NCBI RefSeq assembly: GCF_964019385.1
Contig: NC_088647.1
Coordinates: forward strand, 18,345,533-18,409,532
Length of the DNA stretch: 64,000 nt
Direction of reading: 5' to 3'
Source of the DNA: Sycon ciliatum
Lineage: Eukaryota > Porifera > Calcarea > Leucosolenida > Sycettidae
Shown here piece by piece: positions 1 through 64,000 of the stretch. The first letter of the stretch is position 1; the number at the start of each line of letters is the position of its first letter. The translations under genes and the position numbers were made by a program. The notes beneath the pieces are model-generated. The model did no database searches. It was given only the letters and a program-made list of their open reading frames with translations, and had not been told where the DNA came from.

Positions 1-61
1 AGGCAATAATGACAACAGCAGCTTGTTCATCCAGTAGGGGCAAGCACAAGACCATGAAAAA

Positions 62-81
62 TAATCACACACAAACACACA

Positions 82-115
<34 letters not shown>

Positions 116-455
116 TACACGCACAGACACACACACACGCACATATCCTTCCTTCCTTCTTCCACTGCCATGACTGGCTATGTGGCCCCATACGGGGCAG
201 ACCAGGAGACGTGTTGTCCCCCCGGGCGGGGAACGCCATACTCAGTTCGCGCGGCCCAACAGCGTTACACTTGTGCCTCGCAATATCCTGCGGCCGACGA
301 AAACTGCGCGCACAAGTGCCACAGATGAAGGGCTTCGCCACAGGCTCCATGCGGGGGACACACATATACACACACAACGCACACACACAGACACACACAC
401 ACACAAATACATGCACAGACACACACAGACACGCACATACACACACACACACACT
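62..455. repeat. (CA)n tracts flanking the LINE finger fragment
   Basis: CA-rich runs at 62-140 and 355-455; the latter begins right at the exchanger exon 10 donor. Confidence 0.9.
180..350 (-). pseudogene. LINE C-terminal zinc-finger fragment
   Basis: The minus strand reads KPFICGTCARSFRRPQDIAR followed by HKC, the same finger type as at 29455-29525. It is bounded on both sides by (CA)n tracts and lies in the exchanger intron beyond exon 10. No other LINE part is seen. Confidence 0.5.
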
Positions 456-458
456 GAC

Positions 459-2912
459 CATGGCAATGCCAACTCCCAGCATGATGATGCTCTTCGCCCA
501 GAGCAAGGCCTTGCTCTCTTCCTTATCCTGGTAACGGAACAAAGCACAAACAAACAAGCCAGCAGGCGATAAGAGGAGAAGTATGCACTAAGGGATTGAA
601 AGGGAAGTCTGAAAATAGTTCAAAATACTGACTGCCACCACCAGGACTCAAACCAGCGACCCTCGCTTATGGCCGTCGACACTCCCAAATTCACTCCTCG
701 AAATGCAGCTTGAAACGACAATGGACAAGCAAAACAAGCAACTCGCCCATAGCAATCTCCAATGTCGTATCGATACTGATGCAATGAGTAGTCTGCACTG
801 TACTCAGATCAAACACTCGCACATGGCTTCTTTGCAGGAAGCGTCGTCACTCTAGATTAAGTTAACCAATTTTCGGGCATGGCTCATTGTCAGGGTGAAG
901 CAGCGGTGTCTCAGCAAAACAAACAGCCAGTGACGCTGAGGCAGCTATACTAGTTTTTCTATACTTCGGAAAAGTGAAAGCACCTACAAGGTCGTTACCT
1001 ATTACAAGATATTTGCAACAGAGGTATTTCCTTATATAGGACACAAACATGTGAACTACCCGAAGGAACTGAGGGTGGATAAACCCTCTGTGCAACGCAC
1101 AGTACCCTTCCCCGAGATGTTTGTCGCAACGAGGTCGTCATCTTACGTTCTCCTCTTCCTCGTCACTCTGCGGCTCAGCCGCTGCCGGGCTGACGGTGGG
1201 CCGGGTCGGCTGGCGGACCTTCCACGCGTTGAAGTACTTCTTCTGTATCCCTTCTGGGTAGAAGCAGAGTAGCGATCACACACATAAACACAGCACAGCA
1301 CAGCACCAAGAAGCACACACCCGCAGCCGGAAAGGCAGCCAGAAAGGCGGGACGCGGCAAAAGGCCCACCGGGGACGAAAATAAAGTAAAAGGAACAGGG
1401 AACAGAGAAAAGCGTGTTAGAAACAGGACATGGCAAGGGCTGTGCTGGTGTTGGTGCTGAACGTGCTGGTGGAGAAGACAGACAACGGCGGCAAAGTGCA
1501 CGAGATGACAGCAGCAGAGGCAGCAATGACATCAGCAGCAATAGCAGCAGGAGCAATGGCAGCAAGAGAAGCAATGGCAGCAATAGCAACAGCAAGAGCA
1601 GCAATGACAGCATCAGCAGTAGTGGTAGCAGCAGCGGTGCCAGGAGCAGATTAATAAAAAGAAGGGAGCGAAATGCTAGTGGTTGCCCAGTGTTTGTGAT
1701 CGGCAGTGCAGACTGACAAGGCAGTTTAAAATGCAAGTCTAGGGCTACGTTGATCAGACATGGCCTATTCCAGAGAGACCCGTGATCAACAGGCATGGCA
1801 ATGCGATAGTGACTAGCACAAGAGAGAATACACCAGCCGGTCGGAAAACAAAACATTGGCCGAAGAAAGCGGCACAAAATTAAACTGTGCAGATTTTCCT
1901 GGTGTAGCACCTCTGCCACAACGAGACCGGCAAAATGTATTCTCCCCCGTGCGTGCGTGTTTAAAAAAATGCACCTACATTCGGATTGATCAAATAATAC
2001 GGCTGATCATCGATGCGTTGAAAAATTCAGCTGCACCGCGTTCCATTTAATTAAGGCGGTGGCTTACCGCTGTGCCCTTAGGCTGACCGTACACCATCAT
2101 CATCACCGCAAGAAAAAGCCAAAAACAAAATGTAAAGAAAGACATCGTGCACGAACCTCGGTTGACCATGGAGTCCGACTCGGTTGCTTCGCGCCCCGAC
2201 TCGCCAGCAGCATCCATAAAGGCACTCTTGCTCGTCATGGTATAGAAACGCTGTGCAATGCGCCGCGTCGTCCTGTACAAAGTCAAGCAAATTCATCACA
2301 CGGATCAAACGGATACGGAGAACACCTCAAGACACAATAGAATGTAGAGGTCTGTTCTTGTTTTATTACCCAGGGGAAATACCCAGTGCTATATTGAGAC
2401 ATCGCACAATATTTCCAATTGCATGAACAGGACCGTTTCAAACGGCACATTCGAAAATGTGGATACCAGGGAGCATCAGACTTCGAGGCGTGCACATATT
2501 CAACATGTGCGAAACCCAACAATCACTAGTAAGACATTGTTTCAAGAGAGCACGCAGAGCCAGACTTACACTTCTTGCTGGTGCTTTTTAGCCCTGCGCT
2601 CAGCTACTTTGGCATCATATACCTACAGCAAATCAGAAGAGTGCAATAAAAAAATTTCTAAGACAGCAAGTGAAAAAAGCAGCACAAAATACACGCAACT
2701 AGGTATGCAACCCAAAAAGTGAAGAGAAAAAGATCCACTGCCCCACTGTGAAGCCAGTTTCCATGTGTGTATTGAAATAGTGGCTGCGACTGCTACAACA
2801 GTTCTTCGACTCTAAATAAACAAACAAACAAACATCATATTGAAGTTTGGCGGACTGATATCACTTGTCCTTTGCCACTGGCACAAAAGAAGATCTGAGG
2901 TAGAGAGAGAGA

Positions 2913-2977
<65 letters not shown>

Positions 2978-2978
2978 A

Positions 2979-3055
<77 letters not shown>

Positions 3056-5495
3056 ACACACACACACACACACACAGACGAGAGAGAAAGAGAGAGACGA
3101 GAGAGAGTGGTTAAAGGTTCTGTGCTCTAGGTACACATAGAAGAGAGTACTATATCACACAGTGCAGCTGAATGCTGTGCTACACACACCTGAAAGCCCA
3201 TGTAGGCGATGAGCATGATACCACAGAAGATGAGAGTCACCAGCGCTGAGTAGCGAACGTAGGATGGTTGCTCCGGCAGCACACCATCGACTGCCGTAAC
3301 GGAGATGTTATTGCACGTTGGCACAGTCATGCAATGCCAGTCAGCACCTTGGATGATACTGCACAATGCAATCAAAGGAAAGAACGACATCACATCTCTT
3401 TTCAAATCACAAATAGGATACAGAAAAGAAATTACCGTATTTTCCGGAGTATAAGCCGCACTCCTGCAATACCTGCCGGATCATATGACGGAACTGGTTT
3501 GCTGATTGGCTGTAAGTCTGTTCGCTTTATCAGCTGTGCTTTTGTGTTATAGTACCAGTTTCACTTTGGAAAGGAGAGTTTTTTTTGTCCTGGAGAGAGG
3601 ACAACAGCAGAGTTGGTATGTCCGTGCCAAGGCACGATGATGTGTGCATACTATTTAGTCTAGAGGTTTTCGTTCAGTTACGAAGAACAAAAATAAATAC
3701 AGTCTTCTTTGGAGTCCAGATTCCAAGACCGAACAAGTACACCCAGCTGAAGAGTGTGTTAGTATGGCAAGTAGGTCACCGTTCGAAGGACAATAAACGG
3801 AATAGCAAACAAGGACAAATGTTAGCATGCGCTACATGGGATACAGTACATACGTCCTGTCAGAGTTCTACTGCACAAGGATACGACGGTGCAATGCGAA
3901 ACTCACAAGAACGGCAGCATGGTGACCAGCATGAAGATAATACTGGTCTTGACGTCCGGCAGGATGGTGATGCCCTGGTTGACCACGCTGAATCGGCCAC
4001 TGCACACGCCGTCGCGTGCCTTGCCGTCCGCGCCGATGTCGCAGCGTCCGATGATCAAGCTGCCGAGCCAGGGAATGGTCAGCAACATGATGGTACTGCC
4101 GGCAAGGGTTCTGGGCAACCGCAAATAACATGCACAAGCACATCACGGCATGCATGCAAACACAATTGCACAGCGCAGGGGCACGCGAGTGAGCACGCAC
4201 ACACAAGGCACACACAAGCACGTGCATACCACCACCACCACAAACAAAACCAGAAAAACAGGACACGAGAAACAATTATTACAGTCTGTTCAGGTTTGTT
4301 CCGTCTGTTCAGTGTGTGCTTTCTGAACTTTCCCACTTGTCCACTACAATGACACGCTGCACTTTGTGTGGCACAACCATGTGTATGTGGTTAAGCATGA
4401 TCTGACCATAACAAAGATGTACTTCGAAGTACAATTATTTTCCCGCTTGCAACTCCCTCAAACTTTTGAATTATCCACCAGTGAAAACCTTCATTGATAG
4501 AAGTCGAAATTCATACGGCTCATGATACGGGACAAACTTATTCTCCATAATGGGAAGAGGACATTAAACAGTCAATTTCAAAACAGAGTGAAATAGAAGA
4601 GACTTTTAACGTAAACAAAGTCAAAAACAAACTTTCCCTAGCTCGTCACGTCTAACAGACCTAAGAAAAGCTACTAGTAATTCCAAACGGAAGTTCGTAC
4701 AAAGACAGTACTTCATGCAGTAGGCTTTCGATGCATGTACGTGCGGTAGGCTCTTAATGCGTCTGCGTGCAGGAGGCAAGTGGTGCTGTGGATGGTGGTA
4801 TCCACGATGGGAACTGGAGACCCGGTACAGTGCAACGTGTTAGGGAAACCGCAGCTGAGTGAAGCAACCTTGGCCAGTATGTACAGAGTTGCTACTCGAT
4901 GAAATCCGATCGCGCGAGTCAAGTTCGCGCCGGGCGCTGTGCAGCCCTAGACCTGCGAACACGGGGATGTGAACTGGTGAAGAGTGCACCGCTGACTATC
5001 TCGATCGGATTTCATTTATCAGCGCTATAACGGTTATATGTACAGCCTATTGGTGCCGCAAAAGCAAGCAACAGCTGGACTCCTACGCATGACCTGCAGG
5101 CATGGAGAAACATGGAAACGACCAGGCACGCGTGCAGTGTATGCTCACCCCATGCCGACTTGCAGCTGTTCCTGCGCTGTAGCCTTGTCACCACCCAGAC
5201 CAGACACGATAATGATGGCCGCATCGGGCACAGCTCCCAGCACGGGCAAGACAAGACCGCCTGCAGATCAAGGGAAATACGGGAGAAAGGTAGTGAGAGA
5301 GAAAGAGAGTGTGAGACAGAGAGACAGAGTGTGTGTGCGTGTTTGTGTGTGTGTGTGTGTGTGTGGGTGTGTGAGTGTGCGCGCGCACATGCGTGTGTGT
5401 GTGGGTATACGGCAGGGTACACGACATGTTTCTACGGCGGGTACAAACACCAAGAGAGAAAAAAACTGTGTGTCTGTGTGTGCGTGCGCCAGAGA

Positions 5496-5585
<90 letters not shown>

Positions 5586-7349
5586 CACCGACAAGAGCTG
5601 GCGGTAAGCCCACATCGAGTAACATTTCAGCACCATCTGAGGAAAATTGGCAAACCAGCACACGGGTACACATGAAATCAAGAAAAGCACACAAACATGC
5701 CTATATTCATTGGGTACTAGTATTCTGCTCTATCATAGACAACGTACAGTAGGAATCGGTTATAGTGTGGTTGTTTGAAAAACGAATTTCTATTCCTATT
5801 TCCGATATTTCTTACACACGATAAATCCAATGTCATCATGTGCATGTGCGCAGAGGCAGGAAGATCATCTTACTTGCAACGTAGTGCTACTGGGCATGCG
5901 GCTGGTCACAGTCCCATAGGCTTATCATGTGACTATGCAACATGAGTTACATGACCACAACAGTTGAACCTGCAGCATTACGACCCATGGCGAGTCAGAT
6001 CAGAACTGCATTTGACGGATGTTATTACTACAGGCGATATAATTTGTAGTAGTTTGTACTAATCTGCCATGTTTCGCTACACAAAGTCCATTCCTAGGAC
6101 CGATATATTCTACTGTACGATAAAATTGCTTGTAAGAATAAATGTGCACTTGAAACCCATGTTATGATTATGAAAACATGAGAGTTTATTCTTGTAGGCA
6201 GTATACTCTTTTACACGACCACACTAACCGATACGCACTGTACACGTCAACAGAACATGCAAACAGCTCGGAGACCGTTTCACCGTGAACTGCAAGTTAT
6301 GCAAAAATGTGCACTAACACCACCAGCCCTTGGTTCCCTGGTCCCTTTCCTTGGTCCTTTTCTTTGCTGTAAATTAACCCTTTAGAGCCTAAATTATTTC
6401 AGCAGACGCATGAAATTCACAAACTCACATTTTCATCTGACTGTACTTTCGATATCCTTTGGAGTATTCTAACAATCTCGGGCTCTATGGAAAGCTCTCC
6501 CCAAGACGAACACAGCCATACCCAGTTCGCAATTGATAGAGTTGTAGGAGTAACGCCGCAGCGCGATCTGAGCGCTCCAATGCCAGACCTGCGAGCGCGG
6601 TACTAAATTCTCCGCCATTTCAACAATATCGATCACAGAATGGTCAATTTTTTTGCAGGAGAGAGCTTCAAAATGACGTATGCCAGTCGTGCACGCCTCA
6701 GCAGCGAGTCAGGGAAAATCCCTTGCTGGTGTTTCAAATTTATGCCGGCGCAAGCTGACTCACCCACGTGAATTTCGTTCGAGTGTCATAACTCTGTGCC
6801 ATGACCTCGGATCGTCTTCGGGTTTTTTTTAGCCGACAGCTGAGGCTTTTCTGATACGATTAGACCTTTCGTTTGTTGAATTCGAACAAGGATTGACTGA
6901 ATGGCGAAAGTTTGAAGTCACGTCAGCATGCACTGTACAGTCAGGCAGATATATCCGCCCTATAGGCGTTATAGGGTTAATCCTGGGCTATCCATCCAAG
7001 TACAGACAGACCTCGCTTATCCGGTCCTTTTTTTTATCCGGATCCCTCGCCATCCGGAAGATTATCTTTGGTTACCGATTTACAGCATATTGTCATACAT
7101 ACATACAGTATGTGTGTTCGATTATCCGGTACCCTCGCTTATCCGGATATTTTGGTGGAAAACGGATGTGTGCCGTTATGCGAGGTCTGACTGTAGTAGA
7201 ATATTTGGTATTTCTTTCGTCCCAAAAAGAAAGCCCTCTTCGCAGAAAGGTATGTGCGTAGAAATGGGTACGTGCGTAGGCGTATGTACGTGCGTGTGAG
7301 ATTTCGTGTGTGTGTGTGTGTGTGAGTGAGTGAGAGAGAGAGAGAGAGA

Positions 7350-7413
<64 letters not shown>

Positions 7414-10400
7414 CAGAAAGTCACATTAAGAAAAAGCAACAAAGGCTCACACGCCAGTGGGTCGTCACAACACGCCCTTACCGGCAATAAGCTTAGCAGC
7501 ACCGCCCAGAAGTGCTCCATAAAATAACATCAGAATCAAGTTACCAACAATCTAAGGCAAGAACACAATCAAACACAAAATAGCATCAATACAGAACAGT
7601 CCAATTTCCACCCCCCCCCCCCCCCCCCACACACACACCCGTCCTGAATTTTGTTTTTGAACATTGCCGTTTCCGGTTACTTCGAGTCCAATGTGAACAC
7701 CAGGAACGGGAACGCAACCGTACTACCGTACAGATCGTGAAGCGACGGGAAGAGTTGGATCGATCCAACTTTTCATACCGTAGACGGGCGTAGACGGGGA
7801 CGCAAGCGTACAAAACGGCTGCCATTCGAGTGTGAACAGGAGACGGCGTCGTGCGCCGACTACTCCCGATTCGTACTTGGAAATATTTAGCATTTCGAAC
7901 ACTGCGCTTCCCATGATAACTCACAGAATGGCTAGCACGATTTGAGTTGAATTTTAGCAACATAAGATCTCATGTCACTTACTGTATTTAGGGATAGTTC
8001 AGAAGCGTGACAGACGAACTATTCTATCATTTCCTGGGGCTATTATTTGAATGCCACAACTTTCAGAGCTAATTTTTTGGTCTTCATGAAAAACTGGTAT
8101 TGTGAACTTGATTCCGCTTCTTTCAAGGAGAAATAATTAAAAAGAAGTCCCGCAAAACGAGAAATTAGGTCCGAAAGTCACCCCGTAACGGACCGTGCCT
8201 TATGACTCGTGCCGTTCGACGTTGAACGTCGCAAAGACTGCTGTATGTCGTGTCGTACGGATCGTACAGGATTTTACAGCTCACCCAGCCCTCCCAACAA
8301 GCCCTTACGTCCCGTACCGTCGGCGTTGCGTCGAATGTGAACTAGGCTTTTAAAAAGTCACTTGAGCGGTCGGCTTAGACTGTTTCACTGTATGCCCATG
8401 TTTTCTTTGACATTGCATGCATCCCATAAGAACAATTCGGTCATCGCTAACAAAAATTGTCTCGAAGCCACCAATTACAGTACTGTTGGATGCCGAAGAA
8501 CTGGGGGGGGGGGGGGGGGGGGGGGGGTGGGGGGTGGGGTGGGGGGTCAGAGTCGTAGCCTAGGCCGTTCTTACTTTCATGTACATGCCTGTGCACAGTT
8601 GAGTCACCGTGTATACCGGTATATCGGTATGCTGTGCTAAGTGAAGTCCTATCCTGTTCGTTCTTCAATGTTCCGTTCTTCGGCGCCCGACGGTGCTGTA
8701 CTGGCCAACAACTCCAGGCCGTACCATGCATTGCACGTGTAAAAAAAACAATGACAGGAAGAGAACGCCCGGGCGATCCGTTACAACTGCCGCTAGAGGC
8801 ACTCATATCGGACGGGTGATGCACTTCCTTCCTCTTGCCACTGTCGCGTGCCAAAACGATATAATTGCTCCGCTTACCGAGACCGATTGTCGCCAGCTAC
8901 ATACAGCTGTACATCGAACGGCACCACCACGGCACCAGATCACTAGGCCAAAAGATCTACAATGTAGATTTACATGTTATTACTTGTTAGAGCTGAGTAC
9001 ATGATTGTACAACGTATGACTGTAATGATGATGTACGTACACAGTACATCATGCAATCTACAGTCAACTTCGCTTATAACGACTGCGGATATAACGACAA
9101 TTCGCGAATAACGACAGAATTCCCATGCCCAGAGCAAAGTCCCATCCAACTGTAATACATATAATGAGACTTTGGGTATAACGACGCGAATAAGGACACT
9201 TTTCTGATGCCCCACCGAGTGTCGTTATAAGCGAAGTTGACTGTATTATCATTCTACACATTTCTAATGCATTAACCCTTTATGTACGGTGTGTACGTGA
9301 ATCGATCACATATGATGGATTCATGATCGATCCGTAAAACCTTCGTAACTCCATCATTCCTTGTCCGAATTCAACAATCGAAGGGTCTATTTGGTAGCGG
9401 AAACTCCAAGCTTTCCAATGCAACAATCACCGAAGAGCTACGATGTACGAAACTAGAGATATTGCGCGCCTTATTCTTGTCTCGGGAAATTCAAATTTTT
9501 GTTCGATCTCTTCGCCATTTTAGGGGAAAACCCTTTTCGTGTGAACTTTGACCAACTCAGCACATGATAATGACGTAGTTGGCTGAAGTTTGAATCGCCT
9601 CGAAAAGATTTGAGCGTTCTGCGATAGAGGAGAGTGGAATGGCGTTGATGGGGAAATTTGCTCGCATGTTGGGCTTGGAGACGACTTTGCTGTGTTCCTG
9701 CGCCTGATTTGGTGGCAGCTAGTTGATGGAGCCTGGTATCCTGGCGTTGCTCTTGCCAGGAGCTTTCCAAAGAGCCTAAGACTGTGGAAATGGAGCGAAG
9801 GAGGCCAAAGTTATAGCCTGTTGAAGGTGAAAATTGTGCTGAAAATTCAAATTCTGCTTCATTCTGCGCTGGAAATCAGTACATAAAGAGTTAATGACCC
9901 ACAACAAACTTTGTAGTGCACGAGGCAGGGTGGTGCCTGGTGCACCGCGCGTATACTGTAGAATCCCGCTGATAAGCCCACCCGCGCATAAGCCTATGCC
10001 CGCGCATAAGCCCAGGGAAAGTTCGAACATCACAAGGCGTCGTCGTACAAGCCCAGGGGCCTAAGTCGTACCAAGAGTCCATAAATTATGGACTCTTGGT
10101 CGTACCATGCACATGTACTGATGTAGGTAGTACAGTTGTGGCAAGTGAAATCCAACACTTGGCATAAGGGACTGCACCATGCAGTCTGCAGCCCCTGCAG
10201 CCCCGCCATACGTACAGTACATGTGTTACATACCGTATTATCTCTAATATAAGCACGGTCCTTTATTTTTTCAATGTACCTCCGCCCCGTGCTATTAATG
10301 GAGACGTTCCTTTATTGGAGACTGTTCCATTATTATTTCAACCTCATTTCAGAGGCATGTTGCCATGCCAAATTCATGTCAGATACATGTACACACATTT

Positions 10401-12120
10401 CAGGGTGTTTTCGCCGGTACCAAGAGTAGATAAACAAGAGTGTGCAACTCCGGATCTCTCCTGCACAATCTGCAGATACCCCGCCCACGGCGGAATTTTT
10501 TGTTGACGTCACCTTTTTTCAGAGAAACGCGGACTTTGCCGCAGAGCAGTGTGAGAGCACGTGCTGGGCACCGACCTTGTAGTGTAAAGCCCGGCCAAGT
10601 GCACGAGGGAAACCTCTCCAAAAGGCTCGCAGCGCGTGCGTCGTCGAAAAGATTACGTCAACAAAAAAATTCCGCCGTGGGCCAACCCATCCGCGAGTTG
10701 CACACTCTTGTTTATCTACTCTTGCCGGTACAGATAATGAATTTACACAGTGTGCTTATAATGGAGACTGAGCACTTTATTTTTTGAATGCCGCCCCAAG
10801 GTGTTCTATTATTGGAGACGTGCTATTATTGGAGACTGTGCTTATATAGAGATTATACGGTACAACTTTATCTGTCTGATGACAAAATCCGTACTCATCA
10901 CAGTCAAGGTTCAAAAGGTGCTGGCAGAAATGAATGGGGATTGGATAACAATACTCCTTATGTGTACCATAGTTGTGAACTGTGTGTATCTATGCTGTGA
11001 CCTTTCGATCTATTTGGGATGCAGTACAAATTAGGTGCAGTGCACTACATCATTGGTGTCCATTTGTGGCGCTGTCCCCTATGGCAAGTGTCGGATTTCA
11101 CTTGCCACAACTGTACATGTACGTGTAGGTTTTTTTGTTGTACATTTCAACACAATCATCGGCTGTTTTTGTTTGCACAGTGGCTTTCAGCATTACACTT
11201 CTCACTTCTTTGGTACTTTTCAATAGCACAATGTTGGTGTCAGCGTATAACTTTAAGCCCATGCCCGCGTATAAGCCCATGTTCTTGTAATTGTATAAGC
11301 CCACCGGAATGAAATCCTTGTGAAACCAAGAGTGCATAAACAAGAGTATGCAACTGTGGTTATGGCCCAGTGCGCGGCGCGCTGCCTTCAATACGTAACT
11401 TGCCTTCATCACGCTCTGAAAGCATGCATTCAAACTCACAATTTCTCGTACGAGCCCATCCGTTTTTGCTCGATTCGTTCCAGTACCTACGCGATCTCTG
11501 AGTTATGGCGCGTGAACTCCAGTTCCGTACGAAAGTTCGTTTCAAACCAGAGGGAAAGCGCGGTGTTTGACTTTCCGCAGTGCGCGGACTGCAGCTGAAT
11601 GATGTAATGAAGGCAGCGCGCCGCGCATCTGGCCCATAGAAAAGAGATCACAGTTGCATACTCTTGTTTATGGACTCTTGGTGAAACAGATAAGCCCATG
11701 GGCTTATCCGCGGGATTCTACGGTATACGTGGAGATGATACGGGACGAATAACAATTTCCGACATAATCATTGAACATTCAAAATTCTGAAATACTCGTA
11801 AACTCAATCAACTCAACTACAACGTACATTTCGCTACAAGTACGTGTACGTCCATGTACAGGCTAGTCCGACCAAAGCCATAATTTATCCCTGCACCGAG
11901 TAAACCATGAAGGTCAGCAGCTTACCGTATGAGAGCATGGAAAGATCTTGGTGAAGCACTCTCCAGACTTGTTGGTGTGGGTGGTGTTGGTGGATTCAAA
12001 CTCATCGAAGTAGACATCGTCATCGGACAAGGCCAAGGGAGTCGCGGCAACTCGCACGACAATGCTCACAAGTACTATGGCACAGGCAATCTGCGCCCAC
12101 CTCGGCTTGAACAGCGCCAT
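459..12120 (-). CDS. CaCA-superfamily cation (Na+/Ca2+-type) exchanger, plant NCL-like; 3' part beyond left edge
   Basis: Exons read on the minus strand, 5' to 3': 12120-11926, 7551-7482, 5636-5589, 5260-5149, 4110-3907, 3358-3190, 2622-2570, 2272-2157, 1253-1147, 527-459. All joins are GT-AG and in phase, giving 381 codons with no stop; the rest lies left of base 459. Exon 1 opens with MALFKPRW and a hydrophobic signal peptide, then an N-glycosylation-rich loop and the FPCSH motif. Exons 2-5 encode the first exchanger repeat: GGAAKLIADGAEMLLDVG, LGAVPDAAIIIVSGLGG, VGMGTLAGSTIMLLTIPW. Exon 6 adds a membrane helix (YSALVTLIFCGIMLIAYMGF); exons 7-9 encode a charged cytosolic loop ending in an acidic run; exon 10 begins the next helix (SIIMLGVGIAM). 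The order of motifs matches plant NCL-type Na+/Ca2+ exchangers, which move Ca2+ across a membrane in exchange for Na+ or H+. No EF-hand is seen in the part present. The exon 8 donor (GTTCGT) is weak. Ion specificity is inferred. Confidence 0.85.
2900..3076. repeat. (GA)n(CA)n compound microsatellite
   Basis: About 150 bp of GA with a G-rich interruption near 2971, then about 24 bp of CA. In an exchanger intron, between exons 6 and 7. Confidence 0.97.
5285..5582. repeat. (GT)n and (GA)n tracts between exchanger exons 3 and 4
   Basis: A GA/GT-rich stretch (5285-5405) and a pure (GA)n run (5497-5582). The latter directly abuts the exon 3 splice donor, so on the coding strand the intron begins GTGAGT followed by (CT)n. 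Confidence 0.95.
7003..7193. mobile_element. Tigger/pogo-like MITE, 191 bp, TA TSD
   Basis: Ends CAGACAGACCTCGCTTATCC and the inverse of CAGTCAGACCTCGCATAACG, flanked by TA. TTATCCGG recurs inside. Exchanger intron 1. Confidence 0.75.
7303..7411. repeat. (GT)n(GA)n microsatellite
   Basis: A GT run followed by about 80 bp of GA, in exchanger intron 1, ending about 71 bp downstream of the exon 2 donor on the coding strand. Confidence 0.95.
7552..9055. other. Exchanger intron 1, 3' part, no gene seen
   Basis: No coding exon recognised. Contains C-run and G-run tracts and inverted GT/AC-rich sequence (7670-8345) that may be a decayed MITE. Confidence 0.5.
8504..8546. repeat. G-run, about 40 bp
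   Basis: Mostly G with few T interruptions. A C-run of similar kind lies at 7612-7628. Both in exchanger intron 1. Confidence 0.95.
9061..9243. mobile_element. Tigger/pogo-like MITE, 183 bp, TA TSD
   Basis: Perfect 23-bp TIRs starting CAGTCAACTTCGCTTATAAC, flanked by TA. Inner repeats of ATAACGAC. The end sequence resembles pogo/Tigger elements of the Tc1/mariner superfamily. Exchanger intron 1. Confidence 0.82.
10072..10098. mobile_element. 27-bp palindromic micro-insertion, CAAGAGT family, 7-bp TSD
   Basis: CAAGAGTCCATAA, one A, and the exact reverse complement. Flanked by GTCGTAC at 10065-10071 and 10099-10105. The ends are those of the longer CAAGAGT MITEs at 10421, 11327 and 45897. Confidence 0.75.
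10233..10859. mobile_element. MITE with CCGTATTATCTCT ends, TA TSD
   Basis: Left CCGTATTATCTCTAATATAA and right complementary CCGTATAATCTCTATATAAG, flanked by TA (10231-10232, 10860-10861). Interior carries GGAGAC/TATTATTGG motifs shared with the element at 15801. It hosts the CAAGAGT MITE at 10421. Confidence 0.75.
10421..10724. mobile_element. CAAGAGT-family MITE, 304 bp, 7-bp TSD
   Basis: Terminal inverted repeat of about 30 bp (CAAGAGTAGATAAACAAGAG...) with further inverted sequence inside (CGGCGGAATTTTTTGTTGACG). Flanked by CCGGTAC at 10414-10420 and 10725-10731. Inserted within the MITE at 10233-10859. No coding sequence. Confidence 0.82.
11327..11680. mobile_element. CAAGAGT-family MITE, 354 bp, 7-bp TSD
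   Basis: TIR CAAGAGTGCATAAACAAGAG and its inverted partner at the right end; inner inverted arms include GCGCGGCGCGC. Flanked by GTGAAAC at 11320-11326 and 11681-11687. Inserted into the outer MITE at 9956-11723. Confidence 0.82.
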
Positions 12121-13475
12121 TGCCTCCACCACGGCACCAGTGTTCGGGAGTGCAGAATCCAAAAACAACACCGTACCCGTTGACTGCTTGTAGTAGATGA
12201 CCCGATCCTCTAGGTACCCTAAACTAAAGCAAGTGATTGGCCTTGAATTGGTCAGAGAAGATACGGGTGGATCGCTAGTGGACTGAGACTTGAGAGCAGG
12301 GCTGTTGATCAAGAGATCAGCCCTTTGGCCTTATTGTTTGCAAACTCCGTACAATCAATTGGTCACGTTTTGGAGAAATCTCTGTTTTGGGTGCATGCAC
12401 TCTTTTATCTTCAGAACGACTGCCGTACAGACTGCCAGCACAGTACATGTACCACTACTGGGCGTTGGGGGAGGTTGTCACAACACTGCCTGTGCTGGCA
12501 CTGGATACATGTAACATGGGTGTAGTTCACTTCAGCCACATGTGCACAGGTGCTCTTCAACACTCGACACAACAATCCTTCCTGTCCGATCCTGGCTCTG
12601 AAGCCTGTGAAGCCTGAAGGAAGTCGAATCAGGCTTTGAAAACATTCTGTTGTGTGAAACTGTTTACTTGATTTGAAAGTGGCACGCACACAGTACAGTG
12701 CGCGCCGCCGCGCCCAACGCGTGCAGCAGTCATGAAGTCATCGTGCCTCTCGAATCTTGCACCGCGTGTACCGGTCAGCGGTCACCTCGATCGACCTCAA
12801 CTCACTGAGTTGTCATACCGACATGATTTTGGCGTCTTGACTCTTTCAGCCGCAGTCTTTGAATCAGGGAGTCGTAGAATCTACGACTCCCTGCTTTGAA
12901 TCTTTCGAGAATCGGGATCATCCACACACGTACTGTACTACAGTGGTACTATGCGTGCAGTTGAATGTCGAATGAAGTAGACGCCTCGCATTTGAATGAA
13001 TTATTTTTATTTTCTGCTGAAAGGAGGGATCGGGAATAGAAGCCTTGGTTCGGAGAGAGTCGTCGGGCTCAGGAGTGCGGCAGTAAACGACTCGTGGTTC
13101 TTCAAGATCCTGCACCTGTCGAATCAGTGACCCTGATGTCAGTAAATAATTTTACTTCAGAAACAATTTACAAAACGACTACATTGTATTGATGGGCAAG
13201 TAATTCACATCTTCAGCTATATTAGTGGCACTGCACCAAGTCAAGATGTTTCAGTGACGTCTTCAAACCGTGTCTGTAGCACGTGGGGTCGGCTAGAACT
13301 CACCTCATGCTCAGTTTAGATTTAACTTCTAACAAACATTCGTCACCCACCCACCAGTATCAGGTATCAGGCACCACCACCACCATTGCAAGCATAATAG
13401 TGTGTCACTTGTCTTTTTTATCGCATTATCACAATTCCCGTAGTGCTAGTACTTGCATATCGTAGTGTTGACAAG
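12121..13475. promoter_or_regulatory. Divergent intergenic region between exchanger and TKFC
   Basis: The two genes start 1355 bp apart on opposite strands, so this stretch should hold both promoters. No TATA box or CpG-dense core stands out by eye. It contains the 29-bp hAT-like micro-insertion. Start codon contexts are GCGCCATGGC-like for the exchanger (minus strand) and ACAAGATGGC for TKFC. Confidence 0.5.
12865..12893. mobile_element. 29-bp palindromic hAT-like micro-insertion with 8-bp TSD
   Basis: CAGGGAGTCGTAGA, one central A, then its exact reverse complement. Flanked by CTTTGAAT at 12857-12864 and 12894-12901. The CAGGG ends and 8-bp duplication fit the hAT superfamily. It lies between the divergent exchanger and TKFC genes. 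Confidence 0.8.
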
Positions 13476-16400
13476 ATGGCCACCGCGTCACAGTTGCTGA
13501 ATTCCGTCGACGGAGCGGTGGACGACAGCCTGTCGGGCCTGGTCGCCGCCCAGCCGAGCCTGGCCCTGGTGGACGGGCATCGGCGCGTCGTCGTCAGGTC
13601 GGACGTGAGCGACGTTGTGTCGCGCGGCCGCGTGACGCTGGTCAGCGGCGGCGGCAGCGGCCACGAGCCGAGTCACGGCGGCTTGGTCGGACGCGGCATG
13701 TTGACGGCGGCGGTGGCCGGCAGCGTGTTTGCCTCGCCGCCGAGCAGCGCCATCCTGGCCGCCATACTGGCCGTGGCGGGCCGCGGCGGAGTGCTGGTCA
13801 TCATCAAGAACTACACCGGCGACCGGCTGCACTTCGGCCTGGCCGTGGAGAGAGCCAAGGGCATGGGCCATGACGTCAGGCTGGTGGTGATGGCCGACGA
13901 TATGGCCTTCGACACCGACGAGAATACGGCCGGTCGCCGCGGCCTGGCCGGTGCCCTGTTCATTCACAAGGTATATTAGTACATGACTGTACTGCTAATA
14001 CTGTATACACTCATACCTTGTTTATCCGGGCGGTCCGGGGCCGGGCACTGCCCGTAATTTTGAAATGTCCGTAACTCCGAATCACATACATTTTGATGGG
14101 CAAAGGCCATAGCTATGGCATATGGCGTCACTACTTCCGCAAAAAAAGTGACAAAAGAGTAGTAATATTTCCACTGAAATTCACCCAAAGTGTGCCCGGT
14201 AGACTGAAGTGCCCGTAACTTCGAGGTATGAGTGTACTAGTATTCGAAATCCTGTGCCCTGCGGCCAGTCTTGCAGACATGTGCCATAGCTGCATGAATG
14301 ACCGTGGCTCTGCTGCTGACACAGAGCCTGCATTTTGCTGCAGTGTCGCAGGCTGTACAAGTGTGCACAACATGTCTGCTGCCTTCTATCCTGCCCTGTC
14401 CTGTTGCCGAGCAGATCTGTGGAGCGATGGCGGAGCAGGGGAAGTCCCTGGATGAGGTCTACGCCACGGCTCAGCGCATCACCCAATGCACTGGTTAGGG
14501 ATTGAAGTACATGCAGTGTAACACTAGTATCGCTACCATTGCTAGACATAGGGCACTGGACAATCATGGAGAGCACCATAATTCCTCTAAACAAAGAGCT
14601 GCAGCAGTATAGGTATTTCCATGAACACAAAATTGCAATCAAACTAAAGAATATAACAAGCCTCAGGCCTAAAGTCAACAGTTCAAAGCTTCTCCGAGCA
14701 CTTGCGTTGCCTTCTCTTCAGGTGGATACAGGCAGAAGAAGAAACTAGCCAGTACAATCCTCTTTAAACAATGTATAGGTGATATAGGTAGACCATCGAG
14801 AACAAACACAGAAAAAGGAATGTGATGATTCTCACGCACATACAAGTACAAACATACCAAATCCTACGGTTGTGTGCTGATGGAGGCTGTCTATACGCAC
14901 GCGAGACTAACCAAACCTGTGCAAGCAGAGGCAGAACGCGTTCACACCCAGGCTGTTAGTTAGGACATCCACACATTGTTAGTTGGGTTCATTTGTCATC
15001 TAACGTTATTGTTAGCACAATGCATGTTACGCTGATCACACCTCCTCACGCGTACATCATTAAATTACATCATTAAATTACATCACAAATGTTGTGCATA
15101 ACTGTAATGTTTCTACGTGCGTGAGAATCATCACTTGACTCTGTTTTCTAACGGTTTGTTCTCACTAATCTCCCTATTGCTACTCATACCACCTGTAGGT
15201 TGCTTGAAGGTTTTTGTACTGGCTAGTTTCTTCTTCTGCCTGTATCCACATGAAGAGTAGGCATTAACAAAGTGCTAGGGGACACTTTGAAATTTGATTG
15301 TCCAGAGCCTGGCATTTGTTGTTAGTCTGGTGGTGTAGCGCTATAGCATATATAGCGACATGCTGGGCTTAGTTATTTTCGTGTCCAACCTTGCTGGTCA
15401 CCTCATGGTAATAACTGCTACATTTGCCCTTATCATCCCTGCAAGGGGAGAATTGTACGGCTTTCCGAATGGCGCACAGAGACTAGCACAGTATCCCAGT
15501 CGAAAGTCAGCCATGATGATGGTCAAATAATCCAAGACCTCCTATGTGAACGTTATGAAGTGCGGCTTAATCTGCTTGCTTCCTATTGTGTGTGCGTGTG
15601 TTTGTGTTCGCGCGCGCATGTGTGGGCACGTGTGTGCGTCCGTGTGCAGCTACTATTGGCGTGAGTCTCTCTCCGTGTCACGTTCCCGGCCGTGGAGCGT
15701 CTTTTCAGCTGCCGGACGGCATCATGGAGCTTGGCCTTGGTAAGGCAACTAATCTGCTGGAGTATCTGTACACCAAGCCTATGGCAATGGGGTGGAGCTA
15801 CCGTATATTCTCTATTATAAGCGCCGTGCTTATATTTTTTCAACACCCCTCTACCCCGTGCTTATATTGGAGACCGCGCTTATATTGGAGACTGCGCTTA
15901 TATTTTTTCAACCACTACAATCCATACAGAGCAAGAAGAAATACATCCTAGATATCATGCATGCAGCATTGATTTCCACCAAGACCGTGCTAATAATAGA
16001 GACCGTGCTTATAATGTTTCGAAAGGTGCTCACAATGTGCTAGTATTAGAGACTGTGCTAGTAATGGAGACCTGTGCTTATAATAGAGAATATACGGTAT
16101 TCTCCTCTCTAATCTGTGTGGGTTTTTTTGTTTTATTGTTTTAAGACTATACATGTACAAGTACTGTTAGACCTCTGCATTCGAATTTAAGCCACGCCAA
16201 CCAAACAGACGAAAACGCATTTTGATACCATATACACCCCGCCATGTGCCGCTAGTGAAAACTTGGAATTTGGAAGAAAACGGAGCCTGGTAGAACCCTG
16301 AAGTCGCGTACGTGCAGGTCACGCTTAACACGGAAATAGTGACTTGGCATGCGAGGCCGACCCGTCCTGTCGGGCCACCGGGATTACAGTGTATGCAGCG

Positions 16401-19400
16401 TAGTACATGTTTGTAGGTTTCGTGGCATTTTTTCTTGATTCTACTGTTGCGTCGCCACCGTAGCTCTTTTTTTAAAATTCTCTTTAAGAAGAAGACAAAA
16501 AAAACAGATTTGATTGTGTCCGTGTCTTGTGTGCGTTCTTGCTGGTGACAGGGATCCACGGGGAGGCTGGCTTACAACGTACCAAGGTCAGTGGTAAAGT
16601 ACATGTACGACTCGTAGTTGCTGAATACTTGCCGACGGTAGAGATTGAGACTAACATGAACTGTAATTTTTTCACCGACGGGATTATGCAACACAGAAAT
16701 TTGATGCACATGTATGTAAGGCTGCGTTCGTTTTTGTGTACTTGGTAGAGTCGAGTAGAGCGGATGTTAGAAAAAGAAGAGACGGTGGATGGTAGCTTAC
16801 AAATGCAGATCTACCCATTTCGGTAGAATGTCTATTTTACAGTACGATGTACGATATTATTGCGGATACGAGCTATACTATTGCCACACAAGTAGTCTTC
16901 TTGTTTTCTTTCTCTTGCCATGACTGGCTAACACCCCCTCCTTTGCATTGGCTTTTGCCATTGGACGGTGAATTTATTTTAGGTACAGAAATACAGGCGC
17001 GTAGCACCGCCGTTGGCGGTGGTCCGGCTGGGGGGGGGGGGGGGGGGTTCGGGGGGATCTCCCCCGTATTTTTTTTGAAATTAGGGTGCAGAATCCTGCA
17101 TTCTGGGCACTTTTTGCATTGTTTTACTATGGTGGTCATGGTCAGGCGATAAAGTGGTCCGGCCAAAGCCGGACCGGCCGGAGTGGCTGCTACGCCCCTG
17201 AAATACCGTACCTCTACCAACTTCTCCCGACTTCTACCAGCCTCAAACCTGGTAGAGCATGTAGAGGAAAGAAGCATCTACCGTTTGGGATAGAAAAACG
17301 AGCACATCTACCTGGGATGACGGCTACACCATAACTCAGTGGTTAGAGTATCGCTGGCCTCAAGCGAAGGTCCCTGGTTTAATTCCTGGTGGTGACAGTC
17401 AATTTTTTCTTCAGACTTTTCCCTTTTCCATTCCCTCAACTTCTGAACATTTACCGAAATAAGTAGTTTCGACCCAAACCTGTAGATCAAAAGTAAGGTT
17501 TCTTTTTGAAAACGATGTTTGATTTTCAGTAGAGAATGGTGCTTGCTGCCCAAAAGGTAATTGTGCCAAAAAAGGAGAAAAAAAAAGTTGGTACCCCCGG
17601 TGGGATTCGAACCCACAACCTTTGAATGCCGTCAAGCATGAAGTGTAATGGTGACCCCCTCCACCATCCTGACTGACACTAGCTAGTATTCATGGTGTTG
17701 TGTGAATGTCTCCTAGTACAAGTACGTGTACTAGCTGCTTCTGTTCGTTGCTGTGTGCACTGTTTGTGTTCTTTCCTGTGTACATGAGTACTTGCATGGC
17801 GTTGTCGTTCAGGGATGAGTCGTGCGTGACTCCTTGTTCCACTGCATGTGCGGTGTGCTTCTTATCTTCTAATCTATAGGCTTCGTGCGGTTGGTGTCCG
17901 CTTTCTCTTCATGATCATGAGCCACTGCGTTGTATAGACTGCATGACGTGCTAACGGTGGCTGCCGTGCGGTGTGTGCGATTCACTGCATTCCTGACACT
18001 GCTGCTTGCAAGCGCATACATGTACTGCACCTTCGCGTGCTCTGTACTTTAGTCTTTAGTTCCGGTTCGATGCACCATGCGCATGCGTCCGGTATGGTGC
18101 GACATGGTTCTTGCTCTCCCAACATTGTTTTTAGTTAGTTCTTTTTCTTAGTCCCAACAATAACCTCATGGAATTATAATCAGTGTGAAACGTAACTATG
18201 AGTTCGGTTGTGGGTCTGCAGTAGTCCTAGTGACACGGTTATAGTACAGCTTGTGGTGCCGAAACCCGGGAGGACGTCAGGGATACCAGCTGGGTTGCTG
18301 GTTGGCGTCGTGGTTGATTGTACTGTCGCGTGTGGACTCGTGGGGAAACTGAATTTTCCGATCTAAGTACGATGTCGAAAGCTGAAGGATACCTGCGACC
18401 CTACCGGGGAAAGGTCGATGATTTCCAGACGTTCTGGGCGAAATTTGACGTGCTGGCGACAATCAACAAGTGGGACTCGGACGAGAAGAAAATGGCCCAG
18501 TTACCCTTGTTTCTGGAGCAGGATGCGTTCCTGGTGTTCAGCCGAATGAAGTCGGATGACAAGAAGAAGCCTGACGCCGTCCAGAAGAAAATGGAAGAGG
18601 CGTTTTGTATGACGAAGTCGGAAGCCTACCGGCGGTTCAAGGCCCGACGCATGAGACAAGAGGAGTCACCAGATGCCTATGTTGCCGATTTGCAGCGCCT
18701 CGCCAGTTTGGCCGGCGATGCGTCGCCTGGGGATGACAAAAATCACTCCGTTGTTGAGCAGTTTCTTGACGGGCTTCCACATGCGTGGGCAAAGCAGGTT
18801 AGGTTGTCACTTGTGGGAAAGGACCAGACTGTGAGCGCCTGCTTAGAATTAGTCCGTGCTGTTCAGCTTAGTGATGGCGATTCTGTGACAGCTGCAGTAG
18901 GTACAGGTGCTGGAACTGGTAGTTTGGCTGGTGGAGCACGTGGCGACAAGACCAGCAGGAAGTCTTTCTTGTGCTACCTCTGCAATGAGGTCGGCCACAT
19001 GAAGCGAGATTGCCCAAGGAGGAAGCAGGGGCAGCAGAGTGGGTCCAGCTCCAAGGATGGTGGAGGCCGTGGCAGTACGTGCTACTTCTGTGACAGGCCT
19101 GGTCACAGGAAGCCAGACTGTCCGGACCGGAAAGCTTGGCTGGCGAGCCGGCAAGGCGGGAGTGCTGCAGCAGCAGCTGGAGAGGAGCCTAGTCCAGCCT
19201 TGGCCTCTGTGTCTGTGCCTTCGCCAGGGCAGCTGCCTAGGATCAAGGTAGACATGTGGACAACGGGCAACAAGGACGATGTGTCACGTATGACAGCAGT
19301 CATTGACACTGGTGCTGTCCGATCACTGCTGACTAAGGACCAAGCCCTGTCCTGTGGCCTTGCGTGGTCAGAGTGTGAAAGCAGACTCGTGGCGCTGGAT

Positions 19401-22400
19401 GGCCAGTCTATTGCTGTTCTTGGGAAAGTGGCCGTCAACATTGGACGATTGGATGGCCCTATCCCAGTGCAGATGCCAGAAGCCAGTGTGGAGCTGTTAG
19501 TCGTCAACGATCTGAGTGTCGTACACGCCGATTTGTTGATCGGTTGTGATGTAGCGAGCAGCTGTGGTGGCCTACATCTTGAGTATGCCAATGATGGCCG
19601 GCTGGAGAGTGTGAGGTTTGGGCCAGTGTCAAGTCCTGTGTCTGCTGCACTTCCTCAGGACGGTCACCCTTCCCGCCACGTGCAAGTGAGCCGTCATGGA
19701 CAAGGTGTCACGTTGTCGGCACGTGATGGAGAGGTCCAATGGTGTCATGAAACCAAGCGTTGGATTCTCCGCTGGAAGTGGAAAAGTGGTGCAGCCCCTG
19801 AGGTTCCAGTGGGCTCTGGCATCGGCCAGTACTCCAGGGAGAAACTGAGCCCAGAGCAGGAGAAGTTGTTCTGCAAGGAAGTCGACGCTTGGATCGCTAA
19901 TGGTTGGCTTGTGCCGCACGATGAAGCCACACATGGAGCAGTGGCTGGTGTGCTTCCGTTGATTGCTCGCACCCAAGAGCATAAAGCATCCACCCCGATC
20001 AGACCATGCCTGGATTATCGTAAGCTTAATGAGCTCATTGAGTCTGAGCCTGGCTATGAAGCCCCCGTGTGCGCCGAGAAGATCAGGCAGTGGAGACGCA
20101 GCAGTGATGGTCAGTGGGAGATGCTAGACGTGAAGAAAGCATATCTCCAGGTGCATGTCAGTGCTGAGCTAGTGCGCTACCAGGCCGTTCTCTGGAACAA
20201 CAAGGTGTACGTGATGACCAGAATGGGCTTCGGGTTGGCGATTGCGCCGAAGTTTATGCACCTCGTCATCCAGTGGATCACTCGCCATCGCCCAGAAGTC
20301 GACAACTATGTTGATGATATCCGAGCTCCAGCAGAAGTGACTCAGTGTGTTGCCGACGAGCTTGCAGCCTACGGACTCCCAACGAAGCCTGCCGAACCCA
20401 TGGAGGAGTCCCGTGTTCTTGGTATGCAACTGAAGGCTAATGCCGATGGCGCCATGGGCTGGTCCAGGAGAGAGATCGATCTAGAGCCACCACCAAAGAT
20501 GACAAGACGCAAGGTCTTCTCGTGGTGTGGACGCCTTATTGGCCACTACCCGGTCTGTTCGTGGCTCAGGCCTGCTTGCAGTTACCTGAAGCGGCTGGCG
20601 ACTGCTGCAGGTGGCAATGGATGGGACGATCCACTGCCGGAAACCCTTGTTGAATGCTGCCAAGAGCTGTTCGCGAGGCTCTCCTCCGACGATCCGGTGC
20701 ATGGTCAGTGGGACGTGCACGCGCAGGCTGACTCCACCTGGACTGCGTGGTGCGATGCATCTGGCCTAGCTATTGGTGTCGTTCTTGAGCTCGACGGGAC
20801 CGTTGTGGAAGATGCGTCATGGCTTCGGCCTGCAGGGGACAAGCTCCATGTAAATGTTGCTGAGCTTGACTCTGCCATTAAGGCCCTCACGCTAGCCACG
20901 AGGTGGAACGCGACGCATGTGGTTCTGAAGACTGACTCGAAGACTACTGCGGGATGGCTGGCTCCGGTTGTTGGTGGGTCACGTCGCGTCCGGGTTGGTG
21001 GTCTGCATGAGGTTCTGGTGCAGCGTCGGCTGCAGATAGTCAATGATCTTCTTAGCATGACGGAGATACAGGTGACTGTGGAGTGGGTGCCAACGACTGA
21101 AAACCTTGCAGACAAGCTGACGCGCGTGCCGTTCAACTGGCCGAAGAAGAGCTCTGATGTTGTGGCCAGTCTGCCGAGGGCTGTGGCTGTTAGCCCTTTC
21201 TCTAGCGATGAGTTGGGCAAAGCCCAGGCATCGGACGAGGTCATCCAAGGAGTGATTCAGCAGATTCAAGTTGGCCAGCCAGTAGCAAGTCGGCGCTTCC
21301 GCAGTTGCGCCGGTCAGCTTCATGTGGAGGAAGGCTGCCTAGTCAGGAGCCTGAAGCTGCCTGTGGAAGGGGAAGTCAATGTGCCAGTCGTTCCCGAGTT
21401 GTTAGTGCCTGATGTCGTGACTGCTGCTCATGTCAACACTGGTCATGCTTCCTGGCAGCCAATGTATGAGTTGCTCCGCAAGCACTGTTACTTTCCTGAG
21501 ATGGCGTCTGCCTGCCAAGACCACGTCAAGGGGTGCCAGAACTGCCAAGCCGCTAGTCCAGCAAAAGGCCCAGCAGCCCCCAGCGCCAGAGCAGAGATCC
21601 CAGGTCGACCATGGGGAACAGTGCAAATGGACACCCTGGAGCTTGGGCTGAACCGTGGCGGGACACACCACTGCGTGCTCGTGTGCGTGGATGTGCTGAC
21701 AAAGTGGGTGGAAATAGTGCCAATGAAACGGCACGACGGGCCCAGTGTTGCCTCGGCCTTCGTGAGCTTGTGCTGTAGGTGGGGACCACCAGACGTCATC
21801 CGTGTGGACAATGGGACTGAGTTCAGCAATGCCATTGTCCAGTCTGTCTTTCAAGTGTTCGGCGTGAGGGTGAAGACAGGTGCCGTTCGCCATCCGCAAT
21901 CCCAGGGAGCCGCCGAGAGGTACAATCGGACATTGCTGACTCTCATCAGGAAGGTCCTCGACGAATCATCGGACTGGATGGACGATCTTCAGATGCTGGT
22001 CCACTTCTACCGCTCTCGACCGCATTCAGTGACTGGCATGTCCCCAATGATGGCCATGGTTGGGTGGGACCCACCTGTGTTGATTGACGATGGACGCTCT
22101 AGGTACGACTTTGACACGTGGCAAGCAGAACACGCAGCACGATCTGCTAGGATCCGAGACCTTCTGGAAGACGCCATGTCGGAAGGCGACTGCCGTGACG
22201 AGGTGCTGCCCTGCGCTTACCAGGCTGGAGATGCAGTCATGCTGCGGATGCCTAGTCGTCGTCAGAAGCGATTGCCGCCTTTTGAATCCGGCTGGACTGT
22301 GAAGAAAGTCATTTCTCCATCAACTGTCGTGATCTGGCGGAGGTCTGATGGTAGATCCCCTCGAGAGAAGGTGGTGAACGTGGAACTCATCAAGCCGGAT

Positions 22401-25400
22401 GCTCCACGGCCAGGTCTGGAATTGCCAACGGAAAACTTCCCTGATGGAGATGACGGCCAGGAGGGTGACAGCTTCAAAGCAGATGGCTGGCTTGGATGGC
22501 TCCCTGATCCGCAGGAGCCTGCTGCCGATGGCCAGCATGTCCGCATGGATCTTCGAAACCGACAAGGCATCCAGCGACCAGCTCGCTTCCAGGATTGATG
22601 CGGCTTGGCAGGAAATGTCACCAGGCGGAGGGATGAAGTGTAATGGTGACCCCCTCCACCATCCTGACTGACACTAGCTAGTATTCATGGTGTTGTGTGA
22701 ATGTCTCCTAGTACAAGTACGTGTACTAGCTGCTTCTGTTCGTTGCTGTGTGCACTGTTTGTGTTCTTTCCTGTGTACATGAGTACTTGCATGGCGTTGT
22801 CGTTCAGGGATGAGTCGTGCGTGACTCCTTGTTCCACTGCATGTGCGGTGTGCTTCTTATCTTCTAATCTATAGGCTTCGTGCGGTTGGTGTCCGCTTTC
22901 TCTTCATGATCATGAGCCACTGCGTTGTATAGACTGCATGACGTGCTAACGGTGGCTGCCGTGCGGTGTGTGCGATTCACTGCATTCCTGACACTGCTGC
23001 TTGCAAGCGCATACATGTACTGCACCTTCGCGTGCTCTGTACTTTAGTCTTTAGTTCCGGTTCGATGCACCATGCGCATGCGTCCGGTATGGTGCGACAT
23101 GGTTCTTGCTCTCCCAACATTGTTTTTAGTTAGTTCTTTTTCTTAGTCCCAACAATAACCTCATGGAATTATAATCAGTGTGAAACGTAACTATGAGTTC
23201 GGTTGTGGGTCTGCAGTAGTCCTAGTGACACGGTTATAGTACAAGCAGCTAGCCCGATTAGAAGTCCAATGCGCTAATCCATTGCGCCACGAGGGTGACC
23301 ATGTGTTGGACAGCTTGACATGAGGTATTTGAGTGAAAGCGTTTGTGCTTCCCACTGTCTTTTGCCTGCTGCAGGTGGTTTCCGCCGACGAGACGGTGGC
23401 AATGATGGCCGAGCGGTTGTTCAAGCAGAACATGTTTGCTGCAGGTAATGGTCGGGCAATTTCTTGACGTAAGCCTCTTTTACGTGCAAAAGAAACCCAG
23501 TTTGAAACTATTCATTAGTTCAGGGAGTTGAAATTTGAGCCTTGTTTGGGAAATGCATAATTATCCAATACAATTTCATGCAAACCGCATTTCAAAGAAA
23601 AAGCACAAAACAGCAGAGGAGTAAGAATACCAAGAAAAATCCAGTTCGCATCAACTCCACCTAAATTTTTGGTTTTTGCCATTTGAGGTCACCATTTTGC
23701 ATGGACCATAGTCGCGGAAAAATGGTCATGAACCCGGTGTGGTACTGTGCCTAAAGCATTGAACGTATGCAGCATTAATTATGTTGGATTCGGGAAATTT
23801 TGCATCAGGTGCGCCATGATTTTGGAGGTACTCTTCGGCCAGCACCCTGTTGTTGGTCACTCCCGTGTACTGTACTGTCCGAGTACAGGCAGGGGTGTCA
23901 CAGGGCAGTGGGGAGGGGGGGGGGGGGTGGTATGACCCTAGGTCTGGGGTGAGTCCCGGGGGAGGGGGCGATCTGGCCAGCTGGGCAGACCATCCTGGAC
24001 GAAAAGTACAGCGATGGTCGTACTGGTCGTACCGTGTGTGACGCTCCTGGCAGGTGTGAGGGTGCTTGTCATTGTGTGGATGAGGGTGTGTGGATGAGGG
24101 TGCTTGTTTGTCAACCTCTGTGCACATGCTCTGTGTGTTTTCCAAACCTCTTTTATATGTGTACTTGTGTGCTTGCAGGTGATCACGTGGCACTCATTGT
24201 CAACAACCTAGGCGGCTTGTCCAACCTGGAGTTGGGTGTTGTCAGCAAGGCAGCCATAGATCATCTAGGTAGGGCCAAGCGGTACCTCCTAAGGTGCTTT
24301 GTGTACCTGACCCACTCCCTGCACACGCTTCATTCCATGGCAAGTGTCTGACTCTGTATATAGCATGTACAGGGAGGAGTACATAGTAGCAGTCTGCAAT
24401 CTCATACATCTATGACATGTGTTTTACCAATGTGGCGGGGGGGGGGCTAGCTATATACTACCTGGGAACTGTTCAGTGTTTCTGCTATCCATAGTTGTTT
24501 CTATAGCAATAGTGTCCATGCTCTGGCACACCTACTTTGAAGTATGAACATCATGATACTTACACACGCCACGTCCCAGGAAACCTTGCCCTGTGTTGTA
24601 TGTAGACCTTTGGTGCTCGCGCATAGTTTTGAGCGTGTTGGTCATCATTTTTGAACTATTGTGTCTGTAGAGGAAGCTTGCTGTGTTACAATTTGCTGAG
24701 TTTGTCCAACGCTTGATTTTCGTTCAGTCGTGCTCGATGAAATCCAGCCGAATGAAAAGACTAGCACCCTGAACCAATTCTCGACAAAGGTGCCTATAGT
24801 GCTAGGGTTCCGTAGCACCCAATGCCTACTCACTCTTCAGATCATATATCATTAAGGATGACTGGGCTTCTTCGTGAACTAGGCACTAGGCACCGGTTGC
24901 ATTGTCCACTTCTTGGTAAGCAAGTGTAGAGTCTGAAACTCTTGCCTGTAGTGCAGGCCATTTCCCACAGTATCCGAGTTCTAGTCCTGTACATGCAGGG
25001 GCGTAGCACCCGCTACGACTGGTACGACCATGGCCGTACCACTTTTCGAAAAGTGTGGTCCGTCCGGAACGTGCAAAACCGTAATAAAAAAATCAGGATC
25101 CATCCAGATGCATGCGCACATTATGACCTTTTTCTAGACTCGTACTCGTAGATCTGTTGTGCATCTGCAGTCGTACTGAGTACTGTATACATGTACTCGA
25201 CTTGATCAATTGACTGCACAGTAAGTGTGCCAGAAGTTCCCAGAACGCAGGATTTCGTGTCTTTTTTACAAAATTTTCCCGGGGGAGGTCCCCCGGACCC
25301 CCCTCCAACAGGGCCTTCGGCCGCGCCGACCTTCGGTCGTACCACTTCCAAAAACACTCCTACGCCCCTGACATGGTACACTTCTTTTACTGTGCTAGTT

Positions 25401-26453
25401 ATTCTACTGTGTTGTGAACTAGTGATGCGAATACTTGTAATTATATGATTTGATTTTAAATTTCAAATGTCTCTGCTCCGCAGAGGGCGTTCGAAAGCTG
25501 CATGTCGACAGAGTGGCGTGCGGTGCCCTGATGACGTCCATCAACATGGCCGGTGTGTCGCTTAGCCTGCTGCGGCTGGACGACACACTGTCGGACGGAC
25601 TAGGTGAGAAGACGTGCCTCCTCTTGGTCCTGCTCCTTGGCTTGCACTTGGATTGTGGGAATTGTGAGGTGGGACATGTGACCGTCGCTGTGTGGCGCAC
25701 ACTCTGCATTGTAGCTACTGAGTCTGAATGATACAGCCACCGGGCCCCGTAAACGCTGTTTCCGAGAGCGGGACGAGCTATTTCACGTTTGGCAACGAGC
25801 AGGTCTAAGCGCATCTACATTAATGGGTCTCTAAATTTGTCTAAATATAAATAATGCTTATCGCCTGCAGTTCTCCAATGAGGCGACATGCTCTCTGCAT
25901 GCACTATTCCTGGAGAGCCGCACACTCTGATGTTCAGGTCACAGGCTGGAGATTGCTGTTGGCGTGGCTTTCGCAGGCCATCATTTTGACTACATCTTCC
26001 ATAGTTCTTTGCTCTAAACTAGTAGAAAGACTTTCATTTTCAATCCCGGAGCCATGTGTCTCGGTCACACTCTCTGTGTTGTTGTTGTTATAGGCTTCGA
26101 AGTTCGAGTTGCATGCTGGCCATCCACAGCATTCCAAAAGCGCGTTGTGCAACCCCCGGTTGTTGTGAAACTGCACTGCACTGTGCAGGCATCTACCACG
26201 TCTGATCATGGAGAATATGATGAAGACGGCAAGAAGACAGGTATTGTACTTGGACCTGTCCTCTTCTTCAAACCTTGATTTGCTGTGAATCCATGTCTGA
26301 TCGGTTTTTGAGTCCATTTGTTCGTATGCATTGTGTTTGGCATGTATTCACCTCAGATGCATTTTTGAAAGTGTGTTTGGTACCGGGAACTTAGGGTCTG
26401 CAGTGAGGGAGTTGTCCTTGATTGACATACACACCATGTACACACGCACGCAC

Positions 26454-26550
<97 letters not shown>

Positions 26551-26570
26551 AACACGCTCACCGTGTATGC

Positions 26571-26618
<48 letters not shown>

Positions 26619-29600
26619 TTGTATGTGCGTATCCATGCGTGGATGCGGGCATGTCTACCCTCAGCTATCAAATCAATACTCTAGTGTCTGAAATTTTAGG
26701 TGCTCAATATTTTCGGTATGAGGGCAAAGGCCAGGTTAATAGGTAAACAGAAATTTTAGGTACAGAGAAGCAGTTCCCTATTGGATTACGTGTGTTAGTG
26801 TTTGTTCGGTTTATTGACATTTTAGGTATGAAACAGATGCACTGACAGTACCGAAAATAAAAGTACACCGAAAATTTGTGAAATTCCAATCCTCTAGTGC
26901 TTGTGCTGTTCTCTCTTTCTTGGCGCAGACCTGTACTTTACGCAGTGCATGCGTTCGGTGTGTGAGAAACTGCTCGACGCCGAGGAGGAACTCAATGACC
27001 TGGACAGCGCGGCCGGTGATGGAGACTGTGGCTCTACGTTCAAGCAAGGCGCTCTGGGTAAGACAGATGTGGAGGCTGTCGGCGAATTAGATCATCATCG
27101 CATGCGCTTTGTATGGAGTGGGGAAACCTCCCGTCCACCCCTGAATTATGGGTATCATGATTGGCATGTTGATATTTGAGGGTAATGGTGTGCCTAGGTG
27201 TGTGTAAAAGTCTCTTGGATTGTCTTTCACACAGGCAGTAAATTCTTGTATTGCAGCACAGGAGACAGAAACTGATGCACACTCAACGCAACCGATATTG
27301 GAATTGTTCTCTTCTGAGAAGTGAACTGTTTTGTCCCGCAGGAAAGGGAAACTGTTTAAAACCAGATAATCTACGTGGAGATAAAAGTTTAATAATAGCA
27401 ATGAAAAGTATGAATGCCGCAGACATCACCACGCAACATGACAATTTGTTCAAGGTTTGGTTTTGTGTGTTTCCAAAATCGATTTTCACGTTCCGATCAT
27501 CAGTGGAAATACGGAACTAAAGAGATCAAGGGCTACCATCCCACCTATTGAGCCACTTGGTCTACCAATTTGAGTGCCGGAATTGTGATAGCCGGTACGT
27601 TGGTAGGACCCTTCAACACCTGAGCGCACGTATCAAGCAGCATGTACCACTTCACATGCTGCCGGACGCAGCAAAAGCGAAGCGCCCGAAGCGGGGAAGA
27701 CCACGCAAGAACCCGCTCCCTCTACCACCGACACAACCAGAGCAAGTCGAACACACGGTGCAGAGGAAGAGTGGTGGATCACTAAGCCAACCGAATGTGC
27801 CTTCTCCACCGTTGCCCTTGCCGCCACCGGAGCCACCACCAGTGCCGTTGGTGGCTGGGGTTTGGGAGGAGTCGGCAACAACAACAGTACCGCCAATCAC
27901 AGACATTGAGCCCATTTCTTTGACACAGTATCCGGCTGTGCGGACACCGCAGCACCCTCCGGCGCTTGATCCGTGGGTCCAGAGACCACGGAGGTCGACC
28001 GCCAATTATTCAACCGAAATATATGCTAGGAATGGCCAAGGCCCACGCGGAGCATCGAAGGAGACCGGAAGCCGGGGGCAAAACGGAACACAATCTCGGG
28101 ACGTAGATGAGGTAAAGACAGTGACACGGGACAGACGTAGGAAGGAGAACATGGATGGTATCAGACGACTGACTGGTGGTGAATATGAGTTGGGTGATGA
28201 TGCGGCGGATGACGAGAATACAGATGACGACGAGGCGGATGACGGCGAGGATACAGATGACGACGAGGCGGGTGATGACGAGGCGGCGGATGAAGACGAG
28301 GCGGATGACGGTGAGACGGCTGGTGGTGATGGTGATAAAACGGACGAGGAGGAGTCAGGTGGCAGGGAAGGTGATGGAGCTGATGAGGGTGAAATTCGTA
28401 AGAAGTCAGCTGTGTATTTGCATTTGTTATCTCGTCCCGATTGTTTGAGTGTGTATGATGATTCCCACTTCTCTGTACTGTGTCGTGCCCGTTATGTCCA
28501 GCAGTTGAAGGTCCTTGAAGCTGTTTGTATTCGTACGCATAAGCCCGATTTGTGTAAGCAAAAAGAACATGTTTTAGCACTTAGGTTATTTTCGTGAGTT
28601 TGCACCCCGTGTTCATGAGTTGTTTCTGCACTGTTCATGCCCGTTTGTCACACTTACTCTGTATTTTAGTTCTCACTTTTTGTAAAACTTACCACAAGTT
28701 ACCCGTCATGTGTCACACTTCTTTGGATTTTTAACCTTTGTTTTTCCCTTGATCTCTTTAGTTCCGTATTTCCACTGATGATCGGAACGTGAAAATCGAT
28801 TTTGGAAACACACAAAACCAAACCTTGAACAAATTGTCATGTTGCGTGGTGATGTCTGCGGCATTCATACTTTTCATTGCTACTGTTTAAAACCAGCACA
28901 ATGTTATTGTAAACCGCCCAATATTCGCGTTTTCTTATAACCAGCAAGTTGCGATGGCAAAAGGTCACGAAGCACCGAAGCCACCTACATACACCCACTG
29001 TTGGAGCTTGATTTCACGCTGGGTAATATTCGCGTTACGCTCTTCTCGCGAAAATAGCGAACTTTAATCCGTCGCGAATATTAGGCAGTTCACAGTAGTC
29101 TATGTCTGTTATGGTACTGTCCAGTGGTCCCTGGCGACGGCGTGTGAACATATTGTGTGTGTGTGTGTGTGTTGAAATTTGAATTTTCGAAATTGAAGAT
29201 GAAGGCGAAGAGAAAGTTGGGACGACAAAGGCTTCTTGTCGCGAGCTGGAATGGGCAGTCACTAGTTGAGAGCACAGGAGATGCTCGGATTTGCCGTAAG
29301 GTGCCATCTGCTGCTAAGAAACGTTGGAGGGACATTGCCGCTGCTGATCTGAGTGCTCGGTGCGTGACAGGTGACTGGTGCGACTTGGCGCAGGACAGAC
29401 GAGACTGGCGCCTCATGTGCAATCATCCCCGGCCGTCTGTTCCAAAGCCTAGAGTGTTCATTTGCGGCTGTGGCAGGGACTTCCGCCGGCCCAACGATGT
29501 AACTCGCCACAGGAAATACTGCAACTCCTGATGCTATCATTGCACGGAGCAATGGGCATCCAAAGGTCCAAAGGTCTGTGTGTTACATGTATATTTGTGT

Positions 29601-31191
29601 ATGCCTGCTGATGTTTCTACAGCCCTGCTGGAAATGCTCGACTCCAACGCCGTCCCCGTGCAGCGACCACATGATGCTCTGGTGGTGATTGCGGCAAAGC
29701 TGGAAGAGGTGATGGGCGGCACATCGGGAGCGGTAAGTACACCATTCTCACACTAACTTAGTACGGTACTACTCAATGAAATCCAACCCTGTGTGTCAAC
29801 TAGTGCTGGGCGTTGTGCATCCCACACCTGATGACTATACACTGGTGCATGACTCTGCAGGACTGTACACTGGTGCATGGCACTAACATGTTCACGACAT
29901 TGGCTTTGACACAGAGATGAAAAGAGGTGTATTTTTACTTCTTTTTTTTAGTAATTTTTACCAGGGTTTGTGTAGATTTTTCCAAGTGGCTTTCAAGTTT
30001 CAATCCCTCTCTTTCTATCCCTCCCTCCCTCAGCTCTACACCCTGATGTTGGTGCGAGTCGCCCACATACTGAAGCAGTCGGGCACTGGTGGAATTGTGC
30101 GGACGTGCCGCGAGTGTGTAACTGGCATGATTGACGTAATCAGCAGGTCAGTTCTGATGTCCGCTGATGCCGGCAATGCTGTTGTGGCTGGTGGTCAGTG
30201 GTAGTGAAACGTGTGTATGTGTGTGTGTGGGGGGGGGGGGGTTGTGTGTGTGTGGGGGGGGGGTGATTAACTCTTGTGTAATCAATGGTGCTAGTGAAGC
30301 TTTTATCAGATCCACTCTGATTTAGCCACCCACACTAGTCAGTGGCGGGTTTAGGGGGGGGCGCGGGGGGCGCGCGCCCCCCCCCTCAAAAATTTCGACC
30401 CAGGTTTCGAAAAATAATACAGGGCGCGCGCCAGGTCGAGCTAGACTAGGCTCGGGGCGCGCGCGGCCTGAAACGATTGTCCAAAAGCGGTTGCACGGTG
30501 CGGTGCTGCTCGAGCTGGTGTTGTACACACTACAGACTACAGTACAGTACACTGTAGTCTACAGTCTACAGAGCTTGAGTAGAGTCTACGTACAGTGAGC
30601 ATGCACGGCTACAGAAACACGGTGACCTGACTGTGTACTGTTGTACAGTGTGATCCCTGCTGGGACGCGCTCGAGGCGTCTTCAACGGTACAAACATCGA
30701 AGAAAAGTCTTCGATCGAGTCAACCAAAACACGATTCGAATGCCGAGGGCTCAGGCGATCATCCTCGTTCGAATCGTGTTTTGGTTGACTCGAAGGCTTT
30801 TCTTCGATGTCTCAGGGACATCCCAAAAGGCCAAGCTCTAGCCAGCAGAGCCTGGAATTTTTGTAAAGCGTTCCTGTGGCGGCGCAACTCCTGCTGCCGC
30901 TCCAACAGGAAACAGTGGGAGTGATGAAGTAAGTTGCTGTTATTCCAGACAATCCAGTTGAACTTTCGGAGCGGACTGACAGTCAAACTCCGCCAGACGT
31001 GGAAGAACCTGTTGTCAGCGAGCAGCCAGAACATAAAGAACAGCGCACAGTGACAAGTACCGCTGCCTAGCCTATGTAAAGGATACTTTGAGAGCGGTGA
31101 GAAATTGCTGGACTCGCAAATTTGAAGTTTACAATGTACATTTGTTGCTGCGTGTACAGAAATACTGCTCGTGGTGTGTGAGATTTACGGC

Positions 31192-31235
<44 letters not shown>

Positions 31236-32244
31236 TTTACTTCACCAAATGCCGGAACAGGCAGAGATGCCTTCTCACCTGCCCATAGGACAGGTTCTCA
31301 CAGAATGATGAAGGGATGATATGCAAGGGAAAACAAGAAATGATAATAATAATAACTTATAAGACAGAAAGGACCAACAGAAGAAAGGGAAAAATTTATA
31401 TCAAGAACAATTTCATGGAGTCAGAAATAGAAAGACAATAATTTCATGGAGTCAAAGAATTGAAAGACAATCTCATGGAGTCAGGAACACGTGGTTGATT
31501 TTATAGACATGCATGCACAAATGATTGATAGATGAGAAGGTTGGAATTTATGGCAGATAATAAAAGTTTAACGAGGACAAAGTAAGTATATCAATGGCAG
31601 AAAGAGCTTTTCGGAAGGGACCAGGGACACGTATCACTCTAAAATCAGAGGGGAGAGCGTTCCAGAGAATGCTTCCCCAAAACATCATGCTCGATCGTAC
31701 CGCAGGCCCACGGAGAAAGGGAACTTGAAGCAAGTTCGACACTTGTCCCCGTGTGGTGCGCTGATCCTCCGGAACAGTCTCTGGGGCCGTTCGGGTGAAT
31801 AACTGTTGAAGAAGGGGCTACAGGAGGAGCTTCTTGACATTGGTTTTCAAAATGGCTGACCTGGGACAGTAGCATGATGTCATCTACCCCCACCCCATCC
31901 CGCCTTGATCCCGGCCGCAACCCCCCCTCAGCCAAATCCTGGACACGCCACTGCTAGTAGCAAGTATTACCTTCACTGGGGGCTGGGGTACCTACAGTTG
32001 GATCCCGGGACGGACACCCTGATGTCGTCAATCCTTTTTCTGCACCTTGTCCTCACCCACTTACTGAGGTGTGGTGAGCCCATAAGTGGGATTATTTCAA
32101 GTCCACCCTAGTTTGGGGATTTCAGGGGGTGTCGGCCGTTGGGTGGTTCAATGGCCAATTGAGTCATCTTTCCAAGATTCCTTTTGAGTCTCTCTCCCCT
32201 CTCCCGGGGAGACCCATGTGACCAGTTTTGGCAGTGAGCAAGTA

Positions 32245-32323
<79 letters not shown>

Positions 32324-32784
32324 CAGCTAGTACAGTTGTTGGGTACACTTTTGCCAGAATAATATGAAGTGCTTTCTATATTATACATGCACGTACCTGG
32401 TGATCATCGACCTCTGTCAGGCTCTTGATTAACTGTTGTGTAATCAACTAGTCAATGGTGCTAGTGAATCCTTTATCGCATCCACTCTATTTAGTTTGTT
32501 AAATAACACACGCCAGCAGCAAGTGTTTCCTGGGACAGGGGTAAATGCAGTTGGATTCCAGGACGGATACCCTGATACCATCAATCTGTTGATCTAATTC
32601 TCGTCCTCATGCACTTACGGTAGTTTTGTGAGCCCATAAAAAAGGGGATCAGTTCCAAGCGCACCCAGAGTTTGGGTGTTTCAGGGGTCATCTTTCCACG
32701 ATTCCTTTTGAATCTCGCTCAGCTCTCCCAGGGAGACCTATGTGATCAGTTTCAGTCAGTGAGGGAGTACATAACTGTGTATGT

Positions 32785-32821
<37 letters not shown>

Positions 32822-35463
32822 TGCATGCGTGTGTGTGTGTGTGTGTGTGTGTGTGCGTCTGTGCATGCATGTGTGCGTGTGTGTGCGCGCGTATGTTCTC
32901 TGTGCATTGCAGCTATGGCGGAGCGAAACGTGGCGATCGCACCATGGTAAGGGTTTGAGCAAAACACCGCCATATTGGATTATTTTGTAGGATTTAAAGT
33001 TGGCATGCAGGTAGCAAAATACTTATACAGATGTAGCACTCAATCTCCGAACAGCTAGCTGTTTCGACCTTGCTAGGTCTCGTCAACAGAGTTACTGGCC
33101 GAGCCGCTCACAGTGAAGTCTAATGAACAATAAAGCTTCTTTTTTCTTTTTTAAACCAGCTCAAAGCATCAAAGTCAGACTGCTCCAACTGTGATACACA
33201 CAGCGAGCTTTGCACGAGGGAGGGAAACATTGATGCTAACCAGAAAGAGTGCTCGACCAAGGCGGGGCGAATATGTTCTGTCACGTGTACTTGCTTCATC
33301 TTTCTGTGAGAACCGGACCTTTGGGACGGTGAGAAGGCAACAATACCTGTGCAACTGGTGAAGTAAAAATAATAATAGTCAACAACAACAATGACGGCGA
33401 CGCCGCCGACGACAACAACAGCAGCAGCAACAACAACAACAACTTGCGTTGTTGTGTCCTGTCCATAGCTCGATGCCCTCTGCGGCGCACAGGATGTGCT
33501 GAACAAGGCTGACGACAGCGCTACCCAGTCCCAGCCCCGGTCGAGCAGTGACGCTGTTGAAGCTCTAACCCTGGCCGTGCAGGTAAGCACAGTGGAGTGT
33601 AACCGAATGGTCCCCAGTATCATGCACCCTCTAGGGTCAAGTAGCATGACCAAGACGGGCGCTAATCACACACCGGCCCCCCAGAGGGTCGCAGCCTGCT
33701 TGATATTGAAGAAGGGCGGCGGGAAAAGTTTGTGCATAGCTGTCTAAATCTGCATAGCTGTCTAAATCTGCATAGCTGTGGACATGGAGTACATCATGTT
33801 GAATAAGGTAGGTCTATTGCCATACGTAGATCTACGCACCTGCAATTTTTGTTGTCTTTGCCTGTGAGCTGTGATCATTGTAAAAAAAATTAAAAAAAAG
33901 AACCAGCACAGTGGGTTACTACTCTTCAGTGCCTGCATGTACTGTAAAAGCAGAAATTTTCGGTGGTGTAATATTTTCGATATTCTCCAAAATCGGCGGT
34001 TCGGTGGAGGGAAATTTTCGGTAAAACCCGCGTTCCAGGTAAGTGTACTAGTACTATAATACGATATTTTCGGTGCGTTTAAAAATTTCGGCACCGAAGT
34101 TACCGAAAATAAAAACCCACCGAAAATTTCTGCTTTTACAGTACATGTATGTAATGCATCATGCACACGTACAAGCATGCAATGCATTCTACCTAGAGTA
34201 GATAAACTCCGGATCTCTCCTGCACAATCTGCAGATACCCCCGCCCACGGCGGAATTTTTTGTTGACGTCACCTTTTTTCAGAAGAACGCGCATTTTGCC
34301 GCAGAGCAGTGTGAGAGCACGTGCTGGTCACCGACATTGTGGTGTAAAGCCGGCCAAGAGCACGAGGGAAAACTTTCCGAAACACTCGCAGCGCGTGCGT
34401 CGTCGAAAAGATTACGTCAACAAGAGGCTTTGAGGGGTGGCACAGCACCATGATACGTGGCGCCGACTGCAGCCCTGGTTGGTTCGGGTTTAATAAGCAT
34501 AGCATATGTTATTGATGATCAACCCATGGTACGTGTGCTGTAAACACATTCTACTGCCGTGGGCATGGAAATCCGGTCGGAGGTCCAGCGGCCCGGGCCA
34601 TGCTGGCCATGCAGCCGTAAGTACACATACGATCAACATGTGCACTCACTGCATGCAGCGTTCTGTACGCACTGAGGGCACCGGCCCGGAGGCATTCGGC
34701 CGGATTTTCATGTGCACGACAGTAGCACTAAAGTACAGGTGTATTAATGTTGTAAAGTTGTAAACACTAGATCTTAGTCTTGTGACAACAAGAAAAAGAG
34801 GAGGAAAAGTGTTTTTACTAGGGGTAAAACGAAGGTCTCAATTTGCAAAACGAACCTTCTTCATCAAAACGAACGAATGTGTCGAAGGATTCTCTTACCA
34901 GTTACCGTTGAAGCGCACTCTGTGCATGTGCCCTACTAAGTATATGACCGTTACTATGTTTGCTGGGCAGTCACCACAAGTGGCACGCCCATAGCTTTTG
35001 CACTGCGCAATTTGCACCCCCAACTGCCCAAAACTACTTCTGCACCCCGCGGCCTCTCTACAGGGCAGATCAGTGCATGCGTGCCTGAAGAAATCGTGTG
35101 TTGGCCTTCGTTTGAATTGAAAACGAAGGTTTGTTTCACATGAAAACAAAGGTTCTTCGAACCTTTGACACCTTCGTTTCACCCCTAGTTTTTACTCAGA
35201 GTTTCACGCACTAAGCGATGATCAGAAAACAAAATCTTAGTCTTGTTGTTATGATATGTCCTGTGTGCCGCTCCCTCACTCCTCAGGCATCCCGTGCTGG
35301 CGCGGAGGCCACGGCGTCGATGAAAGCCCGCGCGGGCCGTGCCAGCTACGTCAGCTCGGCGCACTGGACGCGACCCGATGCCGGTGCCACGGCCGTAGCT
35401 ATCTGGATGAGCGCGCTACTGGGATCGCTGACCGAGCTGGCGAGCCAAACCCCTGCAGCGTGA
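13476..35463 (+). CDS. TKFC: Triokinase/FMN cyclase (dihydroxyacetone kinase), 14 exons, complete
   Basis: Exons: 13476-13970, 14415-14493, 15650-15739, 16552-16586, 23375-23444, 24179-24268, 25484-25603, 26094-26240, 26929-27057, 29623-29732, 30034-30146, 32913-32946, 33469-33582, 35287-35463. They join in phase to 600 aa plus TGA (human TKFC is 575 aa). The enzyme phosphorylates dihydroxyacetone and glyceraldehyde with ATP; the animal form also makes cyclic FMN from FAD. The N-terminal DhaK domain has GGGSGHEP (residues 58-65) and, in the 35-bp exon 4, IHGEAG, whose His (about residue 224) is the family's covalent substrate-binding residue. The C-terminal DhaL domain starts near residue 376 with [15 protein letters not shown]; Asp401, 406 and 408 fit the metal/ATP site. 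[18 protein letters not shown] and AGRASYVSS follow as expected. The start ATG lies 11 codons inside a longer open frame and was chosen because it begins the family's usual N-terminus. Introns carry many mobile elements; the largest (intron 4, 6.8 kb) holds an intact Ty3 element. Confidence 0.95.
14008..14234. mobile_element. Tigger/pogo-like MITE, 227 bp, TA TSD
   Basis: Ends CACTCATACCTTGTTTATCC and the inverse of CACTCATACCTCGAAGTTAC, flanked by TA. GCCCGTAA and GCCCGG motifs recur inside. TKFC intron 1, 38 bp after exon 1. Confidence 0.75.
15801..16097. mobile_element. MITE with CCGTATATTCTCTATTATAA ends, TA TSD
   Basis: 297 bp, near-perfect TIRs of about 22 bp, flanked by TA (15799-15800, 16098-16099). 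The interior repeats GTGCTTATATTGGAGACC-like units. Same family as 10233-10859. TKFC intron 3. Confidence 0.8.
16994..17200. mobile_element. hAT-like short element, 207 bp, 5-bp TSD
   Basis: Left CAGGCGCGTAGCACC and right GCTACGCCCCTG, flanked by AAATA (16989-16993, 17201-17205). Contains a G-run at 17032-17047. Same end type and TSD length as the elements at 24996 and 30340. TKFC intron 4. Confidence 0.7.
17325..17397 (+). repeat. tRNA-like sequence (tRNA pseudogene or SINE head)
   Basis: ACCATAACTCAGTGGTTAGA provides an A-box-like D arm and CCTGGTTTAATTCCTGG a T arm/B box. Acceptor pairing is poor. It lies 195 bp from the broken tRNA-Arg in TKFC intron 4. Confidence 0.4.
17639..18248 (+). 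repeat. 5' LTR of the Ty3-like element
   Basis: 610 bp, TG...CA ends, same length as the 3' LTR and no difference found by eye. It should hold the element's Pol II promoter and polyadenylation signal; no convincing TATA box was picked out. Confidence 0.92.
18372..22598 (+). CDS. Gag-Pol polyprotein of the Ty3-like retrotransposon (single fused ORF)
   Basis: About 1408 aa from the ATG at 18372 (the frame is open upstream to 18318). Domain order is Gag, protease, reverse transcriptase, RNase H, integrase, i.e. the Ty3 order. Gag ends with two CX2CX4HX4C zinc knuckles ([14 protein letters not shown] near residue 201, [14 protein letters not shown] near 237). The protease active site is [12 protein letters not shown] (near 310). 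RT has [12 protein letters not shown] and catalytic YVDD near 647. RNase H has WCDASG, AELDS and KTDSKT. Integrase has an HHCC finger (HVNTGH...CQNC) and DDE residues in [15 protein letters not shown] and AAERYNRT. No frameshift or stop is present, so Gag and Pol are made as one protein. BEL/Pao is less likely given the domain order and integrase type. Confidence 0.93.
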   Translation: MSKAEGYLRPYRGKVDDFQTFWAKFDVLATINKWDSDEKKMAQLPLFLEQDAFLVFSRMKSDDKKKPDAVQKKMEEAFCMTKSEAYRRFKARRMRQEESPDAYVADLQRLASLAGDASPGDDKNHSVVEQFLDGLPHAWAKQVRLSLVGKDQTVSACLELVRAVQLSDGDSVTAAVGTGAGTGSLAGGARGDKTSRKSFLCYLCNEVGHMKRDCPRRKQGQQSGSSSKDGGGRGSTCYFCDRPGHRKPDCPDRKAWLASRQGGSAAAAAGEEPSPALASVSVPSPGQLPRIKVDMWTTGNKDDVSRMTAVIDTGAVRSLLTKDQALSCGLAWSECESRLVALDGQSIAVLGKVAVNIGRLDGPIPVQMPEASVELLVVNDLSVVHADLLIGCDVASSCGGLHLEYANDGRLESVRFGPVSSPVSAALPQDGHPSRHVQVSRHGQGVTLSARDGEVQWCHETKRWILRWKWKSGAAPEVPVGSGIGQYSREKLSPEQEKLFCKEVDAWIANGWLVPHDEATHGAVAGVLPLIARTQEHKASTPIRPCLDYRKLNELIESEPGYEAPVCAEKIRQWRRSSDGQWEMLDVKKAYLQVHVSAELVRYQAVLWNNKVYVMTRMGFGLAIAPKFMHLVIQWITRHRPEVDNYVDDIRAPAEVTQCVADELAAYGLPTKPAEPMEESRVLGMQLKANADGAMGWSRREIDLEPPPKMTRRKVFSWCGRLIGHYPVCSWLRPACSYLKRLATAAGGNGWDDPLPETLVECCQELFARLSSDDPVHGQWDVHAQADSTWTAWCDASGLAIGVVLELDGTVVEDASWLRPAGDKLHVNVAELDSAIKALTLATRWNATHVVLKTDSKTTAGWLAPVVGGSRRVRVGGLHEVLVQRRLQIVNDLLSMTEIQVTVEWVPTTENLADKLTRVPFNWPKKSSDVVASLPRAVAVSPFSSDELGKAQASDEVIQGVIQQIQVGQPVASRRFRSCAGQLHVEEGCLVRSLKLPVEGEVNVPVVPELLVPDVVTAAHVNTGHASWQPMYELLRKHCYFPEMASACQDHVKGCQNCQAASPAKGPAAPSARAEIPGRPWGTVQMDTLELGLNRGGTHHCVLVCVDVLTKWVEIVPMKRHDGPSVASAFVSLCCRWGPPDVIRVDNGTEFSNAIVQSVFQVFGVRVKTGAVRHPQSQGAAERYNRTLLTLIRKVLDESSDWMDDLQMLVHFYRSRPHSVTGMSPMMAMVGWDPPVLIDDGRSRYDFDTWQAEHAARSARIRDLLEDAMSEGDCRDEVLPCAYQAGDAVMLRMPSRRQKRLPPFESGWTVKKVISPSTVVIWRRSDGRSPREKVVNVELIKPDAPRPGLELPTENFPDGDDGQEGDSFKADGWLGWLPDPQEPAADGQHVRMDLRNRQGIQRPARFQD
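22634..23243 (+). repeat. 3' LTR of the Ty3-like element
   Basis: 610 bp, apparently identical to the 5' LTR. It begins 36 bp after the gag-pol stop, so there is almost no 3' internal region; the short stretch before it (about 22620-22633) is purine-rich (GGCGGAGGGA) and is the likely polypurine tract. Confidence 0.92.
24996..25370. mobile_element. hAT-like short element, 375 bp, 5-bp TSD
   Basis: Left CAGGGGCGTAGCACCCGC and right CCTACGCCCCTG, flanked by ACATG (24991-24995, 25371-25375). No transposase coding. TKFC intron 6. Confidence 0.75.
26443..26620. repeat. (CA)n then (GT)n, facing microsatellites
   Basis: About 95 bp of CA, a 28-bp spacer, then about 42 bp of GT, which could form an extended hairpin. 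TKFC intron 8. Confidence 0.95.
27366..28882 (+). mobile_element. Penelope-like element without reverse transcriptase, inverted 137-bp terminal repeats
   Basis: Arms at 27396-27532 and 28746-28882 are inverted copies, identical by eye. The left arm is preceded by about 30 bp not present at the right (compare the short tail known in Penelope-like elements). CTGTTTAAAACCAG occurs at 27352-27365 and 28883-28896 as a 14-bp target-site duplication. The only coding sequence is a GIY-YIG-type protein, the endonuclease half of Penelope-like elements; no RT is present. TKFC intron 9, sense orientation. Confidence 0.75.
27521..28597 (+). CDS. GIY-YIG endonuclease-like protein of the Penelope-like element
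   Basis: Open from 27521 with no ATG near the front; a TTG at 27548 is one possible start. N-terminal [16 protein letters not shown] then SARIKQH is the first half of a Penelope-type GIY-YIG domain with its CX2C insert. The C-terminal [18 protein letters not shown] looks like the second half with the catalytic Glu. Between them lie about 270 residues: a basic stretch ([13 protein letters not shown]), a proline-rich stretch, then an acidic D/E repeat region (about 28195-28400). In other Penelope-like elements the domain is compact. The protein may be a remnant, since the left arm replaces the upstream RT region. Confidence 0.7.
   Translation, partial: RDQGLPSHLLSHLVYQFECRNCDSRYVGRTLQHLSARIKQHVPLHMLPDAAKAKRPKRGRPRKNPLPLPPTQPEQVEHTVQRKSGGSLSQPNVPSPPLPLPPPEPPPVPLVAGVWEESATTTVPPITDIEPISLTQYPAVRTPQHPPALDPWVQRPRRSTANYSTEIYARNGQGPRGASKETGSRGQNGTQSRDVDEVKTVTRDRRRKENMDGIRRLTGGEYELGDDAADDENTDDDEADDGEDTDDDEAGDDEAADEDEADDGETAGGDGDKTDEEESGGREGDGADEGEIRKKSAVYLHLLSRPDCLSVYDDSHFSVLCRARYVQQLKVLEAVCIRTHKPDLCKQKEHVLALRLFS
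29175..29531 (+). pseudogene. Internally deleted LINE fragment (N-terminus joined to C-terminal zinc finger)
   Basis: One frame reads [16 protein letters not shown], the usual beginning of a LINE endonuclease domain, then jumps to [13 protein letters not shown] and LAQDRRDWR, usual near LINE C-termini, and ends in a C2HC-type finger ([20 protein letters not shown]) and stop. The RT and most of the endonuclease are missing. It lies in TKFC intron 9, just after a (GT)n run and 91 bp before exon 10. Confidence 0.6.
30694..30811. repeat. Long hairpin, about 45-bp arms
   Basis: The left arm ACATCGAAGAAAAG... (30694-30740) pairs with 30769-30811 apart from one substitution and a 4-nt indel; the loop of about 28 nt contains a further CGAGG/CCTCG stem. 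It could be the core of a MITE or a structured RNA precursor. Confidence 0.7.
31195..31745 (-). pseudogene. LINE 3'-end fragment, (AAC)n tail
   Basis: The minus strand encodes a short C-terminal piece ([20 protein letters not shown], then NALPSDFR) typical of CR1-like LINE protein ends, then a 3' UTR and an (AAC)n tail seen as (GTT)n at 31195-31231. Severely 5' truncated. Confidence 0.55.
32249..32322. repeat. (GT)n microsatellite
   Basis: About 74 bp, end of the first duplicated unit in TKFC intron 11; a second GT-rich tract lies at 32777-32890. Confidence 0.95.
33942..34141. mobile_element. MITE with CTGTAAAAGCAGAAATTTTC ends, TA TSD
   Basis: 200 bp with about 25-bp near-perfect TIRs and further ACCGAAAAT motifs inside, flanked by TA (33940-33941, 34142-34143). 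TKFC intron 13. A decayed relative with TTTTCGGTA/ACCGAAAAT motifs lies at about 26695-26885. Confidence 0.8.
34193..34430. mobile_element. Truncated relative of the 10421 MITE
   Basis: Repeats the left and central parts of the 10421 element (GAGTAGATAAA, CTCCGGATCTCTCCTGCACA, CGGCGGAATTTTTTGTTGAC) but loses similarity after AAAAGATTACGTCAACAA; the right TIR and TSD are missing. It lies in TKFC intron 13. Confidence 0.65.
34819..35187. mobile_element. hAT-like MITE, 369 bp, 8-bp TSD
   Basis: Ends TAGGGGTAAAACGAAGGT and the inverse of TAGGGGTGAAACGAAGGT, flanked by GTTTTTAC (34811-34818, 35188-35195). The TAGGG ends and 8-bp TSD fit hAT. TKFC intron 13, ending 99 bp before the last exon. Confidence 0.82.
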
Positions 35464-35643
35464 TCCACATATAGTCAACACCTGACATAACGGACACTAT
35501 TGTGCAAGAGAATTAGTCACTTCAACTTCTTTATAGCCAAAGTTCGTTGTAACCTAAGCACACTTACGTACTTACACTGTGGGTTCAAACTGGGACATGG
35601 ACAAATTCAGGACAACAGTTCGCCACATCACCAAATAGTTACA

Positions 35644-35768
35644 AGAGAGATTGAAAGCTGTGTCACAACTCTTGAGTTTCATGTATTACTACGGTCATCA
35701 GGCAAGGTTGCCTGACGGTCGTAGTAATACGTGAAACTCAGAGTTGTGACACAGCTTTCAATCTCTCT
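35644..35768. repeat. 125-bp near-perfect palindrome downstream of TKFC
   Basis: About 60-bp arms with almost no loop (AGAGAGATTGAAAGCTGTGT...ACACAGCTTTCAATCTCTCT); a few mismatches. It starts 181 bp after the TKFC stop, so it may be in the 3' UTR. Confidence 0.75.
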
Positions 35769-36299
35769 TTCTCTCTCTTGTGTACAAGGCTCTGCCCGGC
35801 TACATGGGTATTGAGCACTCTTCGCCGTCTTCGGACAGTGAAGCACACCACTTGATTACGTTCACCAAAATTAATAGTTAAGATTTTGCTATATGCGAGT
35901 TCGACTGTATAGTAAGTACGATCCTCTGTACTTAGAGATCTGCACTGGTACGACTTTGTGTTTTGATACCAGCTGTGGAGTGGTGGCTGCTGGAAAAGAA
36001 CCTGTACTGTACATGGCCCAGTGCTGCTGCTGCTTATCCTTGTTCAGATTATGATACCACTTCAAAGTGATGCGGCAACACCCAGCCTCTGGGGTAACCA
36101 GAAATAAATAAATTACAAAAAAACAACAACAGCAACAACAACAACAACAACTCTTATTGGCGGGCGATGGTGCAATCGTGAGAATAAAGAATTCAAACAC
36201 AGCAACAAGTAAGCAGTACAGGTGATCTGCTTGGCCAGGCTCGTTTGACTGGAAATAACATCCTTTGGTCCTACTTTAAAGTAGCTGTAGCGGGTATCG

Positions 36300-36465
36300 C
36301 TCATTGCCTAGTAGGATTGCTTTACTTTGGAATGCTCTGCCCTTCGAAATGAAGTCTTGCAATACGTCTTCTGCATTTAACGCCCATCTTGCCTGCCTTC
36401 TTAATGACGGGCCACAATGTACCCGGTTAAAACAGCTCCTTTTTGAAAATGTTTTCGATGAGTGA
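36300..36465 (+). pseudogene. LINE C-terminal fragment
   Basis: The plus frame reads IALLWNALPFEMKS...LLNDGPQCTRLKQLLFENVF and stop. LLWNALP is the common C-terminal motif of CR1-like LINE proteins. No other domain remains. Confidence 0.45.
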
Positions 36466-36706
36466 TGTGTCGCTTTGTTTTGCTCTAATTGGTGCTTTTC
36501 TCCAATGTCATGCAGTCGTATTTATTCAGCTTTTATTTCTTGTGTACTTGCATACTGGTATTAGTTTAGTCCCACAATCTGCGATAAAATGATCCGCTGT
36601 AGCACCTACTCCACTTTTATGTTTATGTATCTATGTCATTCGGATCTTCCCAAGTTGTACAATGTACTGTTGAGATACCGAATTCAAATAATTCAATACC
36701 AATACC

Positions 36707-36874
36707 AAAGCCCTATTTGAATATGCATTGTGGCCAGCCGTCTTTGATGGTACGGTACGGTAGGGATAGGTACGGGACAGGTACGATCGAGGGTAATACG
36801 ACACCGTCTCCCGTACCGTACCATCAAACACAGCTGGCCACATACAGCTGCTCGCAATATTCAAATAGGGCTTT
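36707..36874. mobile_element. MITE-like inverted repeat, 168 bp
   Basis: Ends AAAGCCCTATTTGAATAT and its inverse; inner inverted arms TGGCCAGC and TTTGATGGTACGGTACGG. No clear TSD. Confidence 0.6.
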
Positions 36875-36948
36875 CAAACGCAAGATCATAACGTGAAGCA
36901 ACTAAGTTACTTGGAAGAATGGGTATGAATGGGGGAATGCATGTAGGG

Positions 36949-36997
36949 CAGGGAGTCGTAAAATACTAGGTATTCCTAGGTATTTTACGACTCCCTG
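36949..36997. mobile_element. 49-bp palindromic hAT-like micro-insertion with 8-bp TSD
   Basis: 18-bp perfect arms (CAGGGAGTCGTAAAATAC and complement) around a 13-bp partly self-complementary centre. Flanked by ATGTAGGG at 36941-36948 and 36998-37005. Shares its outer 12 bases with the insertions at 12865 and 43684. It sits in a tRNA-like (SINE-like) sequence. Confidence 0.8.
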
Positions 36998-37004
36998 ATG
37001 TAGG

Positions 37005-37062
37005 GCGATAGTGCGGGTTCGAATCCCAGGATATGTCTGAAAAAATAGGAGAATTGAAAAAT
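37005..37062 (+). repeat. tRNA 3'-half-like SINE fragment
   Basis: GTGCGGGTTCGAATCCCAGG is a T arm/B box, followed by TATGTCTGAAAAAATAGG as in tRNA-derived SINEs. The 49-bp micro-insertion interrupts its upstream part. Confidence 0.35.
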
Positions 37063-37396
37063 TTATAACATCCCTATGATTTTTTGCCGTCAGATACGGG
37101 ATAGCGCCAGGCGTGACACAAACAAACAAACAAACAAATAAACACACACACAAATACCAAACGAGAGAGCTTGGAAGCTCAGGGCCCTGCGCTATGCTTT
37201 GTTGCCTAGCTCATCGTGCATGTTGTTAGAACTGATGGAAATGCTTTTTCCTTTGATTAGCTACATCATTGTATTGCAAAAACGTTTCAATGAGATACTG
37301 AAGTAACGTCTTCTGCATAGCTATGGGACCGGCGCTGACTCTGCCGTTCCCGGGCGTTCTGGAGTCGACGGGATGTCTGTCCTGACGTTTTTTTAA

Positions 37397-38200
37397 GCCA
37401 AACTTGCCAAATCGCCGTATACTCACGTTGCCATAGCGACCAGCGCAGTGATGACGTACGAAAGGCTTAGCTTCACCGCAGAGAAGGTCGATCACTGCAG
37501 AATTTGGTCATTTTCAATTGGTTTATTGTATTCACGAAGTGAAAGAAGGGCTGTGTTCAATGCTGTAAGTGCAGTGAACTGTTTGTTAGTAGTCCTCTCG
37601 GTTGTGTACTGGGACGTGACACCGACAGGAGAAAGCTGGAGCGCGGAGACACCAGCAGACAAGCGAAAATAGTGGCGAACAAAATGCTAAAATCTTGGTT
37701 GGGACAAATCAGACGTTCAGCATTTCCCCCAACCAAGGACCATGCCGTTTGCTTTTTCCACTTCCTGAAGATGAATGTGATGCTTCCTGGCGACTCTCCT
37801 ATCTCTCGTAACATCTTCTGAAGCCAGGTGAGACGACGGGTGGTGGAGATTGACGAATGAAATACTGATGTCGTAGGTTTGAAAGTTTGCTGAAAATGTC
37901 TCAGGAGAGACGGCGAATTCCAAGCATCTTGTCCTGGAGGAAACCGTTTCCTAGGCACAGTCAGCCTAGGGAAATGCATGAGAAGGGCGACAAATAGTTC
38001 ACGGCACTAACAGCATTGAACACAGCACTTCTTTCACATCGTGAATACAATAAGACAATTGAAAATGACCAATTTCTGCAGTGATCGACCTTCTCTGTGG
38101 AGGAGCTAAGCCTTTCGTACGTCATCACTCCGCTGGTCGCTATGGCAACGTGAGCATACAATTGGCGATTTGGCAAGTAGTTACGTAGTTTGGCTTATCG
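37397..38200. repeat. Large inverted repeat with about 200-bp arms
   Basis: 37397-37590 (CAAATCGCCGTATACTCACG, GATGACGTACGAAAGGCTTA, TGCAGAATTTGGTCATTTTC) is inverted at 37993-38200 with scattered mismatches. It looks like a non-autonomous DNA transposon, but sharp ends and TSD were not found. An end motif CACTTCCCCTTTAA at 38276-38290 resembles the AAGGGGAAGT ends at 44357. Confidence 0.6.
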
Positions 38201-38639
38201 TATGAAAGCGAGAGATATGCCATTCGAACCGATATCAAATTGTCTTTCTTCTGGACCCTACTCGAAAAATCGATGCACTTCCCCTTTAAGGGGGTTCGCG
38301 ACGGTTAGCGCCATGTTGGATTTCCGATTTTTTTCTGAAAAATAATGCCTTTCGGAGTGGAAAAATGTAAGCAGTTTGACCATGACTTCGCAGCGCGTGC
38401 TCGAGTCGAGACAAGATTTGAGGAAGAAGCTCAGCCACTAGTGGACTTGCGGATTTGTTTTGACATCGGCGGTTTTTTGATAGCTTGGTTCTCCTGCCGA
38501 CGTGTCGTGGAGATGAAGACGCGAGAGAGTAATCTGTCACCCACGACGCGGCCTCGCATTCTGCGTACTGGACGATTCAAGAAGCCGAGGAGGGGGACGC
38601 TTCGCAAGCTCGAACGATCGATCGAGTTCCTGAAAACGG

Positions 38640-38960
38640 AAAGGGCGATCTCCACCACCAACGCCACTGAATTTGACTCCCGCGAAGAGGTCGTTCAGTG
38701 CCCCTCTTCACGGTCGACGAGTCGTTCATCTCAGGTATCTGGCTGTGGGATTGTCTGCGTGCCAGAATCCTAGACGTGGCAAACCTCTGGCGCTCATTGA
38801 TTGCGTTGAAGAGAAGAGGTACGGCCTGGGCAGCGTACTTGTCATTCCGTGTCAGCAGTGTGGGATGGAGAATTTTATAGATACAGATAGCCCTGTAACT
38901 GCTCAGCACCCTGGACCCCGTGCTTCCACAAGCAACACCAAAGCTGCTTTGGGTAAGTGT
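38640..38960 (+). pseudogene. Possible transposase-like N-terminal fragment with cysteine motif
   Basis: One frame reads GRRVVHLRYLAVGLSACQNP, LALIDCVEEKRYGLGSVLVI and PCQQCGMENF, ending at a possible donor GTAAGTG at 38954. The pattern (GRR.V.......C...L.L.......GL.S.L...C..C) reminds me of Mutator-like transposase proteins in invertebrates. The upstream region (38345-38700) continues in another frame. Weak call. Confidence 0.3.
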
Positions 38961-39333
38961 GTTTTTCAATCTCATAAGATTTATTCATGATATTTGCGAG
39001 TCATTGCCACCCTATGGCTATGGAAATGTATGAGCACACTGTATGCGCGCGCGCGCGAGCGTGTGTGTGTTTGCATAGACCTGCATGTTTGTGCATGTGT
39101 GCACCATACGCATGTATGAACATGCACATGCATATGCGCTCATGTGGACGTGCCCTCGCACATATACTATACACGTGCATGACCGCTCCCAGGGCATGTT
39201 GGTGTGACATGTGTATGCGGGCATCTCCACTCATGCACATGAGTGTGCACATGCATGTGGGTGGGTACGTACACGTGCGTGAATGTATATGTGTGTATAC
39301 GCGCGCTTGTGTGTTCTATTGCGTGTGAGAGCA

Positions 39334-39336
<3 letters not shown>

Positions 39337-39402
<66 letters not shown>

Positions 39403-39501
39403 TGGCGTGGGCCTGCGTTTTGTAGTGCGTTCAATGATGAGTGTTTTCAATTCTGATTGCCGGTACTTTTAGCCCAGTATTGCGGTTCTATAATTTTTGT
39501 G

Positions 39502-39582
<81 letters not shown>
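39337..39582. repeat. Two (GT)n microsatellites
   Basis: GT tracts at 39337-39400 and 39508-39582, within a GT/GCGC-rich stretch starting at 39040. Confidence 0.95.
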
Positions 39583-39584
<2 letters not shown>

Positions 39585-39689
39585 AGTGTGTGTGCACGCA
39601 TATGTGTGCCGATGGTGTGCATTTTTGCGCTGCGTGAACACTCTCATCCCTAAACCGCGATACCGGAGCTCCCAAGCTACAGCCTCAGA

Positions 39690-40100
39690 TTGATTTATAG
39701 TTCATTGTTGGGAATGATTTCGCTGCTCATGATGCTGTTGCGGATGTTGCGGCCCTAGTCGAAGCTCGCCCTGATGCCAGTATCCTGTAGCACTCTGTCA
39801 CTTTTGCATCAACATGTTCGGCGATGGAGTTTGCAGAACATCAGCAAAAGCGGCTGGCCACCCTTCAACCGTTGGTCCAAGCAACGTGCTTCTCTAAATC
39901 AGTTGCAGTGCGGGCAACTGCTAGTGGATTGGTGATGAAGCACTTTGTCTTGTCCTACAAACGAAGTGGTGAGCCAGCCATTTCCAGACTGATGAAGGAG
40001 CAAGTCGGAGGTAAAAAGCGGGTGACAGCTTCAAGGAAGATTATATTAGCGGTGGCTGAACACCTAGCCAAGAACCAGCAGCAACCCAACTGTAAGTAAC
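39690..40100 (+). pseudogene. Possible exonuclease-like C-terminal fragment
   Basis: 39690-39790 reads VGNDFAAHDAVADVAALVEA, like the end of DEDDh exonucleases in PML-type proteins (AHDA..DV..L). It is followed after a stop by FSKSVAVRATASGLVMKHFV and LMKEQVGGKKRVTASRKII in one frame. It is separated from the 38640 fragment by two (GT)n tracts and may belong to the same decayed gene or element. Confidence 0.35.
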
Positions 40101-42519
40101 GTCCTGTGGCACAGCGCTTCACTTGTTTGTGCGCACCGTAAAATACCATCATTTTTGCCAGTGTGGGGACACGTTCTAGCTCGCATAGTTGAAGAACGAG
40201 AGGACTCAATGTTGTCTGATTCGTTCCAATATGTCAGCTTTCATTGTAGTTTGATTTGGGGCTGTGCTAAGAGCTATCACAGCTACATGTGTAGTGTATC
40301 CACTCCAAACCCCATGGAGATTTCCGTCAAATTTGTCCTTGAATCGCAACTTGTACTCTTGACCCTTCCTTACTTTTTGGTCCCGTATATCCATAATCAC
40401 TCTACTCTAGTTTCTGCCGATCCCGCGTACCCGCACGCTGTGTTCTCACTCACCGTATTGCGTGGTACGATAATGTTGTATTTTCCTATGCCGCGTACCC
40501 ATTTTTGGCTTAACTTCTTCTCCCTTTTTATGCATTCTCCCTTCGACAAGAAGTGCTTTTCTTCCCTTGGTAGTTAGAAGACGGTTGTCGTTTTTTCTCT
40601 CTGAACTTCAGTTTATTCATGTAATTCTGGTGCCCCTGGCTTGCTGTGTCGTGTGGTGTTGGATGTGAGGAATCTGCATGCTTTCCGAAGATTCCCACAC
40701 ATGTACATGTATCGAAACCAAGTACCAACAGGAGAGTAATCATGGAGAAAAGTACCTATCGATAATGCGTGCGCCCAGGGTTTTCTGGCAAATTCACTAG
40801 CTCAGCAAATTCACTAGCTCATGCAGCTATTCCATCCTTGCATTGTTCTGAACGCCGAGGGCTCTAGCGAGTTTATGCAACACCTAACAGCCAAAAATCC
40901 AATAAGTTATGACCAAAGCAGCAGCAGAGAAGTACAAGTAATATAGATACGTGAATTTACCAATTTTAGGCAAATTTTGACAGTTTTTTTGGATTTTTCT
41001 CCAGAATATGCACGGTGACCCCTATTTTCGCCACGGTAAACCTGTTCCAACCTACTTATAGAATGTATTTGAAGTATCCACATATGGGGCAAACTCAAAA
41101 ATAAGCTGCAAAAAATATTCAAAGTTTCATTTTTTGCGTCTTTTTGTTCTTCTCCAGAAAATGACGACCTGGATCCCATCGTCAACCAAAGTGTACATTT
41201 TTCGATGTTGATATCATCTTAGTCAATACCTCGAACAGTCTGTATAATTTTATGTCATATGTTCTGTCCTAACTAGTGTTATGGACGATTTCTCATCAAT
41301 TTTCGGATTTTGCGATATTTTGTGTTATCAAGGAAAATAATTGTGTTTTTGGCAAGACCTATTCAGGCAATTGAAAAACTGATGTTACTAAGCGAAAATA
41401 TAAGGCTGTACCTATTCAAACCTGATGTCAGATTGGGCTGATGTTGAAATTAAATTTTTGGGCCTAACTGTCCTGAACCCCTTTATACCGAAATAGAGAG
41501 CTCGAGCGGTCATGCTTGCAGCACCATCATTCGTTCGTAAACGCACTTTGCAACAACATTTTGGTAGATGTTCGGCGATTCTCCAAGGAACCCTCCCAAA
41601 TCGGCGAAAAGCTTAGCGATTTTTTGATAAGTCTCGTTTTTCGGCGAATTTTTCGGCCGGCCGATTTGGAGAAAGCCTACTGCACATACGTACACCAGTC
41701 ACCTGGTCATCGTGCCGGCCCTGCGCGGCCTGCATTTTGCATACAAATCCCCGTCTTTGTGGTCCACTTTCACGACAATAACACACACAGAAGTCTCTGC
41801 TGTGAGCACGGTGGCTCGGCAATGGCGCTGTGAGCACGGTGGCTCGGCAATGGCTTTATTTATTGATATATCCTCTTCCTGATTTTTTTTCATAATTGGA
41901 TGCATAGAGATAAGAAAAATAAGCACAAGATACTGCTGCTAGTCGCACAGCAAAGCACACAGAAACGACAAGATGTTACAATGAATGTAACAACACCCGT
42001 CCAAGCTAAAGGACCTACATCCCTGCCCCAGGACGGTATCTTGAAAAAACCCACACACTCACCACACGGTCATCATCCAGCTTCAGTTCAATCACAATAC
42101 AGTAGTATTCTTCCCATGCAGATTCAATTGAACTCCCCTGGCACTAGCTACATGTATACAATCTGAAGCTGTACGTAACCATACAAAGGGCCGCGACGCA
42201 CACACCACCCCTACGTTTTTAAACTAAAAAAGAAAAGCAGTCGTAACTGCCACAGCCACACGGCCAATAAGAAAGCCGATAAGATTATATAAACACATAC
42301 CCAGAAGTCAGGGGTGGGAGGGTGGGATACAAACTGCACCAACGAAAAGCCACTGCGAAGTGACAGGAATGCGGTCAAGCACAACATTTTTGCTGAAGCA
42401 AAAAGGGGAAATCCCCAAATCAGTGCGATTTTACATGAGCCCCGAATGTTCAAGTAACCCACAAAGACACAAGCTTTCCTTGGCAACTCTCTTTGGCCGT
42501 TGGAAAGCGTACCATCTAC
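40101..42519. other. Non-coding stretch, nothing recognised
   Basis: AT-rich, no domain-bearing ORF. A 27-bp unit GCTGTGAGCACGGTGGCTCG... is tandemly doubled at 41800-41853. Confidence 0.5.
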
Positions 42520-42521
42520 TA

Positions 42522-43204
42522 CTACAGTTGCGCTCGGTGAAATCCGGCCTGAAGACGGAAAGGCGGCGCCGCGAAGCCAGCTCCCATTACATCACAAGCG
42601 ATTTGTGTGTACGAACTCAACTGTACGCACCTCGTGTAAAAGTTCGGAGTGCACGTGTAAAAAAATAAAAACATTTCGAAATGTCTTTCCTGTTTCATTC
42701 GCCTCGCGAAGTACAGCTCAAGATCAAGAAGAGATAGAGAAGAAGGACATGGCCATTCCCAATGTGTGGGCTCCTCTCAAGAAGAGAATAATTCCACATC
42801 GCTGCGAGAATGCTGACCAGCTGGTGCAGGCACTACACCTGGAGTGGGACTCGTTGGCTCCTGACACGGTTTCCCCGCCATACGTGGAGTCAATGCCACG
42901 TCGTGTTGAAGCCCTAATCGAGGCAGACGGTGGCCACACAAAATATTGAAGCCCTGCTGCTCTGTGTATGAAATAAACTGCTCCGAAACGATCTCCGTCT
43001 TCTTTACTTGTGCTGAACAGTGAACTGAAATGAATGTTACACTTGTCTTTGTTTGGCGCGGTTTTTTACACTTTGAAGTTTGGTACAGTTCATACGGTAC
43101 ACGTGCACACTAGCACTTGTACACCTTTGAGGGCGTCAAGGGCCGCATCAGTACTGGGCGTCAGTTATGCACTTTGGGCCGGATTTCACCGAGCGCAACT
43201 GTAG
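42522..43204 (+). mobile_element. Internally deleted Tc1/mariner-like element, 683 bp, TA TSD
   Basis: TIRs of about 28 bp: CTACAGTTGCGCTCGGTGAA and its exact inverse at 43177-43204, flanked by TA (42520-42521, 43205-43206). It encodes only the transposase C-terminus and has an AATAAA at 42972 behind the stop. Confidence 0.85.
42750..42949 (+). pseudogene. Tc1/mariner transposase C-terminal fragment
   Basis: PNVWAPLKKRI, ADQLVQALHLEWDSL, VESMPRRVEALIEADGG and final TKY match the end of Tc1-type transposases (N.WA.LK.R...SM..R..A.I...GG.TKY). The DNA-binding domain and the DDE catalytic core are absent. Confidence 0.85.
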
Positions 43205-43370
43205 TACTAGTACATGTAGTAGGGCACGGTCAGGTGTGTAGCAAGAAGGACCCATGGCCATGAGTGTGTGTGATCCCCGGTACGGCGGTAGCCTAATCGG
43301 TAGGGCACTGTCCCGGAAAGACAGGGGTGCTGGGTTCGAATCCCGCTCGTGGATCCTTCTTTTGCAACAT

Positions 43371-43403
43371 TGGCGCCCAACGTGGGGCTCGAACCCACGA
43401 CCC
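43371..43403 (+). other. Extended tRNA-Lys primer-binding site of the mini-element
   Basis: TGGCGCCCAACGTGGGGC is the classical primer site complementary to the 3' end of tRNA-Lys including CCA. The match continues through the T arm (TCGAACCCACGACCC), 33 nt in all as compared with the tRNA-Lys(CUU) sequence known to me. A normal primer site is about 18 nt. Confidence 0.7.
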
Positions 43404-43493
43404 ATCGTACCCCCCGCGAGCTAGGTACGGCGTGAGGACACAGCCTGTTGGGGCGGGGGAGCAGTGTAGCAAGAAGGACCCATGAGTGTGTGT

Positions 43494-43566
43494 GATCCCC
43501 GGTAGCCTAATCGGTAGGGCACTGTCCCGGAAAGACAGGGGTGCTGGGTTCGAATCCCGCTCGTGG
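43494..43566 (+). ncRNA. tRNA-like cloverleaf inside the mini-element's right LTR
   Basis: A 73-nt fold: acceptor TCCCCGG with TCGTGGA (6 of 7 pairs), D stem GCCT/GGGC, anticodon stem CTGTC/GACAG (perfect) with loop CCGGAAA, five-base variable loop, T stem CTGGG/CCCGC (4 of 5 pairs) with loop TTCGAAT. The A box (TAGCCTAATCGG) and B box (GGTTCGAATCC) fit an internal Pol III promoter. The loop would give anticodon GGA, but base 33 is C rather than the invariant U and the variable arm is too short for tRNA-Ser, so it is probably not a working tRNA. The left LTR copy has 8 extra bases in the acceptor arm. Confidence 0.65.
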
Positions 43567-43683
43567 ATCCTTCTTTTGCAACAGGTGGATCTTGAAAGTG
43601 CTACCTCACAGCATAGCAATGGCATAGCAACAATTTGAAAAATTCAAAAACTGGATCCACCTGGATCCAGTTTTTGTATGGAT

Positions 43684-43728
43684 CAGGGAGTCGTAAAATA
43701 CCATAATATGGTATTTTACGACTCCCTG
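43684..43728. mobile_element. 45-bp palindromic hAT-like micro-insertion with 8-bp TSD
   Basis: Two perfect 22-bp arms (CAGGGAGTCGTAAAATACCA...) around a single central base, flanked by GTATGGAT at 43676-43683 and 43729-43736. Same outer arms as the other two family members. Confidence 0.8.
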
Positions 43729-44018
43729 GTATGGATCCAAGCACATTTCAAGCGATCTTACTCACCGCAAGGTGATGTAGCCAGTGAAACTGACTGATTT
43801 GGCTAGTGGGGGCGTGGTGACAACTGTTGCCAGTGTTGGCGAAGTAAAAGTCGCACCTGCATACGACATGGGCGGGTTGCTATGGACCCACATACTGAGG
43901 CAATAGCAAAGTCACACCTTACCAGGGACCCTGCACCTTACATTGTAGTGGATCCAAAATAGAAATCTGATGTCAACTTACTACTCCCAGGCCGTTTTTG
44001 ACGTCATCACTTTCAAGC

Positions 44019-44198
44019 TATAGTAGGGCGCAGTATAGTAGGGCGCAGTATAGTAGGGCGCGGTATAGTAGGGCGCAGTATAGTAGGGCGCAGTATAGTA
44101 GGGCGCAGTATAGTAGGGCGCAGTAGAGTAGGGCGCAGTATAGTAGGGCGCAGTATAGTAGGGCGCAGTATAGTAGGGCGCAGTATATTAGGGCGCAG
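44019..44198 (+). repeat. Minisatellite, 12 units of 15 bp
   Basis: Unit TATAGTAGGGCGCAG, 180 bp, only three single-base variants (one CGCGG, one TAGAG, one TATATT). Confidence 0.95.
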
Positions 44199-44356
44199 TC
44201 ACCCAGTTTCGGTGGAAGTGCGCGAGAATAAAGGAGGAAGGGAGCGTCTCACTCTCACTCTCAGCTTCCTCGGGCAGACTCCCTGTCACTGAATGTGATG
44301 ACTGTCAGTGGAAGTGGCAACGAAATGCGATAGTCTGCCTCTCACTCTCTCAGTTA

Positions 44357-45767
44357 AAGGGGAAGTCCGGTGAAAAATTTAAATTTCACAGTCCGTAGAG
44401 TTCGGGGCGCTGAGTCGAATGGTCTTTGTCCGAGGAGGCTGCGGCCTATGGTTCGTCAGATACGCCCAATCGAACATGTGCGGATTTGAGCGCGCCTCAC
44501 CCAGATCCAGGTGATGACGTCACAGCGTGCAGCCAGGTGGCCACACCATCTAGATGTGTACAAAAACGGCCATATTCGGAGCGCGTTCGATTGGGGAACC
44601 GTTTGTCGCAGCTTCTTCGGACCAAGACCATTCGATTCAGTGTTACAAACACTACGTACCCTGTGATTTTCAGCTCGGTAAACCTCGAGGTTATACCGTA
44701 TTTTAGCCGTTTCCGAGTTGGACTTTTTCCGTCGACATGCACTGGCCTCTATCTACGGCTCTAGCAATGCGCTGCGTGCATGCTACCTGTAGTGTAGTCA
44801 ACAAACTCATCACACACGGAACTACTCCCGCACTGCCATGCTGGGGTAGGTACAACAAGACTCGAGTCACAAGACTCAGAAAACTAGTCAACACACGGAC
44901 TTGTCATGTACTACACTCGTATCAGTCGTGTAGTCAGAGAACGAGCGTTTCTCCTTGCCGGTGGTGGTTGTGCTTTGAGAAAGAAAATTTTAGTTTTCCG
45001 CTCCCGCCTCATTATTTTATGCTACAGCGATGAGTGCACAACCGTGACAAGTGACAAAACAGCGAACAGCTCCCGGACCTAGAACTTTCAGATCCCGTAG
45101 CGTTGCGAGCGAAGAGTCGTGCACGTAGTTCAAAGAGCCTGCACTGTTCTCCAATTGAGTGTCCGAAATACGCCAAGTTCGCACCAAAACATCACCATGT
45201 GGCAGGTTACTGGAGTCTAAGCGAATCGGTATGGAACAACATTTAGTCTTAGAGCACTCGCATCACTCTTCTCCATTTTGGCGACTCTGCTCTCCAGCGA
45301 GCTGATAATTATATCGGCTTCGTCTGCAATAGCTGCTGCTTCTTCATCAGTCGGAAACTCAGTAGCGCTCACTCTTGACCGACCCGCGCGGCCATTTCTT
45401 CAGCTGAATACCGAGGCTCTCAGCCCCAGACCGAACTCATGAAGGTCAGCCATGGCTGCATCCTCACTCTCACAAGGAGTTACGTCTTCGGAGTCGCTTG
45501 CACCACCTACTATGGGTCGCCAAATCATTTGAAATAGCACTGACACTATTGCTTTCACGCACTCCTTTTGACCTAGCTGCACGCTATGACGTTGCGGAGG
45601 GTGTGGCGCGGCCGCATGACGTCATGGCGCAGCCCCCGAAACTCAGTTTTTCAAACGGAAATATCTCGAGAACGCTTTGTCGGGGACATGTGGGACCAAC
45701 ACCATTCGACTCAGCGGCCGAAACTCTACCAACCCTGAAATTTAAATTTTTCACCGGACTTCCCCTT
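44357..45767. mobile_element. 1.4-kb non-autonomous DNA transposon with long TIRs
   Basis: Ends AAGGGGAAGTCCGGTGAAAA and its inverse at 45748-45767, flanked by TA. Similarity of the arms continues about 70 bp inward (GCTGAGTCGAATGGT). Short ORFs inside have no recognisable domain. Superfamily uncertain; TA favours Tc1/mariner. Confidence 0.75.
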
Positions 45768-45896
45768 TAGCACTGGCCGTGGCAGGTTGCAGGTCCAAAT
45801 CGCCAGATCACTCTGACTCTGACTGACATCTGATTATGTTGGCATGGGGCGTCTCAGCCTCCGAGACTGTCTACCTGGTCTACAACCAAGAGTACA

Positions 45897-46152
45897 TGAA
45901 AACCAGAGTGTGCAGCTCGGATGGGTTGCTGTCACGGCGAAATTCCGTGATTACATCATTTTAGTGATGTAGTGCGTACAAGCAGGATTCAAGCAGGTCT
46001 CTTTCTGCACAACTGCAGCTCAGTTGTACGCACTACGCCATTTCCCGCCTCAGATCTGGGCCAAATATGATGTAATCACGGAATTTCGCCGTGACAGACA
46101 CCCATAGCAGAAAAGGCACCAAGCTGCACACTCTGGTTTTCATGTACTCTTG
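45897..46152. mobile_element. CAAGAGT-family MITE, 256 bp, 7-bp TSD
   Basis: TIR CAAGAGTACATGAAAACCAG with inner inverted arms around CACGGCGAAATTCCGTGA. Flanked by CTACAAC at 45890-45896 and 46153-46159. Confidence 0.8.
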
Positions 46153-46571
46153 CTACAACCAACCATGCTCCATGCATGGTCTACTGCCAGTCAGTAGGCA
46201 GTACGTGTGGCTGTGTAGAACCTCTGCCAGTGTCGCTAGCCCTACACTACATGTATAGTACAGACTACAGTCTACAGTCTACAGTCATGCAGTACACTGT
46301 ATACAGGCTACACCGTACACGTACACGGCTACAGCTCAAGGAACGGTTGCCCAGACTACAACTAATACTTACACACACAGTACTCAGTAGATCTACAACT
46401 ACAAGTACAATCATGTACAACTACACGTCAAGCCAGTACTGCAGACGGTAGTACTACTACTAGGCAGTACTGCCAGTAGAGCCTAGAGCAGTAGAGAGGT
46501 GTCCGGCCTGCACTATGCCGGAATCATTCCCTCTACGTAAAAAATTGTCCCACCAGGCAGTGCTCCGAGTT

Positions 46572-46993
46572 TGAGGGCATGTTCGATTGGTAGGATCGGG
46601 ATCCCGATCCACCGGATCCACTGGATTCGCACCCTTTCTATTGGTTGAATCCGGATCCGGATCCTTCGGATTTGGATCCGGTCAACCCACCTCGGGGAGC
46701 AGGGTTGATCGGATCCAACGGATCCAAATGTGACCTTTGTGCGTATATGGCGGGTAAAAATCATTTTTGTACACATTGTGGTACGCACACGTGGATGGAG
46801 ATGGAGCTTGTTGACTTTTTGTACGACGCACGCGATGAGTACGACGTTCACCCTTTTGGGTGCCTTGTGAGCGCCATTTTCAACATGGCAACAGTCAAGG
46901 TCCAAGATAAAGTGTTCAGTTGAATCTGAAGGATCCGAGGGATCTGAGATCTGGATCCCGATCCCGATCCTAAACCAATCGAACATGCCCTCA
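46572..46993. mobile_element. MITE immediately upstream of the TRIM gene
   Basis: TIRs GAGGGCATGTTCGATTGG and CCAATCGAACATGCCCTC, extended by imperfect inverted GGATCGGGATCC arrays. About 422 bp; the TSD was not resolved. Its right end is about 38 bp before the TRIM start codon, so it must overlap that gene's 5' UTR or promoter. Confidence 0.7.
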
Positions 46994-47030
46994 GTCAGTT
47001 CAATTAATATCTACATCGTTCGATGAGACC

Positions 47031-48884
47031 ATGTCCTCGGTAGTGCAGTGTGGTGGTTGTGGGTCGTCCACGACCACTCTAAAGTTTGTTTCATGTTTGC
47101 ACGCACTGTGTGTGCCGTGCCTGCAGAACAGCTTGGGATTTGATGGCTGCATAAAGTGTTCACAATGTTTGTCCGCTACGCAATTGCCTGTTGGTACACA
47201 GCCGTTACGATCGCTACCCAATGTCGTTCAAGAAAAAGATGTAATTGGAGCGACTGGACAACTGCAGCGGAGTCCTGTTTCACCAACGTGTGATGAGTGC
47301 TGGGATGACACAGCGGCTACAGTAGTTTGCGAGATTTGTGACGTGAAATTTTGTGAGTATCATGGCACAGGTCACCTGAGATCAAAATCAGGCAGAGGCC
47401 ACACTATCAACCCACTGTCTGCAGCATCCATCACAGAGACTGGGTCAACAAGCAGTGGCAGCAGCAGTGGCAGAGTGGTCCAGCATAGATGTGCTCTACA
47501 CACGAATGAAGTGCTGAAACAGTTTTGCTTGGATTGCAATCAGCTATTGTGTTCACAGTGCATACATACTGGGGCACACAGACATGATGAACACAAGGTG
47601 ATAGATATTGCCAGTGCTGCACAGAACACTCGTGACACACTTTCCACTAAGCTGAGCTGTTGTACATCAGAATGTGATGGTGTTGTCAGCAGTGCCATAG
47701 AGACCGTTGAGAAGAGCATTCGAATGGTACACAGTCAAACAGAGTATGCTTCAGAGAAGGTTTCAGTTTTCTTCAAGCCACTGATAGAGGCTGTGAAGAA
47801 ACGAGAAGACTGTCTTCTAGCCGAGCTCGATCAGCTGAGGATAAAGAAACTGGAACTTCTGGAGAAGCAACTACACCAACTTCAGGAGTGTGTGTCGAAA
47901 GGAGAGAGTGCTGCCAGCATTCTGCAGTCGTTTGAGGATGATGTTGAGCTTCTCCGTGTATGGTCCTGGGTGGATGCGTCTATCGTGAAAACCATGAAAA
48001 CTGCGGAGGACGAGAAAGAGCCATGTGTCACCAGTGGCATTGTGTTTGGCACGACGGACACCACATCACTACTCAATGACATCAGCAAGACGGGAGCAGT
48101 GGCGGATGTTGCTGATGGCACACTGAAGAGTCCCGACAATGCACTTCTTAACGATCATTTGAACATCTCTATAGAGCTACCAGACAGTGCTGTCCCAAGT
48201 ATCGTGGAGCAAGAGCAACTGGAAAACATTGGACTGGAGATATCAATATCCGGTCTCGATGAGGACACAACCACCATGTGCACACAGCTTACACCTGCTA
48301 CCGGAAAAATACAGGCCCGAAATACTCCATTGCAAACTGGCCACTACAACATCTCAGCCAAGATTGGCTGTGTCCATCTGAAGGGTAGTCCACAGAGGCT
48401 GGTGGTGTCGGCGACTCCGAGGTTTGATGGAAATCGCTGTGGTAGCCGGTTGATTATCACCAATGATGGTCGCTCACTGAGTAATACCAGTGCCGGTGGT
48501 GGTTGGTCATCAGCATGTACCACACCTATGGCAACTGATACTGGTAGCAGTACACTGAAGGTGAGGATTGACAAGACCGCCAGTGGTCACATCTTCCTCT
48601 CTGCCTGTTCATCCAGTAATCCAAACCTGGAACACTACCAACAGGACAACACACAGTGTTTTGGTTGGTACGGCTATAAGGCTAAGGCCCACCATACCGG
48701 CAGAGCCCTTGGTCAACGCTGGCAAACTGGTGACGTCATTCATCTAACCGTTGATCATGATCGTCACACTCTCACTGGTAGACACGAGAGAACGGGCGCC
48801 ACAGAAACCATCCCGAACGTCCCAGGTAACCTGTACTGGATTGTCGCACTCTACGACATGGGTGACAAAATCACTCTGATTTGA
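47031..48884 (+). CDS. TRIM-family protein: RING, two B-boxes, coiled coil, filamin-like and SPRY-like domains
   Basis: A single uninterrupted ORF of 617 aa. The N-terminal RING finger is C7-x2-C10, C22-x-H24, C27-x2-C30, C43-x2-C46. B-box 1 starts at C87 (CDECWDD...CEICDVKFCEYH) and B-box 2 follows around 152-193 (HRCALH...FCLDCNQLLCSQC...HDEH). A heptad-rich region around 220-300 (LLAELDQLRIKKLELLEKQL) is the coiled coil. Residues about 395-460 look like a filamin/Ig repeat (GLEISISGLDED...GHYNISAKIGCVHLKGSP). The C-terminus (about 465-617) has SPRY-like signatures: FGWYGYKAKAHHTG, GDVIHLTVDHDRHTLTG, YWIVALYD. By family knowledge this is a RING E3 ubiquitin ligase whose C-terminal domains recruit substrate; the substrate is unknown. 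The lack of introns, unlike both other genes, suggests a retroposed or lineage-expanded TRIM gene. The ATG lies only about 38 bp downstream of a MITE. Confidence 0.88.
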   Translation: MSSVVQCGGCGSSTTTLKFVSCLHALCVPCLQNSLGFDGCIKCSQCLSATQLPVGTQPLRSLPNVVQEKDVIGATGQLQRSPVSPTCDECWDDTAATVVCEICDVKFCEYHGTGHLRSKSGRGHTINPLSAASITETGSTSSGSSSGRVVQHRCALHTNEVLKQFCLDCNQLLCSQCIHTGAHRHDEHKVIDIASAAQNTRDTLSTKLSCCTSECDGVVSSAIETVEKSIRMVHSQTEYASEKVSVFFKPLIEAVKKREDCLLAELDQLRIKKLELLEKQLHQLQECVSKGESAASILQSFEDDVELLRVWSWVDASIVKTMKTAEDEKEPCVTSGIVFGTTDTTSLLNDISKTGAVADVADGTLKSPDNALLNDHLNISIELPDSAVPSIVEQEQLENIGLEISISGLDEDTTTMCTQLTPATGKIQARNTPLQTGHYNISAKIGCVHLKGSPQRLVVSATPRFDGNRCGSRLIITNDGRSLSNTSAGGGWSSACTTPMATDTGSSTLKVRIDKTASGHIFLSACSSSNPNLEHYQQDNTQCFGWYGYKAKAHHTGRALGQRWQTGDVIHLTVDHDRHTLTGRHERTGATETIPNVPGNLYWIVALYDMGDKITLI

Positions 48885-50159
48885 CATGTTTGTTTAGTAA
48901 ATGTTTCGCTTTCCTTAAGGACAATTCTAGATAGCTGAGTTAGTTGACTAGATCTTATCATCAATACGCCTAGCATTGTACCAGTATCTGTATAGTCATC
49001 AACACTAATGTCAGCAGCCATCAGTGTCAGTACCAGGATCAGGATCAGCATCAGTGCTGTCAGATTCACCCAATGCATAATACCGTTCCAAGTTCAGTTA
49101 CATGAGCATGTACATGTAAAGTGAATATCAGTGCTGTCAGATTCACCCAATGCATAGTGCTTCCAGGTACAATTGCATGAGCATATACATAAATAAGGAA
49201 GTTGTTTGCTCCCACCCTGGAGCTAGCCCTTTCCCTACCTGATCCTTATCAAATTATCGCGAAGGTCGCTACCACTATTTCGTACGTGCTTTACTGATAG
49301 TGGTATCTCTGGATGGTTCCTCCGTGTACATACGTTTCGTCTATCAACTTTGTGAAGTGACGTCACGGTATTGTACATGTGACAATCTTGGTTTTGGCAA
49401 TACGATATGCATAACACATCCCACACACTCATCATTTCGAAGACCTTGGGTTCTGTCTTGCGTTGCGCGAAAGGCTGCCAGTGCATTATTCTTGTATTGC
49501 GTGATCACATTGGTATTGTCTATAAAGTCACAGTGATCGGCTTCAGAGCAATGCTTGTTTGTTTGATGACCCGCACCCTGTGGTGTTCGCGGTGCCTGTG
49601 GTGCAGTACCCTGCAGTGGTAAAAGGGTTTTAAAGGATCATCTACTGATCTACATTGTAGCGTTGCAGCACCGGTATTTCAGGTGATCCGGCCAGATGAG
49701 AAACTTGACCGAAAAGTGAATATTGCCTGGTTGATCTGGTATGTAACAGGGTGCACGAACTGGGTGGGTCAACGCCTTTCCTGAAATATTAATTTATAAT
49801 GTCCCGCCATGGCTGAACTAGCCCTTGGTGGAAACAATGCTAGAATAATTGGCGGATTCTGCTCGAAAAGCACTGTGAAATTGGCAGAACTATGCAACCC
49901 TTATGGCAGGCACTTGCTCTATTTCTTTATCCGCATACCAAACATACCAAACATGCATGAGCACACCAGAAAAGTACCAAATTTCTTACAAATTTTCTGC
50001 CAGCATTATCCACCAGCTAGGCCAGACCGGCCGGACCGGGTGATACGACCCAGGTCCTGGGTTGTAGAGCATGGTGGCACTGCACATGACATAGACCTGC
50101 GCAAAGCTATGCAATCGTCATTCTATAGCATATACATGTCTCTCTCTCTACCTATCTCC
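48885..50159. other. Region after the TRIM gene, no gene seen
   Basis: No AATAAA within 150 bp of the TRIM stop. A local duplication of TATCAGTGCTGTCAGATTCA-like sequence occurs at about 49043-49075 and 49124-49157. 49845-50000 reappears imperfectly at 51157-51530, so it is a dispersed repeat. Confidence 0.5.
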
Positions 50160-50502
<343 letters not shown>

Positions 50503-50558
50503 AAAGTGGTGACTAAAAAATCCCAGCGCTAGGGTCCTAAGGTTGCACCAGACGGCAC

Positions 50559-51002
50559 TCAGTATCCAGTAGATTTGATGCGTGCTCCAGCTGGTGTAGT
50601 GGTGATCCAAAGCCTGGGTGCTCGCCTGGATCGATGACCGCATAAACTGGTGATTGCAGATCTAATCAGAGCAAACTCTATGCAACAGCGGAGGTGAGCA
50701 ACCACAATAGAGAAAGATTCCTTCCGCTTCTCGGTAGCCATGGACGCAACTCGCTTGAACCAGGCTGAGGCAACCTTGCCTTGACCATCGGTGGCACAAA
50801 ACACAAGGTTGACGAACGATGCTTTGTCCACTTCTCTATTATGCACTGTTCGCAGGATCGGCGGACGCAGTTTTTGATTGATCCGGCCATAACATAGCCT
50901 TTCACACTTTGCGTATGACATGGAGGGTACACACACAGCACATGACCTCGTCAGCGTCAAACACACGTTGGGTGGCCAAAGGCAAAAGGTTGGTCCGGCC
51001 AT
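50559..51002 (-). pseudogene. C-terminal fragment of the 62.2-kb type retroelement
   Basis: The minus strand reads VHNREVDKASFVNLVFCATD, TEKRKESFSIVVAHLRC, EFALIRSAITSLCGHRS. By my recollection of this RT family, this resembles its extreme C-terminus (EVE..SF..LVFS, LRC.L.FSLLRSAI..LRG.RS). No RT domain is nearby. Confidence 0.5.
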
Positions 51003-51119
51003 GGCCAGACCAACCCAGTGTATTGATTCCGCTGGGCCTAAAAAAGAGTTTTAAGAACACCCGGACGTCTAAGTCCTTTCGAAAAGGCCGCCCCACATGC
51101 CACCCCATGGCCACTTTTT

Positions 51120-53889
51120 TAAATGTTGAATAGTAGGTAACTAGTAGGTAGCTTAGAAAATTGGCAGATTCTGCTTGAAAAGCAGTGAAATTAGCAGAAC
51201 CATACCAACCTTATTGGCAGGCACTTCCTTGAATTCTGCTCCATTTCCTTATCCACATAGAAGACCTTGAGTCTGTGTAGACGCCCTAATAAAAATATGA
51301 ATACGAAGGTTCGATGGACTTCTCGTGTGCTCTTTTCAGTCGTGAGTCAGTCAAGTGTCAAGTAACGTCGGCGGAATAGCGCGAGCTCCGGTGTGGGGAG
51401 CAAACCCTTTCTTACAAATCATCGCCGAAGTCGCAACCACTACTTAATACATATTACCGGTGATAATAATACCAGACATGCATGAAACATACCAGAAAGA
51501 ATACCAAATAGTTCCAATTTTTCTTCCGGCTTTATCCTATTAGGGACTTTTATTGGAGAATTTCGTAATTTATGCAATGTATTCAATAGCCCATATCTCA
51601 ACATAGAATGCTCCGATCTCATTCAAATTTTCGGAGTTATTGTTTTTGACCTTCTGAAGGCATAACGCCACCTTAATTTCTGAAGGCATAATAATTATAA
51701 CGGCACCGTAATTTTAAAGGAATGTTTTACATGTACATCAACCAACACAGTGACCACGCCACAGTTGCACTCTCCGGCCCACCTCCACACATTTAATTGC
51801 GACAGCATAAATGAGCCTCTAGATCTGAAGAGGGGGCTTACATGTACATATATGTCGTTTCCCGCAGTATTGAGAAAAATGCATTTGCAAGTTGAGTTTT
51901 CCGTATAAAGCGATGTATAAATCACTTATTGAAGCATCCATAACGCTGGGAACGATAAAGGTTTTGGAATTTGGACCTAGTTTTTTTACAGAGTGATCTG
52001 CTGGGGTACAGGAATGTCATGATATAGGTACCTCAAAATGCTCAAAAATGACATACATGTCTGGATCCCTTTATGGACCCTGAGGCTCAAATTAGAGCTT
52101 ACCCAGAGGCTCAAATTAGAGCTTAGCGAGCGTGTGAGGGATAGGGTGCAGCGGGTAATGTTGGCAGTATATTCAACATTATGACTATCTGAGCATTAGA
52201 TCATTATGGAGCGCCATTAGAAAGGAACAAGATGAGCATTATGTGAGGTTTGAGCGGCATAACGAGTTTCATAGTGGATAATGTACGGAAATCTCAGGTT
52301 TTTGGCAACAATCGGCTAAAGCCATAAGGTGCAACGCCATGTATTTTTCCGGCACATGACTTTGTGATGGTGTGGACACGTAACACCTTTAGCACTATTG
52401 CTACATTTGCCTGACCACATAATGCCATTGCTACATAAAGTCTTTATGTAGTAATGTACTAGTAGTCAGGTAAATGTACATGTACATGTGATGTAGCATG
52501 TCCAACATTGCAACTGAGGTTGTTACACAAAATCCGTAACGATGATTTACGAGGAGTTTTTTTAGAAATCATGGAGAGCCATGGAGGAGACTAGACGTAC
52601 CCGAAGTGAATATCAAACAGGCGAAGAGGAGTTTTCCTGTTAATAAAAAGTGTTATGCCTTAGGCTCTGGCCATAGCATATCTTGCGATACTGAAGTACA
52701 CACTGATCCATTGATAAATTTGGACCTGGATGAAGGAGCGGCTATGAACAGAAAGAGCGTGTTCCAAATAACTGCCTTTGCCGAGTCCAACTCACCAGGC
52801 TCGAAAGGAACTAGAATTTCTCTCCTGGTGAAGCACGTACAGTTCGTCGTGGACGATTGTAATGCAAGGCCTACAGTCAACCGCTATTAGAAAAGAAGAG
52901 TATTGTGGCCAACCGCAACCTCAGGAGAAGAAGACACGCAAGCAGAGGATGTAGAGCGGCAAAATAACTTCTGACACTGGCCACGTGTGTTCAGGGTCTC
53001 TGCAAATGTGAGGGATCTCGATCTGTGATCGGCTTTCAGGAACTGGCCTCACGTGAGCTGTTTCAGATGAAAACATTATTCACAGAGTGTAAACAGTGAC
53101 AGCTTGTCTGCACTAGACTGCAGGCAGGAATATCACTTCCCATGATAAGCTTTCAGCACCCAAATGATCACCAGCAATAATGGTTTCACCTCTCACTACA
53201 TGGATGAGCAAGGGAAAATATTTGATACACCCACTATTCAGCCACAGCCTTGCATCAAAGTTGCCATGGAGAGCAGCCAATGGCAATGGAGACGCGATCA
53301 TGTGTTATAGTGCTAAGAAGTGGTGGAGCTCGTGAGAGCTATTGTAGCAGCTTCAGAGGCAGTCGACTATATCCATCCTTTCCTGGAAGTTTGACAATGT
53401 GCAGCCTTCCTTCCATTTTTGTTCCAAACCAAGAGCATTATAGCCCTTGTTGAAGCATTATAGTCAGCATTAATATGAGGTAGTTTTTGGAGCATTATGA
53501 TAAGCATTATACGAACATTTTCGGAGCACTATCCGCTGGACCCTAGTGAGGGATTTGTATTTTGTATTTATGGATTCTCCACAGGTCTTAGCCTAAATCG
53601 AGGGAGTCTCCGTCAACAGCTTATGAAGAAGAAGCTGAGGAGAAAATAGGAAATAGAATGATGCGGGGTGGTAGTAACACAGTGCTCTATGACATCGCTA
53701 CTCTACGTGGAATGAAACCAGAGGGCTCATAACGGGTGATAGCAAAGTGTGTGTGGACAAAAGCGGTAAAACCTTTTGGGCTGGATACAGTACGAATGGC
53801 AGCTGGGAGGGAGCTCCATGTGGCAGTGGTGACAAAGAGAAAGGTGGCACGGGTGTGTGTGCTGGCTCTAGCCGGGGTGGGAATAGATG
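51120..53889. other. Non-coding stretch, no gene recognised
   Basis: Contains a repeat copy (51157-51530) shared with 49845-50000. The 94-aa ORF at 52606-52890 has no recognisable domain, no neighbour supporting it, and was left uncalled. Confidence 0.4.
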
Positions 53890-56760
53890 TTACTTGTTAG
53901 GGGCGCCTGGCGCTGTTTGACACTGAGTAGCCTAGGTCCTCCATGGTCGTCATCTGGCTATTGATGAGGTGATGGAGCTCAAGAAGGCACTGAATGTGTC
54001 TTCGCCATGCGAGGCTGGGCCACTGGAGGTGCGCGAAAAATGAGGCTTTCCGCTCCGTTTGAGGAGGGTACACGCCATACTGCCGCAGGATCACGCGTGC
54101 CACTCTTGCCTGTAGCCGTTCAAGGGTAGTAGCTTGAGCACTGGAGAGTTGAAATTGCCAGAGGATGAGGCGTATTCAACTACAGGTCGAACAGATCCAG
54201 TGTACAAGTGACTGGCTACGGCTGGGGTGATACGCTTGGTCATGTGGATCAGCAGGACCGCTCGTCGGCGAAACTTTGTCGTGATGGTGGCGACGTGGTT
54301 GGTGAAGTCGAGGTTAGAGTCCAAGATGACTCCAAGATGTCGGTGAGTCGTTACATCAGACACGTTATCTCCCTGCATTCTCAGGTGCGGAGTCGGATGA
54401 GTAGGGTGGGCACGTTCTGCACGACTTCTAGGAGAGAGCTGCATGGTGCAAGACTTCGAAGGGTTGAAGCACCCTCCAACTGAATCAGGCCACTGCAGAA
54501 CGCCATCAGTGGCGGCCTGGAGGGGGTGGACCATTTGTTGTTGGTTAGGTCCTCCGGCTGCTCTCCGAAGAGTAGTGTCATCGGCAAATAAGAGCACATA
54601 AGTAGTGACATCAGACGATATGGTGCGAGGAAGGGCATTAATGTAGAGAATGAAAAGAATGGGGCCAAGGTGAGATCCCTGGGGAACGCCTGCAGAAACT
54701 GGGTGGGTCGGCGACTTGGCAGAGAGAACTTTGACACAGAAGGAACGGTCTCTGAGGTAGTTGGTGAACCAAGAAGCGACTTCAGGGGATATGATAGTAG
54801 CGAGTTGACGGAGAAGAACAGTGTGCGGTACCTTGTCAAACGCTTTCGCGAAATCCAAGAATAGAGCGTGATAGTCAGTGCGCTTGTCGAGTGCTTTGGC
54901 CACTCTTGAAGACAGGACAATTAGCTGATCGAGTGTCGACTTGCAGGAGACAAAGCCATACTGGTGGTCGGTAATTTATCCCTGCCTATTGAGGAAGCTG
55001 ATGAGGTGCTCGGCGATGATGGCGTCCAGAATCTTAGCTATGGCCGGCAGCAGGGAGATAGGCCTGTAGCTAGCTGGCTCCGCAGGTTTGCCGTTCTCTG
55101 TAGCCAACTTCCAGTCACAAGGTAGCTGCCCGAGGCGGAGACTAGTGTTGAAGAGGTGGCACAGGGACTACTTTATCACGGGTGCCACTTCTCTCAGTAT
55201 GACGTTCGTGATATCCCCGCCCACAGACTTGTTCTTGGGCAGAGTGCGCAGCTTGCGGAAGACTTCGTGCTGGGTTATGTTTGGCAATTGAAACTGGAGA
55301 TCTGGTGTAAGTTGTGCTGGCGGTAGGGTGGTAGCACACGGGTCAAATGACAGATTTGGGGAGAACTGGATTTTGAAGCAACGGGCCAGTGCTTCTACTT
55401 TAGAAGAATCACAATCCGCATCTACACAATCATCAACCAGGGTCGGGATGGTCGCTCGCTTCTTGCTGATCTGGGCAATTTTCTTGGCCCGGTCCACCAT
55501 TTGTAACAGTTTTTTCCCTATCAATACGCGAGCAAAGCTCTTCGAAATAGAGGGACTTGCTGCGTTTAAGGGTGTTTGTAAGAGCATTTCTCACCATATT
55601 GTACCCTATCCAGTCTTCCAGCGCTTTCGTTCTCTGGGCTAATTTGAAAATACGGTTTTTGTTCCGGTGCATTCGCTTGTGCTGGGCAGTGAACCAAGGC
55701 TTCGTGGTCTGCTTTCTTCTCGGCTTCAATGTTCGCATGGCCAAGTGGCGCTGGATACTCTCATCGGCATAGGAGTGCCAAGAGTGCCAGGCGCTTTCCA
55801 TACAACTGGCGCCATCTATACACTCTCGGAGAGGCTGCAACCAGAGGTCCGCTCGCATAGCCTCAAAGTCGGTGCGTGCGTAATCCGGTACCACTATCTG
55901 CTCACGAGTTTGCTGTCTGGGTTGCCTCAGTTGAATGTTGCAAAGTGCTGGACAGTGGTCGGAGAGCGGAGGCAGCACTTCGGGAGTGGTGACTAGATGG
56001 GGAGTATTGGTGATGACAAGGTCAAGCAGAGACGGAGGCGATCGACCTGTTGGCGCGTAACGAGTGGGTGTGTGGGTGACGAGTTGGAGAAGACCCAGGT
56101 CATCCAGTGTGGCGATCAGTTTCCGGCCTTCTGTAGTATCTGGGTCGTACTGGAGCCAACAGGACATTCTGCAATTCAAGTCGCCGATCAGCATGAGGGG
56201 GAGATTGGGGTTGTCAAGGTGTCGGGTGACAGTGGCCTGGAAAGCATGGAAAAATGTTTTACGTTGGGCCGCTATGGAATGCGGGGTCTGTAGAAAAGGT
56301 GAAAGGAACAGAGGGGACTAGCAGGGCTGTTAGATTTATGGTAAAGCAAACAGATATCTTCTAGGCATGGAGATTCAAGATGGGAGTCGCGAGAGAAGTA
56401 TGGAGCAAGGGAAGAGCGTAGATAGACTGCTACCCTTCCCCCCATTGAGACATATACTGCATTATGCCTATCTCGTCTAAAGAGGGTGTAGCCATCTAGC
56501 GTCAGGACGGCATCTAGCAATGAATGATGGAACCAAGTTTCACTGAGAAATAGTATGTCTAAGTTTTGATCCACCAAAAGTTGCTCAATTACTGGTAGCT
56601 TGCTCACAGCGCTTTGGCAGTTAAGTTGGCCGACTCGAAGACCAACTTCGGAGGATGTAGTGAAGGAAAGCGACGTAGGGGGGCTGTTACATATATGTGG
56701 ACGGGTAGATTTGGCATAGTGTGCCCCCTAGGTGTGCCTACGTTGGAAGGTGTGAATACA
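53890..56760 (-). pseudogene. Decayed CR1-like LINE ORF2 (endonuclease and RT in several frames)
   Basis: Minus strand, in order: endonuclease start at about 56660-56272 (QLNCQSAVSKLPVIEQLL, LFLSETWFHHS), remainder at 56194-55433 (IGDLNCRMS, LLDLVITNTP, SDHCPALCN), linker at 55587-55168, RT at about 54960-54091 (LDFAKAFDKVPH, AGVPQGSHLGPILFILY, LLFADDTTLRRA), C-terminus at 54103-53897. Frame changes near 56270, 55500, 55170 and 54100 and a stop near 54980 break it. It is a different, older copy than the LINE at 57.6-62.1 kb. Confidence 0.85.
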
Positions 56761-57571
56761 GCGGCCAAAGGGAAGGCGTGTATTTACCACCATAATGCCA
56801 GGTGTGCATCGACTAGGACTAGGAGCCATGCGCGAACTGATAGTGGTGGTGGTGGTGGTGAGAAGGAGAGCTCTGTGTCGGAGTAACTTTGCAGCTTAGA
56901 GAGCGTGTGAGGGCAGGCGCTAGGCGTGTATTTACAGCCACATTGTCAGGTGCACATTTACCACCATAATTTCGAATCAACCACTAGTTTAGCAGTTGCT
57001 GTGGTGTTTCGTTTTTCGGTGCAAGGTCAGATTTTACTGACTACACAGCCACAACTTTTAAAAGTATCCTCACCCTTGTTTACGTTTGGCGAAAGCATGA
57101 AACTCATCAGCGATGATTCGCAGATACGAAGACCGGCAGGGACATGCTCTGGTGAGTAGGCTTTCCCCAAACTCGCCTATCCGGATTTTCGCTCGGCCCA
57201 AAAATACATCAGATTTTGCTGCAAAATCAGCTGATTGTTTGAAATCGGCTGCAAAATCGAAATACACTGGACAATCGACTAAAAGAACTGTTGCACATTG
57301 GCTTCAAAATTGGTGAGATATTGGAAGATTTGGTAGATTTTCGGCGACTCTCAAATAGGCACCGGCGAATTATGCCGGCATAATTATTGGCATAATTATT
57401 TGGCGGTCGAAAATTTGGAGCATAATTTGGCATCCTTTCGGAGATAGGAGCATAACTATTGTATATTGCCTTTGCTAGGTCATTTCATATTAAACAATAC
57501 TAATAGTAATAATGTTTGTTTGAGAGGAGATCAAACTAAGGACACGACTCACACGACCTCAACGCACTACA
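56761..57571. other. Spacer between two LINEs, nothing recognised
   Basis: May include the 5' region of the decayed LINE. TTGGCATAATTATTTGGCG-type motifs repeat at 57380-57430. No coding region supported. Confidence 0.4.
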
Positions 57572-57925
57572 ACTTTTTTTTATTTTTTTATTTTTTTTAT
57601 TGGGAACACAGCCCTACAAAGAGACATGTGGAGACAAACACAAGACAAGACACAGGGGATGTAGGGACGACGTGCCGATGTACAGGGAGCAACTCGACCG
57701 ACCAGGGGTCTCGGCGTTAGCGTTGCAACCTGGCATCGAAAAAAAAGGGCATGGTCAGGTAGCAAAAATAATAATTTAGTGCGAGAAAGGGGCGCTAGTA
57801 TTGCACCAAATAATATAAATACGTGTAATGACTAAACCAGAAGGGAAAAGGAAGAAAGAGAACAATAATCATAACAAGCAAGTACTCGTAGAGAGGTAAA
57901 TACTAAATGGGTCTCAATATCATCG

Positions 57926-60817
57926 TCACAGGTACTGTGTGGACCACAGCCATCTCTTTCGGATTAGATCCTTACATACGTTTACCTTGAAGGTTTGGAG
58001 GCGTCTTGAATGAGGCTCGTGAAGCAGGAGGTCCGCAGGCAGGTTGTTCCAGGGTGTGATGGCAAAGAAGGGGAAGGATCGCAGGAGGTAGTCAGGGGCT
58101 GTGCGAGGGGGTGTCCACTTCAGCTGAAAAGCATGGTGCGTCTGACGTTTTTGCCGTGTCCACATGCTAGCTACGGCAGGGGGCTTGGTTGGTGGCAGCA
58201 TGGCCTTTACCTGGGGAGGCCCTGGAATGTAGTGCAGCTTGAACAAGTATGACAGGGCTGCCACCATCCGGCGAAGCTGAAGACTTTGGAGGATGGTTCC
58301 AGGTCCCAGGAAGTGCAGGGCACGTTGCTGAACCTTGTCCAGCTGGGCCATGTTAGTTGCGGCTGCGCTCGACCAGGCCAGTGGGGCATATTCAAGTAGG
58401 GGTCGCACGAACGGGCCCTTGTAGACCGTCACTCGACCATGGTCGTCCAGGATGGGTGCTGCCTTTCGTAGGAAACCCAGCCTTTGGGAGGCGCGCAGTG
58501 CAACACTGCGAGTGTGCGCTCTGTAGGAGAGAGTAGGGTCGAGCATGACTCCCAGCAGCTTCAGGGTATCTGTCTCCTGGAGTGCTTCACCTCCAAAGGT
58601 GACTGGTGGAGTGCAGGGGGGAACGTGCTTGCGATGTAGAGTCATGCGCTGTGTCTTGGCTGGCTCAAAACAGATACGCCACTTGTGGCCCCACTCCTCA
58701 AGACTGTTGAGGGACCCTTGGAGGGAGGCAGTGGACTGTTGGAGATCGTCAGTTGGCTGTACTAAGCTGTAGAGTGTGGTGTCGTCTGCAAAGCTGCTCA
58801 GCTGCGTTCCTGGAGTTAAACATTGTTCAATGTCACAGGTGTATAGAAGGAAGAGGCTGGGTCCTAGGATGCTGCCTTGGGGGACACCAGCCTGGATGGG
58901 GTGAGCATCTGACGTCTGGCCTCCAACCACAACGCGGATGTTTCGGTTGGTGAGGTAGTCCTGTAGCCATGCAAGCAGGCGTCCGTCGACGACGGCCTGC
59001 TTTGCTTTGTACAGCACTCCTATGTGCGATACCCGGTCAAACGCACCGGCAATATCCACGGCGAGGACCTGGACACAACCGCCAGTACTTATGGTGTGGA
59101 CCCATTCATGTTGGAGAGCCGTTAAGATATCTGCGGTTCCTCTACCACGTCGGAATCCAAACTGGCTGTTTGGCAACACCTCATGCTTCTCTAGGTAGTT
59201 CACCAGTTGCGTGTTTACAATGCCCTCCATGACTTTCGACATGATCGTTAGCAGTGATATTGGTCGGTAGTTAGATGCCAAAGATCTGGAGGACCGTTTG
59301 TGAACCGGGACTACATGGGCAAGTTTCCATGCCCCAGGTTGCACACCGGCTAAGAAGCAGAGGGCGAAGAGCTTTGCCAGTGGGTCTGCATGTTCAGATG
59401 AGCACATCTTGAGCACACGAGCAGAGATGCCATCCGGTCCAGTTGCTTTTGATACAGCCAAGTTCGCCAAGTGCCGTTCGACCGTTGCTGCGCGGAAGTG
59501 AATGTGCTTTAGCGTGGCATAGGCAAGTCGTTGCAGGTCAGGCAGGTCAGCAGCACAGAGGTCGTTATTGCCAAGGCTACACTTGTTCGCAAAATACGCT
59601 GCAAAGCACTCGGCTTTCTCACGAGAAGAGTGGAACTCTTGTCCTGCAAGGTTGGTCAGCAGGGGGATGTCAGAGCAACGTCCCTTGCCTGCTGCGCTCT
59701 TGATGGTTGACCACCACTCTTTGTCCCGGAGGGAACCTGCAGTAAGCTTGTTGCGAATTCTACGTTGATGTGCTAATCGCGCTGCATGGCACGCTTCCAC
59801 TTCGTGGTTAACAGTTGTGATGTACTGGACCTTGTGGTTATCGTTGCGGGGATCGCGTCGCCACAGCTTCCATGCCCGCTCCTTGGCATGATTGGCGTTA
59901 GAACAGTCCGGTGTCCACCATACAGGGTTGGATTGGTGTACCACAAGCTCTTTAGATGGTATGAACTGTTTCATTCCATGCATGATGGCATCAGTTACGC
60001 GCTGACAGGACTGCTCCGCACACCCATGGATCTTGGCGGGCCAGTCTATGTTGCGGAGGTAGGCTCTCAGGCGGTGCCAGTCAGCAAGGACGTATTTCCA
60101 AACCTGTCGAACAGCAGGATCTTCGCGTCGTGGATGCTGTTGGAGAAACTCGGCAATGATAACGGCATGATCAGATCGTCCAAGTGGTGCATAGGCTGTG
60201 GTGCATACGGGGTGTGAGAAATCGGAGATGATAAGATCGAGAGTATTGTTGCCGCGGGTTGGCTGGGTGACATGCTGGACAAGATGATGTGCTGCGCAGA
60301 CTTCCTCCAGGCATTCACCGGCTCGGGTAGTCTTGCTACTCTGTAGCCAGGCTGAATTATGCACGTTGAAGTCCCCTGCAATTATCACATTGCTGCCAAG
60401 ACGGCGGACATCATCCAAAGTGTTGTCTAGGTAGTCCATCAGGCTGGTGTCTGTCTCTGCACAAGAGCCAGGCCGGTAGAGCGCACCCAGAACAGTCTTT
60501 GTTCCGGAGTGCATTGCAAGGGAAATCCACAAGAGCTCGTGATCACCGCAATCTATATCGTCGTGGTGGGTAATGGATAGTTCACTCCTAGCCCACACTG
60601 CCACACCGCCACCATGGGCATCTCGATCCTTCCTTATTGGGGGTGAGTATCCTGGGATGGTCAACTCATGGGAGGAATTATCTGAGCAGAGCTTCGTTTC
60701 TGTTACTATTGCCACGTCTACATTATACTGCAGGATTGCATGCTGCAGGGCACCTATCTTGTTGCTCAGGCTGAATGCATAAGTCACTAGCAGTCGCAGA
60801 GGTCTGGAATCCATCAT
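57926..60817 (-). CDS. LINE ORF2: AP-type endonuclease plus reverse transcriptase (CR1-like)
   Basis: 963 aa, uninterrupted. The endonuclease has NVDVAIVTETKL, GGGVAVWARS, IIAGDFNVHNSAW, LDLIISD and GRSDHAV. RT begins near SNYRPISLLTIMSKVMEGIV, then QFGFRRGRGTADIL, AFDRVSH, AGVPQGSILGPSLFLLY and catalytic FADDTTLYS, and ends with TPWNNLPADLL as in CR1-clade proteins. It nicks target DNA and copies its RNA at the nick. Intact catalytic residues suggest recent activity. The ATG overlaps the ORF1 stop, pointing to reinitiation on a two-ORF RNA. Confidence 0.93.
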   Translation of the reverse strand: MMDSRPLRLLVTYAFSLSNKIGALQHAILQYNVDVAIVTETKLCSDNSSHELTIPGYSPPIRKDRDAHGGGVAVWARSELSITHHDDIDCGDHELLWISLAMHSGTKTVLGALYRPGSCAETDTSLMDYLDNTLDDVRRLGSNVIIAGDFNVHNSAWLQSSKTTRAGECLEEVCAAHHLVQHVTQPTRGNNTLDLIISDFSHPVCTTAYAPLGRSDHAVIIAEFLQQHPRREDPAVRQVWKYVLADWHRLRAYLRNIDWPAKIHGCAEQSCQRVTDAIMHGMKQFIPSKELVVHQSNPVWWTPDCSNANHAKERAWKLWRRDPRNDNHKVQYITTVNHEVEACHAARLAHQRRIRNKLTAGSLRDKEWWSTIKSAAGKGRCSDIPLLTNLAGQEFHSSREKAECFAAYFANKCSLGNNDLCAADLPDLQRLAYATLKHIHFRAATVERHLANLAVSKATGPDGISARVLKMCSSEHADPLAKLFALCFLAGVQPGAWKLAHVVPVHKRSSRSLASNYRPISLLTIMSKVMEGIVNTQLVNYLEKHEVLPNSQFGFRRGRGTADILTALQHEWVHTISTGGCVQVLAVDIAGAFDRVSHIGVLYKAKQAVVDGRLLAWLQDYLTNRNIRVVVGGQTSDAHPIQAGVPQGSILGPSLFLLYTCDIEQCLTPGTQLSSFADDTTLYSLVQPTDDLQQSTASLQGSLNSLEEWGHKWRICFEPAKTQRMTLHRKHVPPCTPPVTFGGEALQETDTLKLLGVMLDPTLSYRAHTRSVALRASQRLGFLRKAAPILDDHGRVTVYKGPFVRPLLEYAPLAWSSAAATNMAQLDKVQQRALHFLGPGTILQSLQLRRMVAALSYLFKLHYIPGPPQVKAMLPPTKPPAVASMWTRQKRQTHHAFQLKWTPPRTAPDYLLRSFPFFAITPWNNLPADLLLHEPHSRRLQTFKVNVCKDLIRKRWLWSTQYL

Positions 60818-61932
60818 TGGGCATGAGAGGACTGGGCATCCTGCTGGGGTGGCTGCGCATCATGCTGGTCATGTTGTGGTGCAGATCCGTTTGACCTCTT
60901 CAGGTCTCCAGCCTCTGGTGGGGAGAGGTGGGAGTTTCTCCGTTTTTGGCCACTGTGTAGTGGAGTGGAGATGAAGTCTGCCGGTGGTGGTGGCGGTGGT
61001 GGTGGTGGCGGCGGGGAGGAGGAGGACGTTGAACCCGGCTGCTGTTGTTGCTGTTGCTGTTTAGTCAGAACACTGGCAGAGGTGCTGTTTCTGCTGCTGT
61101 GGCTGCGACTGCTGGTGCTGCCCTCGGAGCTGGTTTCTAAGAACCTCTATGGCCTGCAGTATACTGGCCTTGGCCAGAAGTTGGGCGCTGTCATTGTGGA
61201 GAGTGAAGTGGCATCGATGGTCACTCTTGCGGAAGCACGCCCACTTTCTGACAGCCATACACTGCAGGTGTGGACAGGAATGGAGGCGCCCAGAAACTCA
61301 CTCCTGGTTTCGATAAATTGCCTGAAGTGGCTCTCAGTGCTATCTGTGGCGATATTGCCCACATACACCACAGCACGCTTGTTTTTGGGTCGTTCTGAGG
61401 AGACAAGCTTCCATGAGTCATCCTCAATAACATGGAAGATTGGCTTGGATTCTGTCACATCTGTCTGGGACTTGGACTCTGTCACATCTGTCTTGGGCTG
61501 TGACTCAGAACACTCTGCCTTTGCCAAGCCACCGCTTCCCTGGGGCTTTCGATCCGCGCTTGTACTGAGGCCAGTACGTGATACGGTGCTGCTGGGTTCC
61601 ACGTGAGCTGCAGCTTGCTAATTGGCGCTGCGTTTGCTGGCACGGGTACTACTACTTTGCGTACGATGTACGTCTGCTTGAACTGCACTTGAGCTGTTGC
61701 TCGTCGTCTTCAACTTCCAGGCAATGGCGGAGTTTTTAGAAATAACTAACTCTTCCTTCAAATCTTTTACTTCCGCTGCCAGCTCACCAATTTTGCGTTT
61801 CATACGCGCTTCGCGATCAGCAGACTCGGTCGCGAGAGTTGCCAGCGTTTGCATCACTGCAAGGAGACCCTGCTCAATTCCCGGGAGGGTGCAAAGCAGC
61901 TTTGTCACGGCCTCAGCAGAGAGCTCGCCCAT
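60814..61932 (-). pseudogene. LINE ORF1 with two in-frame TAG codons
   Basis: A single frame of 372 codons from ATG 61932 to TGA 60814, interrupted by TAG at 61620-61618 and 61149-61147. The N-terminus is a coiled coil (LATLATESADREARMKRKIG). The middle has an RRM-like segment (RAVVYVGNIATDSTESHFRQ) as in LINE ORF1 RNA-binding proteins. The end is Gln-, Ser/Pro- and basic-rich. Its final TGA overlaps the ORF2 start. Both stops differ from CAG by one C-to-T change; they probably inactivate the copy. Confidence 0.75.
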
Positions 61933-62225
61933 GGCGAAGGGTTCCTGCCTGGCCCTACCTAACTATCTAGACTATCCTACACTATTTCTACTACTACTAC
62001 TACCTACCTAGCTATCTCCAGTCCGGCCTGATGCCGGCTGGGATGTCCAAACAACGAAAAGCTACGAGCTTGAAAAACGCGTGTTAGTGTATTGCTATAA
62101 TAGGCCATTCACACGACGGCCAAACTTACTTTTATCGTACTGTTTCCAAGGATATTTACTCGGATACGATAAACTTGGACACCCGCGTGCAACTGATTTT
62201 TTATCTTGGCCGAGGCCCTTTTGCT

Positions 62226-64000
62226 CGCGATTATCTTTGCACGCCAGGAAAAGTGTCGGTTGTTGAAAGTGCGTACGTAGCATCCAAGCTTATCCCGCTT
62301 GACAAGGACCCAGGAGTTCGCCCAATCGGCATAGGCGAAGTGGTGAGACGAATCATTGGCAAAGCCATCCTTGCCCTCATCAGAAGCGACATCCAGGAAG
62401 CGGCAGGAAGTCTCCAATTGTGTGCTGGACAGGAATGCGGCATTGAGGCCGCAATCCATGCAATGCAGCAGATGTTTGACCAAGACGACACCGAAGCAGT
62501 GTTGATGGCGGATGCCACAAACGCTTTCAATCAGCTTAACCGGGAAGTCTGTCTACACAACCTGCGCCACCTCTGCCCATCCCTAGCCACAGTAGTGATC
62601 AACACGTATCGCTGCCCAGCCAAGCTGTTTGTTGGAGGTAGTTTTATCATGTCGGCTGAAGGAACAACCCAGGGTGATCCTTTAGCCATGCCCATGTACG
62701 CCGTTGCCATTCTTCCACTGATCCGTTCCCTGTCAGCAGCGAAGGCCACTCAGCTCTGGTATGCGGACCACTCGTCAGCTGCTGGGAGGATCATCCGCCT
62801 GCGAGCATGGTGGGACCTTCTCTGCCAGCGGGGTCCGTTGTACGGATACAAGCCGAATCCATCAAAGTCTGTGCTGGTCGTCAAGCCACCGCACCTCGAA
62901 GAAGCCAGCAGAATCTTCGAGAGTACTGGTGTCACCATCACCGACGACGGTCACCGCTTTCTTGGAGCAGCTATTGGCACCTCTGGCTTTGTGGATGGCT
63001 ACCTCAGCCAAAAAGCAGAGTCCTGGAGGAAGGAGGTCCTAACCCTCGCTGAGATCGCCGACTCCCAGCCGCAAGCTGCCTTCTCTGCCTTTACGCATGG
63101 CCTGAAGCACCGTTGGTCGTTTCTGTGCCGTGTGATGGAGAGGGCCGCTTCAGCTTTAGGCACGCTGGAGGAAGCAATTGCCTCCCGCCTCATCCCCTCG
63201 CTCTGTGGTCGCTCGGTGGGCACCGTTGAACGGAAGTTGCTAAGCTTCCCCTGCAGAGATGGTGGCCTTGGACTCCTCGATCCCACTGCACTCTCTGGTC
63301 AGTACAAGGCGTCATGCACCATCACCGCTGCGCTGGTGTCAAAGATCAGCTGCCAGGACCCAGCCCTAGGTGACACCCTCGACACTGTCCGCCAGACCAA
63401 GCGGAAACTGGCTAGTGACACCAGACTGGCCACAGGAAGAGCTGCCACTGAATTTCTGCTGTCACTCCCGTCGGGTCTTCAGCATTGCATGAGGCTAGCC
63501 AGCGAGAAAGGTGCCTCCTCCTGGCTCACATGTCGCCCCCTGAAGGCGCACGCATTCGCTCTGTCGAAGGGCGAATTTCGGGACGGCCTGGCACTTCGGT
63601 ATGGTTGGACTCCATCTCATCTTCCAACACATTGTGCCTGTGGTGAATCATTCACCATTTGCCATGCTCTGTCGTGCTCTCGAGGAGGATTTCCCTCGCT
63701 CCGGCATAATGAGGTTCGTGATGTGACGGCGTCTCTCCTCAAGCGTGTTGCCCACAGTGTCGTGCTCGAGCCACACCTGCAACCTATCACTGGCGAATCC
63801 TTCAGGCATCGTTCTGCCATCACCAACCCTCAAGCGCGGCTGGATATAGCTGCGAGTGGTGTCTGGGGTGGACGGTTTGATCGCACCTTTTTTGATGTAA
63901 GGGTTTTTAACCCGTTTGCGAGCTCAAACCGTACCACTTCAGTCCCCTCCAGCTACCAGCGTCACGAGCGAGAGAAACGGCGTTGCTATGAGGAGCGAGT
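62226..64000 (+). pseudogene. Reverse transcriptase ORF of another LINE type, YADH instead of YADD; runs off right edge
   Basis: The frame is open from 62088 to the window end; recognisable similarity starts near 62232 (VESAYVASKLIPLDKDPGVR then PIGIGEVVRRIIGKAI). RT motifs: ADATNAFNQLNREV, TTQGDPLAMPMYAV and WYADHSSAAG, where the family normally has YADD. Later: RFLGAAIGTSGFVDGYLSQK, SSWLTCRPLKAHAF, a CACGESFT...HALSC zinc knuckle with RHNEVRD, and RLDIA...FFDVRVFNPF, which resembles a restriction-like endonuclease core. The lost catalytic Asp suggests an inactive copy despite the open frame. The 5' part was cut off, perhaps by the LINE inserted at 62.06 kb. Confidence 0.7.

Follow-up and report, generated by a model that had tools for sequence, protein, structure and literature searches.

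Transposases of the P superfamily are GTP-dependent. The best matching described system is the P element of Drosophila, which, in passages of PMC7776569, is characterized by a 17-nt staggered cut, 31-bp terminal inverted repeats (TIRs) and 8-bp target-site duplications (TSDs). The junctions left by excision of P{wa} in spn-A mutant flies consist of a TSD, remnants of the TIRs joined at AT/TA, and the second TSD (PMC2895639, Table 1); alternatively, the 17-nt tails are joined through templated insertions (a passage of PMC2895639). A 64,000-nt stretch of the Sycon ciliatum genome (hereinafter, the window) contains three short palindromes that resemble such junctions. The analysis described here suggests that these are likely to be end-joined excision scars of P-superfamily DNA transposons whose cut would be staggered by about 22 nt; they would thus document earlier jumps and probably are not the smallest transposons on record.

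Palindromes in the window

Direct reading of the sequence bears out the initial annotation in that the three palindromes, 29, 49 and 45 bp long, share the arms CAGGGAGTCGTA and are each flanked by a different perfect 8-bp repeat (Table 1). The 29-mer and the 45-mer have a single unpaired centre base each; the 49-mer has an imperfect middle. Comparison with the parent elements described below supports the view that each unit is two TIRs fused without an interior; the 12-nt arms of the 29-mer are common to all parents and do not discriminate between the parent types. That a transposon was inserted at each site is likewise upheld by the TSDs and, for the copy at 43684, by paralogous empty sites with one GTATGGAT at three loci (L029, L041 and L060; 87-89% identity). 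For the copy at 36949, there is one weak paralogous empty site only (L061, 78%).

Table 1. Coordinates of the three palindromes and their flanking duplications in the window
Feature	Position	Strand	Description
Left 8-bp TSD	12857..12864	.	CTTTGAAT; sequence read directly
Putative 29-bp palindromic scar	12865..12893	.	12 nt common to all parents per side + 5 bp GAATC
Right 8-bp TSD	12894..12901	.	CTTTGAAT; sequence read directly
Left 8-bp TSD	36941..36948	.	ATGTAGGG; sequence read directly
Putative 49-bp scar	36949..36997	.	AAAATACC-type terminal repeat, 18 + 19 nt, with 12 bp filler
Right 8-bp TSD	36998..37005	.	ATGTAGGG; sequence read directly
Left 8-bp TSD	43676..43683	.	GTATGGAT; sequence read directly; empty sites
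Putative 45-bp scar	43684..43728	.	AAAATACC-type terminal repeat, 19 + 19 nt, with 7 bp filler ATAATAT
Right 8-bp TSD	43729..43736	.	GTATGGAT; sequence read directly; empty sites

Copy number and target-site duplications across the genome

The pattern CAGGGAGTCGTAN{0,30}TACGACTCCCTG has 1,587 matches in the 538-Mb genome and none when read backwards as a control, so the palindromes are not due to chance. This count covers exact-arm units, with the variant tip CAGGGAGTAGTA falling outside it. Only 50 units genome-wide have a spacer of 31-61 bp, compared with the 1,587 at 0-30 bp.

We classified the TSDs of 49 copies, namely, the three in the window and 46 matches from the first listed places on contig C1 (L001-L044; 50 places were listed, of which three were left out and one overlapped another). 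Perfect 8-bp TSDs flank 26 of these copies; the others have 7/8 identity (6), 7-bp duplications (2), a displaced 8-mer (6) or no TSD (9). When left and right flanks were paired at random in 2,000 shuffles, the mean number of perfect matches was 0.53 and the maximum was 4. One of the nine TSD-less copies, L017, has 13 bp of inverted flank in place of the duplication. The TSDs conform to the motif nTnnnnAn (T at position 2 and A at position 7 in 79% of 34 TSDs), with G as the commonest first base and C as the commonest last base; this is the form of hAT-superfamily TSDs, and it is also compatible with the P superfamily. The hundreds of copies with distinct TSDs that the initial annotation had named as supporting evidence do exist as far as copy number is concerned, and their TSDs are distinct within the sample of 49.

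Full-length parents

Two types of full-length elements (1.0-3.6 kb), without a recognisable transposase, share the tips of the palindromes and are flanked by 8-bp TSDs. Elements of the C type, exemplified by the 1,367-bp element at L141:51-1417, have TIRs of 170 bp (99% identity in L141); of 12 places chosen from the best-scored matches, 11 have the two ends together with a perfect 8-bp TSD, whereas L155 lacks the right end, and these 11 include two short derivatives (142 and 184 bp). Elements of the A type have the tip CAGGGAGTCGTAAAATACCGGGAGGCGACAC and are 2.1-3.6 kb long; their ends are identical over 31-32 bp in six of the eight pairs (26 bp in L178 and 19 bp in L187/L188, a full-length form that carries one additional arm of 18 bp), and seven of the eight elements have a perfect TSD. 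The 8-bp TSD of both types and the TIR of about 31 bp seen in the A type are P-superfamily features. No transposase was recognised in L141 (judged by frame length only), L177 or L178. Intermediate deletions of 997, 184, 142 and 79 bp also exist. When 19 flank pairs of full-length or deleted elements were compared with the loci collected, no site had a full element in one copy and a scar in its duplicate.

The 38-bp palindromes were at first read as having no long parent because a search with CAGGGAGTCGTAAAATACCH arms detected no pair 100-10,000 bp apart among the 100 matches listed; the parents, which have CCGGG, were missed by these arms and were found subsequently. A 430-bp element in L002 was also considered as a parent and rejected: it is an unrelated MITE of about 390 bp, with ends AGGGACCTTTCG, inserted in a palindrome. 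By-eye counting showed a 3-bp duplication for this MITE in 12 of the 17 stretches with both ends found.

Arm-length limit and fusion points

Arms were compared with the parents in 71 copies, the 49 analysed above and 22 from 20 chosen places in the long-spacer list. The parent-derived arm is 12-22 nt long in 69 of the 71 copies and longer in two; for six copies, including one in the window, the match to the known parents is confined to the common 12 nt and carries no information on the 22-nt limit. The most frequent length is 21 nt (43 arms), and no arm in the first 49 copies exceeds 22 nt. In the parents, the inverted repeats extend past this limit, with A-type repeats of about 31 bp and C-type repeats of 170 bp.

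Among these 69 copies, the two arms overlap by exactly 4 nt in 20, by 3 nt in four, by 2 nt in two, by 1 nt in three and by 0 nt in two; the remaining 38 contain at least 1 nt of extra sequence (filler), and the arm limit near 22 nt also applies to those whose parent type is known. The 4-nt overlaps are the self-complementary tetramers CCGG, which gives a 38-mer (21+21-4=38), and CTAG, which gives a 40-mer (22+22-4=40); these are the commonest forms, and an identical 38-mer core is present in 15 of the 49 copies, at many sites. Further core types also exist, namely, TAGACC, AAAAGCC and GATCTAC. An identical 56-bp, three-arm form with different TSDs at L128 and L129 fits a CCGG fusion of the full-length variant with the extra 18-bp arm. 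The two copies beyond the limit, L126 and L127, are near-identical palindromes of 79 bp; their parent-derived arms measure 31-53 nt and their TSDs are perfect. These two must be either another kind of deletion or mobile. Their inner part, GGGAGGTGACACGG, was considered as a separate TA-target element; this was rejected because an exact palindrome of it occurs once genome-wide, which identifies it as parent sequence. L134, a 65-bp palindrome with self-complementary arms of 32 nt and no TSD, may have longer parent-derived arms as well because its parent is not among the known types.

A P-type transposase match within one element

A profile search of the genome yielded 44 matches to the P transposase (PF21787), including several open multi-copy frames. 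One element with palindrome-type ends, TSD GTGGTACC and a C-type right end (L191) encloses such a match, in the 1,101-aa P-type frame at C5:34344827-34345210. The genome has just two copies of the sequence GTGGTACCCAGGGAGTCGTA, at C5:34340277 and C5:34349485, and these bound this 9,200-bp element. The parts of the element that were read are the right-hand 105 bp and an internal piece of 901 bp. The internal piece has an open frame that matches SAP weakly and runs on the other strand from the P frame; the P gene, therefore, could be nested or a neighbour.

Proposed excision scars and the alternatives

The favoured scheme starts with insertion of an element, which would generate the 8-bp duplication. 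On excision, the transposase would cut one strand at the tip but the complementary strand about 22 nt into the TIR, leaving on each side of the gap the duplication and a 3' tail some 22 nt long, a length estimated from the scars themselves. Because both tails have the same sequence, their pairing would be limited to self-complementary stretches (CCGG, CTAG, TA) or would require prior synthesis of filler, and end joining of the polymerase-theta type would then produce a short palindrome between two TSDs. The P gene would presumably drive the movement of the gene-less parents. The initial annotation had taken the TSDs to rule out excision scars; this is not supported, given that Drosophila P excision junctions retain both TSDs along with palindromic TIR remnants (PMC2895639, Table 1).

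The view that the palindromes are free-standing transposons, the smallest known, cut and inserted by a transposase perhaps as extruded hairpins, could draw on the 1,587 copies, the perfect TSDs in 26 of 49, the identical 38-mer cores (15 of 49), and the recurrence of 56-mers (identical) and 79-mers (near-identical) next to distinct TSDs. However, a single fusion of a full-length parent suffices to give each of the 38-, 40- and 56-mers, so that these can originate independently at every site, and lengths drop where the 22-nt tails end, although a longer element should move at least as easily. Furthermore, the end requirements given in passages of PMC10368747 are longer, extending beyond the TIR in the hAT elements Tol2 and Hermes. 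Given that full-length parents share their ends and that, in 69 of 71 copies, no parent-derived arm is longer than 22 nt, we consider such tiny transposons very unlikely. Of the two options offered by the initial annotation, namely, that several forms spread or that short palindromes are made repeatedly, the second is favoured, whereas spread as free-standing units is not supported.

Collapse in place without a staggered cut, with the ends joined at a shared tetramer and the TSDs kept, would yield the same CCGG and CTAG products, whether by replication slippage across the inverted-repeat stem or by abortive gap repair after tip-cut excision; the intermediate deletions and the inverted flanks of L017, which are what fold-back would leave, are compatible with this route. 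It does not account for the limit near 22 nt, the same for 31-bp and 170-bp inverted repeats and seen also in filler-bearing copies of known parent type, and appears unlikely. The initial annotation had attributed the palindromes to hAT elements, which would require scars formed by some hAT reaction of an unfamiliar kind. The TSD motif, in the form given for Hermes in a passage of PMC10368747, fits this origin, and hAT genes are abundant (150 PF05699 matches scored, of 422 candidates). Nevertheless, a search within 1-1.5 kb of the domain in 50 hAT loci (1.5 kb around it in 30 loci and about 1 kb 3' of it in the other 20) confirmed no hAT transposase copy with a CAGGGAGTCGTA end, and the readable ends are TAGGGGTGAAACG-like. 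The near-matching end of L075, CAGGAAGTCGTA, was rejected because different ends are found on the other copies of this gene. Given also that a P-type frame lies between such ends in an element whose TSD pair is unique, a hAT origin seems highly improbable.

A second palindrome family, with ACCAAGAGTNCATAA arms, has 242 exact-arm copies and 3-bp duplications. In one case, neighbouring copies of this family have a common duplication. We know of cutting some 20 nt inside the ends from P elements only. Possibly, though this is doubtful, either long-tailed scars form in two unrelated transposon groups, the ACCAAGAGTNCATAA family belonging to a 3-bp-TSD superfamily that cuts about 20 nt inside, or some palindromes of either family are mobile.

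If the palindromes are excision scars, the genome sequence alone logs on the order of at least 1,000 P-type excision events, together with the target site and repair mode of each one, so that excision and end joining could be studied across a natural genome as opposed to a few laboratory crosses. At about 22 nt, the putative tail would exceed the 17-nt tail of Drosophila P, and its length is directly testable. This reading would also caution against annotating short palindromes as tiny transposons on the strength of perfect TSDs, since such units may be scars.

Comparison with known systems

In the titles and abstracts listed for open-licence papers, which constitute weak evidence, no such natural palindromes or scars are described. 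Like hAT MITEs, the palindromes have 8-bp TSDs of the form nTnnnnAn and the tip CAGGG; unlike these, they are far shorter and contain no subterminal sequence, and no hAT gene with their ends was found in the 50 loci. To our knowledge, hAT excision leaves no long TIR remnants.

With the P superfamily, as represented by Drosophila P and the zebrafish THAP9 element in passages of PMC7776569, the Sycon elements share the 8-bp TSD and the A-type TIR of about 31 bp; in addition, one element with these ends encloses the P-type RNase H match, which may be its own or that of a nested element or neighbour. They differ in the TIR sequence and in having two TIR types in parents without a recognised gene; the TIR of the zebrafish element is 13 bp, compared with 31-32 bp in the A type, the putative Sycon cut lies 4-5 nt further in than the known P cut, and the element around the P match spans 9.2 kb as against 2.9 kb.

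The P{wa} junctions, as given in Table 1 and passages of PMC2895639, share with the palindromes the succession of an 8-bp TSD, a fused TIR-remnant palindrome and an 8-bp TSD, as well as short self-complementary fusion points; the P{wa} junctions carry templated filler, and the Sycon units have filler too. However, the P{wa} junctions are laboratory repair events with 17-nt tails, whereas the Sycon genome contains 1,587 natural exact-arm units with parent-derived arms of up to 22 nt.

Palindromes and their target-site duplications

The three palindromes of the window and their perfect 8-bp repeats, recorded in the initial annotation, were confirmed by direct reading. In the 538,412,230-bp genome, the pattern CAGGGAGTCGTAN{0,30}TACGACTCCCTG has 1,587 matches and the reversed-pattern control has none; extending the spacer to 31-61 bp yields 50 matches, several of which are nested or tandem units. 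Target-site duplications (TSDs) were scored in 49 copies, namely, the first-listed places on contig C1 and the window copies. The duplication is perfect over 8 bp in 26 of these, matches at 7 of 8 positions in six, spans 7 bp in two, is shifted by a few bases in six, and is absent in nine; 2,000 shuffles of the flanks gave a mean of 0.53 and a maximum of 4 perfect matches, versus the 26 observed. Among 34 perfect duplications (both strands counted), T at position 2 and A at position 7 occur in 79%, with G the most frequent first base and C the most frequent last. Host-repeat paralogues of the 43684 copy in L029, L041, and L060 lack the palindrome and contain a single GTATGGAT; L039 holds a paralogous empty site for the copy in L014, and weaker ones were found for the L036 copy (at window 8540) and for the 36949 copy (in L061, 78%).

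A screen of 279,331 bases, mostly around palindrome copies, for 16-3000-bp units with inverted ends and a perfect 8-bp TSD returned 35 matches versus 1 in the control. Every match below 60 bp belongs to the palindrome family; hAT-like units of greater length have different ends.

Features located in the window, in stretches fetched from the genome (L), and on contigs (C)
Feature	Location	Description
Palindrome	window 12865-12893	29 bp
Palindrome	window 36949-36997	49 bp
Palindrome	window 43684-43728	45 bp
C-type element	L141:51-1417	1,367 bp; inverted repeats 170 bp, 99%
A-type element, full length	L187/L188 (C1:76197061-76199636)	extra 18-bp arm at right end; perfect TSD at outer arm
Neighbours 8 bp apart, common target duplication	C1:10670633, C3:8703748, C13:10134338, C14:2762632 and others
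20-mer GTGGTACCCAGGGAGTCGTA, only genomic occurrences	C5:34340277, C5:34349485
P-type frame	C5:34344827-34345210	1,101 aa
Palindromes with ACCAAGAGTNCATAA arms	window 10070-10100, L010:425, L044:2770, L101-L120	~31-49 bp
Near-perfect palindromes outside both families	L038:1837-1938; L030:424-503	arms 50 nt; 38 nt
MITE, ends AGGGACCTTTCG	e.g., L157-L176, L002:945-1374	~390 bp; mostly 3-bp duplications
Element, hAT-like ends TAGGGGTAAAACG	window 34819-35187	369 bp; perfect 8-bp TSD GTTTTTAC
Element, hAT-like ends TAGGGTGCAGCGG	window 52142-53545	1,404 bp; perfect 8-bp TSD GTGAGGGA
Element, ends TAGGGGTGAAACG	L063:813-3158	2,346 bp; TSD GTTTAAAC; hAT dimerisation-domain match
Two tRNA matches	window 43496-43570, 43282-43354	shortly upstream of the 43684-43728 palindrome
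Long open frame	window 18318-22598	by eye, retroelement polyprotein-like
Long open frame	window 46974-48884	by eye, TRIM-like protein
Long open frame	window 57926-60859	by eye, LINE polymerase-like

Full-length parents and the structure of the arms

With the 79-bp version of the palindrome as a DNA query, we found elements of ~1.0-1.6 kb that bear the palindrome ends (C type). Twelve places picked among the best-scored matches were fetched. The right end is missing at one; the other 11 retain both ends with a perfect 8-bp TSD, and two of these 11 are short derivatives (142 and 184 bp) produced by deletion. The longest frame of the L141 element is 91 aa. In the A type, which begins with CAGGGAGTCGTAAAATACCGGGAGGCGACAC, the two ends of a pair are separated by 2.1-3.6 kb on C1; among eight fetched pairs, the TSD is perfect in seven, and the two ends are identical over 31-32 bp in six, the exceptions being L178 (26 bp) and L187/L188 (19 bp, with an extra arm). 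Four frames from two A-type copies read whole gave no Pfam transposase match.

Arms were measured against the two parent ends in 71 short copies, namely, the 49 copies scored for TSDs and 22 from 20 places hand-picked among the spacer-31-61 matches. The parent-following part of each arm is 12-22 nt long in 69 copies, most commonly 21 nt (43 of 138 arms), and only the two 79-mers (L126, L127), which have longer arms and perfect TSDs, exceed 22 nt; because some copies with extra sequence represent core types without a parent found, this limit bears on known-parent types only. The 79-mers are compatible with a microhomology deletion at an inverted repeat within the C-type end, or with mobility of their own. 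The arms overlap by 4 nt in 20 of the 69 copies (the 38-mer consists of two CAGGGAGTCGTAAAATACCGG arms sharing CCGG, and the 40-mer of two CAGGGAGTCGTACTCAAACTAG arms sharing CTAG) and by 0-3 nt in 11; the other 38, including the three window palindromes (5, 12, and 7 bp), contain at least 1 nt of extra sequence. Six copies match known parents over the common 12 nt only; in one of them, L134, self-complementarity extends over 32 nt per arm.

A 56-bp three-arm form is present twice, with a different TSD each time, and a variant of it occurs at a third site; such a form is the product that the L187/L188 element, with its extra 18-bp arm, would be expected to yield by CCGG fusion. Since the 56-bp form and the 38- and 40-mers are each obtainable from parents by fusion, the recurrence of an identical palindrome at many sites does not require common descent. 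One 38-mer (L017:501-538) has, instead of a TSD, a 13-bp inverted flank (TACATGTTTGTAC / GTACAAACATGTA), a configuration expected from fold-back synthesis beyond the tip.

Neighbouring copies and a second palindrome family

Exactly 8 bp separate 16 of the 30 outward-facing end pairs that lie no more than 30 bp apart, the expectation for 1,587 randomly placed units being, by our estimate, ~0.005 per spacing; two of the 16 probably stem from duplication of a single segment. In the three such pairs read (L121-L123), the cores differ between the two units, and at C1:80036136 a MITE-invaded palindrome and a full-length element have ATGGAGAT in common. The spacing, the differing cores, and the C1:80036136 case together indicate that elements reinsert into exactly the 8-bp target that adjoins an old end. 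Double P insertions with a common 8-bp target are known in Drosophila (singed-weak). The ~390-bp MITE has 502 candidate places, of which 40 were scored, and at least three copies lie inside CAGGGAGT palindromes.

The second palindrome family, with ACCAAGAGTNCATAA arms, comprises 242 exact-arm copies genome-wide (control, 0). A 3-bp duplication flanks 16 of 24 copies read, or 13 of 16 after eight copies judged by eye to lie within one larger repeat were dropped. L108 contains two copies 3 bp apart, with TGG common to both; the window copy has surrounding context in common with other copies.

Superfamily assignment and origin of the palindromes

Genes for hAT transposases are frequent (150 PF05699 matches scored among 422 candidates), but a search reaching 1-1.5 kb from the domain in 50 hAT loci confirmed no transposase copy with a CAGGGAGTCGTA end. 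The P-type RNase H domain (PF21787) has 44 matches, with several open multi-copy frames. The GTGGTACCCAGGGAGTCGTA pair, together with a C-type right end (L191), bounds a 9,200-bp element with the TSD GTGGTACC that encloses the P-type frame. The portions of this element read are 105 bp at the right end and 901 bp inside, the latter containing an opposite-strand frame with a weak SAP match. Given the mostly unread interior and this opposite-strand frame, the P frame may belong to a nested foreign P element, or other DNA may be nested there.

The palindromes are best read as scars that elements of a P-superfamily family left when they were excised and the gap was closed by end joining. The features observed are the TSDs, parent ends, arm limit, self-complementary fusion points, and extra sequence; the transposase would make a staggered cut, and a repair enzyme would join the ends. 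Drosophila P transposase, as described in PMC7776569, places its two cuts apart, at the tip on one strand and 17 nt into the 31-bp repeat on the other. The spn-A mutant end-joining products listed in Tables 1 and 3 of PMC2895639 have the structure TSD-TIR remnant-(AT or TA)-TIR remnant-TSD, with templated insertions in otherwise similar junctions, and include shorter products without TIR remnants. The initial annotation took the TSDs to exclude scars, an argument that fails because these Drosophila junctions retain TSDs (PMC2895639); as the Sycon copies have the same anatomy, that of fused TIR remnants between TSDs, their TSDs do not argue against scars. Unlike the 17 nt of the Drosophila P element, the parent-derived arms in Sycon reach 22 nt. 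As far as the literature surveyed shows, the phenomenon is known in kind, and what is new is its scale and the inferred length of the tail.
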